Part shown: positions 1-64,000 of the stretch, piece after piece
Numbering within the stretch: position 1 is the first letter of the stretch
How the letters are laid out: every line of letters starts with the position of its first letter
Assembly: GCA_030710605.1 (NCBI GenBank)
Contig: CP092870.1
Location: forward strand, 89,405,993-89,469,992
Length of the DNA stretch: 64,000 nt
Origin: Cordylochernes scorpioides
Lineage: Eukaryota; Arthropoda; Arachnida; Pseudoscorpiones; Chernetidae
Direction of reading: 5' to 3'
Made by a program: the position numbers and the translations under genes
Notes under the pieces: generated by a model
The model's database searches: none
Seen by the model: only the letters and a program-made list of their open reading frames with translations
What the model was told of the DNA's origin: nothing

Positions 1-177
1 AGATTCAGACAATATCTCTGAAGGATATTTTAAACACAATTGAAGTTATTGAAGACACACGAGATGATCAAGTGTGAACCAAATTGCCTTTGTATATAGA
101 GATTCAGACAATATCTCTGAAGGATATTTTAAACACAATTGAAGTTATTGAAGACACACGAGATGATCAAGTGTGAA
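1..177. repeat. Two tandem partial copies of a Tc1-like MITE interior
   Basis: Two near-identical copies of about 78 bp (1-78 and 100-177) start with agattcagacaatatctctg and run to cgagatgatcaagtgtgaac. The same interior occurs in full MITE copies elsewhere in the window (for example 12570-12747 and 52972-53184), so this is a duplicated internal piece with the outer inverted ends missing. The flank to about 290 continues the same family, including a degraded copy of its cttaagttttgtccatgagt end. Confidence 0.7.
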
Positions 178-357
178 CAAAAAATAATTGCCTCTGTCTC
201 TTTTGGAAAAAAAAATAGACGACCGGAACTTTCCACTTCCTTATCTTTTGTCCATCAGTGCACTTCTATAGACCCTACTGAGTAAGAAAAAAAGGCTGGT
301 TCTGAAGGTTTCCTAAAAATCAAGAAAAATATCTGTTTGTTTTAGTTTATCAAAATA

Positions 358-513
358 CAGTAAAACCTCTCTATGGGTCTGAACCTTTAGTTAACAATAG
401 CCATGGTTCATTATAGACATAGTTCACTGTATTATAAAATGGGGATTGTTTCTCAGGATCGTTATAAGAGAAGTTTCACTATATCCCAGGTTTGTTTTAG
501 CGAGGTTTTACTG
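358..513. mobile_element. Pogo/Tc1-superfamily MITE, 156 bp
   Basis: The inverted ends are cagtaaaacctc (358-369) and gaggttttactg (502-513), with TA on both sides (356-357 and 514-515), as expected for a Tc1/mariner/pogo target duplication. The interior has no coding capacity. Related copies or fragments lie at 3991-4152, 22605-22720, 35369-35465 and 39019-39078. Assignment to the pogo group rests on the terminal sequence only. Confidence 0.75.
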
Positions 514-837
514 TATAAGTGGATGTTTGTTTCTCATAATTGACAAACACTTTTGGATTAATGTGGGAAGAAAGTAATAAAAAGGAAATATTTCTCTCTT
601 CAAAATAGATGCAAAATTCATTGACCATATCATAGAGAAGAATCGAGTTGGTGACTAAGTCAAAACACCCCAGTTTTGGCAAACTCAGAAATTCCATTTG
701 TAAACCATTTCTTCAAGCTATAGCCCTCGTCAGTCTATGGTGGGCTTTGATTCTATCAAATCACATAAATAGGTACCGCTCAGCAAGAGCAACCTAGTTC
801 ATGATAATTGAAACAGTGAATAATATGTGAAGTTTCT

Positions 838-1155
838 ATGAGATCCATAGGGGGTTTAATAGCATTTATAGAATTTGAGAAAGAGATGTTTGGATATCAA
901 ATTGACTGGGTCAATTCTATGGCTAAAATATGGATAGATCAAATTTCTCCCATCAAAATGTCTATCCATATATCAGAAATATTTTCATTTTTCCCTATGT
1001 TTGGTAAATCCTCACAATTAGTTTTACCTTTTTATTATGATTTAACTTTATGTCTTAGAAATTTTTCCTCTCCATATATCAGGAAATCTCAACACAAAGA
1101 TTGTTTTTATGATCTTTACATTACTTCTAATGGTCAAACTTTGTTGATCTCGTGA
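838..1155 (+). CDS. Unassigned 105-codon ORF, doubtful
   Basis: An ATG-initiated open frame of 105 residues, rich in Phe, Ile and Ser. I recognise no domain, signal peptide or family. It lies in AT-rich DNA between MITE copies with no evident promoter, splice site or poly(A) signal. It could be a chance frame or a relic of an element. It is listed only because it is the longest frame in the first 10 kb that is not a shadow of something identified. Confidence 0.12.
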   Translation: MRSIGGLIAFIEFEKEMFGYQIDWVNSMAKIWIDQISPIKMSIHISEIFSFFPMFGKSSQLVLPFYYDLTLCLRNFSSPYIRKSQHKDCFYDLYITSNGQTLLIS

Positions 1156-1379
1156 TTGAACAAGGAAATATTTGACCAATGGAAAATTCATTTATATAAA
1201 ATATTGTTTCCTCGTTGTAGTTATCCCATTATGGTCTTATTAAAATATTTTAATGGTCAAAACTATCTCCATAAGTCTCATCATTATCGAACCCTTCCTA
1301 CTTCAGTAGGAACAGAAGAAAGTAAAAAATAATTAATGATATTTTAATAGTTTACTAAAACACCATAACTATGATTTAA

Positions 1380-1530
1380 TCCATCATTATCACATATATA
1401 AGCAAAATCGTCCAATACAGTATTAGAACTCTAAAAAGCGTTCTGGTGGAATAAATCGGTGAAACCGCAGTGAGGGTTTACTACTGATGAGCCAAGCCTT
1501 CTTGGTATTTTTTCTTAGCAATAAAGACAT
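1380..1530 (+). repeat. SINE-like dispersed repeat, copy 1
   Basis: Carries the family hallmark: a GAAACCGC segment, a GGTTTAC/GGTTCAC B-box-like motif, then ACTGATGAGCC. It is followed by a short segment that in other copies reads as the actgtccttactgcgatgaa arm. Related copies are at 15830-16100, 27540-27780, 37370-37640, 49120-49345, 57650-57790 and 58725-58980. A tRNA-derived SINE is plausible because A-box-like and B-box-like motifs are spaced as in tRNA genes, but a poly-A or LINE-type tail was not defined. Confidence 0.5.
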
Positions 1531-1586
1531 TATAGAATTAGATAATAAAAAGGAATATATTGGGTTTAATAAAAATATTTATTTTG

Positions 1587-1626
1587 CCAATATTTCGGCT
1601 GGCTGAACGCCAACCATTATCGAGGC
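1587..1626 (-). ncRNA. Hammerhead-like hairpin, variant core
   Basis: Read on the minus strand, a hairpin (GGUUGGC, loop GUUCA, GCCAGCC) is followed by GAAAUAUUGG. The upstream core reads CUCGAUAA rather than CUGANGA, so the ribozyme would be inactive or non-canonical. The same hairpin with changes on both sides occurs at 15465-15500, 51640-51680 and 59810-59850. Confidence 0.4.
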
Positions 1627-2510
1627 ATTACATTTTTGTATACACAAACTCAGCGCCGCATAGTGTTATAATATCACAGTTGAAATCATTTAAAAATAGT
1701 TCAAAGTTTCATTTCTTATACATAGATGGTGCGATATTGCCTTATCATTAAATTCTTTCTCACAACAAAATTTATCTTTACTACAACCATTAAAGATTTT
1801 TAAAGAAAGGATATGGATCATCAATGATGAACCCTTTCAGTAGTTTCATCCGTTTTATCTTCAGATCACTCAACTATTTTGTTTCATTGATTTGATACCT
1901 ATGAAAGAGGTAGGTGAGACATCTGAAGAGAAATTGGTAGACAGTTTGGTATTCCTCATGGCAATATGGGCAGGTTGGTCATTTTTTTATATATTTTTGC
2001 AGCATTGGCTTTAACAAAGTCGTGACTAATACTGTATTGTATTATTCTGTTTGTATATCCGCTATTGAATAGTGGAATCTTAATTATGGTATTTAAACCA
2101 ATTATGGATAGATATAATGTTTGCAAGGTTTTCACACTATGTACTAAGTGAATTTCTCAACCTGCAACCCCAAAACACATTATTGACTGTATTGAATCAT
2201 CCATTGATGAGCTCTACTCATCTCTAGAAGACACCGTCAAAAGTCTCAAGCTTTACAAGCTTGATACCCTAACACGATTGAGTGGAGATAAGAAAGAAAA
2301 AGATAGATACATATAGGCATATTGGACAATAGAATTACATATATAAATATAATCCATCCTCTCTTATAAACCGTTCTCTTCCAACGTCCCCTCAAATCTA
2401 CAAGAAGTCTTAGTAGGGAATAGATCATCGTGAGTTCCAAGCCTTAAGCTTACTAAAAGTTTTAAAATTACAAATATTTTCTCACAATGAGTTTCTTTTT
2501 ATTAAAAAAG

Positions 2511-2546
2511 CGCTAGCTTTCAAGCGATAATCGCTCTTCAACGGGC
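2511..2546 (-). ncRNA. Hammerhead-like hairpin in the PLE 3' region
   Basis: On the minus strand the sequence reads CGUUGAAGAGCGAU, UAUCGCUU and GAAAGCUAGC, that is a UUGAAGA core, a hairpin and GAAA. C3 of the canonical core is U and the stem II closing pairs are irregular. Position near the 3' end of a PLE supports descent from the hammerhead known in these elements. Close relatives lie at 6223-6243 and in the inverted repeat at 48442-48668. Confidence 0.4.
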
Positions 2547-2708
2547 TTAATAAAACATCGACTATATCCCACCAGAAATATTTACAAAAACAAACGCGCG
2601 CGGCGTGGATATATTTATAACTAAACATTTTAAATTGGTTTGTAATTGACAATGTTATTGAATATGTATATTTTCATTTTTAGGACATCCAGAACCTATA
2701 AAATTGAT

Positions 2709-2981
2709 CTATTGAATTGTTCTGAGATATCGGTATTGTGATGTTAAATCTATTTTCCTGTTTATGCTGTTGTATTCATTTGAAACGAGATATTCTTAGA
2801 GTAACCGTTGATATTTGTTCTTAATGTTTTTGTAGTGGCATTTCGTTTGTGTTATGTTAAATTGGTGACCGGTCTGTGCAATATGTTGATAGATCAGTGA
2901 ACGTTGGTCTTTTGTTCTGATATTTCTGTTGTGTTCGTTAAGTCTAATTTGTATTGATCTTCCTGTCTCACCTATGTAGGT
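2709..2981 (-). pseudogene. PLE GIY-YIG endonuclease domain, truncated
   Basis: The frame starts inside the domain with TYIGETGRS, followed by a RLNEH motif and then a TGH motif near residue 40. These are the conserved GIY-YIG pattern of Penelope-type endonucleases, in which the Tyr, Arg and Glu are catalytic. A TAA stop (2796-2798) interrupts the frame. The same frame continues for 28 more codons with the family-like segment around SINRKIDL before a TAG at 2709-2711. Upstream coding sequence is lost at the 13-bp target duplication. The copy is therefore a dead remnant. Confidence in the domain call is high because motif order and spacing all fit. Confidence 0.8.
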
Positions 2982-3990
2982 GGCTTACTAAAAGTATTGT
3001 ATACTGTATACTTGAATACTGTAAACTTGAATACTTGTATTATGTTACTTTTAAACCTATTTAGGCTCATTAGGGATTTATAGAAACAATCTTCTTGGAC
3101 ACTATGTACCAAACAGTCTATTGAAGCTTTCTGAATTTCTATCGCTCTACCTATATAGTCTGAATTTGAGTGTTTATTCTTTGATGGGGTATACAGTGCG
3201 ACTATTTATATTGATATGTACTGAATAAAAACAGTTCATTCGCTTTTGATTTAGTTTTTCAAGAGGACAACATTTCTAGAGAATTCTTCAGTAAGAAGTA
3301 TAATTCTACCTGACAACAAATCGAGAAATCCATCTGATTGGTTAGCTTTAAATAATTCTTCGTAATTAGCTACTCTTTTCTTACCCCTTTTTATTCGATC
3401 AAAAAAAAAATAAACAACAAAGAAACCGAACCAACCAATCAGGTGTTGGCAAGGTCATGACGTCAAAAATGACGTTAAAGAAATTCTAAGAAATGAGAAA
3501 GAAGGAGTTAGAAAGAGATTCGGTAACCCCTGAATTGACCAATCCCTGATACTTTATTTCTAATAATTGCTTAGCTTAGGGCAATTTATACTTGGAAATT
3601 ATACACCATTGCAGTACTTCGTTCTGATTGGTCAGTTATCATTTATCATCCTGAGGACGATTTAGATTGTCAGAAATTTATCGTTTGGTAAATAATTGTT
3701 TATGCAAATTTATCTTCTTTTTTTTTCAGGTTGGGTGTTATTAATGAAAATTATGTAATATTGTAATCAGTTATGTGTTTAGGTATTCTTGTGTTACGAC
3801 ATTAAACATTTTTGAGTCACCTTGACTTATATATTTTCTATGACAGAATAATATCATTGGTATCAATAAGTTTTCATATAATTGAGCAGAAAAAAAGGAA
3901 AATCTTTCGAATGCTCCTCCTTTTCTATAATGAAAAATACGTTGATTTTTGAAAAATAAGAAAACGCAAAGAGTTAGGTGTAGTATATTA

Positions 3991-4152
3991 CAGTAAAACC
4001 CCTCTATAGCGAATCCCAATAGGACTGAACCTTTGGTTCACTATGGCAATAGTTCATTATAGCCATAGTTCACTATATTATAAAATGGGATTTTTTCCAG
4101 TTCATTATAAGGTTTGCTATATCCCCGTTTCGTTTTTAGCGAGTTTTTACTG
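3991..4152. mobile_element. Pogo-like MITE, 162 bp
   Basis: It begins cagtaaaacccctctatagc, ends gagtttttactg, and is flanked by TA on both sides (3989-3990, 4153-4154). It is an internally similar copy of the 358-513 element. Confidence 0.75.
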
Positions 4153-4515
4153 TATACTGTAAAATAAAACGTTTTACATGATACATGAACATATTTAGGA
4201 TTTAAAAATGAGTCATATTCTCAATAGAAATTAGGCATTTCTATATTGAATGCTCTTTTTTACAAGATTTTGAGTTAGAGTGTTTTCCTTAACTAACTCT
4301 TTAATAAGAAAGAACCTGTGTTATCTTTTTTTTTTTTGTGACCAAAATTGTGAAACAGGTAGTACAAATTGGCAAGGCTCTCATCGATAATTGAATCAGA
4401 TAAAAGCTTGTACATTTTGTTACGTTGATATACATGTACTTCTCTTAATTCTTGTCTTTGCTCTTTAAATTGAATTCACTATTGATATTTCTTCTAATGC
4501 TGGCTTTGTAAATAG

Positions 4516-4654
4516 ATGCCGGGGATCAAGAGCAGAGCTTCTATTACTTCTATATCCACACTGATTGGACGGAACCGGTGGTTGAAGAGGCACTCTACGA
4601 GTTCCTGGAACTGCACTACATGGCCGTCGGATCGTCTTTATCTACAAGCCTATT
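4516..4654 (+). CDS. Candidate host exon A (unassigned gene)
   Basis: After an AG acceptor (4514-4515) preceded by a T-rich tract, one frame stays open for 45 codons with balanced base use unlike the AT-rich surroundings. It is rich in acidic and aromatic residues, with segments such as YYFYIHTDWTEP and EEALYEFLELHYMAVG. The exon enters in phase 1. The likely donor is the GT at 4655-4656, which lies inside the target duplication of the hAT MITE that follows. With that donor the phase matches exon B at 5310. I do not recognise the protein. A chance open frame is the alternative, but composition and phase argue for coding. Confidence 0.45.
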
Positions 4655-4657
4655 GTA

Positions 4658-4868
4658 CAGGGGTTGACAAACTTTTAAGTCGGAAGAGTCAAAAATTACA
4701 ATTTTTACAGAATTTCAAAGTTTTTTTAAAGAGCCACACACTTTTTTCTTGCCAACAATAAATAGTACTCGCATAAATAATATTTACGTATGGAACTAGA
4801 TAAAGAGCAGCAGCTTCACATCCAAAGAGCCGCATGTGGCTCGCAAGTCATCAGTTTGCCGACCTCTG
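4658..4868. mobile_element. hAT-superfamily MITE, 211 bp
   Basis: Terminal inverted repeats caggggttgacaaact (4658-4673) and its imperfect complement agtttgccgacctctg (4853-4868) match the hAT/Charlie style. The flanking 8-bp duplications are ctattgta (4650-4657) and ctatagta (4869-4876), 7 of 8 identical. Eight-bp duplications are diagnostic of hAT elements. A degraded relative in the other orientation starts at 34537. Confidence 0.8.
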
Positions 4869-4876
4869 CTATAGTA

Positions 4877-5290
4877 TATATGTTATATTAAAATATTATT
4901 CTATTTAAAATTATATTTCATAGATCCAAATACTCTGTTAAATCGACCGCCAGAGGTCATGCTTCCCCTATAAAAACCCGTTGTTTTTCTTCTCCGATGG
5001 CCGGCTCAAAACTTTTGTACATTATGTAAATAAGCTTTTATTTTTTATTCTTACGCCTTAAGCCAGGCAGTACTTTTATCAAATTATGTTTTTCATATAT
5101 ACTAGTTTTCCTTTAGTTCAATTAAATTACTGATCAAAATTAATTTTATTATCATACTTTAAAGATTTCAACCACGACTGCATCACCAGAGCTTAATCCT
5201 CAAGATAACCAATATCAAGAAAATAACCAATAATTCCTCTACAAGCAATTAATCTCATAATCAACAGAAATTTCATTATTTTTATTCATA
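4877..5290 (-). repeat. Dispersed repeat, inverted copy (intronic)
   Basis: Contains ctctgttaaatcgaccgcca and, further on, gccaggcagtacttttatca. In the opposite orientation the same sequence recurs at 7600-7960, 8270-8650 and 17110-17470. It has no coding content that I recognise. If exons A and B belong together, it lies in their intron. Confidence 0.6.
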
Positions 5291-5309
5291 TAATATATAT
5301 GTGTTATAG

Positions 5310-5415
5310 TGTGGACAGTACGACCCTGTCGGACTGGAAGCCTAGGCACCATGAGACCACTGCAACATCAGCAAACTCATCTACAATGAGTATTTTGAGT
5401 TTGAATCCATTCTAA
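5310..5415 (+). CDS. Candidate terminal host exon B
   Basis: After an AG (5308-5309) the frame reads VDSTTLSDWKPRHH and ends with SILSLNPF and a TAA at 5413-5415. It starts with one nucleotide that would complete the codon left open by exon A (TT+T, Phe), so phases agree. The tail is Ser/Thr-rich and has no domain I can name. A poly(A) signal follows 31 bp after the stop, as for a last exon. Moderate evidence only. Confidence 0.45.
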
Positions 5416-5445
5416 CGTGCCATAATCTAAAATTGGGTACTGTTG

Positions 5446-5451
5446 AATAAA
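5446..5451 (+). terminator. AATAAA poly(A) signal after exon B
   Basis: A perfect AATAAA followed by a T/G-containing stretch (ctctgttt) lies shortly after the stop codon of candidate exon B. AATAAA is common in AT-rich DNA, so the site is meaningful mainly through its position. Confidence 0.4.
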
Positions 5452-5514
5452 CTCTGTTTATAAATCCACTATTTTTGAATCTCTCCTTCTTTAAATATGA
5501 AGCGTTTTGTTTAA

Positions 5515-5636
5515 ATGTCTGTTCTCTACCCCAACCCTTTGATACAGATGTCCACGGAGGATGTTCTCAAGTCGGGAGCTTTCCTACCCAAACACCTCCA
5601 TAAACTTATATACAAACGCATTATGCTGTTCTATAA
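5515..5636 (+). pseudogene. Coding-like ORF or exon cut by a retroelement
   Basis: An ATG opens a frame reading MSVLYPNPLIQ, then MSTEDVLKSGAFLPKHLHKL, with codon choice resembling real coding sequence. At about 5637 it runs into the tail of an RTE-like repeat (tatatatataaattaatgtt), so the original continuation is missing. An alternative start at the AG before the second Met (a splice acceptor, gatacag) is possible. No family was recognised. Confidence 0.3.
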
Positions 5637-6155
5637 ATCTCTATATATATATAAATTAATGTTTGTATGTTTGTCTGTCTGTATGTCCGGTATACAAATT
5701 CGCAATAGTTCACTAATTCAAACCAAAATTTCCATAAGAATACGGGGAAGACGATAGTCTATTTTAAAAAATATATAAATCAATTATTAAAACTATATAT
5801 TTTTAGTCAGAAAATGATGATGACGATATTGCTGTATCATGTTTGATTATCAGATACAAAATTATATCAGGAAAAATTCCAAAAAGCAGAGACCACGGGT
5901 GAAACCAGTTCATTATTTTGTATGCAGGAACAAAATTCTAACAGAAAAACATTCATTCGAGCAGAAAACAAAAGCCAGATCATCTTTTTATAAAAATATC
6001 GCTTCTCATACATAAAGTTTGGAGCGGGACGTTTCACAAGAGTGACATCCACAGCGCCAATTTATAATTGCAACGAATAGTATTTGAATAGGGTACATTT
6101 AATAGGGTAAAACCCGGGCGTTGCCCGGTTAATTCGGCTAGTAGTTTATATTTCC
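5637..6155 (-). mobile_element. RTE-like/SINE-like retroelement copy
   Basis: Reading from the right on the minus strand it has the hallmark gccgaattaaccgggcaacg and cccgggttttaccc near 6110-6140, and it ends in a run of acagacagacaaacatac-type sequence and TA repeats. The same architecture occurs repeatedly on the plus strand at 31808-33911. This kind of 3' end is typical of RTE/Proto2-type non-LTR tails in arthropods. The exact family is not resolved. Confidence 0.5.
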
Positions 6156-6199
6156 AAAGACAGATGGCGCGTTAATCCATCATGTTTATATAATGTCTG

Positions 6200-6450
6200 A
6201 AAGATATGTATTTGTTATTTTCGGAAGAGCAATGCTCGAAACATGTATATTGTAACAAAGTTTTTATTATTTTATTAACAGAGTATCATTTTTTATGTTT
6301 ATATTTTGCTACTCTGTAAACTTCCCTTGTTGCTTATCTTTTGTTTATCATTCATAGGTTGTCCTTGCCTTAAATAAATTGTAGCCTCATCCTGAAGTTT
6401 GTCTTACCTAATTTTCCACGTGGCAATATATATGTGAAAAAAAAATAGTA
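6200..6450. repeat. Dispersed repeat with a hammerhead-like hairpin
   Basis: A hairpin GAGC, AAU, GCUC followed by GAAACAUGUA lies at 6223-6250 on the plus strand, preceded by CGGAA. The downstream segment (aacaaagtttttattatttt, then tttgctactctgtaaactt) recurs in reverse at 19000-19210 and 33905-34020. The core before the hairpin lacks the normal CUGANGA spacing, so activity is doubtful. Confidence 0.4.
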
Positions 6451-6519
6451 CAAATGTAAAATTTTACTGGGATAAAGTGAATAAATAAATAAAATCATCA
6501 GTTGCATGATAAAAAAGAT

Positions 6520-7230
6520 GCCTTTTTTAAATGTATATATGTAGTAATGTAGTTGTTGTTGCTGTAGGATGACTGTAGTGTGGCATGTAGGTTGTCCCCA
6601 TAGAGATGGCTAGAGAGTAAGTGAAGCCGACACCGGTCAGGGGAGATCTGTAGAGAGGGGTCTGTCAATCCTCGTGTCTCAAAGCGGAATAATCTGTTTG
6701 AGTAAGAAAGGGGCACACCTGGGAACCCGAATTGTTTTTCGGACCTTTTTCCTCCACTGGCGCCGACTGTCACTCACTCGAAATTTTATTTCTGTCACTT
6801 TGGCAATTACACTACAAAATATACAGCAAATGGAGACATAGATATATTGGAATATATTACAACATATATAGTGTGTGAAAGTTTGAAGAGAGGGAAGAGA
6901 AAATCGCGTGGTGACCATTTGTCCAGCCTTCTGAAAACAAATAAATTCGGGAATTCCCCGTCTTACCCCCTTCCCCTGGGGATCAATTTAGCCTACTGGG
7001 AAGGGTTTAAAAACACCTGGATTTGATGATGAAGGTACAGTTCTCACGGAGGTCGACTCAATGCTGGGGGTTCCCAGGGTGGTCCTTGGATCTTCTCTTT
7101 CCTCTCTCCGACCTACTCCTCACGGGTTTTTATTCCTGAATCCTGCCTCCTGTGTGCGACCTCATCACTTGCCACACAACTACCACGGCTGCTTCATAAA
7201 TCACTACACACACAAACACATATATATATT
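6520..7230. other. Mixed unassigned sequence
   Basis: The segment 6550-6640 (gtaatgtagttgttg through atagagatggctagagagta) recurs at 8660-8830. The rest, including a GC-richer stretch at 6900-7190, shows no recognised gene or repeat. Short open frames on both strands have no family resemblance. Confidence 0.4.
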
Positions 7231-7551
7231 TAAAATAATGAAAGCATATCCTAACCAGTAGCACATGTGCTTTTTAGATGGCAGAGCGCCATCTGGTGGA
7301 ACAGAAATCAACTAAACATTGATTTAACCTGTTCCCTGATATTTGGCCAACCCAATTTATTGATAAATCAAGAAAAGCCATCCACGAACGCGTTTCGCGC
7401 TGTTGGCGCTCGTCAGCGTCAAGAAATTGGGTTGACCAAATATCAGGGAACAGGTAAAATCAATGTTTAGTTGATTTCTGTTCCACTAGATGACATTCTG
7501 CCATCTAAAAAGCACATGTACTCCTGGTCAGGATATGCTTTCATTATTTTT
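7231..7551. mobile_element. Foldback element A (128-bp arms) with hammerhead core
   Basis: Imperfect inverted arms at 7231-7358 and 7424-7551, both 128 bp, enclose a 65-bp core. The arms carry ggcagagcgccatctggtgg and gcacatgtgc. The core carries a hammerhead on the minus strand. Related elements are at 11526-11788 (core deleted), 16518-16665 (truncated) and 21240-21725 (interrupted by a hAT MITE). Confidence 0.75.
7381..7420 (-). ncRNA. Hammerhead ribozyme motif (foldback A)
   Basis: Minus strand: CUGACGA, stem II GCGC with loop CAACA and GCGC, then GAAA followed by CGCGUU and CGUGGA. The core is canonical. The ACGCGU segment is self-complementary, so stem III could form between two molecules. 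Stem I retains only three contiguous pairs, suggesting decay from the better copy at 20941-20980. Confidence 0.65.
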
Positions 7552-7599
7552 AATATCAACACCTGACCCTTTTATTTTTTATATTATATATTTATTTGT

Positions 7600-8660
7600 G
7601 TTATAAATAAAAATATGGGATTTTCTGCTGATTTTGATTATCTTGAAGAATATGCTATGGTAATGCAGTCGTGGCAAAATCTTGAAAGTGTAATACTAAA
7701 AATAGTTTTGATCAGATATTGCTTTAATTGAACTTATGGAATATATAAAAAACATAATTTGACTAAAGTACTGCCTGGCTTAAGGCGAGTAGAACAAGGA
7801 AAACAAAAGATTATTTACATAATGTACAAAAGATTTGAGCCGGCCATCGAGAAACAACAACAAAAAGTTTTTATAGGGTAAGCGTGACCTCTGGCGGTCG
7901 ATTTAGCAGAGTATTTGTATCTATGAAATATAATTTTAAGTAAAATAATATTTTAATATAACATATATATGTATACATATCAGTATCTAGACAATAAGTC
8001 TGAAGACTGAACAGTATACAGTTGAGGACATCCGTACGCTCCAGATGTTCAGGTTACTTACAGTTTCTTGCTATAGTGAACCAAAAATTAATGTCCATCA
8101 GGGTTTGCTATAGCAAGGTTATATTGCCATAAAATTATTTTGAACAATTTCTATATGATATATAAATTATTTAAATACAACTTCAAAAAATATAATGCAT
8201 TAAAACAGCATCTAACGGAAAAATTTACATATTATATATATGATAATACATAATATGATATATATATGTTATAAAAACAAATGAAATTTGATTTTCTGCG
8301 TGAATTTTAAGATCATGTTGAGGATTATGGTAATGCAGTTATTTGCTGGTTCTTTTTAGTACTATATGTTATTGGTGATGCAGTCATGGCCAGATTCTTG
8401 AAAGTATAATAACAAAAATAGTTTTGATAAGAGATTGTTTTAATTGAGCTATAGGATAAACATAATTTGGTAAAAGTACTGCCTGGCGTAAGAATAAATA
8501 AAATGAAAAGCGTATTTACATAATGTACAAATGTTTTGAGCTGACCATCGGGGTAAAACAACAATGAGTTTTTATAGGGAAAAGCATGACCTCTGGCGGT
8601 CGTTTTAACAGAGTATTTGTATATATGAAATTATAATTTCAAATAAAATAATATTTTTAT
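7600..8660 (+). repeat. Two copies of a dispersed repeat of about 360 bp
   Basis: Copies at 7600-7960 and 8270-8650 share gattttctgctgattttgat-like starts, gtactgcctggc, and gacctctggcggtcg near the end. An inverted copy is at 4877-5290 and a plus copy at 17110-17470. Between the two copies lies a fragment of the pogo-like family (8070-8130). No coding sequence recognised. Confidence 0.6.
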
Positions 8661-9430
8661 ATAACATATATATGTTGTAATGTAGTGTTGTTATCCTGTT
8701 GGATAAATGTAATGTGGCATGTTGGTTGCAGTCGTGATGGCCACAATGATTAGAGTGGTTTCAGGCTGGAATTGGGATTGCCCAAAAGGACGAGACATGT
8801 TGGATGTCACCACAGAGATGGCGAGAGAGTAATATATATATATATATATATATATGTTATAGATTAAAAATTTTTTGTGTGTTTGATTGTTGAAAAGAGG
8901 TACAGTCGTGGAAAAAATAAAAATTATTATTTACCTTTCAAGCAGATTTTTATTTTGAATCTCTTGAAGTAAAAATATACATAAAATTATTTATATCACA
9001 GTAATATAAAATTTAGAAAATGAATTCTATATTCGTGATTTTCATTAGAAAAGGTAGGGTTCACTTTACATATTTACAACAACAATAATTAAAGTGGTAT
9101 ATTTTGCATCTATGGTCAAATATATATAATAGTCAATGAATGAAAAAATAAAATATATGTTTTTAAAAAAAATAAAATATTTGTATTTTAGATTATATAA
9201 TATATATATATATATTGGAGTATAAATTTATTATTATTTAGGTTATTAGAACACTACAATGATATAAATTATTAGATGAAAGGGCTTAGCTCATCAGCTG
9301 TGAATCTTTTTCGCGGTTTTGATAACGTAATCACCAGACTACTCAACTATTGTATTATATTGTTTTGTTAATTATCATTATTTTATCGTCACAGTAAGGT
9401 TGGTGTTGTTTTGATTTTTTTATATAATAA
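8660..9430. other. AT-rich repeats, no gene seen
   Basis: Includes a copy of the 6550-6640 repeat (8660-8830), a TA microsatellite (8829-8855), and low-complexity AT sequence with a fragment of the SINE-like family near 9290-9340. Nothing else is supported. Confidence 0.5.
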
Positions 9431-9483
9431 GAAACATAAATGGTGAGATGTGCATACTTTATACAACATCTGCTGTCATCAAA

Positions 9484-9609
9484 ATGGCGTCCACAAAAAA
9501 GGAGGAAATAGAAGGTAATTTAATGAAGCAGTTGACGTGTGTGTCGAAGTGGAAAAACTTGTCATACGATGACTCGCCAACGATATCATTACATTTATCG
9601 TCTGCCTGA
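9484..9609 (+). CDS. Candidate first exon or 41-residue small ORF
   Basis: An ATG in strong Kozak context (tcaaaatggcg) opens a 41-codon frame beginning MASTKKEEIEG and reading on through a KQLTCVSKWKNLSYDD segment to a TGA. Composition is protein-like and richer in GC than its surroundings. A GT (GAAG|GTAATT, near 9514) could act as a donor if this is a 5' exon. No downstream partner exon was identified and I do not recognise the protein. Confidence 0.35.
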   Translation: MASTKKEEIEGNLMKQLTCVSKWKNLSYDDSPTISLHLSSA

Positions 9610-10077
9610 AGGGAATTTCCCGCCAATTTTCTCAATTTCTCCTTATTTTCACAGAGGAAATGTTGTAAGTGTAGCTCCACAACTACTTTGCATATTACCT
9701 AGTTGCATAAACTGATTTATAACGTTTTCTCTAAGAAAAACTTATTTACAAATAGCTATTACAGGAATTTATGTAAATAAATGTTTTTTCTTTTTCTCTA
9801 CCCTGGATTAATGCTATGAGTTTCAATATACCACATGAGTGACTTGGGTTCGATCCCGGCAAATCAGATTTTTTTCCTCTTATATAAAGGATATATACAT
9901 ATCAATATAGCCTTTTTTTAAATCCCAAAATCTATTTAGATGTCGTGTATGTTGTGCACATCTTGACTCATCATTTTAAACAATAGATATGAAAAGTTTC
10001 GGGCAAATAGTATTCATGTGCCGAAAGACGTATCTCTTTCTTTGAATAGGCATTAAAACAATTCATTTTATATGTCA

Positions 10078-10092
10078 CCCCCCCCCCCCCCC
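10078..10092. repeat. C15 homopolymer
   Basis: A run of 15 C, about 85 bp upstream of the mariner. Such runs are prone to sequencing length error. Confidence 0.9.
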
Positions 10093-10178
10093 TCCTGTAC
10101 AAATCGTAAAAGTGGCGATAGAAAATGAGCCTTAGCACCAGTTTTAGCAAATTCAGGCAAATATCTCTCTCCATTATA

Positions 10179-11465
10179 CCAGGTCTATTAGTATGAAACG
10201 CGAAAATGGGCGCCAGAGGCCGCTGTGCAACTTTATTTGAGCCGACGGTGGAGCTGTTGTAGGCGTTTTGTTCTTTGACTCACGTGGCATCAGCATGCGT
10301 GCAGTTTTAGAAAAATTCAAATCGTGAAAAATTTCTGGAGCCCGTGGAAAATGGCGATTTCCGTGCCAAAAAGTGTCCATTTGCGGGAAGTTTTGTTGTT
10401 CGTCTTCAACTGGAAGAAAAGTGCCACTGAAGCCCACCGAATGCTCGAGGAAGTTTACAGCGACCACGCTCTGAGTAAATCGCAGTGTTACAGGTGGTTT
10501 AAAAAATTCCAAAGTGGCGATTTTGAACTTGATAATGAACCACATGGAAAACCGCCCCAAAAGTTCGAGGACGCTGAACTGCAAGCTTTGTTGGATGAGG
10601 ACAGTACCCAAATGCAGGAGAAACTCGCAAAACAGCTCCAGGTGTCTCAAGGTGCTGTTTCTCTACGTTTAAACAGCCTCGGAATGACCCAAAAGCTTTC
10701 CAGATGGGTCCCCCACGAGTTGAGCGAATGGCAGCAATAACGGCGTCTGGTAACCTGCGAAGGGCTGCTCGCCAGGCATGAAAAGAAGTCATTTTTGCAC
10801 CGAATCGTAACTTCTGATGAGAAATGGATCCACTTCAGTAATCCTACGCGCCCAAAGTTGTGGGGCCTGCCCGGCCAATTTTCAAAACAGACGCCTAGGC
10901 CCAATCGCTTCGGAAAAAAGGCAATGCTTTGCATATGGTGGGACCAGACCGGCGTAGTATATTACGAGCTCCTGAAACCTGGCAAAATGGTCAATACTAG
11001 TCGCTACGAACAACAAATGCACAGTTTGAGAGAGGCGTTGAATGAAAAAAGACCGGAAGGGCGTGAAAAGCACAACAACCTGATACTGCAGCATGACAAC
11101 GCTCCAGCCCACAACGCTACGGTGGTCAAAAAGACCATGAAAGACTTGGGCTGGGAACTCTAACCCCACCCGCCGTACTCACCAGACTTAGCGCGTTCGA
11201 ACTACCACCTTTTCACATCTTTAGGACACGCCCTAAAAAACCAGGAATTTTCGAACTCAGACATACTCCGAAAATGACTTGTTGACTGGTTTGACTCAAA
11301 AGGAATAGAAATTTTCAGACAAGGAATTCGAAAATTGCCTGAAAAGTGGTCCGAGTGTATAGCTAATCAGGGCAGTTACTTTTAATAAAAAAATCTTTTG
11401 TTGTATGGAATTGGTGAACTTTTGAATTCACTGAAAATTTTCGCGTTTCATACTAATAGACCTGG
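10179..11465 (+). mobile_element. Complete mariner element, 1287 bp, mauritiana-like
   Basis: Perfect 29-bp terminal inverted repeats (10179-10207 and 11437-11465, starting ccaggtctattag) are flanked by the TA target duplication (10177-10178 and 11466-11467). Length equals that typical of Mos1-like mariners. The interior holds a single transposase frame without indels but with three stops. Perfect terminal repeats alongside a dead gene suggest it was mobilised in trans, or is fairly recent. Confidence 0.95.
10351..11385 (+). pseudogene. Mariner transposase, inactivated
   Basis: The frame runs 345 codons from ATG (10351) to TAA (11383-11385), the family length. An N-terminal paired helix-turn-helix region covers residues 1-115 with the linker motif WVPHELSE. 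It is followed by the DDE/D domain. The first Asp is in the SDEKW motif and the second in HDNAPAH, with 34 residues to the third site as in D,D34D. At that third site the codon is AAC (11200-11202), so Asn replaces Asp. In-frame stops are TAA at 10738-10740, TAA at 11161-11163 and TGA at 11275-11277. EHGKPP and PNRFGKKAML segments point to the mauritiana group containing Mos1. It cannot make active transposase. Confidence 0.95.
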
Positions 11466-11525
11466 TATATACAAATGAAAAAACAATAGAAAAAATAATA
11501 ATAAATAAATAAAGGTCAGGTGTTG

Positions 11526-11788
11526 ATATTAAAAATAAAAAAGGCATATCCTGACCAGGAGCACATGTGCTTTTCACAAGGCAGAGCGCCATCTGGTGGA
11601 ACATAAATCAACTAAACATTGATTTAGCCATTGATAATACCATTGATAAATCAAGAAATTGGGTTGGTCAAATATCAGGGAACAGGCTAAATCAATGATT
11701 AGTTGATTTCTGTTCCACCAGATGGCGCTCTGCCTTCTGAAAAGCACATGTGCTCCTGGTCAGGTTATGCCTCTTTTATTTTTAATAT
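11526..11788. mobile_element. Foldback element A, core deleted, 263 bp
   Basis: The arms (about 100 bp each, beginning atattaaaaataaaa) pair with their complement ending at 11788. Conserved pieces include gagcacatgtgcttttc and gccatctggtggaaca. The middle keeps cttgataaatcaagaaatt-like pieces but has lost the hammerhead seen at 7381. It lies 60 bp from the mariner end. Confidence 0.75.
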
Positions 11789-11799
11789 ATACAAATGTT

Positions 11800-12240
11800 T
11801 TTGGTTATAACCCGTACAAGGGTGGCTTCGATTCCATAACATCCAACGAGACGATTTATAAAAATGGTCGAATTTGACTAAACATATTTGTAAGTTGGTG
11901 AAGTGTCAAGGTTTATATTCAGGGTAGAGGATACAATATAAATTCCATTCCATTCTGGAAACTTTTGAACAAAATTTTGAATGGAATGATATCACAATAG
12001 GTATACAAACGACGTTTCTTCTTATTATTAACGTTATTATGCAATTAACTAATTATTATAATTATATTCATTAACTTCCACTCGTCCTTGAGGCATTTCA
12101 ATTGTTTGGTAATTCCTTAAAGGAAGATAATGGATATATTGTGATGTTCTATTTGAATAACAAAATTAATACCATTAACTATTAAATAAATAGACCAAGG
12201 TCTTAAGCTACATTTCCTTGATAATGGTAAAAAAAAAGAC
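11800..12240. other. No gene or repeat recognised
   Basis: AT-rich sequence with several local stop-dense frames on both strands. Nothing supported. Confidence 0.4.
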
Positions 12241-12251
12241 CTCACCACAAA

Positions 12252-12490
12252 AAGTAGAGTTGTTGTTGTTGTTGTTGTTGTCGTGTCCAAAGAAGAGTCT
12301 CAGATGTCTCCATGCATCTCCATCACAGCAGCAGCAATATCCACTATCTTGGGGTTTGCTCTTCATTGGAAAATGGGTGCCGTTGCCACGTTAGTCACCT
12401 TGGAAACGAACCAGAATTTGGTCAAATATTCCAAGGGTCCAGGGGGGACCGCAGGGAGGTGTGGTCGGACTTCTCCCCCCCTAACGGGGT
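12252..12490 (-). mobile_element. LINE 3' tail plus adjoining dispersed repeat
   Basis: A (gtt)n run and cgtgtccaaagaagagtctc (12258-12350) are the reverse complement of the Jockey-like LINE tail seen complete at 52072-52342. From about 12360 the sequence switches to the repeat carrying gggtgccgttgccacgttag and attccaagggtccag. That repeat also occurs at 20170-20270, 29515-29600 and 35650-35770. Confidence 0.6.
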
Positions 12491-12569
12491 GTACGAATAA
12501 AAAGAAAATGGTTGTTGTAAAATACGCATTCCATTCATCTACAAAAGATTTTCCCCAATAATTTATCAG

Positions 12570-12747
12570 CCATAGACAAAACTTAAGGAAGTGGGATATC
12601 TTTAAGGATACAGAGGCAATTTTGTTCACACTTGGTTTTCTCGTGATCTTCAATAAAGATCATTGTGTATCAAATATCTTTAAGAATTATCTGACTCCCG
12701 ATATACATGCTAAAATGTACAACTTCCTTAAGTTTTGTTCATGAGTA
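12570..12747. mobile_element. Tc1-like MITE with ends near acttaaggaagt
   Basis: Inverted ends catagacaaaacttaaggaa (left) and ttccttaagttttgttcatg (right), with the family interior (gaggcaattttgttcacact and gatatacatgctaaaa). Consensus ends in the window read cactcatggacaaaactta, consistent with a Tc1-like MITE with TA target. Confidence 0.7.
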
Positions 12748-13173
12748 TAAATGCGCATAATTCTCTTATGATAAATCGTTAGAAATTGTTTTATTTCAGA
12801 TTCAAATAGGGAAATTTTGGGAGACTCAAGCTGGTAAAACTTACAACCGAGGAAAGTTAAATTCATAGAATTTTATATTTTTTTAAATTGTCCCTACCCA
12901 CCGTTTTAACAGAGTGACTGTACCAGATACTATGTAAAAATAAAACCACCATCATATTCGACGTTTCTACAAAAATCTTTTATCTCCTTGTTAGGAACAA
13001 TAAAAATTAAAGTTTTTTTTGACAAGGAGTTAAAGAGACCTTACTTGCAGTAAGGTCTTTAGAGATAATATTTGATATGTGATAAGAAACATATTACCAC
13101 AAAAAGAATTATTATAAAGAAAATATATGCAATTTAAAATGTATCACTACATTTCTGTCCACACATCCTGTAA

Positions 13174-14837
13174 TCAAGGCTAAATTAGGCTGAGAAATAG
13201 AGGTTAAAGTTTTGAAAAGTTAAGAAATCATGTTGATATTGGTTAAGTCCCAGGTTCTACCAACTATCAAGGCTATAAAAAAAGATAAAATTAAGCTAAG
13301 AAATGGAGGTTGAAGTTTTGAAAAGTTGAGAAATCATGTTGATATTTCTAAATTCCAGGTTCTACCAACTATCAAGGTTGTAAAAAAGGCTAAATTAGGC
13401 TGAGAAATATAGGTTGAAGTTTTGAAAAGTTGAGAAATCATGTCTATGTTTTTAAGTTCCAGGTTCTACCAACTGTCAAAGTTATAATAAAAAAAGCCAA
13501 ATTAGGGTAAGAAATAGAGGTTGAAGTTTTGAAAAGTTGAGAAATCATGTCGATTTTTCTAAATTCCAGGTTCTACCAACTGTCAAAGTTATAAAAAAAA
13601 AAAGCTCAATTAGGGTAAGAAATGAAGGTTGAAGTTTTGAAAAGTTGAGAAATCATGTCGATGTTTCTAAGTTCCAGGTTTTACCAACTGTCAAGGTTGT
13701 AAAAAAGGCTAAATTAGGGTGATAAATAGAGGTTGAAGTTTTGAAAAGTTGAGAAATCATGATGATGTTTCTAAATTCCAGGTTCTACTAACTTTCAAAG
13801 TTATAAAAAAGATAAATTAGGCTGAGAAATAGAGATTGAAGTTTTGAAACGTTGAGAAATCGTGTTGATGTTTCTAAATTCCAGGTTCTACCAACTGTCA
13901 AGGTTGTAAAAAAGGCTAAATTAGGCTGAGAAATATAGGTTGAAGTTTTGAAAAGTTGAGAAATCATGTCTATGTTTTTAAGTTCCAGGTTCTACAAACT
14001 GTCAAGGTTATAAAAAAAAAGTCTAAATTAGGGTAAGAAATAGAGGTTGAAGTTTTGAAAAGTTGAGAAATCGTGTCGATGTTTCTAAGTTCCAGGTTTT
14101 ACCAACTGTCAAGGTTGTAAAAAAGGCTAAATTAGGGTGATAAATAGAGGTTGAAGTTTTGAAAAGTTGAGAAATCATGATGATGTTTCTAAATTCCAGG
14201 TTCTACTAACTTTCAAAGTTATAAAAAAGATAAATTAGGCTGAGAAATATAGATTGAAGTTTTGAAAAGTTGAGAAATCGTGTTGATGTTTCTAAATTCC
14301 AGGTTCTACCAACTGTCAAGGTTGTAAAAAAGGCTAAATTAGGCTGAGAAATATAGGTTGAAGTTTTGAAAAGTTGAGAAATCATGTCTATGTTTTTAAG
14401 TTCCAGGTTCTACAAACTGTCAAGGTTATAAAAAAAAAGCTAAATTAGGCTGAGAAATAGAGGTTAAAGTTTTGAAAAGTTGAGAAATCATGTCGATGTT
14501 TCTAAATTCCAGGTTCTACCAACTTTCAAAGTTATAAAAAAGCTCAATTAGAGTAAGAAATGGAGGTTGAAGTTTTGAAAAGTTGACAAATCATCTCAAT
14601 GTTACTGAATTCCAGATTCTACCAACTGTCAAAGTTATAAAAAAGCTAAATTAGGCTGAGAAATAGAGGTTGAAGTTTTGAAAAGTTGAGAAATCATGTC
14701 GATGTTTCTAATTTTCAGGTTCTACGAACTGTCAAGGGTATAAAAAGGGCTAAATTAGGCTGAGAAATAGAGATTGAAGTTTTGAAAAGTTGAGAAATCA
14801 TGTTGATATTCGTTAAGTTCCAGGTTCTACCAACTGA
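13174..14837. repeat. Tandem array, 104-107 bp unit, about 16 copies
   Basis: Each unit contains gaagttttgaaaagttgaga, a ccaggttctaccaact segment and an A-rich linker of variable length. A four-unit block is itself duplicated: diagnostic sites such as ggttctactaactttcaaag recur exactly 418 bp apart (13781 and 14199), indicating unequal exchange. No coding potential. Confidence 0.9.
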
Positions 14838-15409
14838 CGTATTAAAGGAAACCTGTTACTTGTGTCCAACCAGTAGCCACCCTGTCAGCTAACCATTTAA
14901 AAACACGGCTGATGTAAGCGCCCCATGTGATGAATAATTCATCCAAGAACGTGTTACACGCGTCGCAAAAAAAAAACTGAGAATAAATGTCATGCTTATG
15001 AAAGAAAAGCCTTAATTATATTCTACCAACGCCTATGTCATACCCGTCCTTGATCTTGTTTGTGGTTTTTATTTGAATTACGTATTTTGAGTTCTTTTTT
15101 ATAAGTTAATAGAATTTGTACATTGTGAAGAATTTTTTATGAATTACAGAAAAAACGGCACAAGAAAAATCGTTCAAAAAAAAAAGAACATGGCTATTAC
15201 TGGTCACTTCTGGAAGTGGTCTTATATTGGAGGATTGATTATATATGGAAATTTCATTTTTGATTTTACGGAAGAGGTCGTTAATGGATCAGATTAGTCG
15301 CTTAGGAGAGGTTCCAATTTTATACTTTTTCATACTCTCATGTGTTTCTTAAGCTAAATACACGCATAAACCTTTTGAAAAATAGAGAGCAATCTATAAA
15401 TATATCTTT

Positions 15410-15777
15410 AATTAAAAAGGCATATATTGGATTCAAAAAATAATTTATTAACCAATATATCAGTTGGCTGAACGCCAACCTTTTTCAAGGTACAGCAACG
15501 TATTTATGTAAACAACAAACTCTCTCCTTATTTGTTGTTTACATAATTGGCATATATTGGATAAAAATATAATTTATTAACCAATATATCAGTTGGCTGA
15601 ACGCCAACCTTTTTCAAGGTACAGCAACGTAATTATGTAAACAACAAACTCTCTCCTTGTTTGTTGTTTACTTAAAATATACACGCGTTGATATACTTTG
15701 AAAAGAGTTGGCGTTCAATCAACTGAAATATTGGTAAATAAATTATGTTTTGATCCAATATATGCCTTTTTAATTGA
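15410..15777. mobile_element. Foldback with tandem hammerhead-like units
   Basis: Two direct units starting ggcatatattgg (15419 and 15549, offset 130 bp) each contain the hairpin strand ggctgaacgccaacc. A third partial unit in inverted orientation ends the element (15699-15773). The outer ends aattaaaaaggcatatatt and its complement pair. The hammerhead-like strand reads GUUGGC, loop, GCCAAC and UGAUAUAUUGG, without a normal core. Confidence 0.6.
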
Positions 15778-16517
15778 ACATATAAACCTTTATTTAAGAT
15801 CTTATATAGATTCTTTATTCAATAAATAATGCCACCAAGAACGTAGGTTTCTTCTAAGTATTAAAACAAACTTCTACTGTCCTTACTGTGATGAGAAATA
15901 GTGGGAAGACTTGGCTCATTATCAGTAGTAAACCTTCACAGCGCTTTTGCCAATTTGATTAACCAGACCGATATTTAAAACGCTAATACAGTATTGGACG
16001 ATTCTGCTCCTATATTCTGCAATGTAAGGTAGAATATGGGTTATGGTATTTAAGCAAACTATGGACATAAGCTTATATTAGAGTAGAATTACATCTAAAT
16101 AGAATTATTGGGCGATTATGCCTGTTTTTTCTGCAGTTAATAAGTGTTTGGTTTATCAAAGGAATCCATTGAGCTTAACTTATGATGTCCATTATTAAAA
16201 AGATTCATGATATAAGGTATTTTTGGTATCTAATTGATCCATAGGTATCCATAGATGAAACTATGATAACAGTATACTTAATCTGAGAGATACGGCAGCA
16301 AGGCGTTTTCTAAAATGACAATCATTGTACATTGTTTATTTATGCTTTGACAAAATTAAGAAGGAATCTAGGTTTTGGTTTCCTTTTACAATTCTTTTAT
16401 TTCTCGAGCTTTCTGGCTAACATACCCTTTCACACATAGAGACCTAGAAGTATTAATTCTAGCCAATTATAACACGTCGAATTTAAAAACACAAGTTTAG
16501 ATATATATATATATATT

Positions 16518-16665
16518 AAAAACAAATAAGGCATATCCTGACCAGGAGCACATGTGCTTTTCAGAAGGCAGAGCGCCTCTGGTGGAACAGAAATCAACTA
16601 TTGATTGATTTAACCTGCTCCCTGATATTTGGTCAACCCAATATGCTTTATTTATTTTTAATATC
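16518..16665. mobile_element. Foldback element A, truncated copy
   Basis: Contains ggcatatcctgaccaggagc, acatgtgcttttcagaag and ggtcaacccaat as in 7231-7551. The right arm and core are lost and only the outer tail (ttatttttaatatcaacacc) follows. TA microsatellites lie on both sides. Confidence 0.65.
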
Positions 16666-17109
16666 AACACCTGACCTTTTTATTTTTTATTTTTCCTATT
16701 GTTTTTTCACATATATATATATATATAATATAATTCTATTACTGTGAAATTTGTATACTTAGTTATTTTATGAACTTATGCAATGATTAGTTTTTAACTA
16801 TATGCAAAAACAGCAGACCAAAGCTACATTTCTCCCCGGTACCTGTAAAAAGAAACCTAGATTCTTTATTGATTATATCAAAGGGAAAAATCAGGGAATA
16901 ATCTTTATTATAGTGTATTTATGCCAAATGTGGATCAATCTATATAGGATATATTAATGTGAAGACAATGTTACTTGCAGAATTCTTTCTCAGAGGAAGG
17001 AGGGCTACCATGCATGTCGAAAATTTGACAAAATAATTTTGAATCAAGGTAAGGACTACCTACTTAATAGTGTATTCATGTTATTCTGTGAGCACACATA
17101 CAAAAACGT

Positions 17110-17470
17110 ATACATGTTATAAAAAATGAGATTTCTGTTGATTTTTGATTATCTTGAGGATTATGCTATGGTAATGCAGTCGTGGTTAAAATCTTGAAAC
17201 TATAATAATAAAAATAATGAAGATTAGAAATAGCTTTAATTGAGCTTATGGAATATAAAAAAACATAATTTGATAAAAGTAGTCTGTCTTAAAGCGAGTA
17301 GAACAAGGAAAACAAAAGATTATTTACATAATTACAAAGGTTTGAGCCGGCCATCGAGAAACAACAACAATAGGTTATATAAAGGGAAGTCCCGACATCT
17401 GGTGGTATACTTAACAGAATATTTGAATCTGCGAAACATAATTTTAGATAAAATATAAAATAATATTTTA
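17110..17470 (+). repeat. Dispersed repeat, copy 4
   Basis: Same family as 7600-7960, with ggttaaaatcttgaaac, gagccggccatcgagaaac and tggtggtatacttaacag. No coding sequence recognised. Confidence 0.55.
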
Positions 17471-17562
17471 TATAACATACATACTAATAGAAATGAAAGT
17501 ATTACATACAGAAGTTCTGGATGAATATCGTGAAAATTGGGATAGATATACAGATTACCTAT

Positions 17563-18051
17563 ACTCATAGACAAAACTTAAGGAAGTTGTACCTTTTAGC
17601 ATGTATATTTTTAAAATTTTATTATTATATGTTATATATTTTCCTCAAAAGAGAACGTTCGAATTCACATATAAAATAAGAATATAAACAGTAAAAATGC
17701 GTTTCTTTATTTGTGCAAAGTGCAATATTTCGGATCTTTATAATCTTTCTACAGACATAGCAATAAGTTTATATAATGAGGATATATGTAAATATGCAAT
17801 ATTATTCACATATACTAATTTTCTCAACTTATAGCTAGGCGTCTGTAGAAGGATTATAAAGATCCGAAAGCTTGCACTTTTCACGAATAAAGAAACGCAT
17901 TGTTATTCTTATTTTATACTTTAAGGAAATTTTCTCTTCTAATGAATTCACATATATGGAAAATACACCGTTATATATGCAAATAAGGAGTGGTTTATGT
18001 TTAAAATATGAAACTTCCTTTAATTTTGTCCATTAGTATATACCAAATGAT
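17563..18051. mobile_element. Tc1-like MITE interrupted by a hammerhead element
   Basis: The left end actcatagacaaaactta and the right end cctttaattttgtccattagt belong to the long MITE form seen at 31250-31713 (shared segment accgttatatatgcaaataa). The middle is the insertion at 17674-17943. Confidence 0.65.
17674..17943. mobile_element. Hammerhead-like foldback insertion, 270 bp, 13-bp TSD
   Basis: A perfect 13-bp duplication, gaattcacatata, flanks it (17661-17673 and 17944-17956). The arms 17699-17761 and 17840-17903 are complementary. In the right arm, plus strand, CUGUAGA is followed by A, then a GGAU/AUCC hairpin, GAAA and GCUUGCAC. The left arm carries the mirror image with small changes. 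Core position 6 is U rather than A, so cleavage is doubtful. Confidence 0.7.
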
Positions 18052-18800
18052 TTGAATATTAAAAGAATTTAACTCTCTTTTAGATATATTTTCTACTAGT
18101 GTATTTGTAAGGGGTTTTATTTGTAAAATGTGAATATATACTATTTAAAAAATAAAACAATTTATTTTTGAATTTATCTCCTTCCCAACTAAAAGAGGAA
18201 CTATCAACCATTTTAAAGAATGTCATAATATTTAAAGAGAAAAGCTATACGACCAATATTCTATTAAATCTTTTCAAAAATTGATTTTTTTTTACTTTCT
18301 CAAATATGCATTTTATTCCTATATGGACGCCCACATTCAATTTTACTACCGCATGTAAATGCATTTAAATGAATTTTCCTTCCCTATCTACATATAGTTT
18401 CTGGCTTATGCAACTTTAAAAAGTGTTGCTTCTTCCTTACATCACACAAATTTTGAAACTCTCTTCCCCTATCCTACCGACTTTTTATTACAGAAATATC
18501 AGAATAATTAGTTGGATTTTCTTCATTAATCAAGTAAAGGCATTTAGCCAATATTATGGAATAATTAACTTCTAGTTGATATTTATTCCGACAGATGGCG
18601 CAAGACATCAGCAACTTTAAGCTGCGCGATCAGAGAAGACGGCTTTTAATTTTTCTTAATTTAACTACCTGATGCCAGTTCACAATATTTGCTTTTGTAA
18701 TATTTTTTTTCATTCAAAAACGCATTGAAATTATTTCTTTGTAAGAAGAAAGTAATAAGAGACATTTAAACAACCAATAAGTATATATTTCCATTTAAAA
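18052..18800. other. AT-rich sequence, fragment of foldback A
   Basis: A short stretch near 18570-18610 (tgatatttattccgacagatggcgc) resembles the foldback A arm. Otherwise no feature is supported. Confidence 0.4.
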
Positions 18801-18811
18801 CTATATATAAA

Positions 18812-18975
18812 ATATGTTGTTGTTGTTGTCGTGTCCAATGAAGAGCCTCAGATGTATCCATGCATCTCTATCACAGCAGCAGCAATGTCCACTATCTTGA
18901 GCGTGTAAAGCTGCTGCTCTGGGTCTTTGTCAATTTTCTGCAAGGCTGCGGCCATTGCTGGGTATGAGAATATAT
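18812..18975 (-). mobile_element. LINE 3' tail, 5'-truncated
   Basis: Reverse complement of the Jockey-like LINE terminus: a (gtt)n run, cgtgtccaatgaagagcctc, then coding-derived tgtaaagctgctgctctggg up to the truncation near 18970. Matches 52072-52240. Confidence 0.7.
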
Positions 18976-18999
18976 ATATAAATATCTAGTATATATATA

Positions 19000-19215
19000 T
19001 ATAATAGATTTCAATTTTTTTGGCTATACTGCCACATGGAAAATTAGGAAAGAAAACTTCAGAATGAAACAGCAATTTATTTAAGGCAAACACAAATTAC
19101 ACACATAATTGATAAAATATAAGATAGGCAATGAGATAAGTTTACAGAGTAGCAAAATATAAAAATATCAAAATTGATCTGTTAATAAAATAATAAATAC
19201 TTTGTTACATATCTC
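19000..19215. repeat. Dispersed repeat, relative of 6200-6450
   Basis: Contains ctgccacatggaaaattagg, agtttacagagtagcaaaat and aataaatactttgttacat, shared with 31720-31800, 33905-34020 and (reversed) 6250-6420. Confidence 0.55.
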
Positions 19216-19554
19216 CTTCCATATGGGAGCTTTGACCCACAGCTAGCAATTATTGTAGCTACTGACAATATATTTTTTTTGAATTTTCAAAAAAATGTTT
19301 TGTAGTACATACCTTCCAAATATATTATCTTGAATATCCATATTCTTATTTTCCATAGGATTATTCAAATAATAATCTGTATATATTTACCATGTGTATA
19401 TAATCTTTCTCCATTTTTACCCCTTTGTATATTTACCACTTTCATAGGTTTCTCCTTATTGTAAACCCAAGGAGAATCCTCTGTAAGACCTGTGTGTCTT
19501 AATAAAGGTTTTTGTGTGTGTGTATATTATCTTGAATATAGAAATTACCTGGCT

Positions 19555-19700
19555 GACATTCATATTTCTTTGAAAATAGACACTTCAGCCAGTTAAAGTT
19601 TTCTATTTTCTCAAGTTTTCAACAAAATCATTTTCTCTTCGTCAGGAGAAATAAAAAGAAAGCATTTGAAAAGACGTTAAAAATATTCTAATATATTGTA
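19555..19700 (-). mobile_element. Partial hammerhead element (family B)
   Basis: Minus strand carries CUGACGA, an A/U-rich stem II, then GAAAACUUGAG (19601-19645). Flanks acctggctgacattcat and cacttcagccagttaaag match the arms of the elements at 56782-56997 and 61783-62160. Stem II pairing has decayed. Confidence 0.5.
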
Positions 19701-19789
19701 AAGGTATTGTCGCTCTTTCTCCCTTTCTTCAACACCATTTATTAAACCATAAATTAAGATTTCAAGGAAAGGCTCTTCAATGATCCCAA

Positions 19790-20432
19790 TATTATTATAA
19801 AAGTATTTTGGTCAAAATCTCTTGACTTATATTTTATATTTATATGAAAAATGTATACTTCAGTCAGTTAGAGTTTTTTTTTTAATTTTCTCAACGTTTC
19901 GACAAAAATCTTTTATCTTTGTCAGGAGAAGTAAATAAAAATAAAGCATTTGGCAAGGCGTATTATATTTTATAATTGAAGAAACTCTTATGAACGTAAT
20001 CTTTTCAATTCTAGCCTAGTTTGAAGATTCCAATTCAATTATACGAGTAAGTTCTTTTTTTATCATTTAAAGTTGAAGTATAGGGAACAGAAAACACTAC
20101 AATGCAATTAACTAGTTTTTGTCGTGTACAATGAAGAGTCTCAGTTGACTCCATAAGTTGGTTAGAAGTCCGACCACATTTCCCTGCGATCCCCCCTTGA
20201 CCATTGGAATATTTGACCAAATTTGGTCCAAGGAGACTAACGTGGCAACGGCACTCATTCTCCAATGAAGAATAGGAAAATTAACGAGTATAAAAATAGT
20301 ATAGAGAATATAAACAATGGACATTAACTGTAATGATTAGGTTGGCCACTTTCATCATATTCTTTTTGCCCACATCTCTCTCTCTCTAATCTATCATAAC
20401 AACAATTAAAACACGAGTTTAAACAAACGCTA
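19790..20432 (-). repeat. Dispersed repeat, about 470 bp (inverse of 29344-29830)
   Basis: Starts with ctaatttagcgtttg on the minus strand and runs through atggacattaactg and gcaactagtt-like pieces to ttgaagaaactcttatgaac. The plus-strand copy lies 9 kb away. The middle carries the gccaacgtta-type segment shared with 12360-12480 and 35650-35770. The copy is interrupted by the hammerhead insertion at 19839-19962. Confidence 0.7.
19839..19962 (-). mobile_element. Hammerhead-like insertion, 124 bp, 12-bp TSD
   Basis: It is flanked by ttatattttata at 19827-19838 and 19963-19974. The related repeat at 29344-29830 has the uninterrupted site (tataaaatatag, 29798-29809), which proves insertion. Minus strand: CUGACAA, a stem II with UUUUUGUC, GAAACGUU and GAGA. 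G8 of the core is A, which should abolish cleavage. Confidence 0.75.
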
Positions 20433-20935
20433 AATTAGGTCAAATTTTCAAGAGCCATAAAAAGAACAATGCTATTTTCTCAAACAGGTCAATGTGGTCT
20501 TACCAAATACATGGTTGGTATGAAATGCTGTTGGTTTACATGAACAATGCCATATTTTGCACACAAAGGCTATAGGGCAATATAACCTTACGAAAGCCAT
20601 AGGACTGGCTAATTTTAAGACGACCCTTGACCTAGCGTCAGCTGCAGTAGAAACTATGGAGTAATGCCTTACCTCAATCCCCGTCTCGTGCCACAAAATT
20701 GGAAAATTGGTGGAGATTTGCGAGGTTTCTTTTTCCAAATTCCAGTGTCGTTGCATTTAGAAACAAAGAAATACTGAGGTTCTTTAACAGAATATGAAAA
20801 ACAAAAACATTGTTTTTAAATGATCGTACAACTGAAATTTGCTGATGACTGTCACTATTTGTCCAAATAAATATCAACTATCTGTTTATTCTAGAATTGG
20901 CCAGATACCCATTCTTGATTAATAAATTAAAAAAA
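20433..20935. other. No gene recognised
   Basis: Mixed-composition sequence with several short frames on the minus strand. None resembles a known family. A CTGATGA near 20845 lacks a partner GAAA and stem. Confidence 0.35.
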
Positions 20936-20940
20936 TCTAA

Positions 20941-20980
20941 CCACGTACACGTTTCGGGCTGTTGGCCCTCGTCAGCGTGG
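20941..20980 (-). ncRNA. Hammerhead ribozyme, best copy of family A
   Basis: Minus strand: stem I CCACG pairs with CGUGG at the other end. Core CUGACGA, stem II GGGC with loop CAACA and GCCC, then GAAA. Stem III is A-C/G-U with a GU loop, and the cleavage triplet is GUA (between 20946 and 20945). All conserved core bases are present. Stem III has only two pairs, as in hammerheads that work as dimers or tandem copies. Confidence 0.8.
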
Positions 20981-21029
20981 TGCAGACTGTATCTCAACCA
21001 CCAAAAAATAATTCTAGTCATTCAAGCAT

Positions 21030-21183
21030 CCTGAAAGGCACCTGATCCAAATACAATCTCACTACTGTACTATGTACACACGAGATAACCATCAAGTGTG
21101 AACAAAATTGCCTCTGTCTTCTTCAAATTCAAATGACCGGCGACATCAAAAACTTTCCACCTTCTTAAGTTTTGCCCATGAGT
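21030..21183. mobile_element. Tc1-like MITE, right half
   Basis: Family interior (cacacgagataaccatcaag, acaaaattgcctctgtct) and the end cttaagttttgcccatgagtg. The left end is missing. Confidence 0.55.
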
Positions 21184-21239
21184 GAAAATCTCATCCAGAA
21201 TTCGATTATATATAACATAACAATTCACATATATTCATT

Positions 21240-21725
21240 TTTATGGCAGAGAGAGCGCCATCTGATGGAATAAATATCAACTAAACTTACGTTGATTTAG
21301 GCCAGTGATTCTCAACCAATGTGCCGCGGTAATTTTGTGTGCCGCGAAATTCTAAAAATGTGCCGCCGAATTTTAGTCATATGATTATGTTCACGTTTGT
21401 ATTGGTTTTTCTTTTTTTCTTTTTCATTTTTTTACTTTTTAAAATAACGAAATTAGCAAATTGAATGTTAGAGATGTATATTACTTATATTTTGCATAGA
21501 AATATTGATACATAATTTGAATTTTCTTGCATTCAAGTTAGCAAAAGTGTGCCGCGAAATTCTAAAATTGTGCCGCCAAATTTTCAAATCTTTAAAATAA
21601 TGCCGCAACAAAAAAAAGGTTGAGAATCACTGATTTAGGCTATTCCAATGCTATTTTACCATCCCATTTCTTGATAAATCAAGAAAAGTAAACTAAGTAC
21701 GCGTTTCGGGCTGTTTTCCCTCGTC
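21240..21725. mobile_element. Foldback A fragment with decayed hammerhead
   Basis: Left part gagagcgccatctgatgg, then after the hAT insertion ccatttcttgataaatcaag and the hammerhead strand. On the minus strand (21692-21725) this reads AUGACGA, GGG, loop, GCCC, GAAACGCGUA: C3 is lost and stem I is replaced by a TA microsatellite. Confidence 0.65.
21303..21632. mobile_element. hAT-type MITE, 330 bp, inside foldback A
   Basis: Perfect 15-bp inverted ends cagtgattctcaacc and ggttgagaatcactg, with a perfect 8-bp duplication atttaggc (21295-21302 and 21633-21640). The interior has subterminal repeats of gtgccgcgaaattctaaaa. Non-coding. Confidence 0.9.
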
Positions 21726-21956
21726 ATATATATATATAGAAATTTTGCCAAGAGGATAATGATCTATAAAAATAAATGTTGCACTCACCCGTCAAAATAG
21801 AAGTAAATGATGTCTAGTTTTGACCTCAATTTGAAGGGAGGGGCGACCTATATATATATACAAGATGGCCTTCAAAGGTCTCGTTCCACTTCATTTACTA
21901 ATGGTATGTTTTCATCGTCCCGCTCCTAAATTATCATTTGGATGCTTGATTATAGT

Positions 21957-22604
21957 GTCTCTTGGAAAACACATTGAAATAGTAATGTAAAGGTATATTT
22001 TGATGGCCCAAATATAGTAAAATGTCTTTGAAAACACATTAAAATAGTAATGTAAAGGTATATTTTGCTGGCCCAAATATAGTGAAATGTCTTTGAAAAC
22101 ACATTAAAATAGTAATGTAAAGGCAAATTTTGCTGGCCCAAATATAGTAAAATGTCTTTGAAAACACATTAAAATAGTAATGTAAAGGTATATTTTGCTG
22201 CCCCAAATATAGTAAAATGTCTTTGAAAACGCATTAAAATAGTAATGTAAAGGCAAATTTTGCTGGTCCAAATAAAGTAAAATGTCTTTGAAAACACATT
22301 AAAATAGTAATGTAAAGGTATATTTTGCTGGCCCAAATATAGTAAAATGTCTTTAAAAACACATTAAAATAGTAATGTAAAGGTATATTTTGCTGGCCCA
22401 AATATAGTAAAATGTATTGGAAAACACATTAAAATAGTAATGTAAAGGTATATTTTGATGGCCCAAATATAGTAAAATGTATTGGAAAACACATTAAAAT
22501 AGTAATGTAAAGGTATATTTTGATGGCCCAAATATAGTAAAATGTATTGGAAAACACATTAAAATAGAAATGTAAAGGTATATTTTGCTCACCCAAATAC
22601 AAAT
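21957..22604. repeat. Tandem array, 65-bp unit, about 10 copies
   Basis: Unit contains gaaaacacattaaaatagta and gtaaaggtatattttg. Period measured as 65 bp between successive atgtctttg sites. Copies are nearly identical, implying recent homogenisation. Confidence 0.9.
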
Positions 22605-22720
22605 AAAACCTCGCTAAAACGAACTGGGGAGATATAGCGAACCTTCCCTTATAACGCCTTAAAAATAATGCCTATTTCTATTTTATAATACAGTGGACTA
22701 TGGCGAGTAAATTCACTAAG
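22605..22720. mobile_element. Pogo-like MITE fragment
   Basis: Reads aataaaacctcgctaaaacg, then agatatagcgaacc and ttttataatacagtggacta, a decayed copy of 358-513 abutting the 65-bp array. Confidence 0.5.
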
Positions 22721-22811
22721 AGATCAAATTGGGGAAAATTTGTCCATATTTTCACCAAAAGCCGATCTTTGCTCGATGTACAATAATACCAACAAAGCTA
22801 TGTGTAATGTG

Positions 22812-25800
22812 ACTAGACCAGACATCCTGACACCAACTGGTACCATCCAGTAGTGTGACTAGACCAGAGATCCTGACACCGACCGGTACCATCCAGTGAT
22901 GTGACTAGACCAGAGATCCTGACACCGACTGGCACCATCCAGTAGTGTGACTAGACCAGACATCCTGACACCGACTGGTACCATCCAGTAGTGTGACTAG
23001 ACCAGAGATCCTGACACCGACTGGTACCATCCAGTAGTGTGACTAGACCTGACATCCTGACACCGACTGGTACCATCCAGTAGTGTGACTAGACCAGACA
23101 TCCTGACACCGACTGGTACCATCCAGTAATGTGACTAGACCAGAGATCCTGACACCGACTGGTACCATCCAGTAGTGTGACTAGACCAGAGATCCGGACA
23201 CCGACTGGTACCATCCAGTAGTGTGACTAGACCAGACATCCTGACACCGACTGGTACCACCCAGTAGTGTCACTAGACCAGAGATCCTGACACCGACTGG
23301 TACCATCCAGTAGTGTGACTAGACCAGAGATCCTGACACCGACTGGTACGATCCAGTAGTGTGACTAGACCAGAGATCCTGACACCGACTGGTACCATCC
23401 AGTAATGTGACTAGACCAGACATCCTGACACCGACTGGTACGATCCAGTAGTGTGACTAGACCAGAGATCCTGACACCGACTGGTACGATCCAGTAGTGT
23501 GACTAGACCAGAGATCCTGACACCGACTGGTACGATCCAGTAGTGTGACTAGACCAGACATCCTGACACCGACTGGTACCATTCAGTAGTGTGACTAGAC
23601 CAGAGATCCTGACACCGACTGGTACCATCCAGTAGTGTGACTAGACCAGACATCCTGACACCGACTGGTACCATCCAGTAGTGTGACTAGACCAGACATC
23701 CTGACACCGACTGGTACCATTCAGTAGTGTGACTAGACCAGAGATCCTGACACCGACTGGTACCATCCAGTAGTGTGACTAGACCAGACATCCTGACACC
23801 GACTGGTACCGCCCAGTAGTGTGACTAGACCAGACATCCTGACACCGACTGGTACCGCCCAGTAGTGTGACTAGACCAGGGATCCTGACACCGACTGGTA
23901 CCATCCAGTAGTGTGACTAGACCAGGGATCCTGACACCGACTGGTACCATCCAGTAGTGTGACTAGACCAGAGATCCTGACACCGACTGGTACCATCCAG
24001 TAGTGTGACTAGACCAGACATCCTGACACCGACTGGTACCATCCAGTAGTGTGACTAGACCAGACATCCTGACACCGACTGGTACCATCCAGTAGTGTGA
24101 CTAGACCAGAGATCCTGACACCGACTGGTACCATCCAGTAATGTGACTAGACCAGACATCCTGACACCGACTGGTACCATCCAGTAGTGTGACTAGACCA
24201 GAGATCCTGACACCGACTGGTACCATCCAGTAGTGTGACTAGACCAGACATCCTGACACCGACTGGTACCATCCAGTAGTGTGACTAGACCAGACATCCT
24301 GACACCGACTGGTACCATCCAGTAGTGTTGCTAGAACAGACATCCTGACACCGACTGGTACCATCCAGTAGTGTGACTAGACCAGACATCCTGACACCGA
24401 CTGGTACCGCCCAGTAGTGTGACTAGACCAGACATCCTGACACCGACTGGTACCGCCCAGTAGTGTGACTAGACCAGGGATCCTGACACCGACTGGTACC
24501 ATCCAGTAGTGTGACTAGACCAGGGATCCTGACACCGACTGGTACCATCCAGTAGTGTGACTAGACCAGAGATCCTGACACCGACTGGTACCATCCAGTA
24601 GTGTGACTAGACCAGACATCCTGACACCGACTGGTACCATCCAGTAGTGTGACTAGACCAGACATCCTGACACCGACTGGTACCATCCAGTAGTGTGACT
24701 AGACCAGACATCCTGACACCGACTGGTTCCATCCAGTAGTGTTGCTAGAACAGACATCCTGACACCGACTGGTACCATCCAGTAGTGTGACTAGACCAGA
24801 CATCCTGACACCGACTGGTACCGCCCAGTAGTGTGACTAGACCAGACATCCTGACACCGACTGGTACCGCCCAGTAGTGTGACTAGACCAGGGATCCTGA
24901 CACCGACTGGTACCATCCAGTAGTGTGACTAGACCAGGGATCCTGACACCGACTGGTACCATCCAGTAGTGTGACTAGACCAGAGATCCTGACACCGACT
25001 GGTACCATCCAGTAGTGTGACTAGACCAGACATCCTGACACCGACTGGTACCATCCAGTAGTGTGACTAGACCAGACATCCTGACACCGACTGGTACCAT
25101 CCAGTAGTGTGACTAGACCAGAGATCCTGACACCGACTGGTACCATCCAGTAATGTGACTAGACCAGACATCCTGACACCGACTGGTACCATCCAGTAGT
25201 GTGACTAGACCAGACATCCTGACACCGACTGGTACCATCCAGTAGTGTGACTAGACCAGAGATCCTGACACCGACTGGTACCATCCAGTAATGTGACTAG
25301 ACCAGACATCCTGACACCGACTGGTACCATCCAGTAGTGTGACTAGACCAGAGATCCTGACACCGACTGGTACCATCCAGTAGTGTGACTAGACCAGACA
25401 TCCTGACACCGACTGGTACCATCCAGTAGTGTGACTAGACCAGACATCCTGACACCGACTGGTACCATCCAGTAGTGTTGCTAGAACAGACATCCTGACA
25501 CCGACTGGTACCATCCAGTAGTGTGACTAGACCAGACATCCTGACACCGACTGGTACCGCCCAGTAGTGTGACTAGACCAGACATCCTGACACCGACTGG
25601 TACCGCCCAGTAGTGTGACTAGACCAGGGATCCTGACACCGACTGGTACCATCCAGTAGTGTGACTAGACCAGGGATCCTGACACCGACTGGTACCATCC
25701 AGTAGTGTGACTAGACCAGAGATCCTGACACCGACTGGTACCATCCAGTAGTGTGACTAGACCAGACATCCTGACACCGACTGGTACCATCCAGTAGTGT

Positions 25801-26712
25801 GACTAGACCAGACATCCTGACACCGACTGGTACCATCCAGTAGTGTGACTAGACCAGAGATCCTGACACCGACTGGTACCATCCAGTAGTGTGACTAGAC
25901 CAGACATCCTGACACCGACTGGTACCATCCAGTAGTGTGACTAGAACAGACATCCTGACACCGACTGGTACCATCCAGTAGTGTCACTAGACCAGACATC
26001 CTGACACCGACTGGTACCATCCAGTAGTGTCACTAGACCAGAGATCCTGACACCGACTGGTACCATCCAGTAGTGTGACTAGAACAGACATCCTGACACC
26101 GACTGGTACCATCCAGTAGTGTCACTAGACCAGACATCCTGACACCGACTGGTACCATCCAGTAGTGTCACTAGACCAGAGATCCTGACACCGACTGGTA
26201 CCATCCAGTAGTGTGACTAGAACAGACATCCTGACACCGACTGGTACCGTCCAGTAGTGTGACTAGAACAGACATCCTGACACCGACTGGTACCATCCAG
26301 TAGTGTGACTAGAACAGACATCCTGACACCGACTGGTACCGTCCAGTAGTGTGACTAGAACAGACATCCTGACACCGACTGGTACCATCCAGGAGTGTAA
26401 CTACACCAGAGATCCTGACACCGACTGGTACCGTCCAGTAGTGTGACTAGAACAGACATCCTGACACCGACTGGTACCATCCGGTAGTGTGACTAGAACA
26501 GACACCCTGACACCGACTGGTACCATCCAGTAGTGTGACTAGAACAGACATCCTGACACCGACTGGTACCATCCAGTAGTGTGACTAGAACAGACACCCT
26601 GACACCGACTGGTACCATCCAGTAGTGTGACTAGAACAGACATCCTGACACCGACTGGTACCATCCAGGAGTGTAACTACACCAGACATCCTGACACCGA
26701 CTGGTACCAGGC
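22812..26712. repeat. Satellite array, 46-bp unit, about 85 copies
   Basis: The consensus contains gtgtgactagaccagagatc, ctgacaccgactgg and the palindrome ggtacc. Variants (acatcc versus agatcc, accgcc, gttgctagaacag) form larger blocks. The gttgctagaacag variant recurs at 24327, 24741 and 25477, spaced 9 and 16 units exactly. No long open frame crosses it. Probably non-coding satellite DNA. Confidence 0.95.
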
Positions 26713-26729
26713 GGTAGTCATCCAGGAAG

Positions 26730-27160
26730 TGAGGACAACCTTGGCCTTCAACAGCAATCCGCGTCTGCCAACATGTACCTCACCATGACTGACACTGGCT
26801 CTCACAATCATTTACCTAGAAATATATATTCTTATAGAACAATAACCAATACAATGAATCGCTCCCTCACATATTCATTCTTATCACCTCCTGCCCGTTT
26901 ATCAACGAGGGCTCCAAACTCGCAGTTAGTCAATGTCAAATCATTGCCAAAATATTTATCATTCACATTATAATGTGTCATTGAAATTTCTTTAATTTTC
27001 AACTACGGAATATTGCTATTGTTTAGCTTTAATGGGTTATCTTTTGTTATATTTATATTATTATGAAGAAGGAATCAAAGTTTACGGCGACGAAATTCTT
27101 CTATCAAATCTGTAATATTTTGTATCATTTTTATATTTTTATATATTTTATATATAATAT
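26730..27160. other. Unique-looking sequence, no gene assigned
   Basis: A 66-codon frame (26773-26973) has no recognised similarity. Otherwise AT-rich and without features. Confidence 0.35.
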
Positions 27161-27168
27161 AACCTTCA

Positions 27169-27328
27169 TGGGAGGACACTCACGCTAAAGGAATCTCTCT
27201 ATAAAAGACAGTTTTCAACGCTAAAATTACCATTTTTACTATATAGCAACTCTCCGGTGAGAGGACACTTCTTCCTAAAGGACAATTTGGCTCTGCAATT
27301 AGATGTCCTTTACATGGAGGTTCTACTG
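27169..27328. mobile_element. Pogo-like MITE of a second subfamily
   Basis: Left end aaccttcatgggaggacact and right end gtcctttacatggaggttct followed by actg are mutually inverted. TATA-rich flanks. Interior non-coding. Confidence 0.5.
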
Positions 27329-27539
27329 CATATTTCAAATTAAACCATATTCATATTGTGCCTTTACTAATATTCACTTCGCATTAAAAAATAGCAGTAA
27401 AAAATGGTTTTATTTTTAAAAAGAGGGAAAATTGCACATCCAAAATGTTCTAAATTCAATAGAACTGTCCCTGAAATACTTTCTGTTATATAAGAAATAA
27501 AAATTCATAAAGCACGAGAATGTTTTGATTTTTTTTTTC

Positions 27540-27780
27540 AAATAAAAAAATGTTCTACTATCCTTACTTTGATTAAAAACATTGAGAGTGACTGACTCAT
27601 CAGTGGTGAATCCTCTCGGCAGTTTTACCAATTTAATCCACCAGACCGCTTCTTAGAGTTCTGAAACTGTATTGGACGATTCTACTTATATATGCTACAC
27701 TGAAGGATGGAATCTTAGAAATGGTATTCAAGTAAACTATGGACATATGCTTTTAGGATAGTAGAATTACAAATAAATAT
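27540..27780 (-). repeat. SINE-like dispersed repeat
   Basis: Minus strand carries ggtggattaaattggt, gattcaccactgatgag. The 27660-27780 part (gtattggacgattctac and ctatggacatatgctttta) is shared with 16000-16100, 37370-37500, 49240-49340. Confidence 0.55.
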
Positions 27781-28109
27781 TTGAATCTATCAATGTTCTT
27801 CCAACAACAAAAACAAACCAGTTAAAATTAAAACAAATATAATGGAATAACGCGCCATCTACATATATGAAATGTTTCTGTTATTTCAAATTTTCTTTTA
27901 AAACGTCTAATTACAAGTTTAAAAAGTGAATACCTTCATAAATCCCTTCTTTTCTAAATATTCAGCAAGAAGGTTGAAATTGTTCTATCCTGTTTGTAGA
28001 TTAAACGTTGCTGAATAGGAATTAGCTAGATTTCTATATTATAAGCTCAATTTTTTTATATTCTTTTTTTTTCTATATGTCTAACTTCTTCGTTTCCCGA
28101 GAGAAAATC

Positions 28110-29130
28110 CCGGCAATGGTAGACCAATGTATAAACGCTAGACCATCTCCTATTACAATTCAGACAATCCCGGCAATGGTAGACCAATGTATAAACGCTA
28201 GACCATCTCCTATTACAATTCAGACAATCCCGGCAATGGTAGACCAATGTATAAACGCTAGACCATCTCCTATTACAATTCAGACAATCCCAGCAATGGT
28301 GGAGCAATGTATAAACACTAGACCAGCTCCTATTACAATTCAGACAATCCCGGCAATGGTAGACCAATGTATAAACACTAGACCAGCTCCTATTACAATT
28401 CAGACAATCCCGGCAATGGTAGACCAATGTATAAACACTAGACCAGCTCCTATTACAATTCAGACAATCCCGGCAATGTTAGACCAATGTATAAACACTA
28501 GACTAGCTCCTATTACAATTCAGACAATCCCGGCAATGGTAGACCAATGTATAAACACTAGACTAGCTCCTATTACAATTCAGACAATCCCGGCAATGGT
28601 AGACCAATGTATAAACACTAGACCAGCTCCTATTACAATTCAGACAATCCCGGCAATGGTAGACCAATGTATAAACACTAGACCAGCTCCTATTACAATT
28701 CTGACAATCCCGGCAATGGTAGACCAATGTATAACACTAGACCAGCTCCTATTACAAGTCAAACAATCCCGGCAATGGTAGACCAATGTATAAACACTAG
28801 ACCAGCTCCTATTACAATTCTGACAATCCCGGCAATGGTAGACCAATGTATAAACACTAGACCAGCTCCTATTACAATTCAGACAACCCCGGCAATGGTA
28901 GACCAATGTATAAACACTAGACCAGCTCCTATTACAATTCTGACAATCCCGGCAATGGTAGACCAATGTATAAACACTAGACCAGCTCTCCTATTACAAT
29001 TCAGACAATCCCGGCAATGGTAGACCAATGTATAAACACTAGAACAGTTCCTATTACAATTCAGACAACCCCGGCAATGGTAGACCAATGTATAAACACT
29101 AGACCATCTCCTATTACAAATCAGACAATC
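28110..29130. repeat. Tandem array, 60-bp unit, about 17 copies
   Basis: Unit: cccggcaatggtagaccaat, gtataaacactagaccagct, cctattacaattcagacaat. The unit length is a multiple of three, so long frames open on both strands (20-residue periodic translations). The first three copies share cgctagaccatctcc. One-base changes near 28733 and 28987 shift the frame. Without a promoter, start context or flanking exons, I read it as a minisatellite, not a gene. Confidence 0.9.
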
Positions 29131-29343
29131 TCGAACAACTAGAAACACATCTGTGGTATTCCAGAAAGGGTGCTATAGTTGAACAAGCCCCAAGATCCTC
29201 TGAAGGGACGTTTTTCGGTTCCTAGAACTTTTCACGATCGGATGTGGATCCAGCCACAAGGTGTCATGAAGATGCCAGGTATGGGAGAATTTTCTAATAG
29301 ATACCATGAGGGGGATTACCCTAATATTGATCAACTTATAACC

Positions 29344-29830
29344 TAATTTAGCGTTTGTTTAAACTCGTGTTTTAATTGTTGTTATGCTAGATCAGAGAGA
29401 GAAGTGGGCAAAGAGGATATGATGAAAGTGGCTAACCTAATCATTACACTTAATGTCCATTGTTTATATTCTCTATACTATTTTTATACTCGTGAATTTT
29501 TCTGTTCTTCGTTGTGGAGAATGGGTGCCTTTTGTCACGTTAGTCTCCTTGGACCAGAATTTTGTCGAATATTCCAAGGGTCCAGGGAAGACTGGTGTGG
29601 TCGGACTTCACCCCACCTTATGGAAAAATCTATGACTCTTCATTGTACAGGACAACAACTAGTTAATTGCTTTGTAGTGCATTCTGTGTTACCTCTACTT
29701 CAACCTTCAATGATAAAAAAAGAAATTATAATTGAATTGGAATCTTCAAACTAGGCTGGAATTAAAAAGATCACGTTCACACAAGAGTTTCTTCAATTAT
29801 AAAATATAGGTCAAGAAGTTTTGACTAAAA
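29344..29830 (+). repeat. Dispersed repeat, plus-strand copy
   Basis: Counterpart of 19790-20432, with ctaatttagcgtttgttta at the start and aggtcaagaagttttgac at the end. It keeps the uninterrupted target of the 19839 insertion. Confidence 0.7.
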
Positions 29831-29978
29831 TACTTTTATAAAGCAAATATATTTCAGAGTTATTGTCTGAATTCCAATATACATATACAAAGGTTAAAAC
29901 TTCTTTAAATTTTGTTTATGAGTGTATTTTTCATCTTCAGTTCACGAATGGTAATTTTCTTTTTCTATTTTTGATAAA

Positions 29979-30239
29979 ATGAGAATACCGCTAAACAATT
30001 TCATCAACAATTTACTGAAAAATTACCAGTTGGGAAATAAAACTATTGATGCAGAAATGCTGTGTGTTAAGAATGGAAAGGTCCTGGAATTGGTGGCAGT
30101 AAGAGGGAAACTGCAGGAATTACAGGAAATCCTGAACACCCGGACACTGAAATAACATCTGCCCAAAATTAAGGGAACCTTGATTCCAAGGATCTTCTCT
30201 ACAATCCTGGAAACAATCGCCGGAAACTTGCTGAAGTGA
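29979..30239 (+). pseudogene. Small coding-like ORF with one internal stop
   Basis: ATG at 29979 opens a 58-codon frame (beginning MRIPLNNFINNLL and including KVLELVAVRGKLQELQEIL) ending in TAA at 30153-30155. The same frame continues for 27 more codons (HLPKIKGTLIPRIFSTIL) to TGA at 30237-30239. Leu/Glu-rich, helix-forming, plausibly a short coiled coil. Not recognised. Codon texture suggests a real or recently real coding sequence; it might also be two exons or chance. Confidence 0.3.
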
Positions 30240-31249
30240 CCGTTTACCGTGGTTAATGATTGATTCAAGTGACTGTTGGAATTTCCATATCTCGTGTTTA
30301 CGTCTCAAAATACCATAATTGCTCCGACAAATTTAGGTGAAATTGTTCTTAATGTTTCTATTGGGGATGTGAGCAATAATTTTGTAAAGTGGGATTTTTA
30401 AGGAAAAACTACACCGGATGGTATGGGTATCACTGGTCTTTACTGGAGGTTGTATTTCATTAAAAGTAGTGTCTCCTGGAGGTGATGTATTATTGGAGAT
30501 GGTCTTTCTTGGAGGTTGTCTCTCATTAGAAGTCATCTCTTTCCTGGGAGTGATATTTTGTTGGAGAAGGTCTTTTCTGGAGTTATCAATTCGAAGCCAT
30601 CTCTGTACAGATGAAGACCAAAGCCTGATACCATGATACAGTAGTACAAGTTGTTAGAATTTTATCTGAATTTGTTAAAAACTAATGTTAGCGCTAATTT
30701 TTTACATTACCACTGGGTATTTGGATTTTGGTATTACCGGGTAGTTGGCGCTCTACGCTCCAGGAACCTGGGTTATAAATATCCCTCTCTTATCACCACC
30801 ATTACATTTTTACTGGGGTGATAAACCGAGTACATTGTTTTGATGCATTTAAAATGTTCCATTTTTGGTACATATTTAGAACTTTGCAGTATATCATTTA
30901 TTGGATTTTATATCAATCTAGTAAATCTCTCAATTATCAAAAATGATCAAATGATGTGTTCAAATGTTATATATATATATAACAATGAACCATAAATTAG
31001 TTTCTAAACTTTCAAAATCTGAACACCCAGTTATACATGAATTATCCCAAATGGATGGTTACCCAAGACACAGAAACTTTAAATCTTCAAGTCAGTTTTG
31101 AAAAGCTTTCTTTAAAGTTCTGAAATGTCGATCATTCTCACGACAATACATGCGTGTTACTCGTGATCTTCTTGTTAGTATGTTACATGATATATATATA
31201 TATATATATTAGATAAAAATATAAATATTGTACATATGCATAGAATACA
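30240..31249. other. Mostly unassigned; LINE tail fragment
   Basis: 30720-30785 (cgggtagttggcgctctacg, ctccaggaacctgggtta) matches the tail after the LINE C-terminus at 48361-48420. 30430-30560 has short direct repeats of ggaggttgt and ggagttgat-like motifs. No gene supported. Confidence 0.4.
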
Positions 31250-31713
31250 CTCATTGATAAAACTTAAGGAAGTTGTACCTTTTAGCATGTATATCGGGAT
31301 TCAGACAATAACTCTGAAAGATATTTGATACACAGTGACCTTTATTGAAGACACACGAGATAACCAAGTGTGAACAAAATTTCCTCTGTCCCTTTAAAAA
31401 AAAAACAGACGACTGGCGACATTAAAGAAGGGTATCAGCGAGACTAATAGGGGATGTGACCACCCCAAGCAACTCTTGCACCGTCGTCTCAGGCTGGAAA
31501 TGAAAGTCGCCAGGAGTTTATCTGGGGTTAAAGCCCATTCCTGTTTAAGAGCAGTTGTCCTGGGTGGTCCTTGGCTGGCTATTATCCTCCTCCCCAGATA
31601 GTCCCAGAACGTTAGAATTTACATATATAGGAAATCCACCATTATATAAGCAAATAGGAGTGGTTTATGTTTAAAATATCAAACTTCTTTAGGTTTTGTC
31701 CATGAGTGTATAC
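31250..31713. mobile_element. Tc1-like MITE, long form, 464 bp
   Basis: Left end cactcattgataaaactta, right end ttaggttttgtccatgagtg followed by TA. Shares the short form's left third, then adds a GC-richer segment (31430-31610) and atataggaaatccaccatt. No transposase frame. Confidence 0.65.
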
Positions 31714-31807
31714 TTTTGTGATGTTGTCACGTAGAAAATTAGGAAAGACAAAATTCAGGATGACACGGCAATTTATTTAAGACAAAAACAATATCAACAT
31801 TTATAAG

Positions 31808-33911
31808 ATACTAGCGGATGTACCCGGCTTCGGGGGACCTGAGTAAAGGTTTGTCTAACGAACATTTGTTAAAACAATTATCTATAAACTTATAAAAAAT
31901 ATATATAAAAAATATATTTTGATAATTTGAAACTCGTAAATTTGAATCTCTCGATAAAGTGATAATTTTTTCCCGGTCCCTGTGTGCCGTGTCATCCTGA
32001 ATTTTGTCTTTCCTAATTTTCTACATTACAAAATCATCGTTTTATCTAGTGAACATTTTTTCCCTGTCCCTTGAAAAATACTCGATAAGTTGATTTTGAT
32101 AATTTGAAACTCGTAAATTTGAACATAAATAGTGAACATTTTTTCCCGGTCCTTTAGGCTAGCGGACGTACCCGGCTTTGCCCGGGTTTTACCCGAGTAG
32201 TTTTCTACATTACAAAATCATCGTTTTATCTAGTGAACATTTTTCCCCTGTCCCTTGAAAAATACTCGATAAGTTGATTTTGATAATTTGAAACTCGTAA
32301 ATTTGAACATAAATAGTGAACATTTTTTCCCGGTCCTTTAGGCTAGCGGACGTACCGCTAGCTGTCCATCCGGCCGGCGGCCGGATCTCGACGGAGTGGG
32401 GCAGACCTAAGCATATCTCCGTCGCAAGGCGGCGCTGCTTGCGAGTTAAAGCTACAAATCTGCAAATAACTCTTAGGATATTAAAGATATTTAAGAAATT
32501 ATTTTTCGAAAACCTTTCCAGGGATATACCTAATAATATGGCTTTCCTAAAAGCATCGTAAAGGTTTGTCTAACGAACATTTGTTAAAACAATTCTCTAT
32601 AAACTTATAAAAAAATAATATATATATTTTGATAATTTGAAACTCGTAAATATGAATCTCTCGATAAAGTGATCATTTTTTCCCGGTCCCTGTGTGCCGT
32701 GTCATTCTGAATTTTGGCTTTCGTAATTTTCTACATTACAAAATCATCGTTTTATCTAGTGAACATTTTTTCCCGGTCCCTTGAAAAATACTCGATAAGT
32801 TGAATAAAATCATGGTCTTTTATGGAAGATGGACGAAGTTCCCGGAGGTCACCCGCGAGGCTTTTTTCTTGTCTACTTGGCACAGCTGTGTCACCAACTC
32901 TGCCCCCGCGCGCCAGGACCTCTTGATCCCTCTGATTGGTCGGTGGGAACTTGGACTGTCCATCCGGCCGGCGGCCGGATCTCGACGGAGTGGGGCAGAC
33001 CTAAGCCTATCTCCGTCGCAAGGCGGCGCTGCTTGCGAGTTAAAGCTACAAATCTGCAAATAACTCTAAGGATATTAAAGATATTCAAGAAATTATTTTT
33101 CGAAAACCTTTCCGGGGATATACCTAATAATATCCCAAAATTTCACGGCGATTGGATGTACGGTTTTTGAATCTATAGAGAACACACACACAGAGACATT
33201 CATTTTTATATATATATAGACTAGCGGATGTACCCGGCTTCGCCCGGGTTTTACCCGAGTAAAGGTTTGTCTAACGAACATTTGTTAAAACAATTCTCTA
33301 TAAACTTATTTTTAAAAAAAGATATATTTTGATTATTTGAAACACTCGTAAATTTGAATCTCTCTATAAAGTGAACATTTTTTCCCGGTCCCGGTGTGCC
33401 GTGTCATCCTGAATTTTGTCTTTCCTAATTTTCTACATTACAAAATCATCGTTTTATCTAGTGAACATTTTTTCCCGGTCCCTTGAAAAATACTCGATAA
33501 GTTGAATAAAATCAATATTAATTGGTTCCCTCGGAAATTGGAAGTTAAAGGAATAGTATATTTGCCTTGGAATTGTATCATTATTCTTGTCTCAAATAAA
33601 TTGCCGTGTCATCCTGAGATATTCTTACTTTTGATAAATAATCTTTAAGATAATAAACTTAGTGATAATAAAACATATAGATAAAAAATCTTGTTATCAT
33701 CGTCGCAATGGTGGCGCTGCTTGCGAGTTAAATCTACAAATCTGCAAATAACTCTAAGGATATTCAAGATATTCAAGAATTTATTTTTCAAAAACCTTCC
33801 CGGGGATATAACTAATAATATCCCAAAATTTCACGGCGATTGGATGTAAGGTTTTTGAATCTATAGAGTACAGACAGACAGACAGACATTCAATTTTATA
33901 TATATATATAG
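31808..33911 (+). mobile_element. Cluster of RTE-like/SINE-like retroelement copies
   Basis: Starts such as agcggatgtacccggcttcg recur at 31814, 32160, 32346 and 33224. Each is followed by acatttgttaaaacaatt and gataatttgaaactcgtaaa. Two copies hold a GC-rich block (cggccggcggccggatctcg, then gcaaggcggcgctgcttgcg). Ends are acagacagacagacattcaa plus TA repeats at 33880-33911. A reversed relative is at 5637-6155. Proteins from this region would be spurious. Confidence 0.6.
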
Positions 33912-34164
33912 ATAAGACAAGCAATGAGGGAAGTTTCCAGAGTAGCAAAATATAAAAAATATAAATACCAAAATTAATAATCTGTACATAAAATATAATA
34001 AATACTTTGTTACAATATCATATAGATTGTTTTCACTTAACCATTGATTCATATCAATAGCATTATTTTAATTATCAAATTCTCCCTAGTTCTCTCTCAT
34101 AAAGAGAATTTTAGCTCAAAAACAGATATCAATCGATGGGCTTATTCCTTTGTCGAAAATGAAT
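33912..34164. repeat. Dispersed repeat as at 19000-19215
   Basis: agtttccagagtagcaaaat and ataaatactttgttacaat identify the family. The remainder to 34164 is AT-rich and unassigned. Confidence 0.5.
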
Positions 34165-34526
34165 CACACTTATATGGACAAAACTAAAGGAAGTTTAAAA
34201 TTTTGATATCGCTGTAAATAAATCCCTTTTCAAACAAAGGCTCACGTGCACAAGGGGAAAGGGAGAAAAAAAATTACTGTATTATTTTGTTGTTGTATGG
34301 CGAATCCATACAGGGCAATGGGCCTTAATAAAAGCCTTTTTGTTGTTGTTGTTTATATCGCCGGTGTCTTTTTTTTTTTTAAGGAGACAGAGGCAATTTT
34401 GTTCACAATTGGTTATCTCGTGTGTCTTCAATAAAGGTTACTGTATATCAAATATCTTTCAGAGGTATCTCAATCCTGGATATACATGCTAAAAGGTATA
34501 ATTTAAGTTTTGTCTATGCGTGGATA
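34165..34526. mobile_element. Tc1-like MITE with a retroelement tail inserted
   Basis: Left end atatggacaaaactaaagga, right end ttaagttttgtctatgcgtg. Between about 34205 and 34351 lies an insert with cacgtgcacaaggggaaagg, gtatggcgaatccatacagg and a (gtt)n tail. The same sequence, reversed, is at 38032-38150. Short duplications (atatcgc) border it. Confidence 0.55.
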
Positions 34527-34536
34527 TGGTATAGGA

Positions 34537-34712
34537 CAGGAGTTGGCAAACTGCGGCTCTTTGGGTGTGAAGCTGCGGCTATTTATATAGTTTCATATGC
34601 AAATATTATTTATGCGAATACTATTTATTATTGGCAAGAAAACATTTTGTGGCTTTTTTTAAAACTTTGAGATTCTGTAAATTGTAATTTTTGACTCTTC
34701 CTACTCAAACTA
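34537..34712. mobile_element. hAT MITE, degraded
   Basis: Begins caggagttggcaaactgcgg and is the reverse orientation of 4658-4868 (gtgtgaagctgcggct, attattggcaagaaaac, ttgtaatttttgactctt). The far inverted end is lost after cttcctactcaaact. Confidence 0.6.
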
Positions 34713-35640
34713 AAAGTATAAGAGTGTTAGCAAAAGCTGGCAAAATGCCAATATCCTTGAGTTACATCAAATTTATTTTCCTGTTTCAATTCTTTCTATA
34801 AAAACAGTCCATGCAATTAAATATAACCTAGGGGGAACCTGACGTCATTTAATTGCTTTGACGTTATAGAGGTCATCAATAAAAAAGCGTCTTGTAAAGA
34901 AAAGAAAAAATTTCTAATTCCATTTTCAAACCGGTAATAGTTTTCGCAATTGTATTGGGGATTAAAATTACATCTCTTTTTTTCTTGTTATTCTTTTAAC
35001 GTAAGAAATTTGGAAGATTGGAGAATAATTACAAAAGGAAAGGTAAATCTATATTTTTTCTGCATATTACATCGTCTTCTTAGATGGAATTGTCTAAATA
35101 TTTGATGGTAATTTATATTACTGAAGAGGAGTAGTATTTTATTGTAGATTGCATTAGGCCATTTTTGATTTTATTCAATGATGGATGCTCAAGGAGGAGG
35201 TCGCTAATGGGAGGTTTTACTGTATAGGGATGGTTTGAAAGTGCTTTTTTAGAATAGATAACAGTACGATATTTCCTTATGACCCAGCTTTGTTTGGGTA
35301 CTATCCCAATAAATGCTTGCCTAATGAATATTGTTTTAACAAATGTCAATTATTATTATTACAATAAAACCTTGCTATAGTGAATCGTACAGGGGATGAA
35401 CTTTTCGTTTACTATAGCCATTGTTTGGCTTATAGCCAAGGTTAACTATATTATAAAATAAATAATTTTACAGGATGATGTAAAGACCTTCCTATAATGC
35501 ACCATCTTCAGGACCAAAGAGACCTCACCAGAATGTATGTGATCCTTAAGACAGGACCTATATTTCAACCCTACCAAGAATATAAATTTTATCCATGAAT
35601 TTTCAGTCTCTATGACCTTGTCCCTCCATGATCATATCGT
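34713..35640. other. AT-rich, pogo-like MITE fragments only
   Basis: 35369-35465 is a left half of the pogo-like MITE (acaataaaaccttgctatag, cttatagccaaggttaacta). 35200-35225 ends with gaggttttactg. No gene seen. Confidence 0.45.
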
Positions 35641-35764
35641 ATATGTGGTAGGAGCTGGGGAGAAGTCCGACCACATCTTCCTGAGACCCTTCTGCACCCT
35701 TGGAATATTCGACCAAATTGTGGTCAGTTTCCAAGGTGACTAACGTAGAAGCGGCACCCATTTT

Positions 35765-36360
35765 ACAAAGAAGAGAAAGATAGAGGACATTGCGACTGCT
35801 GTGATAGAGATTCAGGGAGACATATGAGGCTCTTCATTGGACACGACAAAAACAACAGGAAATTGATATGGACCCAGAACAACAGCTTTACACACCAAAG
35901 ATAGAGAACATTGAGACTGCTGTGATAGAGATGTACGGAGACATCTGAGGCTCTTCATTAGACACGACGACAACAACAATCAGTTTAAATTCACAAACAT
36001 GTGCTATCATTGTCATCAATTTTATGTGGAATCCACCAAGATAGAAGACATTGTGACTGCTGTGATAGAGAAGCATGGAGACATCTGAGGCTCTTTATTG
36101 GGCACAACAACAAAAGCATAAAATTGACATAGACCTAGAACTTTAAACACCCAATTCAGAGGACATTGCGACCTCTGTGATAGAGATTCATGGAGACATC
36201 TGAGGCTCTTCTTTGGACACGACAACAACAACAGGAAAATGACATGGACCCAGAACAGCACCTTAAGACACCAAAAATATAGATAATTGCAACTGCTGTA
36301 ATAGAGATGTATGGAGACATCAGAGGCTCTTCTTTAGGCACAACAACAACCACCACCAAA
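35765..36360 (+). repeat. Tandem array of LINE 3' tails, about 5 units
   Basis: Units of about 115 bp repeat gacatggacccagaacag, ctttacacaccaaagat, gacattgcgactgctgtgat and ttcattggacacgacaacaa. Each unit is the last coding part and AAC-rich tail of the Jockey-like LINE seen at 52072-52342. A second array is at 61090-61690. The preceding 35640-35765 segment is the shared repeat with gtccgaccacatcttcc. Confidence 0.75.
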
Positions 36361-37100
36361 GAGATGTTTCACAATTTTGAGTTTCATAACTTTTACCTTT
36401 TTCAATGCATACGGGTCTACTAGCTAGTCAACCCCTATTCTTCTGTGTGTTTCTCTCAAGGATGGTAGGCGGGTTGAAGTACTACGTAATACAAGACATA
36501 TGTCGACATCTACTAGACATAGGGTTCCGGGCATTGAGTCATGGAACCGTGACCATTGGGGTCAGGGAGAATCGAGGCTCTCCACAGAAATTACAGCATT
36601 TGTCACCTATTGTCCACCTTCCAATGACGCATTCTTTTTCCACTGTTGTTTGTTTTTAACCTTCCTTCCTTTCTGCTGTAATCACTCGCCACTGCTAAAT
36701 TACAATTTAATTTCCTTCTCGAATTTTCTACATTTTCCTGACTCTTTTTTTGTATGAATGACAATTTGACGGTAAGTCATTACTAGGGGGGAAAATACGG
36801 TAAAAAATTTGAATAATTAGGATTTTGAAATCCAATTTTTTTTAGCTATCACTATTTTTTATTCTTCATATCTCGCAAATATATATAATCGAAACAATTT
36901 TCTTAAGACTTTTTTTTAAAAGTTTTTTTCTCCTAATTTATTATATCAAAATAATACCAAATCTCTCCCAAAAACTTTATCTTTATCAAGAATTTATATT
37001 CGAATAACTCTGCGGATAATTAAAATAGCCAATATATTAGATTAAAAAGATATGGTAGATGTTATTGTTGAAATCGCTGGGAGGGTTTGCCACTAATCAG
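36361..37100. other. No gene recognised
   Basis: Includes a mixed-composition block at 36480-36640 (catctactagacatagggtt and gggagaatcgaggctctcca) that may be a LINE or gene remnant, followed by AT-rich DNA. Confidence 0.3.
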
Positions 37101-37104
37101 CAAG

Positions 37105-37311
37105 GCCTTTCATGGAAAAAACTTAAAGAAGTGGAAATTTAATCTCGCCTATCGTCTATTTTTTTTTAAGGAGACAGAGACAATTTTGTTCAGACTTGGT
37201 TATCTCGTGTGTCTTCAATAAAGTTCACTGTAATATCTTTCAGAGTTCACGTCTGAATCCCGATATACATTTTAAAATATATATCTTTCTTAACTTTTGT
37301 CCATGAGTGTA
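37105..37311. mobile_element. Tc1-like MITE
   Basis: Ends ttcatggaaaaaacttaaag and cttaacttttgtccatgagt, with the canonical interior (gacttggttatctcgtgtgt). Confidence 0.7.
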
Positions 37312-37369
37312 TATTTGTTAACATTGCTGTAAAAGCAGTTGAAAATTTCCTTATTTGATAAATGAGTAT

Positions 37370-37640
37370 TCGTGACAAATAAGTTACATGTAATTCTACT
37401 GTCCTAAAAGCTTATGTCCATAGTTTGCTAAAATACCATTTCTAAGGTTCCGCCATTCAATGTAGCATATAAAAGCTACATATATTACAGTATTAAAGCT
37501 CTACAGAGGCGGTCTGGTAGTTCAAATTGACGAAACCGCTGAGAAGGTTCACCACTGATGAGCCAAGCCCTCCCAATATATTTTTTCATCGCAGTAAGGA
37601 CAGTAGAAGTTTGATTTATTTGTAAAAGAAACATTCGTGT
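37370..37640 (+). repeat. SINE-like dispersed repeat
   Basis: Contains gacgaaaccgctgagaaggt, tcaccactgatgagccaag and the atcgcagtaaggacagtaga arm. The tRNA-like A and B boxes are recognisable. Confidence 0.55.
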
Positions 37641-37859
37641 ATCAATGTTTCCATTTGTATTATAAATAAATTATATTTTTAAACGATGCCTATAAAATAA
37701 TTTCATCCATATTTATTCTTAATGTAAAAATCAATATGTTTGCGTTCTTTCATATGTAATATAATCTCACTATATATAGAGGGAAATATAATGGAACTAA
37801 ATGTTGGTCCCTTTTGGTTCCCTGTATCCACATATTCACTACAGCGATGGAGGTCGTTG

Positions 37860-38310
37860 GAGAAGTGGGTTAAACTGTCGATTTTTCGACAGACACGACC
37901 CGGAATTAAATCCCGTATTGGGTACTTTTTTATGAAAAAAAAAATTACTTAAGTGGCCCTCAATATGCTTATAAATCTCTGGACACTTTTATTTTTCAGT
38001 TCATCATTACTCTTCACAATTCAACATCAACAACAAAAAGGCTTTTATTAGGGCCCATTGCCCTATATGGATTCGCCATACAACCACAAAACAATACAGC
38101 AATTCCTCTCCCTTTCCCCTTGTGCACGCGAGTCTTTGTGTGAGTTCACAATTCATCCTTTCATACTTCATCCCTATGTATAGGAATAGTCTTATTTCTC
38201 CTTAAAATAATTTAAAATACGATTTTTCGTTAAAGAAACATTTGCGGTAAAACTTGTTAGACGTCGTTCTATAATCATAACCGCATTATATTTTATTATA
38301 GAATAGAATT
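37860..38310 (+). repeat. SINE with tRNA-like head, interrupted
   Basis: A tRNA-like segment (agtgggttaaactgtcg and gacccggaattaaatcccg, 37865-37925) precedes ctctggacacttttattttt and the body shared with 62470-62669. A 120-bp insert at 38032-38150 (reverse of 34205-34351) is bordered by ttcacaattca on both sides. Confidence 0.5.
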
Positions 38311-38379
38311 ACCTGCTAACTATCCACCATGATTATCTTGGTGAAATTTCTAGGATGATTCAACACTAATAAGCAAGAC

Positions 38380-38867
38380 CCTTCATGGAAAAAAAACTTA
38401 AGGAAGTGAAAAATCTTTAATCTCGTCTATCGTCTATTTTTTATTTTTAAAGAGGCACAGACATTTTTGTTCACACTTGGTTATCTCGTGTGTCTTCAAT
38501 AAAGGTCACTGTATATCAAATATCTTTCAGAGTTTTTTTGTTACTTAAATTTCCGTTTTATTGTTTTATCACTGTGTAAATCAGATTTTTGCATAACTGT
38601 AGTATATTTTCGGCTTCTTTGCGTGTATATATAATTGGATTAGATCCGAAAACGTCAGTAGCGTAATTTTCCTGTCGAAGGGCGGTTGAGCCCGAAAGCT
38701 TGAAATAAATTTATTTGCTAAAGATACTCATCCCTCAAGCTTATTGATTTTTAACATTCTATTAAGGGATTAGCCTATTAACTATTAATTAATCTTTCAG
38801 AGTTATTGTCTGATTCCCAATATACATTTTAAAAGCTACATCTTCCTTTATTTTTTCCAAGTATGTA
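38380..38867. mobile_element. Tc1-like MITE interrupted by a hammerhead insertion
   Basis: Left half tggaaaaaaaacttaaggaa to atctttcagagtt and right half attgtctgattcccaatat to ttccaagtatgta join into a normal MITE when 38535-38804 is removed. Confidence 0.7.
38535..38791 (+). mobile_element. Hammerhead-like insertion, 257 bp, 13-bp TSD
   Basis: Perfect duplication atctttcagagtt (38522-38534 and 38792-38804) inside a MITE. Plus strand at 38671-38702: CUGUCGA, A, GGGC, loop GGUUGA, GCCC, GAAA, GCUUG. Stem II is intact, core position 6 is U. AGCU next to the core is self-complementary. No inverted arms. Confidence 0.7.
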
Positions 38868-39078
38868 TTTGTAACATTGCAGTAAGAGCAGTTGAAAATT
38901 TCCTTATTTAATAAAGAAGTATTCTTGCACTATGTATACTTGGAATTTGTACCACCATATTACTACTATAGTCGTTATTCTCTCACTATATGGTATTACT
39001 AATATTATGGATTATCCTTGGTCCGTTATAAGGAAGGATTTGATATATTCCCGGTTTGTTTTAGCGTGTTTTACTGTA

Positions 39079-39520
39079 TTGCCAAACTGTGAATTTGAAT
39101 CCACGTGTGGTATAGGAGGTTGAAGGGATGTTTGACCGTTGTGGCAAATATTTGCAAATTACTGCAATCTTGAAGGCCATTAGTGACTTTGACTGACTCA
39201 TATTTACATACCTCGTCAGTCTGTAATTAGAATTTTTATTTCTTCAGCCAAGGTCAAGCTATTTCTTACAGCATTCTCAGACATTCCCAAATAATTTCAA
39301 AACAATTAAATCAACAACAGTTGATTAGATTTGAAAATTCTTGATTTTGTTTGTTAAATCCAAACAAAGATTTCTTTAGAAGGATCATTTCTTAGTTGAA
39401 TCAATTTTTTAGATTGTGACGCTTCATTTTTTCTGTTGAAAAGTCGATAGGTTAAATATTTTCATTGATTTATTCAGTGATAAAGAATTTAGAATTGAAT
39501 AGTTCTGCGAGAGGCATTCT
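39079..39520. other. No gene recognised
   Basis: 39019-39078 is the right end of a pogo-like MITE (gatatattcccggtttgttt). The rest is AT-rich, unassigned. Confidence 0.35.
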
Positions 39521-39658
39521 CTATTCTCTAGGATTGGCTCGGATGCAGGATTTGATGGGAATGCTGCGGAAGGTGGTGATGTAGACAGCTATCCATGCAA
39601 CCAGGAGTACTGCAAACACAGCAAGTACGATGTGGTTGAGGGATTGTTCGCTCGGCAT
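39521..39658 (-). CDS. Small ORF, 45 residues, one transmembrane segment
   Basis: ATG at 39656-39658, TAG at 39521-39523. The product begins MPSEQSLNHI and has a hydrophobic stretch of about 22 residues (VLAVFAVLLVAWIAVYITTF), then a basic tail with SIPIKSC. GC content is higher than the flanks. Layout (short N-terminus, one membrane helix, then an IP-containing tail) resembles the ORF at 47164-47439 on the same strand. A membrane micropeptide is possible. No known family was identified. Confidence 0.35.
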   Translation of the reverse strand: MPSEQSLNHIVLAVFAVLLVAWIAVYITTFRSIPIKSCIRANPRE

Positions 39659-39789
39659 CCTGATTCTTAGTTTCCTTTGTTCCTTTCATTCCTTTGTTAT
39701 AATCATTCGGGAATCGTCAACTTGTATAACATTTCATAAATAGAACAAGTATTAAAATTGAGCTTCATCTGATTGTTTTACGGAATGTT

Positions 39790-41340
39790 TAAAAGGCATC
39801 ACTTGATCGTTCAACAGGAGGATGAAAGAGAAAGACATACTTGATCGTTCAACAGGAGGATAAAAGAGAAAGGTATACCTGATCGTGTAACTGGAAGTTG
39901 AAGGAAAAGACATACCTGATCGTTCAACCAGAGGATGAAAGAGAAAGACATACCTGATCGTTCAACTGGAGGATGAAAGAGAAAGACATACCTGATCGTG
40001 TAACTGGAGGATGAAAAAAAAGACATACCTGATCGTGTAACTGGAGGATGAAAAAAAGACATACCTGATCGTGTAACTGGAAGTTGAAGGAAAAGACATC
40101 ACCTGATCGTTCAACTGGAGAATGAAAGAGAAAGACATACCTGATCGTGTAACTTGAGGATGAAAAAAAGACATACCTGATCGTGTAACTGGAGGATGAA
40201 AAAAAAGACATACCTGATCGTGTAACTGGAGGTTGAAGGAAAAGACATCACCTGATCGTTCAACGGGAGAATGAAAGAGAAAGATATACCTGATCGTGTA
40301 ACTGGAGGTTGAAGAAAAAGACATCACCTGATATTGCAACTGGAGAAGGAAAGAGAAAGGTATACCTGATCGTGCAACTAAAGGTTGAAATAAAAGGCGT
40401 CGCCTAATCGTGCAACTGAAGCCGCAAAGAAAAGACATCACCTGATTGTGCAAATGAAGCTTGAAAGAAAAAACTTCACCTGATCGTGTAACTAAAGCTT
40501 GAAAGAAAGTACTTCACCTGATCGTGCAATTTAAGTTTAAAAGGAAAGACACCGTCTGATTGTGTAACTGAAGCTTGAAAAAAAAAGGCGTCGCCTGATC
40601 GTGTAACTGAAATTTGAAAGAAAAACATCTGATCATGCAACTGAAGTTTGAAAGAAAAACATCTGATAATGCAACTGAAGTTTAAAAGAAGGCACATTAC
40701 TTGATCCTGTATTTAGAGGCTTCAAGAAAATATTTCCTATTGTGCAACTGAAGGTTGAAAGAAAAGGCATCCCCATATCGTGTAACTGAAGGATGAAAGA
40801 GAAAGGCATCACCTGATCGTGCAGTTATAGGTTGAAAGAGAAAGGCATCACCTGATCGTACAGTTATAGGTTGAAAGAGAAAGGCATCACCTGATCGTAC
40901 AGTTATAGATTGAAAGAAAAGGCAGCATCCCGTGATCGTGTAACTGGAAAATGAAAGAGAAAGGCATCACCTGATCGTGTAACTGAAGGATGAAAGAAAA
41001 GACATCACCTGATCGTCCAACTGTAGGTTCAAAGTAAAGGCATCACGTGATCGTGTAACTGGAGGTTGAAAGAAAAGGCATCACCTGACCGTGTAACTGG
41101 AGGTTTAAAGAGAAAAGGCATCAAGTGATCATGCAACTGGAGGTTGAAAGAGAAGGCATCACGTGATCGTGTAACTGGAGGTTTAAAGAAAAAGCATCAC
41201 GTGATCGTTTAACTGGAGAATGAAAGAGAAAGGCATCACGTGATCGTGTAACTGTAGGGTGAAAGAAAAAGGCATCACGTGATCATGCAACTGGAGGTTG
41301 AAAGAGAAGGCATCACCTGACCATGCAACTGAAGTTTTTT
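39790..41340. repeat. Tandem array, about 38-bp unit, about 39 copies
   Basis: Unit: gaaagagaaagacatacct, gatcgtgtaactggagg. Spacing between successive gatcg sites is 37-39 bp. Divergence increases toward 40400-41300. Minus-strand frames with repeated FHPPVTRSGMSF are products of the repeat. Confidence 0.9.
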
Positions 41341-41799
41341 TTATGATAGATGGTGCAAGCTATCAGTCGCAGAATCAGGTGATGTCTTCTTCTTAACCAT
41401 ATACGATGGTATCTGGATATGCTCCTTATCATGGCTATCAACGTTTCTTTATTGATGAGAGCCGCAACCCAAAGCCATTGTAAACTTGAAGGTCTTTGTC
41501 GAATTTATTGAAGCTGGTGTTTAGGGAACATATTATTTTATTTACTCAATTCCTTTTCCTAATGTTGAACCTGGTCTACATGTCACATATACTACTGAAA
41601 ATATCTACAACAGGCCATGGTACAAGGTTACTAAATTAATCATCGTTACATCATAAAGAAAGAGACATTTTTCTGAAGAATAGTTTATTCTTTTAATTTA
41701 GGATATTCTAATAAGATTTTGATAAGGTTTTTCTTAAAAACAACAGATACGGTGAAGATTCACATATATAAGTATTTATCCAGAATGAACCACAAATGT

Positions 41800-41958
41800 T
41801 GATGTTTTAAAGAAGACAGAAGCAATTTTGTTTATATTTGGTTATCTCGTGTGTCTTCAATAAAGGTTACTTTGTATCAAATAACTTTTAGAGTTATTGT
41901 CTCAATCTCGATATACATGGTAAAAGGTACAACTTCCTTAAGTTTTGTCTATGAGTGT
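41800..41958. mobile_element. Tc1-like MITE, left end lost
   Basis: Interior gttatctcgtgtgtcttcaa and end acttccttaagttttgtcta then tgagtgta. Lies 95 bp from the Ty3/gypsy element. Confidence 0.65.
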
Positions 41959-42052
41959 ACATCAAGAGAAAATAACTAAAGATAAAAGACATATCAAAAG
42001 ATAATAAAATCCTGCAGTAGTTAAAGCAAATAAGTAAATCGAAAAATAAAAT

Positions 42053-42238
42053 TGTGATGTTCCTCTCTTCGATTAAATAAATAAATATATTTTAATTATA
42101 TATCTTTCTAATGTCAAACATACACTTTTTTAATAGATTCTTAACAACAACAATAATTACAGTGCTGCCAAATCCAAACAATCAAAAATAAATTAATTAA
42201 ACAGAGTAGATTATAATATTATTATAAGGTATATTACA
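42053..42238 (-). repeat. 3' LTR
   Basis: Near-identical to the 5' LTR apart from a deletion. Directly upstream (42239-42250) lies a purine tract, GGGGGAGT on the minus strand, the likely polypurine tract for plus-strand priming. Confidence 0.9.
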
Positions 42239-44286
42239 ACTCCCCCGACTTCAAGCGACTTCATCCCTCCTGGGATGTCGATGCAGATAAGGATGGATAT
42301 TGGAGATGTGAGCCGTTCTTGGAGTTGTATCATCAGATAACTTTTATCACCAGATAGCTTCCATTCCTTTCCAACCTTCTGATGTCTTACCAAAATATAA
42401 TCGTCGATATTCATCTCTGGTGGCAGGGCCTTCTTACGACTGTTAAAATAAAACTTTGTTCTTTGTCGGTAGAGGTTTTGCTCAATTTGACTTTTTTCTG
42501 TTTCATAAAGGGGACAGTGAAGATTGAGCTCTTTATCGGCAGGTAAAACAGGGGAAGTTTTTGTAAGTTTGAATAAAGGGGAGCAACCCAGGTAGGAGTT
42601 GTAGGATCTATTATGGTAGCGTACTGCCGCTTTTAAGGCATTTTTCCATCCACCCTTGAAGTGAGGATAGCATGAGAGAAAGGTCTTTATATCTCGTATA
42701 GCTCGTTCCGCTAAACCATTTCCTGCAGGGTGATAAGGAGAAGTAGTTATTAATCGGATGTCTTTGGAGGTTGCCCACCTAGGAAATTCTCCATACACAA
42801 ATGATCTCCCTTGATCGGAGACTATAGTTCTCACTGATTTCAGATCCTCGTGTTCGTTGAAATATTTTATTAGAACACGGCCATGTTGTTTCATTGCCTT
42901 TGCTTGAACCACCCTAGTAGCCTCGTCAATAATTAGTAAAAATGTTGAATTCTTATCCTTGATGTTAGAAGGAGACTCGGCGAAATCTACATGTACAGTA
43001 TGGAAAGGTACCCTTGATTGATAGGGCAAACTCATCTTTGAAGGACGGCTCTTATACTTGAACTTGACTCTTTGACAGATAGGACAAGAAGATACATATT
43101 TCCTTATGTCATTCCTCATACCAGGCCAAACAAAGTGTTGCTTTATTTTATAATATGTCCTCCAAAACCCCGAATGTCCTCCTGATAAGGGATCATCATG
43201 GTACATAGATAAAATTGAAGTTCGATGTTCGTGAGGGACAGAATATTTCCCGTGATCTTCTAATTTTAAAGGAATACTCTGATGTTTAACAAACAGTACG
43301 GTTTGATCGCTGGAATCGGGTGTTTCTACAGCCAATCTAGACAGCGCGTCTGCATCGCTGAGCTCCCTGCCAGAACGGTGGTTCACTCTCATTTCGAATG
43401 AGCTCAGAAACAGCTGCCACCTCGCAAGTCGATCCCGGAGATGGCCACAGGAAAGTAGCTGTGTCAATGCGCGATGATCCGTGTGGACAACAAAAGACTT
43501 GCCTTCCAAATACCATCTGAAGTGTTTGACAGCCTTCAACACAGCAAGGCATTCTTTTTCAGTGATGGAATAATTTTGTTCAGCCTTGGAAAATGTATAG
43601 GAATAATAACTAATCACTCTGAGTTGAAGTGACCTCCTTTTATTCACGTCTCTCTGGTAAAGAATAGCCCCTGTTCCATAATATGAAGCATCTGTTGACA
43701 TTTCATAAGGCAATGACTCATCCGGGATTGCCAGTATTGGTTTTGACGTGATGATATCAATAAGTTTTAAATAGGCCTCTTCACATTTATCAGACCACAT
43801 AAAACTAGAATCTTTTTTCTTCAGGTTGTCCAACGGTCGAACTATCGTGGCATAGTTTGGTATATAGGCCCGAAAATGACCTGTAAATCCAGTAAAACAT
43901 TGTAGTGACTTAAGATCATATGGGCGTTTCATGAGTTTAGCCTTTTCGATTACTTCCTCCTTCATTTGCTTCGAGTTACCGTTGATAATTCTACCTAAAA
44001 GTTCCACCTCAGATACACAAATTTGGCACTTGCCCAAGTTCACTGTCATATTATATTGATTCAGTCTATTGAGAACTTTGTAGGTGAGGGAAGCACATTC
44101 TTCAAGGGTTGGGGCGCCACAACAAATGTCGTCAATGTAAACAACCACTCTGAGTTCCAATAAATCAGCCAACATCTCGCTCATAACCCTTTGAAATCTA
44201 GGAGGTGAATTTTTCCACCCGAACGGTAGTCTCTTAAACTCATAAAGTCCATCAGGTGTTACAAAAGCAGAAAATTTTCTCTTGGC
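42239..44286 (-). pseudogene. pol: Reverse transcriptase, RNase H and integrase
   Basis: Open from 44286 to beyond 42239 (the frame runs into the LTR, stop at 42211). Order: reverse transcriptase with FGWKNSPPRFQR and the catalytic YIDD box (near 44139). The RNase H has STDASYYGTGA, KECLAVL and VHTDHRAL. The integrase zinc finger pattern is H-H-C-C (GGHSG, KQHFVWPG, CPIC). The integrase core has VDFAESP, SDQGRSF and GNGLAERAI. No chromodomain seen. This section has no further breaks, unlike the upstream part. Full Pol would reverse-transcribe and integrate the element. Confidence 0.9.
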
Positions 44287-44287
44287 T

Positions 44288-44839
44288 TTAAGTTAGACCG
44301 ACTTGCCAAAACCCATCCTTCAAATCAATTTTTGTAAAGTATCGACAACCACCAAATTTATTAATGATTAAGTCGATTCTAGGAAAAGGAAAAGGGTCCA
44401 AAAGGGTCTCTTTGTTCAACTGTCGATAGTCAATACAGAGTCGGTAGGACGAGTCCGTTTTAGGAACTAGAATACAAGGTGATGCGTACTCAGAAGTAGA
44501 AGGAGTAATAATATCCCCATCTAGCATCTCCTTGATTTTTCCAGCAGTCCATGCTCTCTTGTGATCCGACATAGGGTAAGGTTTACACGCCACGATGTTA
44601 TTATTGGGCTTCAATAGAAAGGCGATCTCGTGTAATGGTAATTCCTTTTTGGAGACATTGCAAAGCTTGGGGAATATAGTGATCAGGTCATCACTGGTAA
44701 AAATAATTTCTTTTGACCGCAAAGACAAGCACTTAATCTCATCAGTCCCAAAGTTCCATTGAATTCGGAGATCCCTCATGGTGGGCTTTCCTATTAACAG
44801 TTCGAATGGCATCTCCCTCAATATTGTCGCCGTCATCAT
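44288..44839 (-). pseudogene. pol: Protease C-terminus and reverse transcriptase N-terminus
   Basis: 183 residues. Early part holds the protease remainder (FELLIGKPTMRDL). The fingers of reverse transcriptase follow: SPCILVPKTDSSYRLCIDYR and FTKIDLKDGFWQVGL, with the first catalytic Asp in IDLKDGF. The frame ends in TAA at 44288-44290. One extra base at 44287 separates it from the continuation (AKRKFSAFVTPDGLYEF) in the next frame. Confidence 0.85.
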
Positions 44840-45116
44840 TCTCTGTTGATCGTCAACCTCTGAAGTTCCACCTCAATATTCTCAGTACCTCGGACATGAC
44901 TTTCGTCAATCGTTGTTATCGTGGTCTCTGATGAATAACTTTTCCATTTATATTTGGCCAAAAGGTCTCTTCTCATTAGATTGATAGAAGAACCTGGATC
45001 CAAGAAAGCAACAAGTTTTACACCATTTATAATAACGGGCAACATAGAATCGGGACTTTTGCAAGACAAAAATAGGATCGATTTTGTCATCGGGATCGAA
45101 CAACCCTCTAAATTTA
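44836..45116 (-). pseudogene. pol: Protease (N-terminal part)
   Basis: In the -1 frame after the slippery site. The active-site region reads VAFLDPGSSINLM, where aspartic proteases of this class usually have D[ST]G. Here it is DPG. The frame stops with TGA at 44836-44838, and the rest of the protease (LLIGKPTM, equivalent to the conserved G-x-D region) continues in the next frame, so a frameshift splits the domain. Family assignment is firm, function is lost. Confidence 0.8.
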
Positions 45117-45878
45117 TTTTTTTTGAAGAGAAGGCACAGAATTATTTTGATTGTTCATTGTCTGTGATGCCTCCTCAATTTGATCAAGTTGGGCAAAATA
45201 GGCTGGCTTCTTGACCACTGTGTTGCCAGTTGTCTGGTAGGGCTTGGGTTCAAAAGGTTTTTTCTCTAAACTGGGACGGATATTTTTCAGCAGCTGAAGA
45301 AGAGTCTCTTTGTTTTCGATTTTCACAGTGGACAACTGATTCTGCATATCTGGGGGTAGCCCATGAATCACTCCAATTATCAATAGCTTTTCACTTAAGC
45401 CGGGCATCCCTAATCGCATTTTCCTTTGTTTTTGGTGGAAGTAATCGATCAGAGAGCCGCCTCGATATCTCCACTTGAACGCCCTAACATATTTATCTAT
45501 AGGGTTATCCCCAAATGAGGATACAAAATATTCTTTCCATGTTTCCCAGCTAAAGTTGCCTTCATCAGCAAGTCTGCTATCAAACCACCTTCCCCCTAGG
45601 TAGTTTCTCATACCATATATTTTGGATTGATCTTTTACCCAACCATTATTTGCACAGACATTTTCATATAGGGTTATCCAAGTGGCTGGATCTAAGTTAT
45701 TACCGGAGAATCCAGGTGCTTTCATTTCGACATGTCTTGGTGCATATTCATGCTGGTTTAAACTTAAATTTTGAACTAAAGAATTAACTAGTTTTTGTTG
45801 TTTTGCTACAGTAGTTATCAATTTGCTAAAAGTGTCTTCTGTTAATAGAGATTTTGCATCTAATTCCTCCTCATCCAT
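45114..45878 (-). CDS. gag: Gag (capsid region), 254 residues
   Basis: Opens with MDEEELD and contains a capsid-like segment around residues 50-190, including APGFSGNN, WITLYENVCANNGW, GRWFDSRL and a WKEYFVSSFGD motif as in Ty3/gypsy Gag. No CCHC zinc knuckle is visible at the C-terminus. The frame is open upstream of the ATG for about 28 codons (to the C run), so the true Gag start is probably earlier. It ends in a TAA directly after the A-rich slippery site. Gag would form the intracellular particle. Confidence 0.85.
   Translation of the reverse strand: MDEEELDAKSLLTEDTFSKLITTVAKQQKLVNSLVQNLSLNQHEYAPRHVEMKAPGFSGNNLDPATWITLYENVCANNGWVKDQSKIYGMRNYLGGRWFDSRLADEGNFSWETWKEYFVSSFGDNPIDKYVRAFKWRYRGGSLIDYFHQKQRKMRLGMPGLSEKLLIIGVIHGLPPDMQNQLSTVKIENKETLLQLLKNIRPSLEKKPFEPKPYQTTGNTVVKKPAYFAQLDQIEEASQTMNNQNNSVPSLQKK
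45117..45124 (-). promoter_or_regulatory. Candidate -1 frameshift site at gag end
   Basis: On the minus strand A8 followed by TAA: read in the gag frame it gives CAA AAA AAA TAA, an A AAA AAA slippery heptamer directly before the stop. The protease frame is exactly -1 relative to gag and is open across it. This fits programmed -1 frameshifting to make Gag-Pol. No downstream pseudoknot was tested. Confidence 0.6.
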
Positions 45879-45961
45879 TACGCATTTTTGTAAATCTTCA
45901 AATGATCGATTTTTGTATATTTCAATTATTTTTGATGGAACTTTAACAAATCTAATAGAAT

Positions 45962-45978
45962 CCCCCCCCCCCCCCCCC
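45962..45978. repeat. C17 homopolymer inside gag
   Basis: G17 on the coding strand, between the N-terminal gag piece and the open capsid frame. Length error or true slippage here could account for the frame break. Confidence 0.9.
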
Positions 45979-45981
45979 TTT

Positions 45982-46149
45982 CTAAATAGTAAGAATTAGA
46001 TTCTTTCCACATTTAAACACGAGCTCGTGATAAATGGGCAATTGAAATTCTTCAGGGATAGATAGAACATTAGCATCAGGGTTAAAGCTATAGCCAATTA
46101 CCTTTTTATTCTTAAAATGCAGGATGATCGATCCTGTCGGCTGCGCCAT
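45982..46149 (-). pseudogene. Gag N-terminal part, broken
   Basis: ATG at 46147-46149 lies within the primer-binding region and opens a 55-residue frame starting MAQPTGSIIL. It ends in TAG just before a 17-bp C run on the plus strand (45962-45978). The next in-frame gag sequence resumes beyond the run. The start is inferred from its position directly after the LTR, where gag should begin. Confidence 0.6.
46129..46148 (-). promoter_or_regulatory. Candidate primer binding site
   Basis: Four bases inside the 5' LTR the minus strand reads TGGCGCAGCCGACAGGATCG. The TGG start is expected for pairing with a tRNA CCA end. The tRNA identity was not determined. The site overlaps the first codons of the gag leader frame. 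Confidence 0.6.
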
Positions 46150-46152
46150 TTT

Positions 46153-46360
46153 TGTGATGTTCCTCTCTCTTCGATTAAATAAATAAATATGCTTTATCAA
46201 ATTAATAAACAAATTTTAATTATATATCTTTTTAATGTCAAACATACACTTTTTTAATAGATTCTTAAACAACAATAATTACAGTGCTGCCAAATTCAAA
46301 CAATCAAAAATAAATTAATTAAACAGAGTAGATTACAATATTATTATAAGGTATATTACA
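46153..46360 (-). repeat. 5' LTR
   Basis: Read on the minus strand it begins tgtaatataccttat and ends catcaca. It keeps a segment (gtttattaatttgataaagc) missing from the 3' LTR. Confidence 0.9.
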
Positions 46361-46369
46361 AAAATTATT

Positions 46370-47150
46370 GCGAAATGATGGAAATAGCGAAAGTTAAATA
46401 CTTTAGCATACCTCTCAAATAATCAAACAGAGTAATTATAAAGAGGTAACCAGGCGATACTGAAGAAACTGGAAAATCAAATGAGTTTCAGAATGAATTT
46501 AAAAGAAGTGGTGATGGTGGTGGTGTCTTGTCCAAATTTTGTTGCTTCATGGAAGGGAGAAGGGGGGGTTGCCATTGCCCCGTTAGTCAGCCACATTTCA
46601 GAGTTCCCTGTTCACGGTTACCGTAGCGGCTCACGACACCGTACTTCACCCTACAGGACAGTCCCTTACTTGTGCTGCTTCTCCCGCCCGCCAATGAAAA
46701 GAAGTAAAAAGAATAATTAAGAATCTAATAAATAAAACACAACACAACAATTCGACCTTCTATCTCCTTCTTGTTAATTAAATATCACAATAATAGAAAC
46801 ACAAGCTTACAAAATTAAAAGAAAGGAAATAAAAGAATCCTTAGTACCTTGAGCCCATAATACTCACTACGTGGGGTATCTAGCAAGAAAAATGAATAAT
46901 TGCTTTAAAAAGCTTTATTAAAGAAATAATTCTATAAATTATCTATCTTTAAATCCAAAAATTAACGAAAAATATAGATGATCATAAAATATACGTAGAT
47001 TTAAACAAATTAAAATAAGATATTTGAAGAAAAATAAAACAAAATATTCACAATGTGAGAAATATTCTTTTTTTTTTTATTTCGTATTTTGATAGAATCC
47101 TTGTAGAATACGGCTTGATGTAGATCTCTAATAATAGATAGGTAAAAGTT
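46370..47150. other. No gene recognised
   Basis: A mixed-composition block at 46500-46680 (gaagggagaagggggggttg, ttcacggttaccgtagcggc) looks like part of a dispersed element; the rest is AT-rich. Confidence 0.35.
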
Positions 47151-47163
47151 TCTCTGAAAAATT

Positions 47164-47439
47164 TTACAATTTTATTTTGTGAGATGTTTTGTTGGAATTT
47201 TGGGTGGAAAATAACTGATCCATCAAATTGCTGAAATCTCTGAGCAAATGGTTGAATTCCAGCAGGTTGGTGTTTTGTTCATATCGTATGGCAATGAAAG
47301 GAGGTTCTTTCACAGGTATTGCCAGGATCACATATACCATCCACATTACAATCGATAAACTCAAGATGGCACTCAAAGCTGAGAAAATCTCATCAATAAT
47401 TGACTCCATATGAGTTTGTTCTTCTGCATTATCATTCAT
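47164..47439 (-). CDS. Small membrane-protein ORF, 91 residues
   Basis: A true ATG (47437-47439) opens MNDNAEEQTHMESIIDEIF, an acidic N-terminus. A single hydrophobic helix at about residues 20-42 (SALSAILSLSIVMWMVYVIL) follows, then AIPVKEPPF and a polar, helix-prone C-terminus rich in Asn, Gln and Leu. Composition is protein-like and the surrounding 1 kb shows no repeat family, which favours a genuine gene. A similar layout is seen in the 45-residue ORF at 39521-39658 on the same strand. No family recognised; the topology is predicted only from hydrophobicity. Confidence 0.4.
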   Translation of the reverse strand: MNDNAEEQTHMESIIDEIFSALSAILSLSIVMWMVYVILAIPVKEPPFIAIRYEQNTNLLEFNHLLRDFSNLMDQLFSTQNSNKTSHKIKL

Positions 47440-48080
47440 CGTTTAATTTGATGGTCAAATATTAAATTTTATTATTCTTTGATTGTTTATTCGATTGGTT
47501 ATATATTAAAAATTTATTTGAAATTTTTTCCAATTCATATTTATATATCTTTTGTGATCGTTAAGATTTGCAATATTATCAGATTTTATAACATATTCTT
47601 CTATGATTTGGTGGTCAAAAATGATTTTTAATTATTCGCTGATTATTCATATCCATTATTAATGTTTTAATCTTTTCGGTAATTTATTTTGGTTGAATAT
47701 TGAAATATATCAAAATCGTTAAATTCGTTCGTAACATTTTTAGCTTCTTATAAACTTATTTTAGTTTTCCTTCAAAAATTATTGTTTTTTGATTGTTTAA
47801 TCTATTGGTTACATGCCCATTTTCTGATGAAATTTTTGGTGTGTGTGGCTTTGGATAAAAAGAAATAATATTTATCATTATAATATTATAAAAATCCTTC
47901 TATATAACATCTTTCTAATTTTTTCATAAATTTCTATGGCTAAGATAAAAATAATATTCCCCACTATTCATGTGTAACACGCATTTTTCAACATTCTTTT
48001 CCGTATCTCTCTTAAAATGTATTTTCATTATTCTATTAATTTTTAATATCTAATTTGTTTAAAAAAATTAATTAGTCCAA
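47440..48080. other. AT-rich, no feature seen
   Basis: Very AT-rich with many stops in all frames. It could hold the promoter region of the 47164 ORF, but no clear element is visible. Confidence 0.35.
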
Positions 48081-48084
48081 CATT

Positions 48085-48425
48085 TTTATTTGTGTGAGTA
48101 ATAGGTACCTAGAAATTATTGCAACGGTATCGAAAGAAGACCCAATTTGCCCCCACTGCCAAGATGAAGACCAAACCGTAGACCACCTCCTCTTCACTTG
48201 CCCAACCTTCCAATACCAAAGATTCCAGACAGCCACTCTCCTAGATATCACCAACATATGTCCAGCATCCCTAGAAAATCTCTCAAGAAAGAAATCTGCC
48301 TGGCGACACCTCATTAATTGGACTTTCACTGGCATTGTATATAAATCCAAGAAGACTTAGTTCAGAAGGACATCCTGGGTAGTTGGCGACTTCTGTACGC
48401 TCCAGGAACCTGGGTTACTTAAATA
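48085..48425 (+). mobile_element. LINE C-terminal fragment and tail
   Basis: The frame to TAG at 48358-48360 contains CPHCQDEDQTVDHLLFTCPT, the C-x2-C-x-H-x-C type finger that ends many Jockey/R1-type LINE polyproteins. The 3' tail (gggtagttggcgacttctgt, ctccaggaacctgggttact) ends in taaataaataataa. 5'-truncated. A second tail copy is at 30720-30785. Confidence 0.75.
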
Positions 48426-48441
48426 AATAATAATATAAATT

Positions 48442-48668
48442 ATTTGAAAAAGAAAAAATAATATTAAGGTAAAGATTTTCTTTTAATTTTGATTTCGCAA
48501 AATTTCGAGCAAAATTTCTGCTCTTCAACGGGCATATACTTCTATGTAAGTTCATCTTTATATTGTACATAGAAGTATATGCCCGTTGAAGAGCAGAAAT
48601 TTTGCTCGAAATTTTGCGAAATCAAAATTAAAAGAAACTACCTTAATATTATTCTTTCTTTTTCAAAT
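48442..48668. mobile_element. Inverted repeat (about 105-bp arms) with hammerhead-like hairpins
   Basis: Arms 48442-48549 and 48565-48668 are nearly perfect complements with a 15-bp loop. Each arm carries the motif CGUUGAAGAGC, loop, GCUCGAAAUUUUGC, on opposite strands. Related to the PLE 3' hairpin at 2511-2546. It sits directly after a LINE tail. Confidence 0.7.
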
Positions 48669-48679
48669 TTTGATTTGTA

Positions 48680-49100
48680 ATTGGCAATAAATATAAACTA
48701 GGTTGTTCTTTTTGAGCGGTACCTAATAAAGTGATTTTGGAACAAGAAGAAATAAAGAACAAAAGTCGGTGGCCCGCGGTATAAACCACCAGTTTTCTAC
48801 AGTCATGAATCGGGATCGAATCCAGAATTATACACTTTTTTTAATATGTGAAGAACCTGTTCATGTGGGTCATTGTAAATAACATAATCCAAGTTTCTCT
48901 TTTTGAGCGGTACTTTGAGCGATATTTTTCGGAATACTTGATTAAGTATTTTAAAATATTATATTTTGTAAATTGGTATTTGATTTTTGTGTGAATATAT
49001 ATTTATACATAATGAAAAAATATCGCCTTGTTTCTTTATTTATGCTTATATTGTACAAAGAATAATGCTTATAAGAAATGAAAGCATTAAAACAAATATT
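48680..49100. other. tRNA-like segment and AT-rich DNA
   Basis: 48765-48845 contains ggtggcccgcggtataaac and atcgggatcgaatccagaa, resembling a tRNA D-arm and T-arm, but no acceptor stem closes, so it is probably a SINE head. Otherwise unassigned. Confidence 0.35.
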
Positions 49101-49119
49101 TCACACATAAAACTAATTT

Positions 49120-49345
49120 ATACTGTCCTTACTGCGATGAAAAAATATTGAGAGAGCTTGGTTCAGTAGTGAGGAATCCTCCCAGTAGTTTCGCCGATTT
49201 AATATACCAGACCGTTTCTTAGAACTATAATACTGTATTGGACGATTCTGCTTATATATGCTACGCTGAAGAGTGGAATCTCAGAAATGGTATTCATTAA
49301 AACTATGGACATAAGCTTTTAGGACTAGAATTATATATAAATAAT
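49120..49345 (-). repeat. SINE-like dispersed repeat
   Basis: Minus strand carries ttaaatcggcgaaactactg and ggattcctcactactgaacc. The part gtattggacgattctgctta and ctatggacataagcttttag is shared with other copies. Confidence 0.55.
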
Positions 49346-49559
49346 GATTATAATGAATGAAGACATTAAGTCGCGAATGTCTCTTTTCACAAATAAATCA
49401 AACTTCTGCTATCCTTACTGCGATGAAAAAGAACAGTAGAAGTTTGGTTTATTTGTGAAAAGAAACATTGGCGTCTTAATATCTTTATTCGTTATATATA
49501 GATGGCGTGTTATTTCTTTGTATTAATTAATGATTATGATATTAAAGGATAGCCTCAAT

Positions 49560-49870
49560 ACCGGTTTCTAACCTGGATCTTGGTTGTCACAAACGCGACA
49601 GTTTTGACCACTAAAGCGGCATCTCCGATTGAAACCTATCCATACCAGTCCTGAAGTAGTGTTTGGAAGACAGCATGTGTGTTGAAAGGGAAAACTTGGA
49701 CACGTGTGACCAGGATGGACACTTGAGTAACCAGCACGTGACAGTGAATCACGGGACCAGCAAGGAAACTTTCCCAATCTCCGGCCGGATTTTAAATTTG
49801 TTAATAAACTTCCTCCGAACCTGCCGGGCAACTTTTTAGCCGAGGGAATTAGGTGAGTCATCTGTGATGG
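49560..49870. other. Mixed-composition segment, unassigned
   Basis: GC-richer than its flanks. A 97-codon minus-strand frame has no recognised similarity. It abuts the tandem array and may be a gene remnant. Confidence 0.2.
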
Positions 49871-49879
49871 AGGAAGGTC

Positions 49880-51000
49880 GGTCGGAGTGGAATTGTCTGG
49901 TGATGGCTTGGTGGATGGAGTCTGGTGTAGCTTGGTCCTGGTGATGGCTTGGTGGATGGGTTTGGTGTAGTTTGGTCCTGGTAATGGCTTGGTTGATGGA
50001 GTCTGGTGTTGCTTGGTCCTTGTGATGGCTTGGTGAATGGAGTTTGGATTCTGGTGATGGCTTGGTGGATGGAGTCTGGTCTGGCTTGGTACTGGTGTGG
50101 CTTGTTGAATGAGATCTGGATTCTGGTAATGGCTTGGTCCTGGTGATAGCTTGGTCCGGGTTATGGCTTAGTCCTGGTGATGGCTTAGTCCTGGTGATAG
50201 CTTGGTCCCGGTGATGGCTTAGTCCTGGTGATAGCTTGGTCCCGGTGATGGCTTAGTCCTGGTGATAGCTTGGTCCCGGTGATGGCTTAGTCCTGGTGAT
50301 GGCTTGGTCCCGGTGATGGCTTAGTCCTGGTGATAGCTTGGTCCCGGTGATGGCTTAGTCCTGGTGATAGCTTGGTCCCGGTGATGGCTTAGTCCTGGTG
50401 ATGGCTTGGTCCTGGTAATGTGGCTTAGTCCTGGTAATGGCTTGGTCCTGGTGATGGCTTGGTCTTGGTGATGGCTTGGTGAATGGAGTTTGGACTCTGG
50501 TGATGGCTTGGTGGATGGAGTCTGGTCTGGCTTGGTCCTGGTGATGGCTTGGTCGATGGAGTCTGGTGTGGCTTAGTCCTGGTAATGGCTTGGTCCTGGT
50601 GATGGCTTGGTCTTGGTGAATGGAGTTTGGATTCTGGTGATGGCTTGGTGGATGGAGTCTGGTCTGGCTTGGTCCTGGTGATGGCTTGGTCGATGGAGTC
50701 TGGTGTGGCTTAGTCCTGGTAATGGCTTGGTCCTGGTGATGGCTTGGTCTTGGTGAATGGAGTTTGGATTCTGGTGATGGCTTGGTGGATGGAGTCTGGT
50801 CTGGCTTGGTCCTGGTGATGGCTTGGTCGATGGAGTCTGGTGTGGCTTAGTCCTGGTAATGGCTTGGTCCTGGTGATGGCTTGGTCTTGGTGAATGGAGT
50901 TTGGATTCTGGTGATGGCTTGGTGGATGGAGTCTGGTCTGGCTTGGTCCTGGTGATGGCTTGGTCGATGGAGTCTGGTGTGGCTTGGTGAATGAGATAAG
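49880..51000. repeat. GGT/GCT-rich tandem array with higher-order units
   Basis: Basic motif of about 17 bp (tggcttggtcctggtga). A 34-bp form (cttggtcccggtgatggctt) repeats at 50190-50400. A 137-bp higher-order unit repeats at 50629, 50766 and 50903 (ggattctggtgatggcttgg). Confidence 0.9.
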
Positions 51001-51379
51001 AGAGAGGTAAAAGCAGTCGCTAACTACCCACCATGAATATCATGGCCTGTACCACGTGTACTAGGGATAATCAAAAAACTATAAAAATTGACGATTTTTT
51101 TGAAAAGTGAAATATTTCACAAAAATCCACCACCTCCTTATTATTTTATATCAGTAATGCTAGTCAACAATTTATAAATTGTTGTGGTTTTATTTTCGAG
51201 GAAAAAAAGTGGAGAATAAATTGTCTCTCTTATCTCACCAAGTCTATTTACAAATAGCCAGTCTAGTATTGCTCCTTGATTGCAGACGTTTTCGTTCAAG
51301 GTGATTTTTGACCGAGGACGTCTAGTGGCATTGCAGACCATGTTGAAACCACTATAGCTATGAGAGTCCGTTGACCACC

Positions 51380-51720
51380 TATACTCATGGACAAAACTTA
51401 AGAAAGTGGAAAGTCTTTGAGATAATTTAAACAATTTTATTGATTCTCTTCCAATCAATTGCTACAGAGAAATATATTATATATAATAAATTGATAAAGA
51501 GAGAGCAATCTCTCGAAATATTTTGAGAAAAAAATTGTTTGTTTTTTTTTACAGATCCAGGTACGCCCTTTTTTTATAAAGAATAATATTTTTTGTTGAG
51601 TTTGTTGTTGACACACTTTAAAATGTTTTTAATATATTGATAAAGGTTGGCGTTCAGCCAACTGAAATATTGGTAAAATAAATGATATTTTGATCCAATA
51701 TATGCCTTTTTATTTAAATA
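51380..51720. mobile_element. MITE end and hammerhead-like foldback pieces
   Basis: 51381-51425 is a Tc1-like MITE left end (actcatggacaaaacttaag). At 51491-51526, plus strand, UUGAUAAAGAGAGAGCAAUC precedes UCUCGAAAUAUUUUG. At 51640-51680, UUGAUAAAGGUUGGCGUUC precedes AGCCAACUGAAAUAUUGG. The two have different but paired stem II sequences. Confidence 0.5.
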
Positions 51721-51859
51721 TTTATTCATAGATTGCTCTATTTTCAAAAAGAATAATATATAATAAAGGTATAAATAACGTGTAGATAAAACGTAGGGGA
51801 ATATATATATATAGATGGATATGTGTACAAAGTTCTTCAGCGAGGGAGGTTTCCCCACC

Positions 51860-52020
51860 TTGAGAGAGTTCTCCAGATAAAAAGGGGGTCTTCTTGAACA
51901 CTCCTCAGTTCCACGTCGAGGAAGTACTTGAGGGTCTTGTCAGACGCCAGGATGGCCAGGGTGTCATTATCCAGGCCTCGCCCGAAGACCCAAAGTCTTT
52001 AATACTGCCAGTGATTTTTT
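51860..52020. other. GC-richer unassigned stretch
   Basis: aggtttccccaccttgagag to aggcctcgcccgaagaccca reads like degenerate coding DNA but no frame is convincing. Confidence 0.2.
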
Positions 52021-52021
52021 T

Positions 52022-52459
52022 TTTTTATTGAAGGATACAAAGAAAATTGTGTACACACTTGGTTATCTCGTTGTTGTTTTTGTTGTTGTGTCCAATGAAG
52101 AGCCTCAGATGTCCCCGTGCATCTCTATCACAAGAATCTCAATGTCCACTATCTTGGGTGTGTAAAGCTGCTGCTCTTGGTCCATGTCAATTTCCTGCAA
52201 AGCTGCGGCCATTGCTGGCCATGAGAATATGTGGGTAAGTGTAAGTTCCACACTAGGACATTTGTTGCATGTCCTATATTTTCTTATGCCATCTGGATGT
52301 ATTGTCATTCCTTTATAGTGTTTCGTTCTGAGTCTTGTTTTTTTGGTTATCTCGTGTATCATCAATAAAGGTCACTGTAATATATTTCAGGGTTATTGTC
52401 TGAATACAGCTATACACACTAAAAGGTACAACTTCCTTAAGTTTTATTCATGAGTGTAC
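52022..52459. mobile_element. Tc1-like MITE interrupted by a LINE tail
   Basis: Left part (ggatacaaagaaaattgtgt, cacacttggttatctcgt) and right part (ttggttatctcgtgtatcat to aagttttattcatgagtgta) rejoin when 52072-52355 is removed. Confidence 0.7.
52072..52342 (-). mobile_element. Jockey-like LINE 3' end, 13-bp TSD
   Basis: Flanked by ttggttatctcgt at 52059-52071 and 52343-52355. The minus-strand frame, to TGA at 52105-52107, contains RTKHYKGMTIHPDG and CNKCPSVELTLTHIFSWPA, the cysteine-histidine end of Jockey-type LINE ORF2. It is followed by a tail of cattggacacaacaacaaaa repeats. Heavily 5'-truncated. Same family as the tails at 12252, 18812, 35765 and 61090. Confidence 0.85.
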
Positions 52460-52971
52460 AATGGCGATGTGTAATACACACTATCAATGCAACGCCAGTA
52501 GAATTATTTCAGTAATAGATCCATCAGAACCATGTCAGAATACCATGCAAGCTATGGGTCACAACTCCCATAAAGTTATGTAACAGAATACTTTATTGAA
52601 TAATAAATCTACTTTTCTCTCATGTCACAATCTCTTATCTTTCTTTTCATTTCTCTGCTCTTTGATACAAATAAAATTGTGAAAAAAATAGTACAAATGT
52701 GAAATTATACTGGGGTAAGATGGATGAATTAAGAAAAAGGAATCTCCTTATCGTGCAACTAAATCATATGCCATCACTAACTTTTAGTTTCATGATAAGA
52801 TGTATTTTTCTTAACAAATAAAATTGTATGGACATTCTGACTTTGGCTTATTACATGTTTCTATTTGAATATGGTTGAGATTCAGGGAGTAATCCTTTAA
52901 CTCAGATATTTAAATAAAAATGAATGCTTGCGATAATTTTATATTTGAAGGATTTTTATGGTCCCTATCTA

Positions 52972-53184
52972 CACTCATGGACAAGACTTAAGGAAGTGGA
53001 AAGTCTTTATGTCTCCGGTATCTTTTTTTGTTTTTTAAGGTGACAGAGGCGATTTTGTTCAGACTTGGTTATCTCGTGTGTCTTCAATAAAGATCACTGT
53101 GTATCAAATATCTTTCAGAGTAATTGCCTGAATCCCGATATACATGCTGAAAGGTACAAATTCCTTAAGTTTTGTCTATGAGTG
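52972..53184. mobile_element. Tc1-like MITE, complete reference copy, 213 bp
   Basis: Ends cactcatggacaagacttaa and its complement ttaagttttgtctatgagtg are intact, interior uninterrupted. Left flank is TA. Useful as the reference for the interrupted copies. Confidence 0.75.
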
Positions 53185-53570
53185 GATATGAAGCTATAAC
53201 ATTGGATTATTCTGCTTCAGATTATTGATTTGAAAGTATCTTTATTGTCAAGAATTATGAAATTCTTGCTGCTGAGTATCAGTTTTATCCATAATAACAA
53301 GGGTTGAACCTTTATCTGATCTTTAAAATTGCTATAATTTCGTTTCTCTCTAGTTTTAAATAAAAGAATATTCCTTTATTACAAATATTTTTTTAATTCG
53401 CACTATTATTTTCAAATTGTGCCAAAAAATAAGTTTGAAATCATTAATTAAACTTTCTAGAGACAGTGCAAAACAAATATATATATCATTTATATCCATT
53501 CCAATTTTTATATTAATAACTTATAAATTACCGTAAATATAGAGGCTGCCTGCTCTTAAATTTGAAGAAC
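53185..53570. other. AT-rich, no feature seen
   Basis: No repeat family or open frame of note. Confidence 0.35.
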
Positions 53571-53583
53571 TTATAAAGTACTC

Positions 53584-54242
53584 ATGGTAAACGGTTTGCG
53601 GATTTCGACAAATTAGAAAGAAGGAATCATATATCGCCGCAACTCTTTTTATTATTATAGCGGTTAAGGAAGCTTTCGGGCAAGCCCTTCTTCAGCTAAT
53701 TATATTGTACAAACAAAGAGAGATTATATATCGTTTTTAATATAAATCAAAATAAACGAAAAGAAATTTACCACGCCCCTATCGCCCTCGTTTCAATAGC
53801 ACCGCGTGGCCACGTTATGTCTGATCCTAACTTCAAATGTAATATGGTACAAAAATATCTTAAAAGAAAGTTACGTAATTGAATAAATATAAAGAATCAA
53901 CTATAAACAGTTCAAAGGATTTAGTGACTTATTGAACTATTGAACTGTTTATAGTTGATTCTTTATATTTATTCAATTACGTAACTTTCTTTTAAGATAT
54001 TTTTGTACAATATTACATTTGAAGTTAGGATCAGACATAACGTGGCCACGCGGTGCTATTGAAACGAGGGCGATAGGGGCGTGGTAAATTTCTTTTCGTT
54101 TATTTTGATTTATATTAAAAACGATATATAATCTCTCTTTGTTTGTACAATATAATTAGCTGAAGAAGGGCTTGCCCGAAAGCTTCCTTAACCGCTATAA
54201 TAATAAAAAGAGTTGCGGCGATATATGATTCCTTCTTTCTAA
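53584..54242. mobile_element. 659-bp insertion: 305-bp inverted repeats, two hammerhead-like motifs, 13-bp TSD
   Basis: A perfect 13-bp duplication, ttataaagtactc, at 53571-53583 and 54243-54255. Arms 53611-53915 and 53940-54244 are almost perfectly complementary (one mismatch seen) around a 24-bp loop. The last two arm bases overlap the duplication. Each arm carries CUGAAGA, A, GGGC, UU, GCCC, GAAA, GCUUCC: plus strand at 54160-54187, minus strand in the left arm. Arm identity implies a young head-to-head insertion or dimer. Confidence 0.9.
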
Positions 54243-54549
54243 TTATAAAGTACTCTTTATGACTTCTTAATACGTCACAAATAGTCATAAAATGTTCTTT
54301 AGTCTCACACAAAAAGAACCATACAAACCTCCTAAATACCACAAAGACTTCAGAAATTACTATGGGAACGTTCTAAGGGCCAATATGGAACGCGCGGAAC
54401 GTAGAGGATTCAAAAATATTCAATTGTAAATCCCTTAATTATTCTTATTTTCTTCAACATCTGTTATATCTCCTCAAAAAAACATAAAGTTCCTTAAGGA
54501 CCTTATAGAGTTCTCAGGGACACCTTAGGTAAGGAAATCAAGCTTGTTA

Positions 54550-54756
54550 GCGCGGCCTCAAGGATGTGTCCTATTGTCTCCGGTCGATAAAAAGGAAACT
54601 GTTGAGCGGAGGTTCGATGGAAACTGCCCCATGGCATTGTCCTCTTGTGCCCTTGGCTGCACAGAGGGGAATGTCCTGGACCTAATCGACACCCGTGCCA
54701 GGGACGTAAACACAGACATTAATGTCAAGGCGCATTGCTCAATCTTTAGGGGTTGA
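54550..54756 (+). CDS. Cysteine-containing coding-like segment, unassigned
   Basis: After an AG (ttgttag, ending 54550) the frame runs about 68 codons to TGA, rich in GC relative to its flanks. It includes DKKETVERRFDGNCPMALSS and CALGCTEGNVLDLIDTRARD. It could be an exon of a secreted or extracellular protein, or a remnant. A hAT-like end (aggggttgacaaactt) begins right at its stop. Confidence 0.3.
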   Translation, partial: ARPQGCVLLSPVDKKETVERRFDGNCPMALSSCALGCTEGNVLDLIDTRARDVNTDINVKAHCSIFRG

Positions 54757-54794
54757 CAAACTTGACTGCAGTGTAAACTTTAGTGTTGTTCTGA

Positions 54795-55830
54795 GTAGGT
54801 TCCTTGTGTGTGTTGTTTGTGTGCGTTTTTAGTGTGTGTTTGTGGTTGTGTCATGTGTTTTTGTGTGTGTTTCCCTGTGTTTGGGTATGTGTTTGTGTAT
54901 CTGTCTGTGTTGTGTGTGTTTCCCTGTGTTTGGGAATGTGTTTGTGTTAGTGTCTGTGTTGTGTGTATTGTTTGGGTGTCTGTCTGTGTTGTGTGTGTTT
55001 CCCTGTGTTTGGGTATGTGTTTGTGTATCTGTCTGTGTTTTGTGTGTTTCCCTGTGTTTGGGTATGTGTTTGTGTCTCTGTCTGTGTTGTGTCTATTGTT
55101 TGGGTATCTGTCTGTGTTGTGTGTGTTTCCCTGAGTTTGGCTATATGTTTGTGCGTGCTGTTTTTGTGTTTCCCTGTTTTGGGTATGTGTGGTGTGTATA
55201 TGTGTGTTGCATGTGCGTTTATGTGTGTAATGTTTTCATGTTGGTCTGGGTTGTGTATGGATGGTTTCCTGTGTTGTTTATGTGGGTTTCCCTGTATTGT
55301 GTATATGTTGTGTGTGTTTGCCTGTTTTGTGTATGTGAATTTGCCTGTTTTTTTATGTGTATTTGTGTTTACCTGTGTTTAGTACATGTGTTTGTTTGTA
55401 TGTGGATTTTCCTTGTGTGTTCTATATATACAAGTATGTAAGTTGGTCTGGGTTGTGTATATATAGTTTCCTGTGTTGTTTATATATGTTTCCTTGTATT
55501 GTTTATATGTTGCGTGTGTGTTTGCCTGTTGTGTGCATGTGAATTTGCCTGTGTTCTATGTGTATGTGTGTTTACCTGTGTTTAGTGTATATGTTTGTTT
55601 GTATGTGGATTTTCCTTGTGTGTTCTATATATACAAGTATGTAAGTTGGTCTGGGTTGTGTATATGTAGTTTCCTGTGTTGTATATGTATGTTTCCTTGT
55701 ATTGTGTATATGTTGCGTGTGTGTGTTTGACTGTTTTGTGTATATGTAGGTTTGCCTGTGTTGTGTGCCTATTTTGTATATGTTTTGAGTGTATGCGTGT
55801 TTGTGTGCATTGTATGTTTAATGTGTTTTC
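54795..55830. repeat. GT-rich degenerate tandem array
   Basis: Motifs such as gtttccctgtgtttgggtat and gtgtctgtctgtgttgtgtg recur irregularly. A longer unit (gtaagttggtctgggttgtg, then tttcctgtgttgt) recurs near 55437 and 55641. Open frames of Cys/Val-rich protein in three frames are artefacts of the composition. Confidence 0.85.
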
Positions 55831-55849
55831 AATTGGAGGCTTGATTATC

Positions 55850-56780
55850 CATCATGACTGTAGGAAATCGACAGTTTACATTACAGCAGGCCACATCATC
55901 TCCCTTCTTTAAAAATTATATTTTCACTATGATTATCACACTCCCCTTAGTTCCATTACACCAGGTCATTGAGGTATTCTAGTTAGTGTTGTTAGTTGTA
56001 TGTATGTATTTGTGTTTTTGTATGAACATAATCACTTATTGAAAATACCCTCCATTAAAACCTTTGATTTTTATAAAAATATAAAGAATTTTTGAGAAAA
56101 TAAATGTTTTGGCAAGCTGGATAGATGCATGGATTTCCTAATTTCTAGTTACTAAGCTAAGCATTCAACCACACAGCTCCCTCATCCACCCTATTCCTCC
56201 GACTTAGCCCCCAATGACCTTTCCCTCTATCCTAAATTTAAAATGAAGTTAAAGATAAAGAAAGTAGACAGCGATGATATGATACAAACTGAATTGAAGA
56301 CAACCTTGAGGAGCCTTTCAAAAGATGATTTTATCTCCTGCTTCGACAATTGGAAAAAAAGATGGCACAAGTGTATTTAGACAGGAGGAACATATTTTGA
56401 ATATTTTTTTAATACGGAACAGTACTAGAAAAAATGAACGCACCTTGTTTAGTATATCTTCGATTTAACGAAGGCCTCTGGAGTTGCTCATAAAAATCTC
56501 CCAAATTGACTGAAGATGTTTTTAGCATACTAAGTGGCTTTGGCATTCTTATCAAAAAATGATGATAAGAGGTTAAGAGGGAACGGTCCCTTCCATTATA
56601 AAAATCAAATACTTTCGAAGCATCTACTTATATCTCTTTTAAGTAATTTTGTTTCGATTCTGGATTGTTAGTTTCATTTAGGTAACCTTTTTCGAAAAGA
56701 AACAAATAATCTCTCTGTCTGTTTATTTATTTATTTCCAGTAAACGTCAAACTTTATTTCATTTCCTCTTTAGTTTAGTT
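55850..56780. other. Unassigned; possible mariner-like remnant
   Basis: 56170-56390 contains ctccctcatccaccctattc, ctccgacttagcccccaatg and a frame reading HPPYSSDLAPNDLSLYPKFK, resembling the end of a mariner transposase catalytic domain. The remainder is AT-rich and unassigned. Confidence 0.45.
56170..56400 (+). pseudogene. Mariner-like transposase C-terminal remnant
   Basis: The frame reads HPPYSSDLAPNDLSLYPKF (the third catalytic Asp region of mariners), then KFKMKLKIKKVDSDDMIQTE and SFKRWF-like basic sequence with QTGGTYFEYF at the end (GTYFE-like C-terminus). The N-terminal two thirds are missing. It differs from the element at 10179, so it is from another mariner lineage. Confidence 0.55.
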
Positions 56781-56781
56781 T

Positions 56782-56997
56782 TTCAAATAAAAGTTAATTC
56801 GGCCAGTAAATCTTTTTATTATCTCGACGTTTCGACAAAAATCTTTTGTCCTCGTCAGAAGCGAACAAAAATTAAAACATTTGGCAAAGCGTTATAAATT
56901 ATTCTAAAACGTCGAGATAATAAAAAAGATTTACTGACCGAAGTATCTTTTATTTGAATAACTATGAATGCCGGCCAGGCAACCTCTATCTTTACGA
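56782..56997. mobile_element. Hammerhead element family B, 216 bp, 12-bp TSD
   Basis: Flanked by ttagtttagttt (56770-56781) and ttagtttggttt (56998-57009), 11 of 12 identical. Inverted ends tcaaataaaag and its complement (56783, 56947), plus complementary arms around gtaaatctttttattatctc. Core hammerhead on the minus strand. The right part (aactatgaatgccggccagg) recurs at 19540 and 61783. Confidence 0.75.
56823..56862 (-). ncRNA. Hammerhead ribozyme motif, family B
   Basis: Minus strand: CUGACGA, a stem II GACAAAA paired with UUUUGUC, then GAAA, C and the cleavage triplet GUC (between 56826 and 56825) followed by GAGA. Core residues are all canonical. Stem III would be ACGU, a palindrome with no loop, so it can only form between two copies. 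Stem I has three to four pairs. Confidence 0.75.
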
Positions 56998-57049
56998 TTA
57001 GTTTGGTTTGTGCAAAAAAAATATTTATAATATTAAAAAATAAGAATAA

Positions 57050-57640
57050 TATAGAAAACCTACCTGAATCTGTGTGGAAAACAAATAAAAAATTATAAAA
57101 TATTTCGATTATTTACGTCCTCTTTCTGAGCTTAATAATTACTATAATATTTACAAACTACACAAGTAACTAAAAGACAAATTTTCAAATTTAATCTTTC
57201 CATCATCAAATATATTCCATCATTGCTTAACATACTGTAAATAACTACCTTGCGATTTCTTCTATCAGCTTATGTTGTTGCTTATTTGTTTAATGTATAT
57301 GTTTATTCAATGCTCTTTTTCCTAATTGTTTATTTTCTTTTTGATAATTCTGTTACCTACTCTACTACAATATGAATTATTGTAAATAGTTTCACGCGCA
57401 ATTATCCAGATCGGATATAGCGTGTCTTGTTTGCAACTGGTAATAAATAATAAATAGATTAAGTATATATTTTATGCGTATATTATATTTTGCGGATGGG
57501 AAAGATATTTTCATGCTATAACAGGAATTTTTTTTCAATTTAAAAATGCATCAAAACGATTCATTTAGTTAATTATCTAAGTAAAGATTGTGTAAAGTGA
57601 TGGCAAAGAATATTTCACATCACCAGCTTTAGCAAATTCT
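57050..57640. other. AT-rich, foldback C end fragment
   Basis: 57058-57110 (cctacctgaatctgtgtgga, aaaatatttcgattattt) is a fragment of the foldback family of 62187-63163. Nothing else recognised. Confidence 0.4.
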
Positions 57641-57649
57641 TTATCGCCA

Positions 57650-57790
57650 ACAGTATGTAACAGCGGTATGGTAGATTAAACTGGCGAAACCGCTGGGAGG
57701 GTTCACCACTGATGAGCCAGGCCCTCCCTTTAATTTTTCCATTGCAGTAAGGGCAGTAGAAATTGTTTAATTTCAAAAAGAATCTTACGC
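57650..57790 (+). repeat. SINE-like repeat with permuted hammerhead-like motifs
   Basis: Best copy of the family: ACTGGC directly before GAAACC, then GGGTTCACC, then ACTGATGAGCCAGG. CUGGC and GCCAG can pair to give a stem II in a circularly permuted arrangement. It also reads as A-box and B-box of a tRNA-derived SINE. Confidence 0.5.
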
Positions 57791-57862
57791 GTTTAGATGG
57801 AAAATTTGCTGGGAGGAAATTGATCCATAGAATCAAATATTCCATCTATATTCTGACCATAG

Positions 57863-57948
57863 ATTTGGCCCAGCCACTTTTCCAGTTAAACACCTCTTTG
57901 GCAGATTGTGAAGATTCCATTAGATCCCGTGTGTATCTCTTGGAATAA
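57863..57948 (+). CDS. Candidate terminal exon next to a ribozyme
   Basis: After an AG acceptor (57861-57862, tctgaccatag) one frame reads LAQPLFQLNTSLADCEDSIR and SRVYLLE, ending in TAA (57946-57948). Composition is coding-like and richer in GC than upstream. No family recognised. If real, the hammerhead at 57950 begins one base after the stop, in the 3' untranslated region. Confidence 0.3.
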
Positions 57949-57949
57949 A

Positions 57950-58004
57950 GTCCGCCCTAGACTGACGAGAGCCATTAGCCCGAAACCATGGTCTCTAGGT
58001 GGAC
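57950..58004 (+). ncRNA. Intact type I hammerhead ribozyme
   Basis: Stem I: GUCC pairs with GGAC (57950-57953 and 58001-58004), an internal loop of GC opposite U, then CCUAGA pairs with UCUAGG (57956-57961 and 57994-57999). Core CUGACGA at 57962-57968. Stem II GAGC with loop CAUUA and GCCC (one A-C mismatch). GAAA at 57982-57985. Stem III ACC with GGU around AU, then C17, giving a GUC triplet with cleavage after 57993. The ACCAUGGU segment is palindromic. All conserved core bases are present and the stem I internal loop is where natural hammerheads make loop-loop contacts. Confidence 0.9.
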
Positions 58005-58235
58005 GCTTCTCAGTTGGCCAAAGCTGGTGTTGTGGCTTTGTGACCGACCCGAGGCCGCTAGTTTGCGCGACGGTAAATAGATGGTTTCAGGTTTTGACGT
58101 TTATTTTGACGGGAGAGGCGCCCTGTGCTTCTATAAATGCACATTGTTTTGACCCATTGTTAAACCGGCGAGATCTCCTATCTGCATATTTAATGGGTAT
58201 ATGCTAATTAAGAAATTACGTTTTCAGGCTGAGGA
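58005..58235. other. GC-richer sequence downstream of the ribozyme
   Basis: Contains gaccgacccgaggccgctag and gacgggagaggcgccctgtg. It has no other copy in the window and no recognised gene. It may belong to the element or transcript that carries the ribozyme. Confidence 0.35.
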
Positions 58236-58240
58236 CATAC

Positions 58241-58455
58241 ACTAATAGACAAACTTAAGGAAATTGTACCTTTGAGCATGTATATCGGGATTCAGATAAT
58301 AACTCTGAAAGATTTCTGATGCACACACACAATAACATTTATTCAAGACAGAAGAAATAACCAAGTGTAAACAAAATTACCTTTGTCTCCTTAAAAAAAA
58401 TAACAGACGATCGCGACATAAAAATATGAAAATGTTAAAAGTTTTGTCTATAAGT
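58241..58455. mobile_element. Tc1-like MITE
   Basis: Left end cactaatagacaaacttaag, right end aaaagttttgtctataagta, interior in the reverse sense to 52972 (gcatgtatatcgggattcag first). Confidence 0.7.
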
Positions 58456-58724
58456 ATATTTTATATGGTTGTAGTTTGTATTTTAATAACTTTATTTTTT
58501 TAATCTCAGAAAACATCAATCTTCTTTATATATAAAGTAAAAAAGTAGAAAGCTTATTAAGTAAAGAAAGTATTGTAGTAGATGGAGCTGTAAACGTTCA
58601 TAAAAATGTTGATGAAAAGTCTTGAATTAATCAAAATCCTGCCTAAAATGATGTTATTATAAGATTCTCATTGTTAAAAAAAATGATTATAGAAATTTTT
58701 CATAAAACCTTTAACAAAAAATAA

Positions 58725-58980
58725 AAACATATATTCATAATTGTATGTAATTCTACTGTCCTCAAAGCTTATGTCCATAGTTCATCTAAAATACCCATTC
58801 CAAGAGTTTAGCAACAGTATCACTATAAAATGAAGATCGAAAAATGCAATATAACAGCGGAATGGTAGATTAAACTGGCAAAACCGCTGGGAGGGTTCAC
58901 CACTGATGAGCCAGGCCCTCCCATTAATTTTCCATTGCAGTAAGGGCAGTAAAAATTGTTTAATTTCAAGAAGAAGCATA
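58725..58980 (+). repeat. SINE-like dispersed repeat
   Basis: Contains ttaaactggcaaaaccgctg, gagggttcaccactgatgag and cattgcagtaagggcagtaa. Closest relative of 57650-57790. Confidence 0.55.
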
Positions 58981-59239
58981 CGCGTCTATAATAGTTTCGA
59001 ATTTTCATTTAAAAAAATAAAGAGTTTATGTGTATACCTATATCAACAAGATTGTTCTATAAAACCAGAATAAAACGATATACGCGAAAGACAAAGATGG
59101 TACAAACAGGATGTGGGGAGGTTACATCACACTCTGCCGTGTAAAGTAGTCCTATTGGCAGCGATCTCAATCCAATGATTAGCACCATCCTGTAGGAACA
59201 AAGAATGTAATCCCAGCAGACGCAATCGTCAAACAAACG

Positions 59240-60210
59240 ATGGGAAATTGGGAGGTCAACAAGGTGGACAATGGCAGGATGGGTCAACTCTTTGTGGAGA
59301 TCGGCTTTGTCCTCTCCTGTGTGGACAGAACACCAGAGCACTCTATTTACATACTTTCTCTTTACATTGTCTACATATGTCTAGAGTTCTATATGTTAAG
59401 TCTTTTGTAGAGACCGAAGATCTATATGCCAGATTTCTATATTGTAAGTCTTTTGTAGAGACCGAAGATTTTGCTTTGTCCTCTGTTAAGTGAACAGAAT
59501 TATCTTACACCAGAGCATTCCTCTATCTAATTACATACTTTCTCTTTACATTGTTTACATATCTCTTCAGTTCTAGATGGTAAGTCCTTTGTGGGGACCA
59601 AATATTTGTCTTTGTATTTTCTTGGTGAAAAGAACTATCTCATACCAGAGATATGTGAGGGAATTCTCTATATACAGCAGAAGACAAAGCCACAACACCT
59701 TAGGTCATCACAAAAGGTTTATCTTTCTAGGGCGGGGTGAACTATATATATATATTCACAAAGATAATAAAAAGCATATATTCGATTGAATAAAAATATT
59801 TATTATCTAATATTTCGGTTGGCTGAATGCCAACTTTTGTCAAGATATTAAATTTTATATGTATGCATTATAAGTATGCAAATATATATAGAAAAATAGA
59901 TCTTGCGTGAGAGACTTTAGTCCGCGCAAAAGAGAACAAATCCGCATCCTCGGCTCCCACAAAGAGTTTACCTTTCTAGGACTTCACTCTTTGTGAGGAC
60001 CGAGGATGTAGATTTGTCCTATTTTGAGTGGACAGAACTCTCTCACGCAATATCTATCTTCTCTATATTTCTATATACATATTTGCTTACTTTATATTTT
60101 CATAGAGATAACACCACATATATGAATATATATACATATATATAGTGTCCTAGAAGGATAAACCCTTTGTGATTACCGAAGTTTTAGCTTTGTCCTCTAC
60201 CGCTGTATCT
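59240..60210. repeat. Cluster of imperfect repeats around gtagagaccgaag
   Basis: Segments ttttgtagagaccgaagat, gctttgtcctct, gaacagaattatctta and acatactttctctttacatt recur in direct orientation (59270-59580) and again in altered or inverted form to 60200. No coding sequence recognised. It may be a decayed satellite. Confidence 0.5.
59806..59850 (-). ncRNA. Hammerhead-like hairpin, variant core
   Basis: Minus strand CUUGACAAAAGUUGGC, loop AUUCA, GCCAACC, GAAAUAUUA. Stem II is a perfect GUUGGC/GCCAAC. The core reads UUGACAA instead of CUGANGA. Confidence 0.45.
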
Positions 60211-60214
60211 ACAA

Positions 60215-61085
60215 ATTTCCCTCACACATGATCTCTTTTCTTTCTCTATTAATATTATATTTCTACTTACATCTTATAAGTTTACATATTCTTCATCTTT
60301 TTATGCTTCCCATTGAGAAAGTATACTAGAAGATATTTGTCAAAAATATATTTATAAATTTGATTGACAACTATCGATAAAATATGAAACAAATAAATTT
60401 CCTGGCAATGTGTTTCTTTTCAATAATATCATAATAAACATATGTTTGGTAATGTTGTGGAGAAATAAAGAGAAAAACTCAAGATTGATATGTTTTGCGC
60501 CACTTGAGACCAGGATTGGCTCAAGAGCAAAGAAAAGGAAGAGGGAAATCTCTAAAATATGAATAAAAGAATATGATATTGAACTCTTGCAAAGAGAGAG
60601 AGAGAGAGAGTTATATTTGTGCAGTAATGAGAAATAACCATGGATACTTATTTGGGAAAATTAAAAATTTGATTTCCACACAGATTTTTAACGTGAATCC
60701 TTGGATCTCTCAGTAATTATCCACTATACCTATTCATAGTGTCCATTGCTCTGTTTAGAGCCATGGAAATGAATTCAGTGTGGGCCATCTGACCATGTTT
60801 TATGAATGCGGAAAACATGCAAATCATTCAGAAACATGGACAAGAGGTATTTATTGTGTTCATCCATATGGAACCTTCTAGATATCTTAACAAGCTTGTC
60901 CTTCTTTTATGTTCCAAGCTATGTTACCGAACATTGCGTCATCCGTTCTGTCAATTAATTAAATCTAATTAGTCTCATAGAATTGATGTTTTTATTGACA
61001 TGGAACACAGAGAATTGGTGAATTTATTCATTGTCGCAGTTACTCTCTCTGACACCGAAGGATTTCTTAGATTGGAATTCAATTA
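60215..61085. other. No gene recognised
   Basis: A GA microsatellite lies at 60594-60610. Segment 60660-60900 has mixed composition (catggaaatgaattcagtg) with no clear frame. Confidence 0.35.
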
Positions 61086-61089
61086 TAAT

Positions 61090-61690
61090 TAACATACCAT
61101 GACATGGGCATGGACCCAGAACAGCAGCTTTACACACCCAAGATAGAGGACATTGCGATTGCTGTGATAGAGATGTATGGGGACATCTGAGGCTCTTTAT
61201 AGGCACAATAACAACAACAGAAAATTGACATGGACCCAGAGCAGTAGCTTTACACACCCAAGATAGAGGACATTGCAACTGCTGTGATAGAGATGGGGAG
61301 ATCTGAGGCTCTTCATGGGCATGACAAAAATAACAGAAAATTGACATGAATCCAGAGCAGCAGCTTTACACACCCAAAATAGTGGACATTATGGCTGCTG
61401 TGATAGAGATGCATGGAGTTATCTAAGGCTCTTCATGAGCACGACAACAACAGAAAAATGACATGGACTCAGAACAGCAGCTTCACACCCAAGATAGTGG
61501 ACATTGTGACTGCTGTGATAGAGATGCAAGGGAACATCTGAGGCTCTTCATGGGCACGATAACAACAACAGAAATTTGACATGGACCCAGAACAGCAGCT
61601 TTACACACCCAAGATAGTGGACATTGCGACTGTTGTGATAGAGATATATGGGGACATCTGTTCATTGGACACGACAACAACATACACTCT
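61090..61690 (+). repeat. Tandem array of LINE 3' tails, about 5 units of 117 bp
   Basis: Units repeat gacatggacccagaacagca, gctttacacacccaagatag, gctgtgatagagatgcatgg and ttcatgggcacgacaacaac. Each is a tail of the Jockey-like LINE. Same type of array as 35765-36360. Confidence 0.8.
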
Positions 61691-61782
61691 GGTATATTGT
61701 GGCTTATGCTGGTGCTGTGGTTTTTTCATCCTCCACAGTCTGCTGGATTACAGAGTTTATCCACACAGCCTACTTTTGAAGA

Positions 61783-62160
61783 TAGAGGTTGCCTGGTTGA
61801 CATTCATAGTTCTTAAAATAAGCGACACTACGGCTAGAAAAAGTTTTATTTTCCTGATCTTTCGTTAAAATTCTTTTGTCTTTGTCAGGAAAAATAAAAA
61901 TAAAGTATTTGGCAAGATGTATAAATTATCCTCAAGTTGTAAGGGCGTTCTCACGCGAATCTTTCCAATTTTAGCATATAAATAATAGTAAGTTGTACTA
62001 ATATTTGAAATATCGCGTGAGAACGCTCTTACAGACTCATATACATTTATAACGCCTTGCCAAATGCTTTATTTTTACTGGTGAGGACAAAAGATTTTTG
62101 ACGAAAGGCCAGGAAAATAAAATCTTTTCTGGCCGAGGTGTCTCTTATCTTAATAAATAC
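61783..62160. mobile_element. Hammerhead element family B with two ribozyme-like arms
   Basis: Complementary arms about 61800-61910 and 62050-62155. Left arm, minus strand: CUGACAA, hairpin, GAAAGAUCAGG. Right arm, plus strand: CUGGUGA, GGACAAAAGAUUUUUGAC, GAAAGGCCAGG. Both cores are altered (G8 or A6). A nested inverted repeat gggcgttctcacgcgaat / atatcgcgtgagaacgctc lies in the middle. The left end gaggttgcctggttgacatt matches the right end of 56782-56997. Confidence 0.65.
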
Positions 62161-62186
62161 CGTACTGATGGACAAAATGAAGTTAA

Positions 62187-63163
62187 CAAACACTTTATAA
62201 GAGATCTCTCATATTCATTGAAACTATAAAAACATCAAAATTGCCAAACTTATTAAAACTTATTTATGGAATATATTCACCTATTATAATCATTTTAAAG
62301 AATTTAGGAATATGAATATTTGCAATAATCCTTTATATGCGCTTGCTTTGTTAAAAGAGATCATTATAATTGATATTCATTAAAAAATCTTAGACACAGT
62401 TTTGAAAGAAATTTGATACAATAGCCTAGTGGACATGGCATCTGCCCGGTAAGCGGAACACTGTGGGTTCGATTCCCATCCCTGGACACTTTTATTTTTC
62501 CGTTTATCATTACTCTTCACAATTCATCTTTTCATACTTCATCCCTAAGGTTAAAAATAATCGTTATTTCTCCTAAAAATATTTTTTTTCGTTCAAAAGA
62601 AACACATGCGGGATAATTTTCAAATGTCGTTCTACAATTATAAGCCGCATTATATTTTGTTTTATAAATTACAATAGTTTGAGTTAAAAGTCGATCCATT
62701 AAATATATTTATATAAAAAAAGGCTTACCTGAATCTGTGAAATAGAATAAATTGTTTCTTATCTCAAAATATTTCGGGGATTTCTCCTACTTTAAGTTTA
62801 TTGTGCAATATATTGATAAAGAGGGGAATGATCTCTCGAAATATTTTGATAGGAAAAATGTTTTTCTTTTACAGATCCTGGTACGCCCTTTTTATATAAA
62901 TATATTTGATGCTCACCATTTAACTCAAACTATTGTATCAGATTTCTTTCAAAACTGAAAGATTTTAAAATAATAACAATTAGATGATCTCTTAACAAAT
63001 ACCAAGCGTATATAAAGGATTATTACAAATTTGCATATTTCCAAATTCATTAAAAATTATTATAATTGGTGAATCTATCGTATAAGTTTAAATGCGTTTT
63101 TGATAAATTTAGCATTTTAGCTTCAATAAATATGAGAGTTCTGTTAGAAAGTGTTTGTTAAAT
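62187..63163. mobile_element. Large foldback C (about 250-bp arms) around a hammerhead-like core
   Basis: Left arm 62187-62424 plus 62678-62710, right arm 62905-63163. Matching pieces include gttaacaaacacttt, taatcctttatatgcgcttg and ttttgaaagaaatttgatac. The centre has the plus-strand motif UUGAUAAAGAGGGGAAUG, AUCUCUC, GAAAUAUUUUG (62812-62846) and a degraded minus-strand partner at 62764-62790. The left arm is split by the SINE at 62425-62669. Confidence 0.7.
62425..62669 (+). mobile_element. tRNA-headed SINE, 245 bp, 8-bp TSD
   Basis: Flanked by tacaatag (62417-62424 and 62670-62677). The head has a D-arm-like tagtggacatggcatctgcc and a T-arm ggttcgattccca, so A and B boxes are present. 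The body (cttttatttttccgtttatc, cttttcatacttcatcccta) matches 37975-38300. No matching acceptor stem, so it is not a functional tRNA gene. Confidence 0.75.
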
Positions 63164-63164
63164 T

Positions 63165-64000
63165 ATTTTTTTATTTTTCTTTTACATATCCAAGTACGCC
63201 CTTTTTTATATAATATGATGTAATATATTTGTGGAATCTTGACTATGCGATGTTTTTGGCGATAAAGAGCTATAAGAAAGATGTATCAGGCCAATCTCAG
63301 AATGAATTCACCAAATGGCCCAATGTTAGCTGAAATATGGTCTGCTAACTCTGGAAGCAAAACAGTGGAACAGAAATCATCACCAGAAGACCAGGGCACG
63401 AACATAAAAAGATCCATCGCGACTAAGAAAAGTCACTATCTCTCTGACAGGGATTTCTAAATGGCATAGGGGACGACAGCTATCCAATGAGCTATATCTA
63501 TTCATCTATATTATTATAAAAATCTAAATTTGTCTCTCTGTCTTTTAGATGGAAAAACGCCATATAAAATGATCATGTGAGAATTCATGATATGTATTTT
63601 TGTTTTTAATGTATATACTACATTTCTATGGTACACTACAATACACATATACAATATAATTACAGTAAAAGCAGTCGCCAACTTCTACCCATTATCATTG
63701 CCAGTACATGTACTAGGGATAAAAAAAACAATACACGTATTCTTGCTGTCCATGGAAATCATTTTACCTTAAATCCACAAAAAATAATTGCAGCCACACA
63801 CATTACATCAGATTCTATAAGACACATACTCTTTTTTTCAAATTCCATTCTACACAAGAGATTAGGTTACAGTTTTACCCCAGGATATCCATAAAACCCA
63901 TGTTCATAGATATCATGGTAATTTTAAATCCCAGATTTCCACTAGGATCCACTGATGCCCTTGTCCGACATTCTCTCATAGGACCAGGTCAGAATACCAA
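63165..64000. other. Foldback C fragment, then unassigned DNA
   Basis: 63170-63215 repeats cttttacatatccaagtacg cccttttttat of the foldback C edge. Beyond 63300 there is mixed-composition sequence (ggcccaatgttagctgaaat, ctggtcagaataccaa) with no recognised gene or complete repeat. 63670-63730 resembles 51005-51065 (gcagtcgccaact / agtacatgtactagggata). Confidence 0.4.

Follow-up and report, generated by a model that had tools for sequence, protein, structure and literature searches.

What kind of element left the five short insertions with ribozyme-like hairpins that lie in 64,000 nucleotides of the Cordylochernes scorpioides genome (contig CP092870.1, positions 89,405,993 to 89,469,992; "the window"), and how were they inserted? 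The initial annotation had described them as hammerhead-bearing insertions with shared 12-13 bp target duplications, and had suggested that they belong to several families that use one integration machinery. Our analysis indicates that they are very probably short, 5'-truncated copies of Penelope-like retroelements (PLEs), mostly two pLTR ends placed head to head, and that each pLTR bears a type I hammerhead in its minimal form or in some variant form. They would represent a further case of a known kind of element, recognised here from GIY-YIG endonuclease frames and the anatomy of the ends.

Table. Insertions, hammerhead-like motifs and related features of the window (position 1 is its first letter).
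Feature	Position	Strand	Description
pLTR-like end	2455..2563	-	~200 nt downstream of the decayed endonuclease fragment; family of C1:2021 and C8:-8112
GIY-YIG endonuclease fragment, PLE-type	2769..2978	-	decayed, internal stop codon; tblastn 34% over 70 aa, E = 1.3e-8
Palindrome, non-A family	7226..7556	-	hammerhead motif in loop (7387-7416, -, core CTGACGA)
Palindrome, family of 7226-7556	11478..11785	-	exact 12-bp duplication TATATACAAATG; tail 48 nt
Insertion 1	17674..17943	+	arms inverted head to head; ~29-nt tail at right end; exact 13-mers GAATTCACATATA at 17661-17673 / 17944-17956
Insertion 1, hammerhead-like motif	17843-17873		core CTGTAGA (A6U)
Family A copy adjoining insertion 2	19535..19691	-	duplication not found
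Insertion 2	19839..19962	-	family A end, 5'-truncated, without tail; exact 12-mers TTATATTTTATA at 19827-19838 / 19963-19974
Insertion 2, hammerhead-like motif	19893-19925	-	core CTGACAA
Hammerhead core with stem II and GAAA	20952..20975	-	core CTGACGA; non-palindromic copy akin to the loop of 7226-7556
Insertion 3	38535..38791	+	low-copy, clear palindrome not seen; exact 13-mers ATCTTTCAGAGTT at 38522-38534 / 38792-38804
Insertion 3, hammerhead-like motif	38672-38701		core CTGTCGA (A6U)
Insertion 4	53584..54242	.	tail ~27 nt at left end; 305-nt perfect inverted repeat 53611-53915 / 53940-54244, spacer 24 nt; exact 13-mers TTATAAAGTACTC at 53571-53583 / 54243-54255
Insertion 4, hammerhead motif, one per arm	53670-53695, 54160-54185	-, +	core CTGAAGA
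Insertion 5	56782..56997	-	family A palindrome; tail at right end ending CCTCTATCTTTACGA; inexact duplication TTAGTTTAGTTT vs TTAGTTTGGTTT (11/12) at 56770-56781 / 56998-57009
Insertion 5, hammerhead motif	56826-56858	-	core CTGACGA
Family A palindrome	61780..62170	.	duplication not found

The short target-site duplication, a trait of PLEs, is exact at four of the five insertions, so that the common 12-13 bp duplication claimed for all of them stands except at insertion 5. When spans of the same five sizes were placed at random and repeats within ~20 nt of their ends were counted, leaving out tandem arrays, an exact repeat of at least 12 was found in 61 of 20000 placements and one of at least 13 in 50 of 20000. 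An earlier version of this control had given 321 to 1094 of 6000 for 12-13-mers, which was too high because of the window's tandem arrays, and it was repeated without them.

All five insertions carry a core-like 7-mer, a hairpin, GAAA and a self-complementary A-N-N-U, and the hammerhead layout said to unite them is in this sense present throughout, but the core departs from CUGANGA in three of the five: insertions 1 and 3 share the change A6U and insertion 2 has a different substitution. The cores of insertions 4 and 5 match the consensus and fit the minimal type I hammerhead found in PLE pLTRs; for insertion 5 type III was considered too and dropped, since its stem I and minimal helix III fit type I. 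A scan of 282 kb for this layout, allowing at most one substitution in the core, gave 22 matches against a null mean of 4.1 (maximum 10, 40 simulations) and, with a stem I of at least 2 bp, 13 against 0.65 (null maximum 2); these matches are not independent, because several are the two arms of a single palindrome. The scan misses the motif at 20952-20975 because a G at position 17 is rejected before a longer helix III is tried. Rfam reported no hammerhead in the whole window up to E = 1, presumably because helix III is minimal, and its matches of microRNA families to window hairpins were below their own cut-offs and are read as artefacts. A hammerhead family search of the genome, in which only 74 of 285298 candidates were scored, gave 0 matches, and control genomes likewise gave none, which makes this result uninformative.

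The A6U change recurs. A relative of insertion 1 (L025:5169-5244, 91% over 78 bp) has the identical core, and in one match list of hairpin-like GAAAGCT loci about seven have U6 and three A6, a ratio obtained with a search pattern that itself favoured A or T at position 6. Our alignment of this variant consists of eight rows picked by eye and leaves out the loci C1:18634 and C8:-7080, which combine A6 with GAAAGCT. The recurrent A6-to-U change is possibly new. The literature searched yielded no report of a hammerhead with A6U and nothing on a hammerhead with Penelope in a cephalopod, and the word pseudoscorpion was absent among the literature matches listed.

One connection to PLEs comes from insertions 2 and 5, which are 82% identical over 83 bp; because these two are one family, referred to as family A, the five insertions represent four families. 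Family A makes up the two inverted ends of a palindrome of 1.66 kb on a contig other than that of the window (C1:30158511-30160170). Either half of this palindrome holds a GIY-YIG frame that scores above the Pfam cut-off (E = 2.2e-6 and 7.1e-6); the whole is flanked by an exact 12-nt repeat, TAGCATAGTAAT, and is tailed on a single side. The 3' terminus of insertion 2 (...CATATAAA) aligns at the place of the flush terminus of this endonuclease-bearing copy (...TATATAAA), and family A has the endonuclease in an ORF that is expected of a PLE. A protein search with the endonuclease gave a single match of 192 aa because candidates were restricted to near the query length, and a PDB search gave no match. 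When duplications were sought at fixed boundaries in 16 family A copies, an exact repeat of at least 10 was found in insertion 2 only, the rest having 8-9 or none.

Other PLE traits extend beyond family A. Inverted pLTRs or head-to-head copies are present in insertions 1, 4 and 5 and at C1:158511, insertion 2 being a single truncated copy, and a one-sided tail of about 30 nt is present in insertions 1, 4 and 5. It is through anatomy alone that insertions 1, 3 and 4 would be linked to PLEs; no endonuclease-bearing relatives of them were found in the 362 kb read. The window also contains a decayed endonuclease fragment (second tblastn query E = 3.6e-5; Pfam GIY-YIG E = 0.0089, with 16.8 bits below the cut-off of 22.6 bits) next to a pLTR-like end whose relatives match it at 89% over 110 bp and 90% over 77 bp and have an exact 12-bp duplication each. 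The proposal of several families with one integration machinery is partly supported insofar as the same anatomy recurs across families and two of them adjoin GIY-YIG sequence, while insertions 2 and 5 collapse into one family; the data fit one type of machinery, be it one enzyme or several PLE lineages.

This anatomy could be counted in 362 kb from three contigs, which contain 68 compact palindromes. With a duplication-like pair of score at least 9, 26 of them have one flush end and a 20-50 nt tail on the other, compared to 1.08 expected by chance (13/816), and none is symmetric; insertions 1, 4 and 5 belong to these 26; the tail classes were fixed after earlier palindrome results were known, and the null used the same classes. 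In five further palindromes the repeat is separated from either end by more than 20 nt (1.75 expected), three fit no tail class (1.92 expected), and in the remaining 34 no duplication reaches score 9. In 282 kb, 74 loci are palindromic, and 11 of them show exact duplications of 12-14, versus 1 of 888 random placements; among the 21 palindromes on contig C12 (80 kb) not one is flanked by an exact duplication of at least 12. Aligned duplication lengths in the 19 best-supported one-tail cases span 10 to 19 and are most often 13. What the initial annotation had named as evidence against its proposal, copies lacking duplications or a wide range of duplication lengths, is thus observed in part. The combination of palindrome, one-sided tail and mostly 10-14 bp duplication is repeated across several sequence families; the flush end lies 41-57 nt and the tail end 70-86 nt from the hammerhead cut, consistently across unrelated families, tails recur within families, and the duplications are 80% A+T (64% in the sample). 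The 26-to-0 asymmetry of tails is possibly new.

Could the insertions instead be non-LTR retrozymes, that is, non-autonomous type I hammerhead retroelements that spread as small circular RNAs via PLE or other machinery? They do resemble these in having type I hammerheads in 124-659 bp without LTRs, the available text of PMC7229834 describes animal retrozymes as non-coding elements of a few hundred bp whose duplications, if there are any, are longer than the 4 bp seen in plants, and PLEs have been proposed as retrozyme helpers (PMC7761336, in the part available). The same sources describe retrozymes as multiple tandem copies, however, while the five insertions are single or inverted; tandem copies of a 150-400 bp unit with a type I hammerhead would be expected, and TRF found no tandem array over any of the five. 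Animal non-LTR retrozymes are moreover defined by tandem organisation together with circular RNA (PMC7229834, same text), whereas the insertions here are known from DNA alone. Since family A terminates an element that itself encodes an endonuclease, and the one-sided tail matches PLE ends, we regard this explanation as improbable.

Foldback or MITE-type DNA transposons with hammerhead-like hairpins captured by chance would explain why the inverted repeats are long, the bodies short and non-coding and the duplications nearly constant in length, but their two terminal inverted repeats should match. This is not seen: the ends are unlike, with the 20-50 nt tail on one of them in all 26 cases and no symmetric case among the supported palindromes. 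Since the long copy also encodes a GIY-YIG endonuclease and not a transposase, and insertion 2 is truncated and one-sided, such an origin appears very unlikely. Chance direct repeats near hairpin-rich, A/T-rich DNA deserve consideration because the repeat of insertion 2 consists of A/T only and several weaker palindrome cases are A/T repeats (C8:-6215, C8:7226, C12:10141); given how rarely random placements yielded exact repeats, both for the five insertions and for the palindromes, we find this scarcely credible.

Under the preferred PLE reading, the GIY-YIG endonuclease would nick both strands of A/T-rich DNA ~12-14 bp apart, a spacing suggested by the duplications. Each cut strand would then prime reverse transcription within the RNA of the pLTR and ORF start, using either of two sites; measured here from the point of hammerhead cleavage, these lie ~41-57 and 70-86 nt downstream, and the intervening stretch would form the tail. 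Close to the hammerhead the two cDNAs may join head to head, and the duplication would arise when the stagger is repaired. The hammerhead probably cleaves tandem PLE transcripts as a dimer via the A-N-N-U helix III. If the start site were chosen freely at both ends, symmetric copies would be expected, and a simple snap-back of the first cDNA should likewise give symmetric ends. A bolder and rather doubtful proposal joins these observations: two coupled but differing starts of reverse transcription, in which one strand begins distally, at the tail site, and the other proximally, as if by an asymmetric dimer, would leave the footprint of 26 one-tailed and 0 symmetric copies, and part of the PLE hammerheads, having changed A6 to U with stem II still paired, might keep their fold for protein binding and not for cutting.

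PLE integration is only partly understood, with a single purified active enzyme in print and the steps after the first strand not validated (PMC11167929). Thanks to the many compact palindromes with readable ends, cut staggers and start-site choices can be counted in this genome and not just inferred; a one-tail rule would, if true genome-wide, limit models of second-strand synthesis, and with the A6U motifs one could test whether it is for cleavage that PLEs retain the hammerhead.

One-sided tails have been published as a hallmark of PLEs (PMC3846280, in its available part, and PMC11167929). According to the accessible portion of PMC3846280, the Penelope elements Pen2a/Pen2/Pen3a of Adineta vaga share with the elements described here the GIY-YIG endonuclease, inverted pLTRs at a head-to-head junction, a tail on one inverted pLTR (optional and 31 bp long there), short target duplications, and captured or solo pLTRs with flanking duplications. 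Their duplications measure 8-10 bp compared to mostly 12-14 here, pLTR-only palindromes are very frequent here, unlike in that system, and that portion does not mention the hammerhead, whereas our insertions have hammerhead-like motifs. Anolis carolinensis Poseidon PAc is similar in that a hammerhead lies close to where the ORF starts, that reverse transcription begins at two neighbouring internal sites with a tail of 30-40 bp between them, and that both strands of A/T-rich targets are cut and extended; its hammerhead cleavage is dispensable for insertion in vitro (PMC11167929). PAc copies are described as tandem arrays, unlike here, and no difference between top- and bottom-strand start sites is reported for it in vitro (PMC11167929), whereas the palindromes here always pair two unlike ends. 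The motifs themselves resemble the minimal type I hammerheads of PLE pLTRs, which have a helix III without non-conserved nucleotides and are expected to act as dimers (PMC7761336, in the part available, citing Cervera and De la Pena 2014 and Lunse et al. 2017), and differ from those described there in a subclass where U replaces A6 and AGCU replaces ACGU.

Family A, the sequence family of insertions 2 and 5, is represented by 16 stretches across the window, the flanking sequence and contig C1, among them the two ends of a 1.66-kb palindrome (C1:30158511-30160170, equivalent to L018:8511 to L019:170; here C1:158511). The halves of this palindrome are about 94% identical, each contains a GIY-YIG endonuclease frame (Pfam E = 2.2e-6 and 7.1e-6), and the whole lies between two exact copies of a 12-nt repeat, TAGCATAGTAAT. 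An extra stretch, TCGAAAAGATAGAGG...CAT, is present at the left end only; in the hammerhead sense, this tail contains an ATG (ATGAATGCCGGCCAGGC...) that is perhaps the ORF start. Insertion 5 terminates with the same tail and insertion 2 at the position where the tail-less arm of C1:158511 stops, so that family membership, and not the repeats alone, defines where they begin and end. The window also holds a decayed endonuclease fragment near a stretch resembling a pLTR, the terminal repeat of Penelope-like retroelements (PLEs); relatives of this stretch at C1:2021 and C8:-8112 are palindromes, each with exact 12-bp duplications.

The initial annotation had attributed 12-13 bp target duplications and a common hammerhead layout to all five insertions and had suggested that they represent several families using one integration machinery. 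Four duplications are indeed exact (13, 12, 13 and 13 bp) while the fifth is an 11/12 match; exact repeats of at least 12 nt arose by chance in 61 of 20,000 random placements. A core-like 7-mer, a hairpin, GAAA and A-N-N-U occur in all five, but the CUGANGA core is fitted by just two, insertions 4 and 5, with CTGACAA in insertion 2 and CTGTNGA in insertions 1 and 3. Insertions 2 and 5 form a single family, with which insertions 1 and 4 share no sequence.

Folding gave insertions 2 and 5 a stem I and a stem II, like minimal type I hammerheads, and in the alignment stem II varies in sequence from family to family with pairing largely kept. Among the loci listed by pattern search, about seven hairpin-like GAAAGCT loci have U at position 6, one of them (C1:191913) carrying a C at position 4 as well, whereas A is found there in three. 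In active hammerheads, where it is part of a uridine turn, A6 is not known to vary. A search of the available literature found no report of a hammerhead with A6U.

The window (C8:89405993-89469992) comes from a genome of 2.62 Gb in 24 contigs, which, judging by the gypsy frame in the window, is probably that of the pseudoscorpion Cordylochernes scorpioides or of a relative. Beyond the window, the analysis covered 200 kb of C1 and 80 kb of C12, together with 18 kb of adjoining sequence. An unbiased inverted-repeat search returned 74 loci in 282 kb, whose best exact flanking repeat was 12 nt in 4, 13 nt in 5 and 14 nt in 2 cases, with one longer repeat each of 18 and 25 nt; 888 random placements gave 1, 0 and 0 repeats of 12, 13 and 14 nt, and 0 and 2 of 18 and 25 nt. 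None of 21 further loci from the 80 kb of C12 had an exact flanking repeat of at least 12 nt. When mismatches were tolerated, 34 of 68 compact palindromes taken from all 95 loci attained a score of 9, and the other 34 had no duplication scoring 9. With tail classes that were fixed only after earlier results, those on exact repeats among them, had been seen, 26 of the 34 scoring palindromes were flush at one end and bore a tail of 20-50 nt at the other (1.08 expected), none scoring at least 9 was symmetric (0.42 expected), in 5 each end was more than 20 nt away from the repeat (1.75 expected), and the remaining 3 showed other placements (1.92 expected). At a score of at least 10 there were 19 one-tailed palindromes, 5 of them in the window; their tails measured 23-48 nt (median 28; left in 10, right in 9) and their aligned duplications 10-19 bp, most commonly 13. 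The tails are element sequence, because the same tails recur between copies. Duplications are 80% A+T, compared with 64% in the sample.

Features of the window and related loci
Feature	Position	Strand	Observation
Insertion 1	17674-17943
Insertion 2	19839-19962
Insertion 3	38535-38791
Insertion 4	53584-54242
Insertion 5	56782-56997
U6 loci	insertions 1 and 3, C12:25183, C12:27438, C1:170919, C1:169332, C1:191913
A6 loci	insertion 4, C1:18634, C8:-7080
pLTR-like stretch	2455-2563
Decayed endonuclease fragment	2769-2978	minus	pLTR-like stretch lies about 200 nt downstream; tblastn E = 1.3e-8; Pfam 16.8 bits, under the 22.6-bit cut-off
Mariner-like element	10175-11469		perfect 33-bp terminal inverted repeats; transposase frame interrupted; PLE-type palindrome directly adjoining
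129-bp unit	15419-15766		two tandem copies, then an inverted third; hairpin CTTGAAAAAGG...GAAATATT resembles a hammerhead with altered core; relatives common in C1, C1:15603 with exact 13-bp duplication
46-bp satellite	22804-26709		about 85 copies, 96% matches; G+C far above surroundings
Ty3/gypsy element	42211-45995	minus	three frames; matches to Cordylochernes scorpioides proteins cover 35% and 39% of the frame at 93% and 81% identity
Near-perfect hairpin	48442-48668		72-bp arms, 17 nt between; no duplication detectable; several microRNA-family matches, all below cut-off
Relatives of C1:194869	57655-57795, 58827-59008		C1:194869 is a one-tailed palindrome with 18-nt flanking repeat
tRNA-like	62422-62479		over Rfam cut-off, without ARAGORN call; perhaps a SINE head

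The duplications seen here are mostly 12-14 bp long, and the arms stand head-to-head with a single tail. We infer that the two strands may be cut with a stagger of about 13 bp, that one reverse transcription would start from each side and that the two cDNAs would then be joined. It has been shown for one PLE protein, from Anolis, that both strands are cut and extended at A/T-rich sites and that it starts at two sites within the RNA (PMC11167929). Palindromes could also form by self-priming on an antisense template, as proposed in PMC3846280; simple snap-back should duplicate the tail as well, whereas the observed palindromes have one, although early termination of the snap-back copying could account for this.

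The hammerhead cut is separated from the flush end by 41 nt (insertion 1), 57 nt (insertion 4), 44 nt (insertion 5), 54 nt (insertion 2), 48 nt (C1:158511) and 49 nt (C1:169250), and on arms bearing a tail it lies 70, 86, 82 and 82 nt from the tail end. It is mainly because this geometry is shared that insertions 1 and 4 are placed with PLEs despite having no family A sequence. For insertion 3, the placement is based on motif and duplication. For the Anolis element, PMC11167929 gives two start sites with a 30-40 nt tail between them. Its cut falls 26 nt into the ORF and its main start at 111-118 nt, a separation of 85-92 nt, as compared with 70-86 nt from cut to tail end here.
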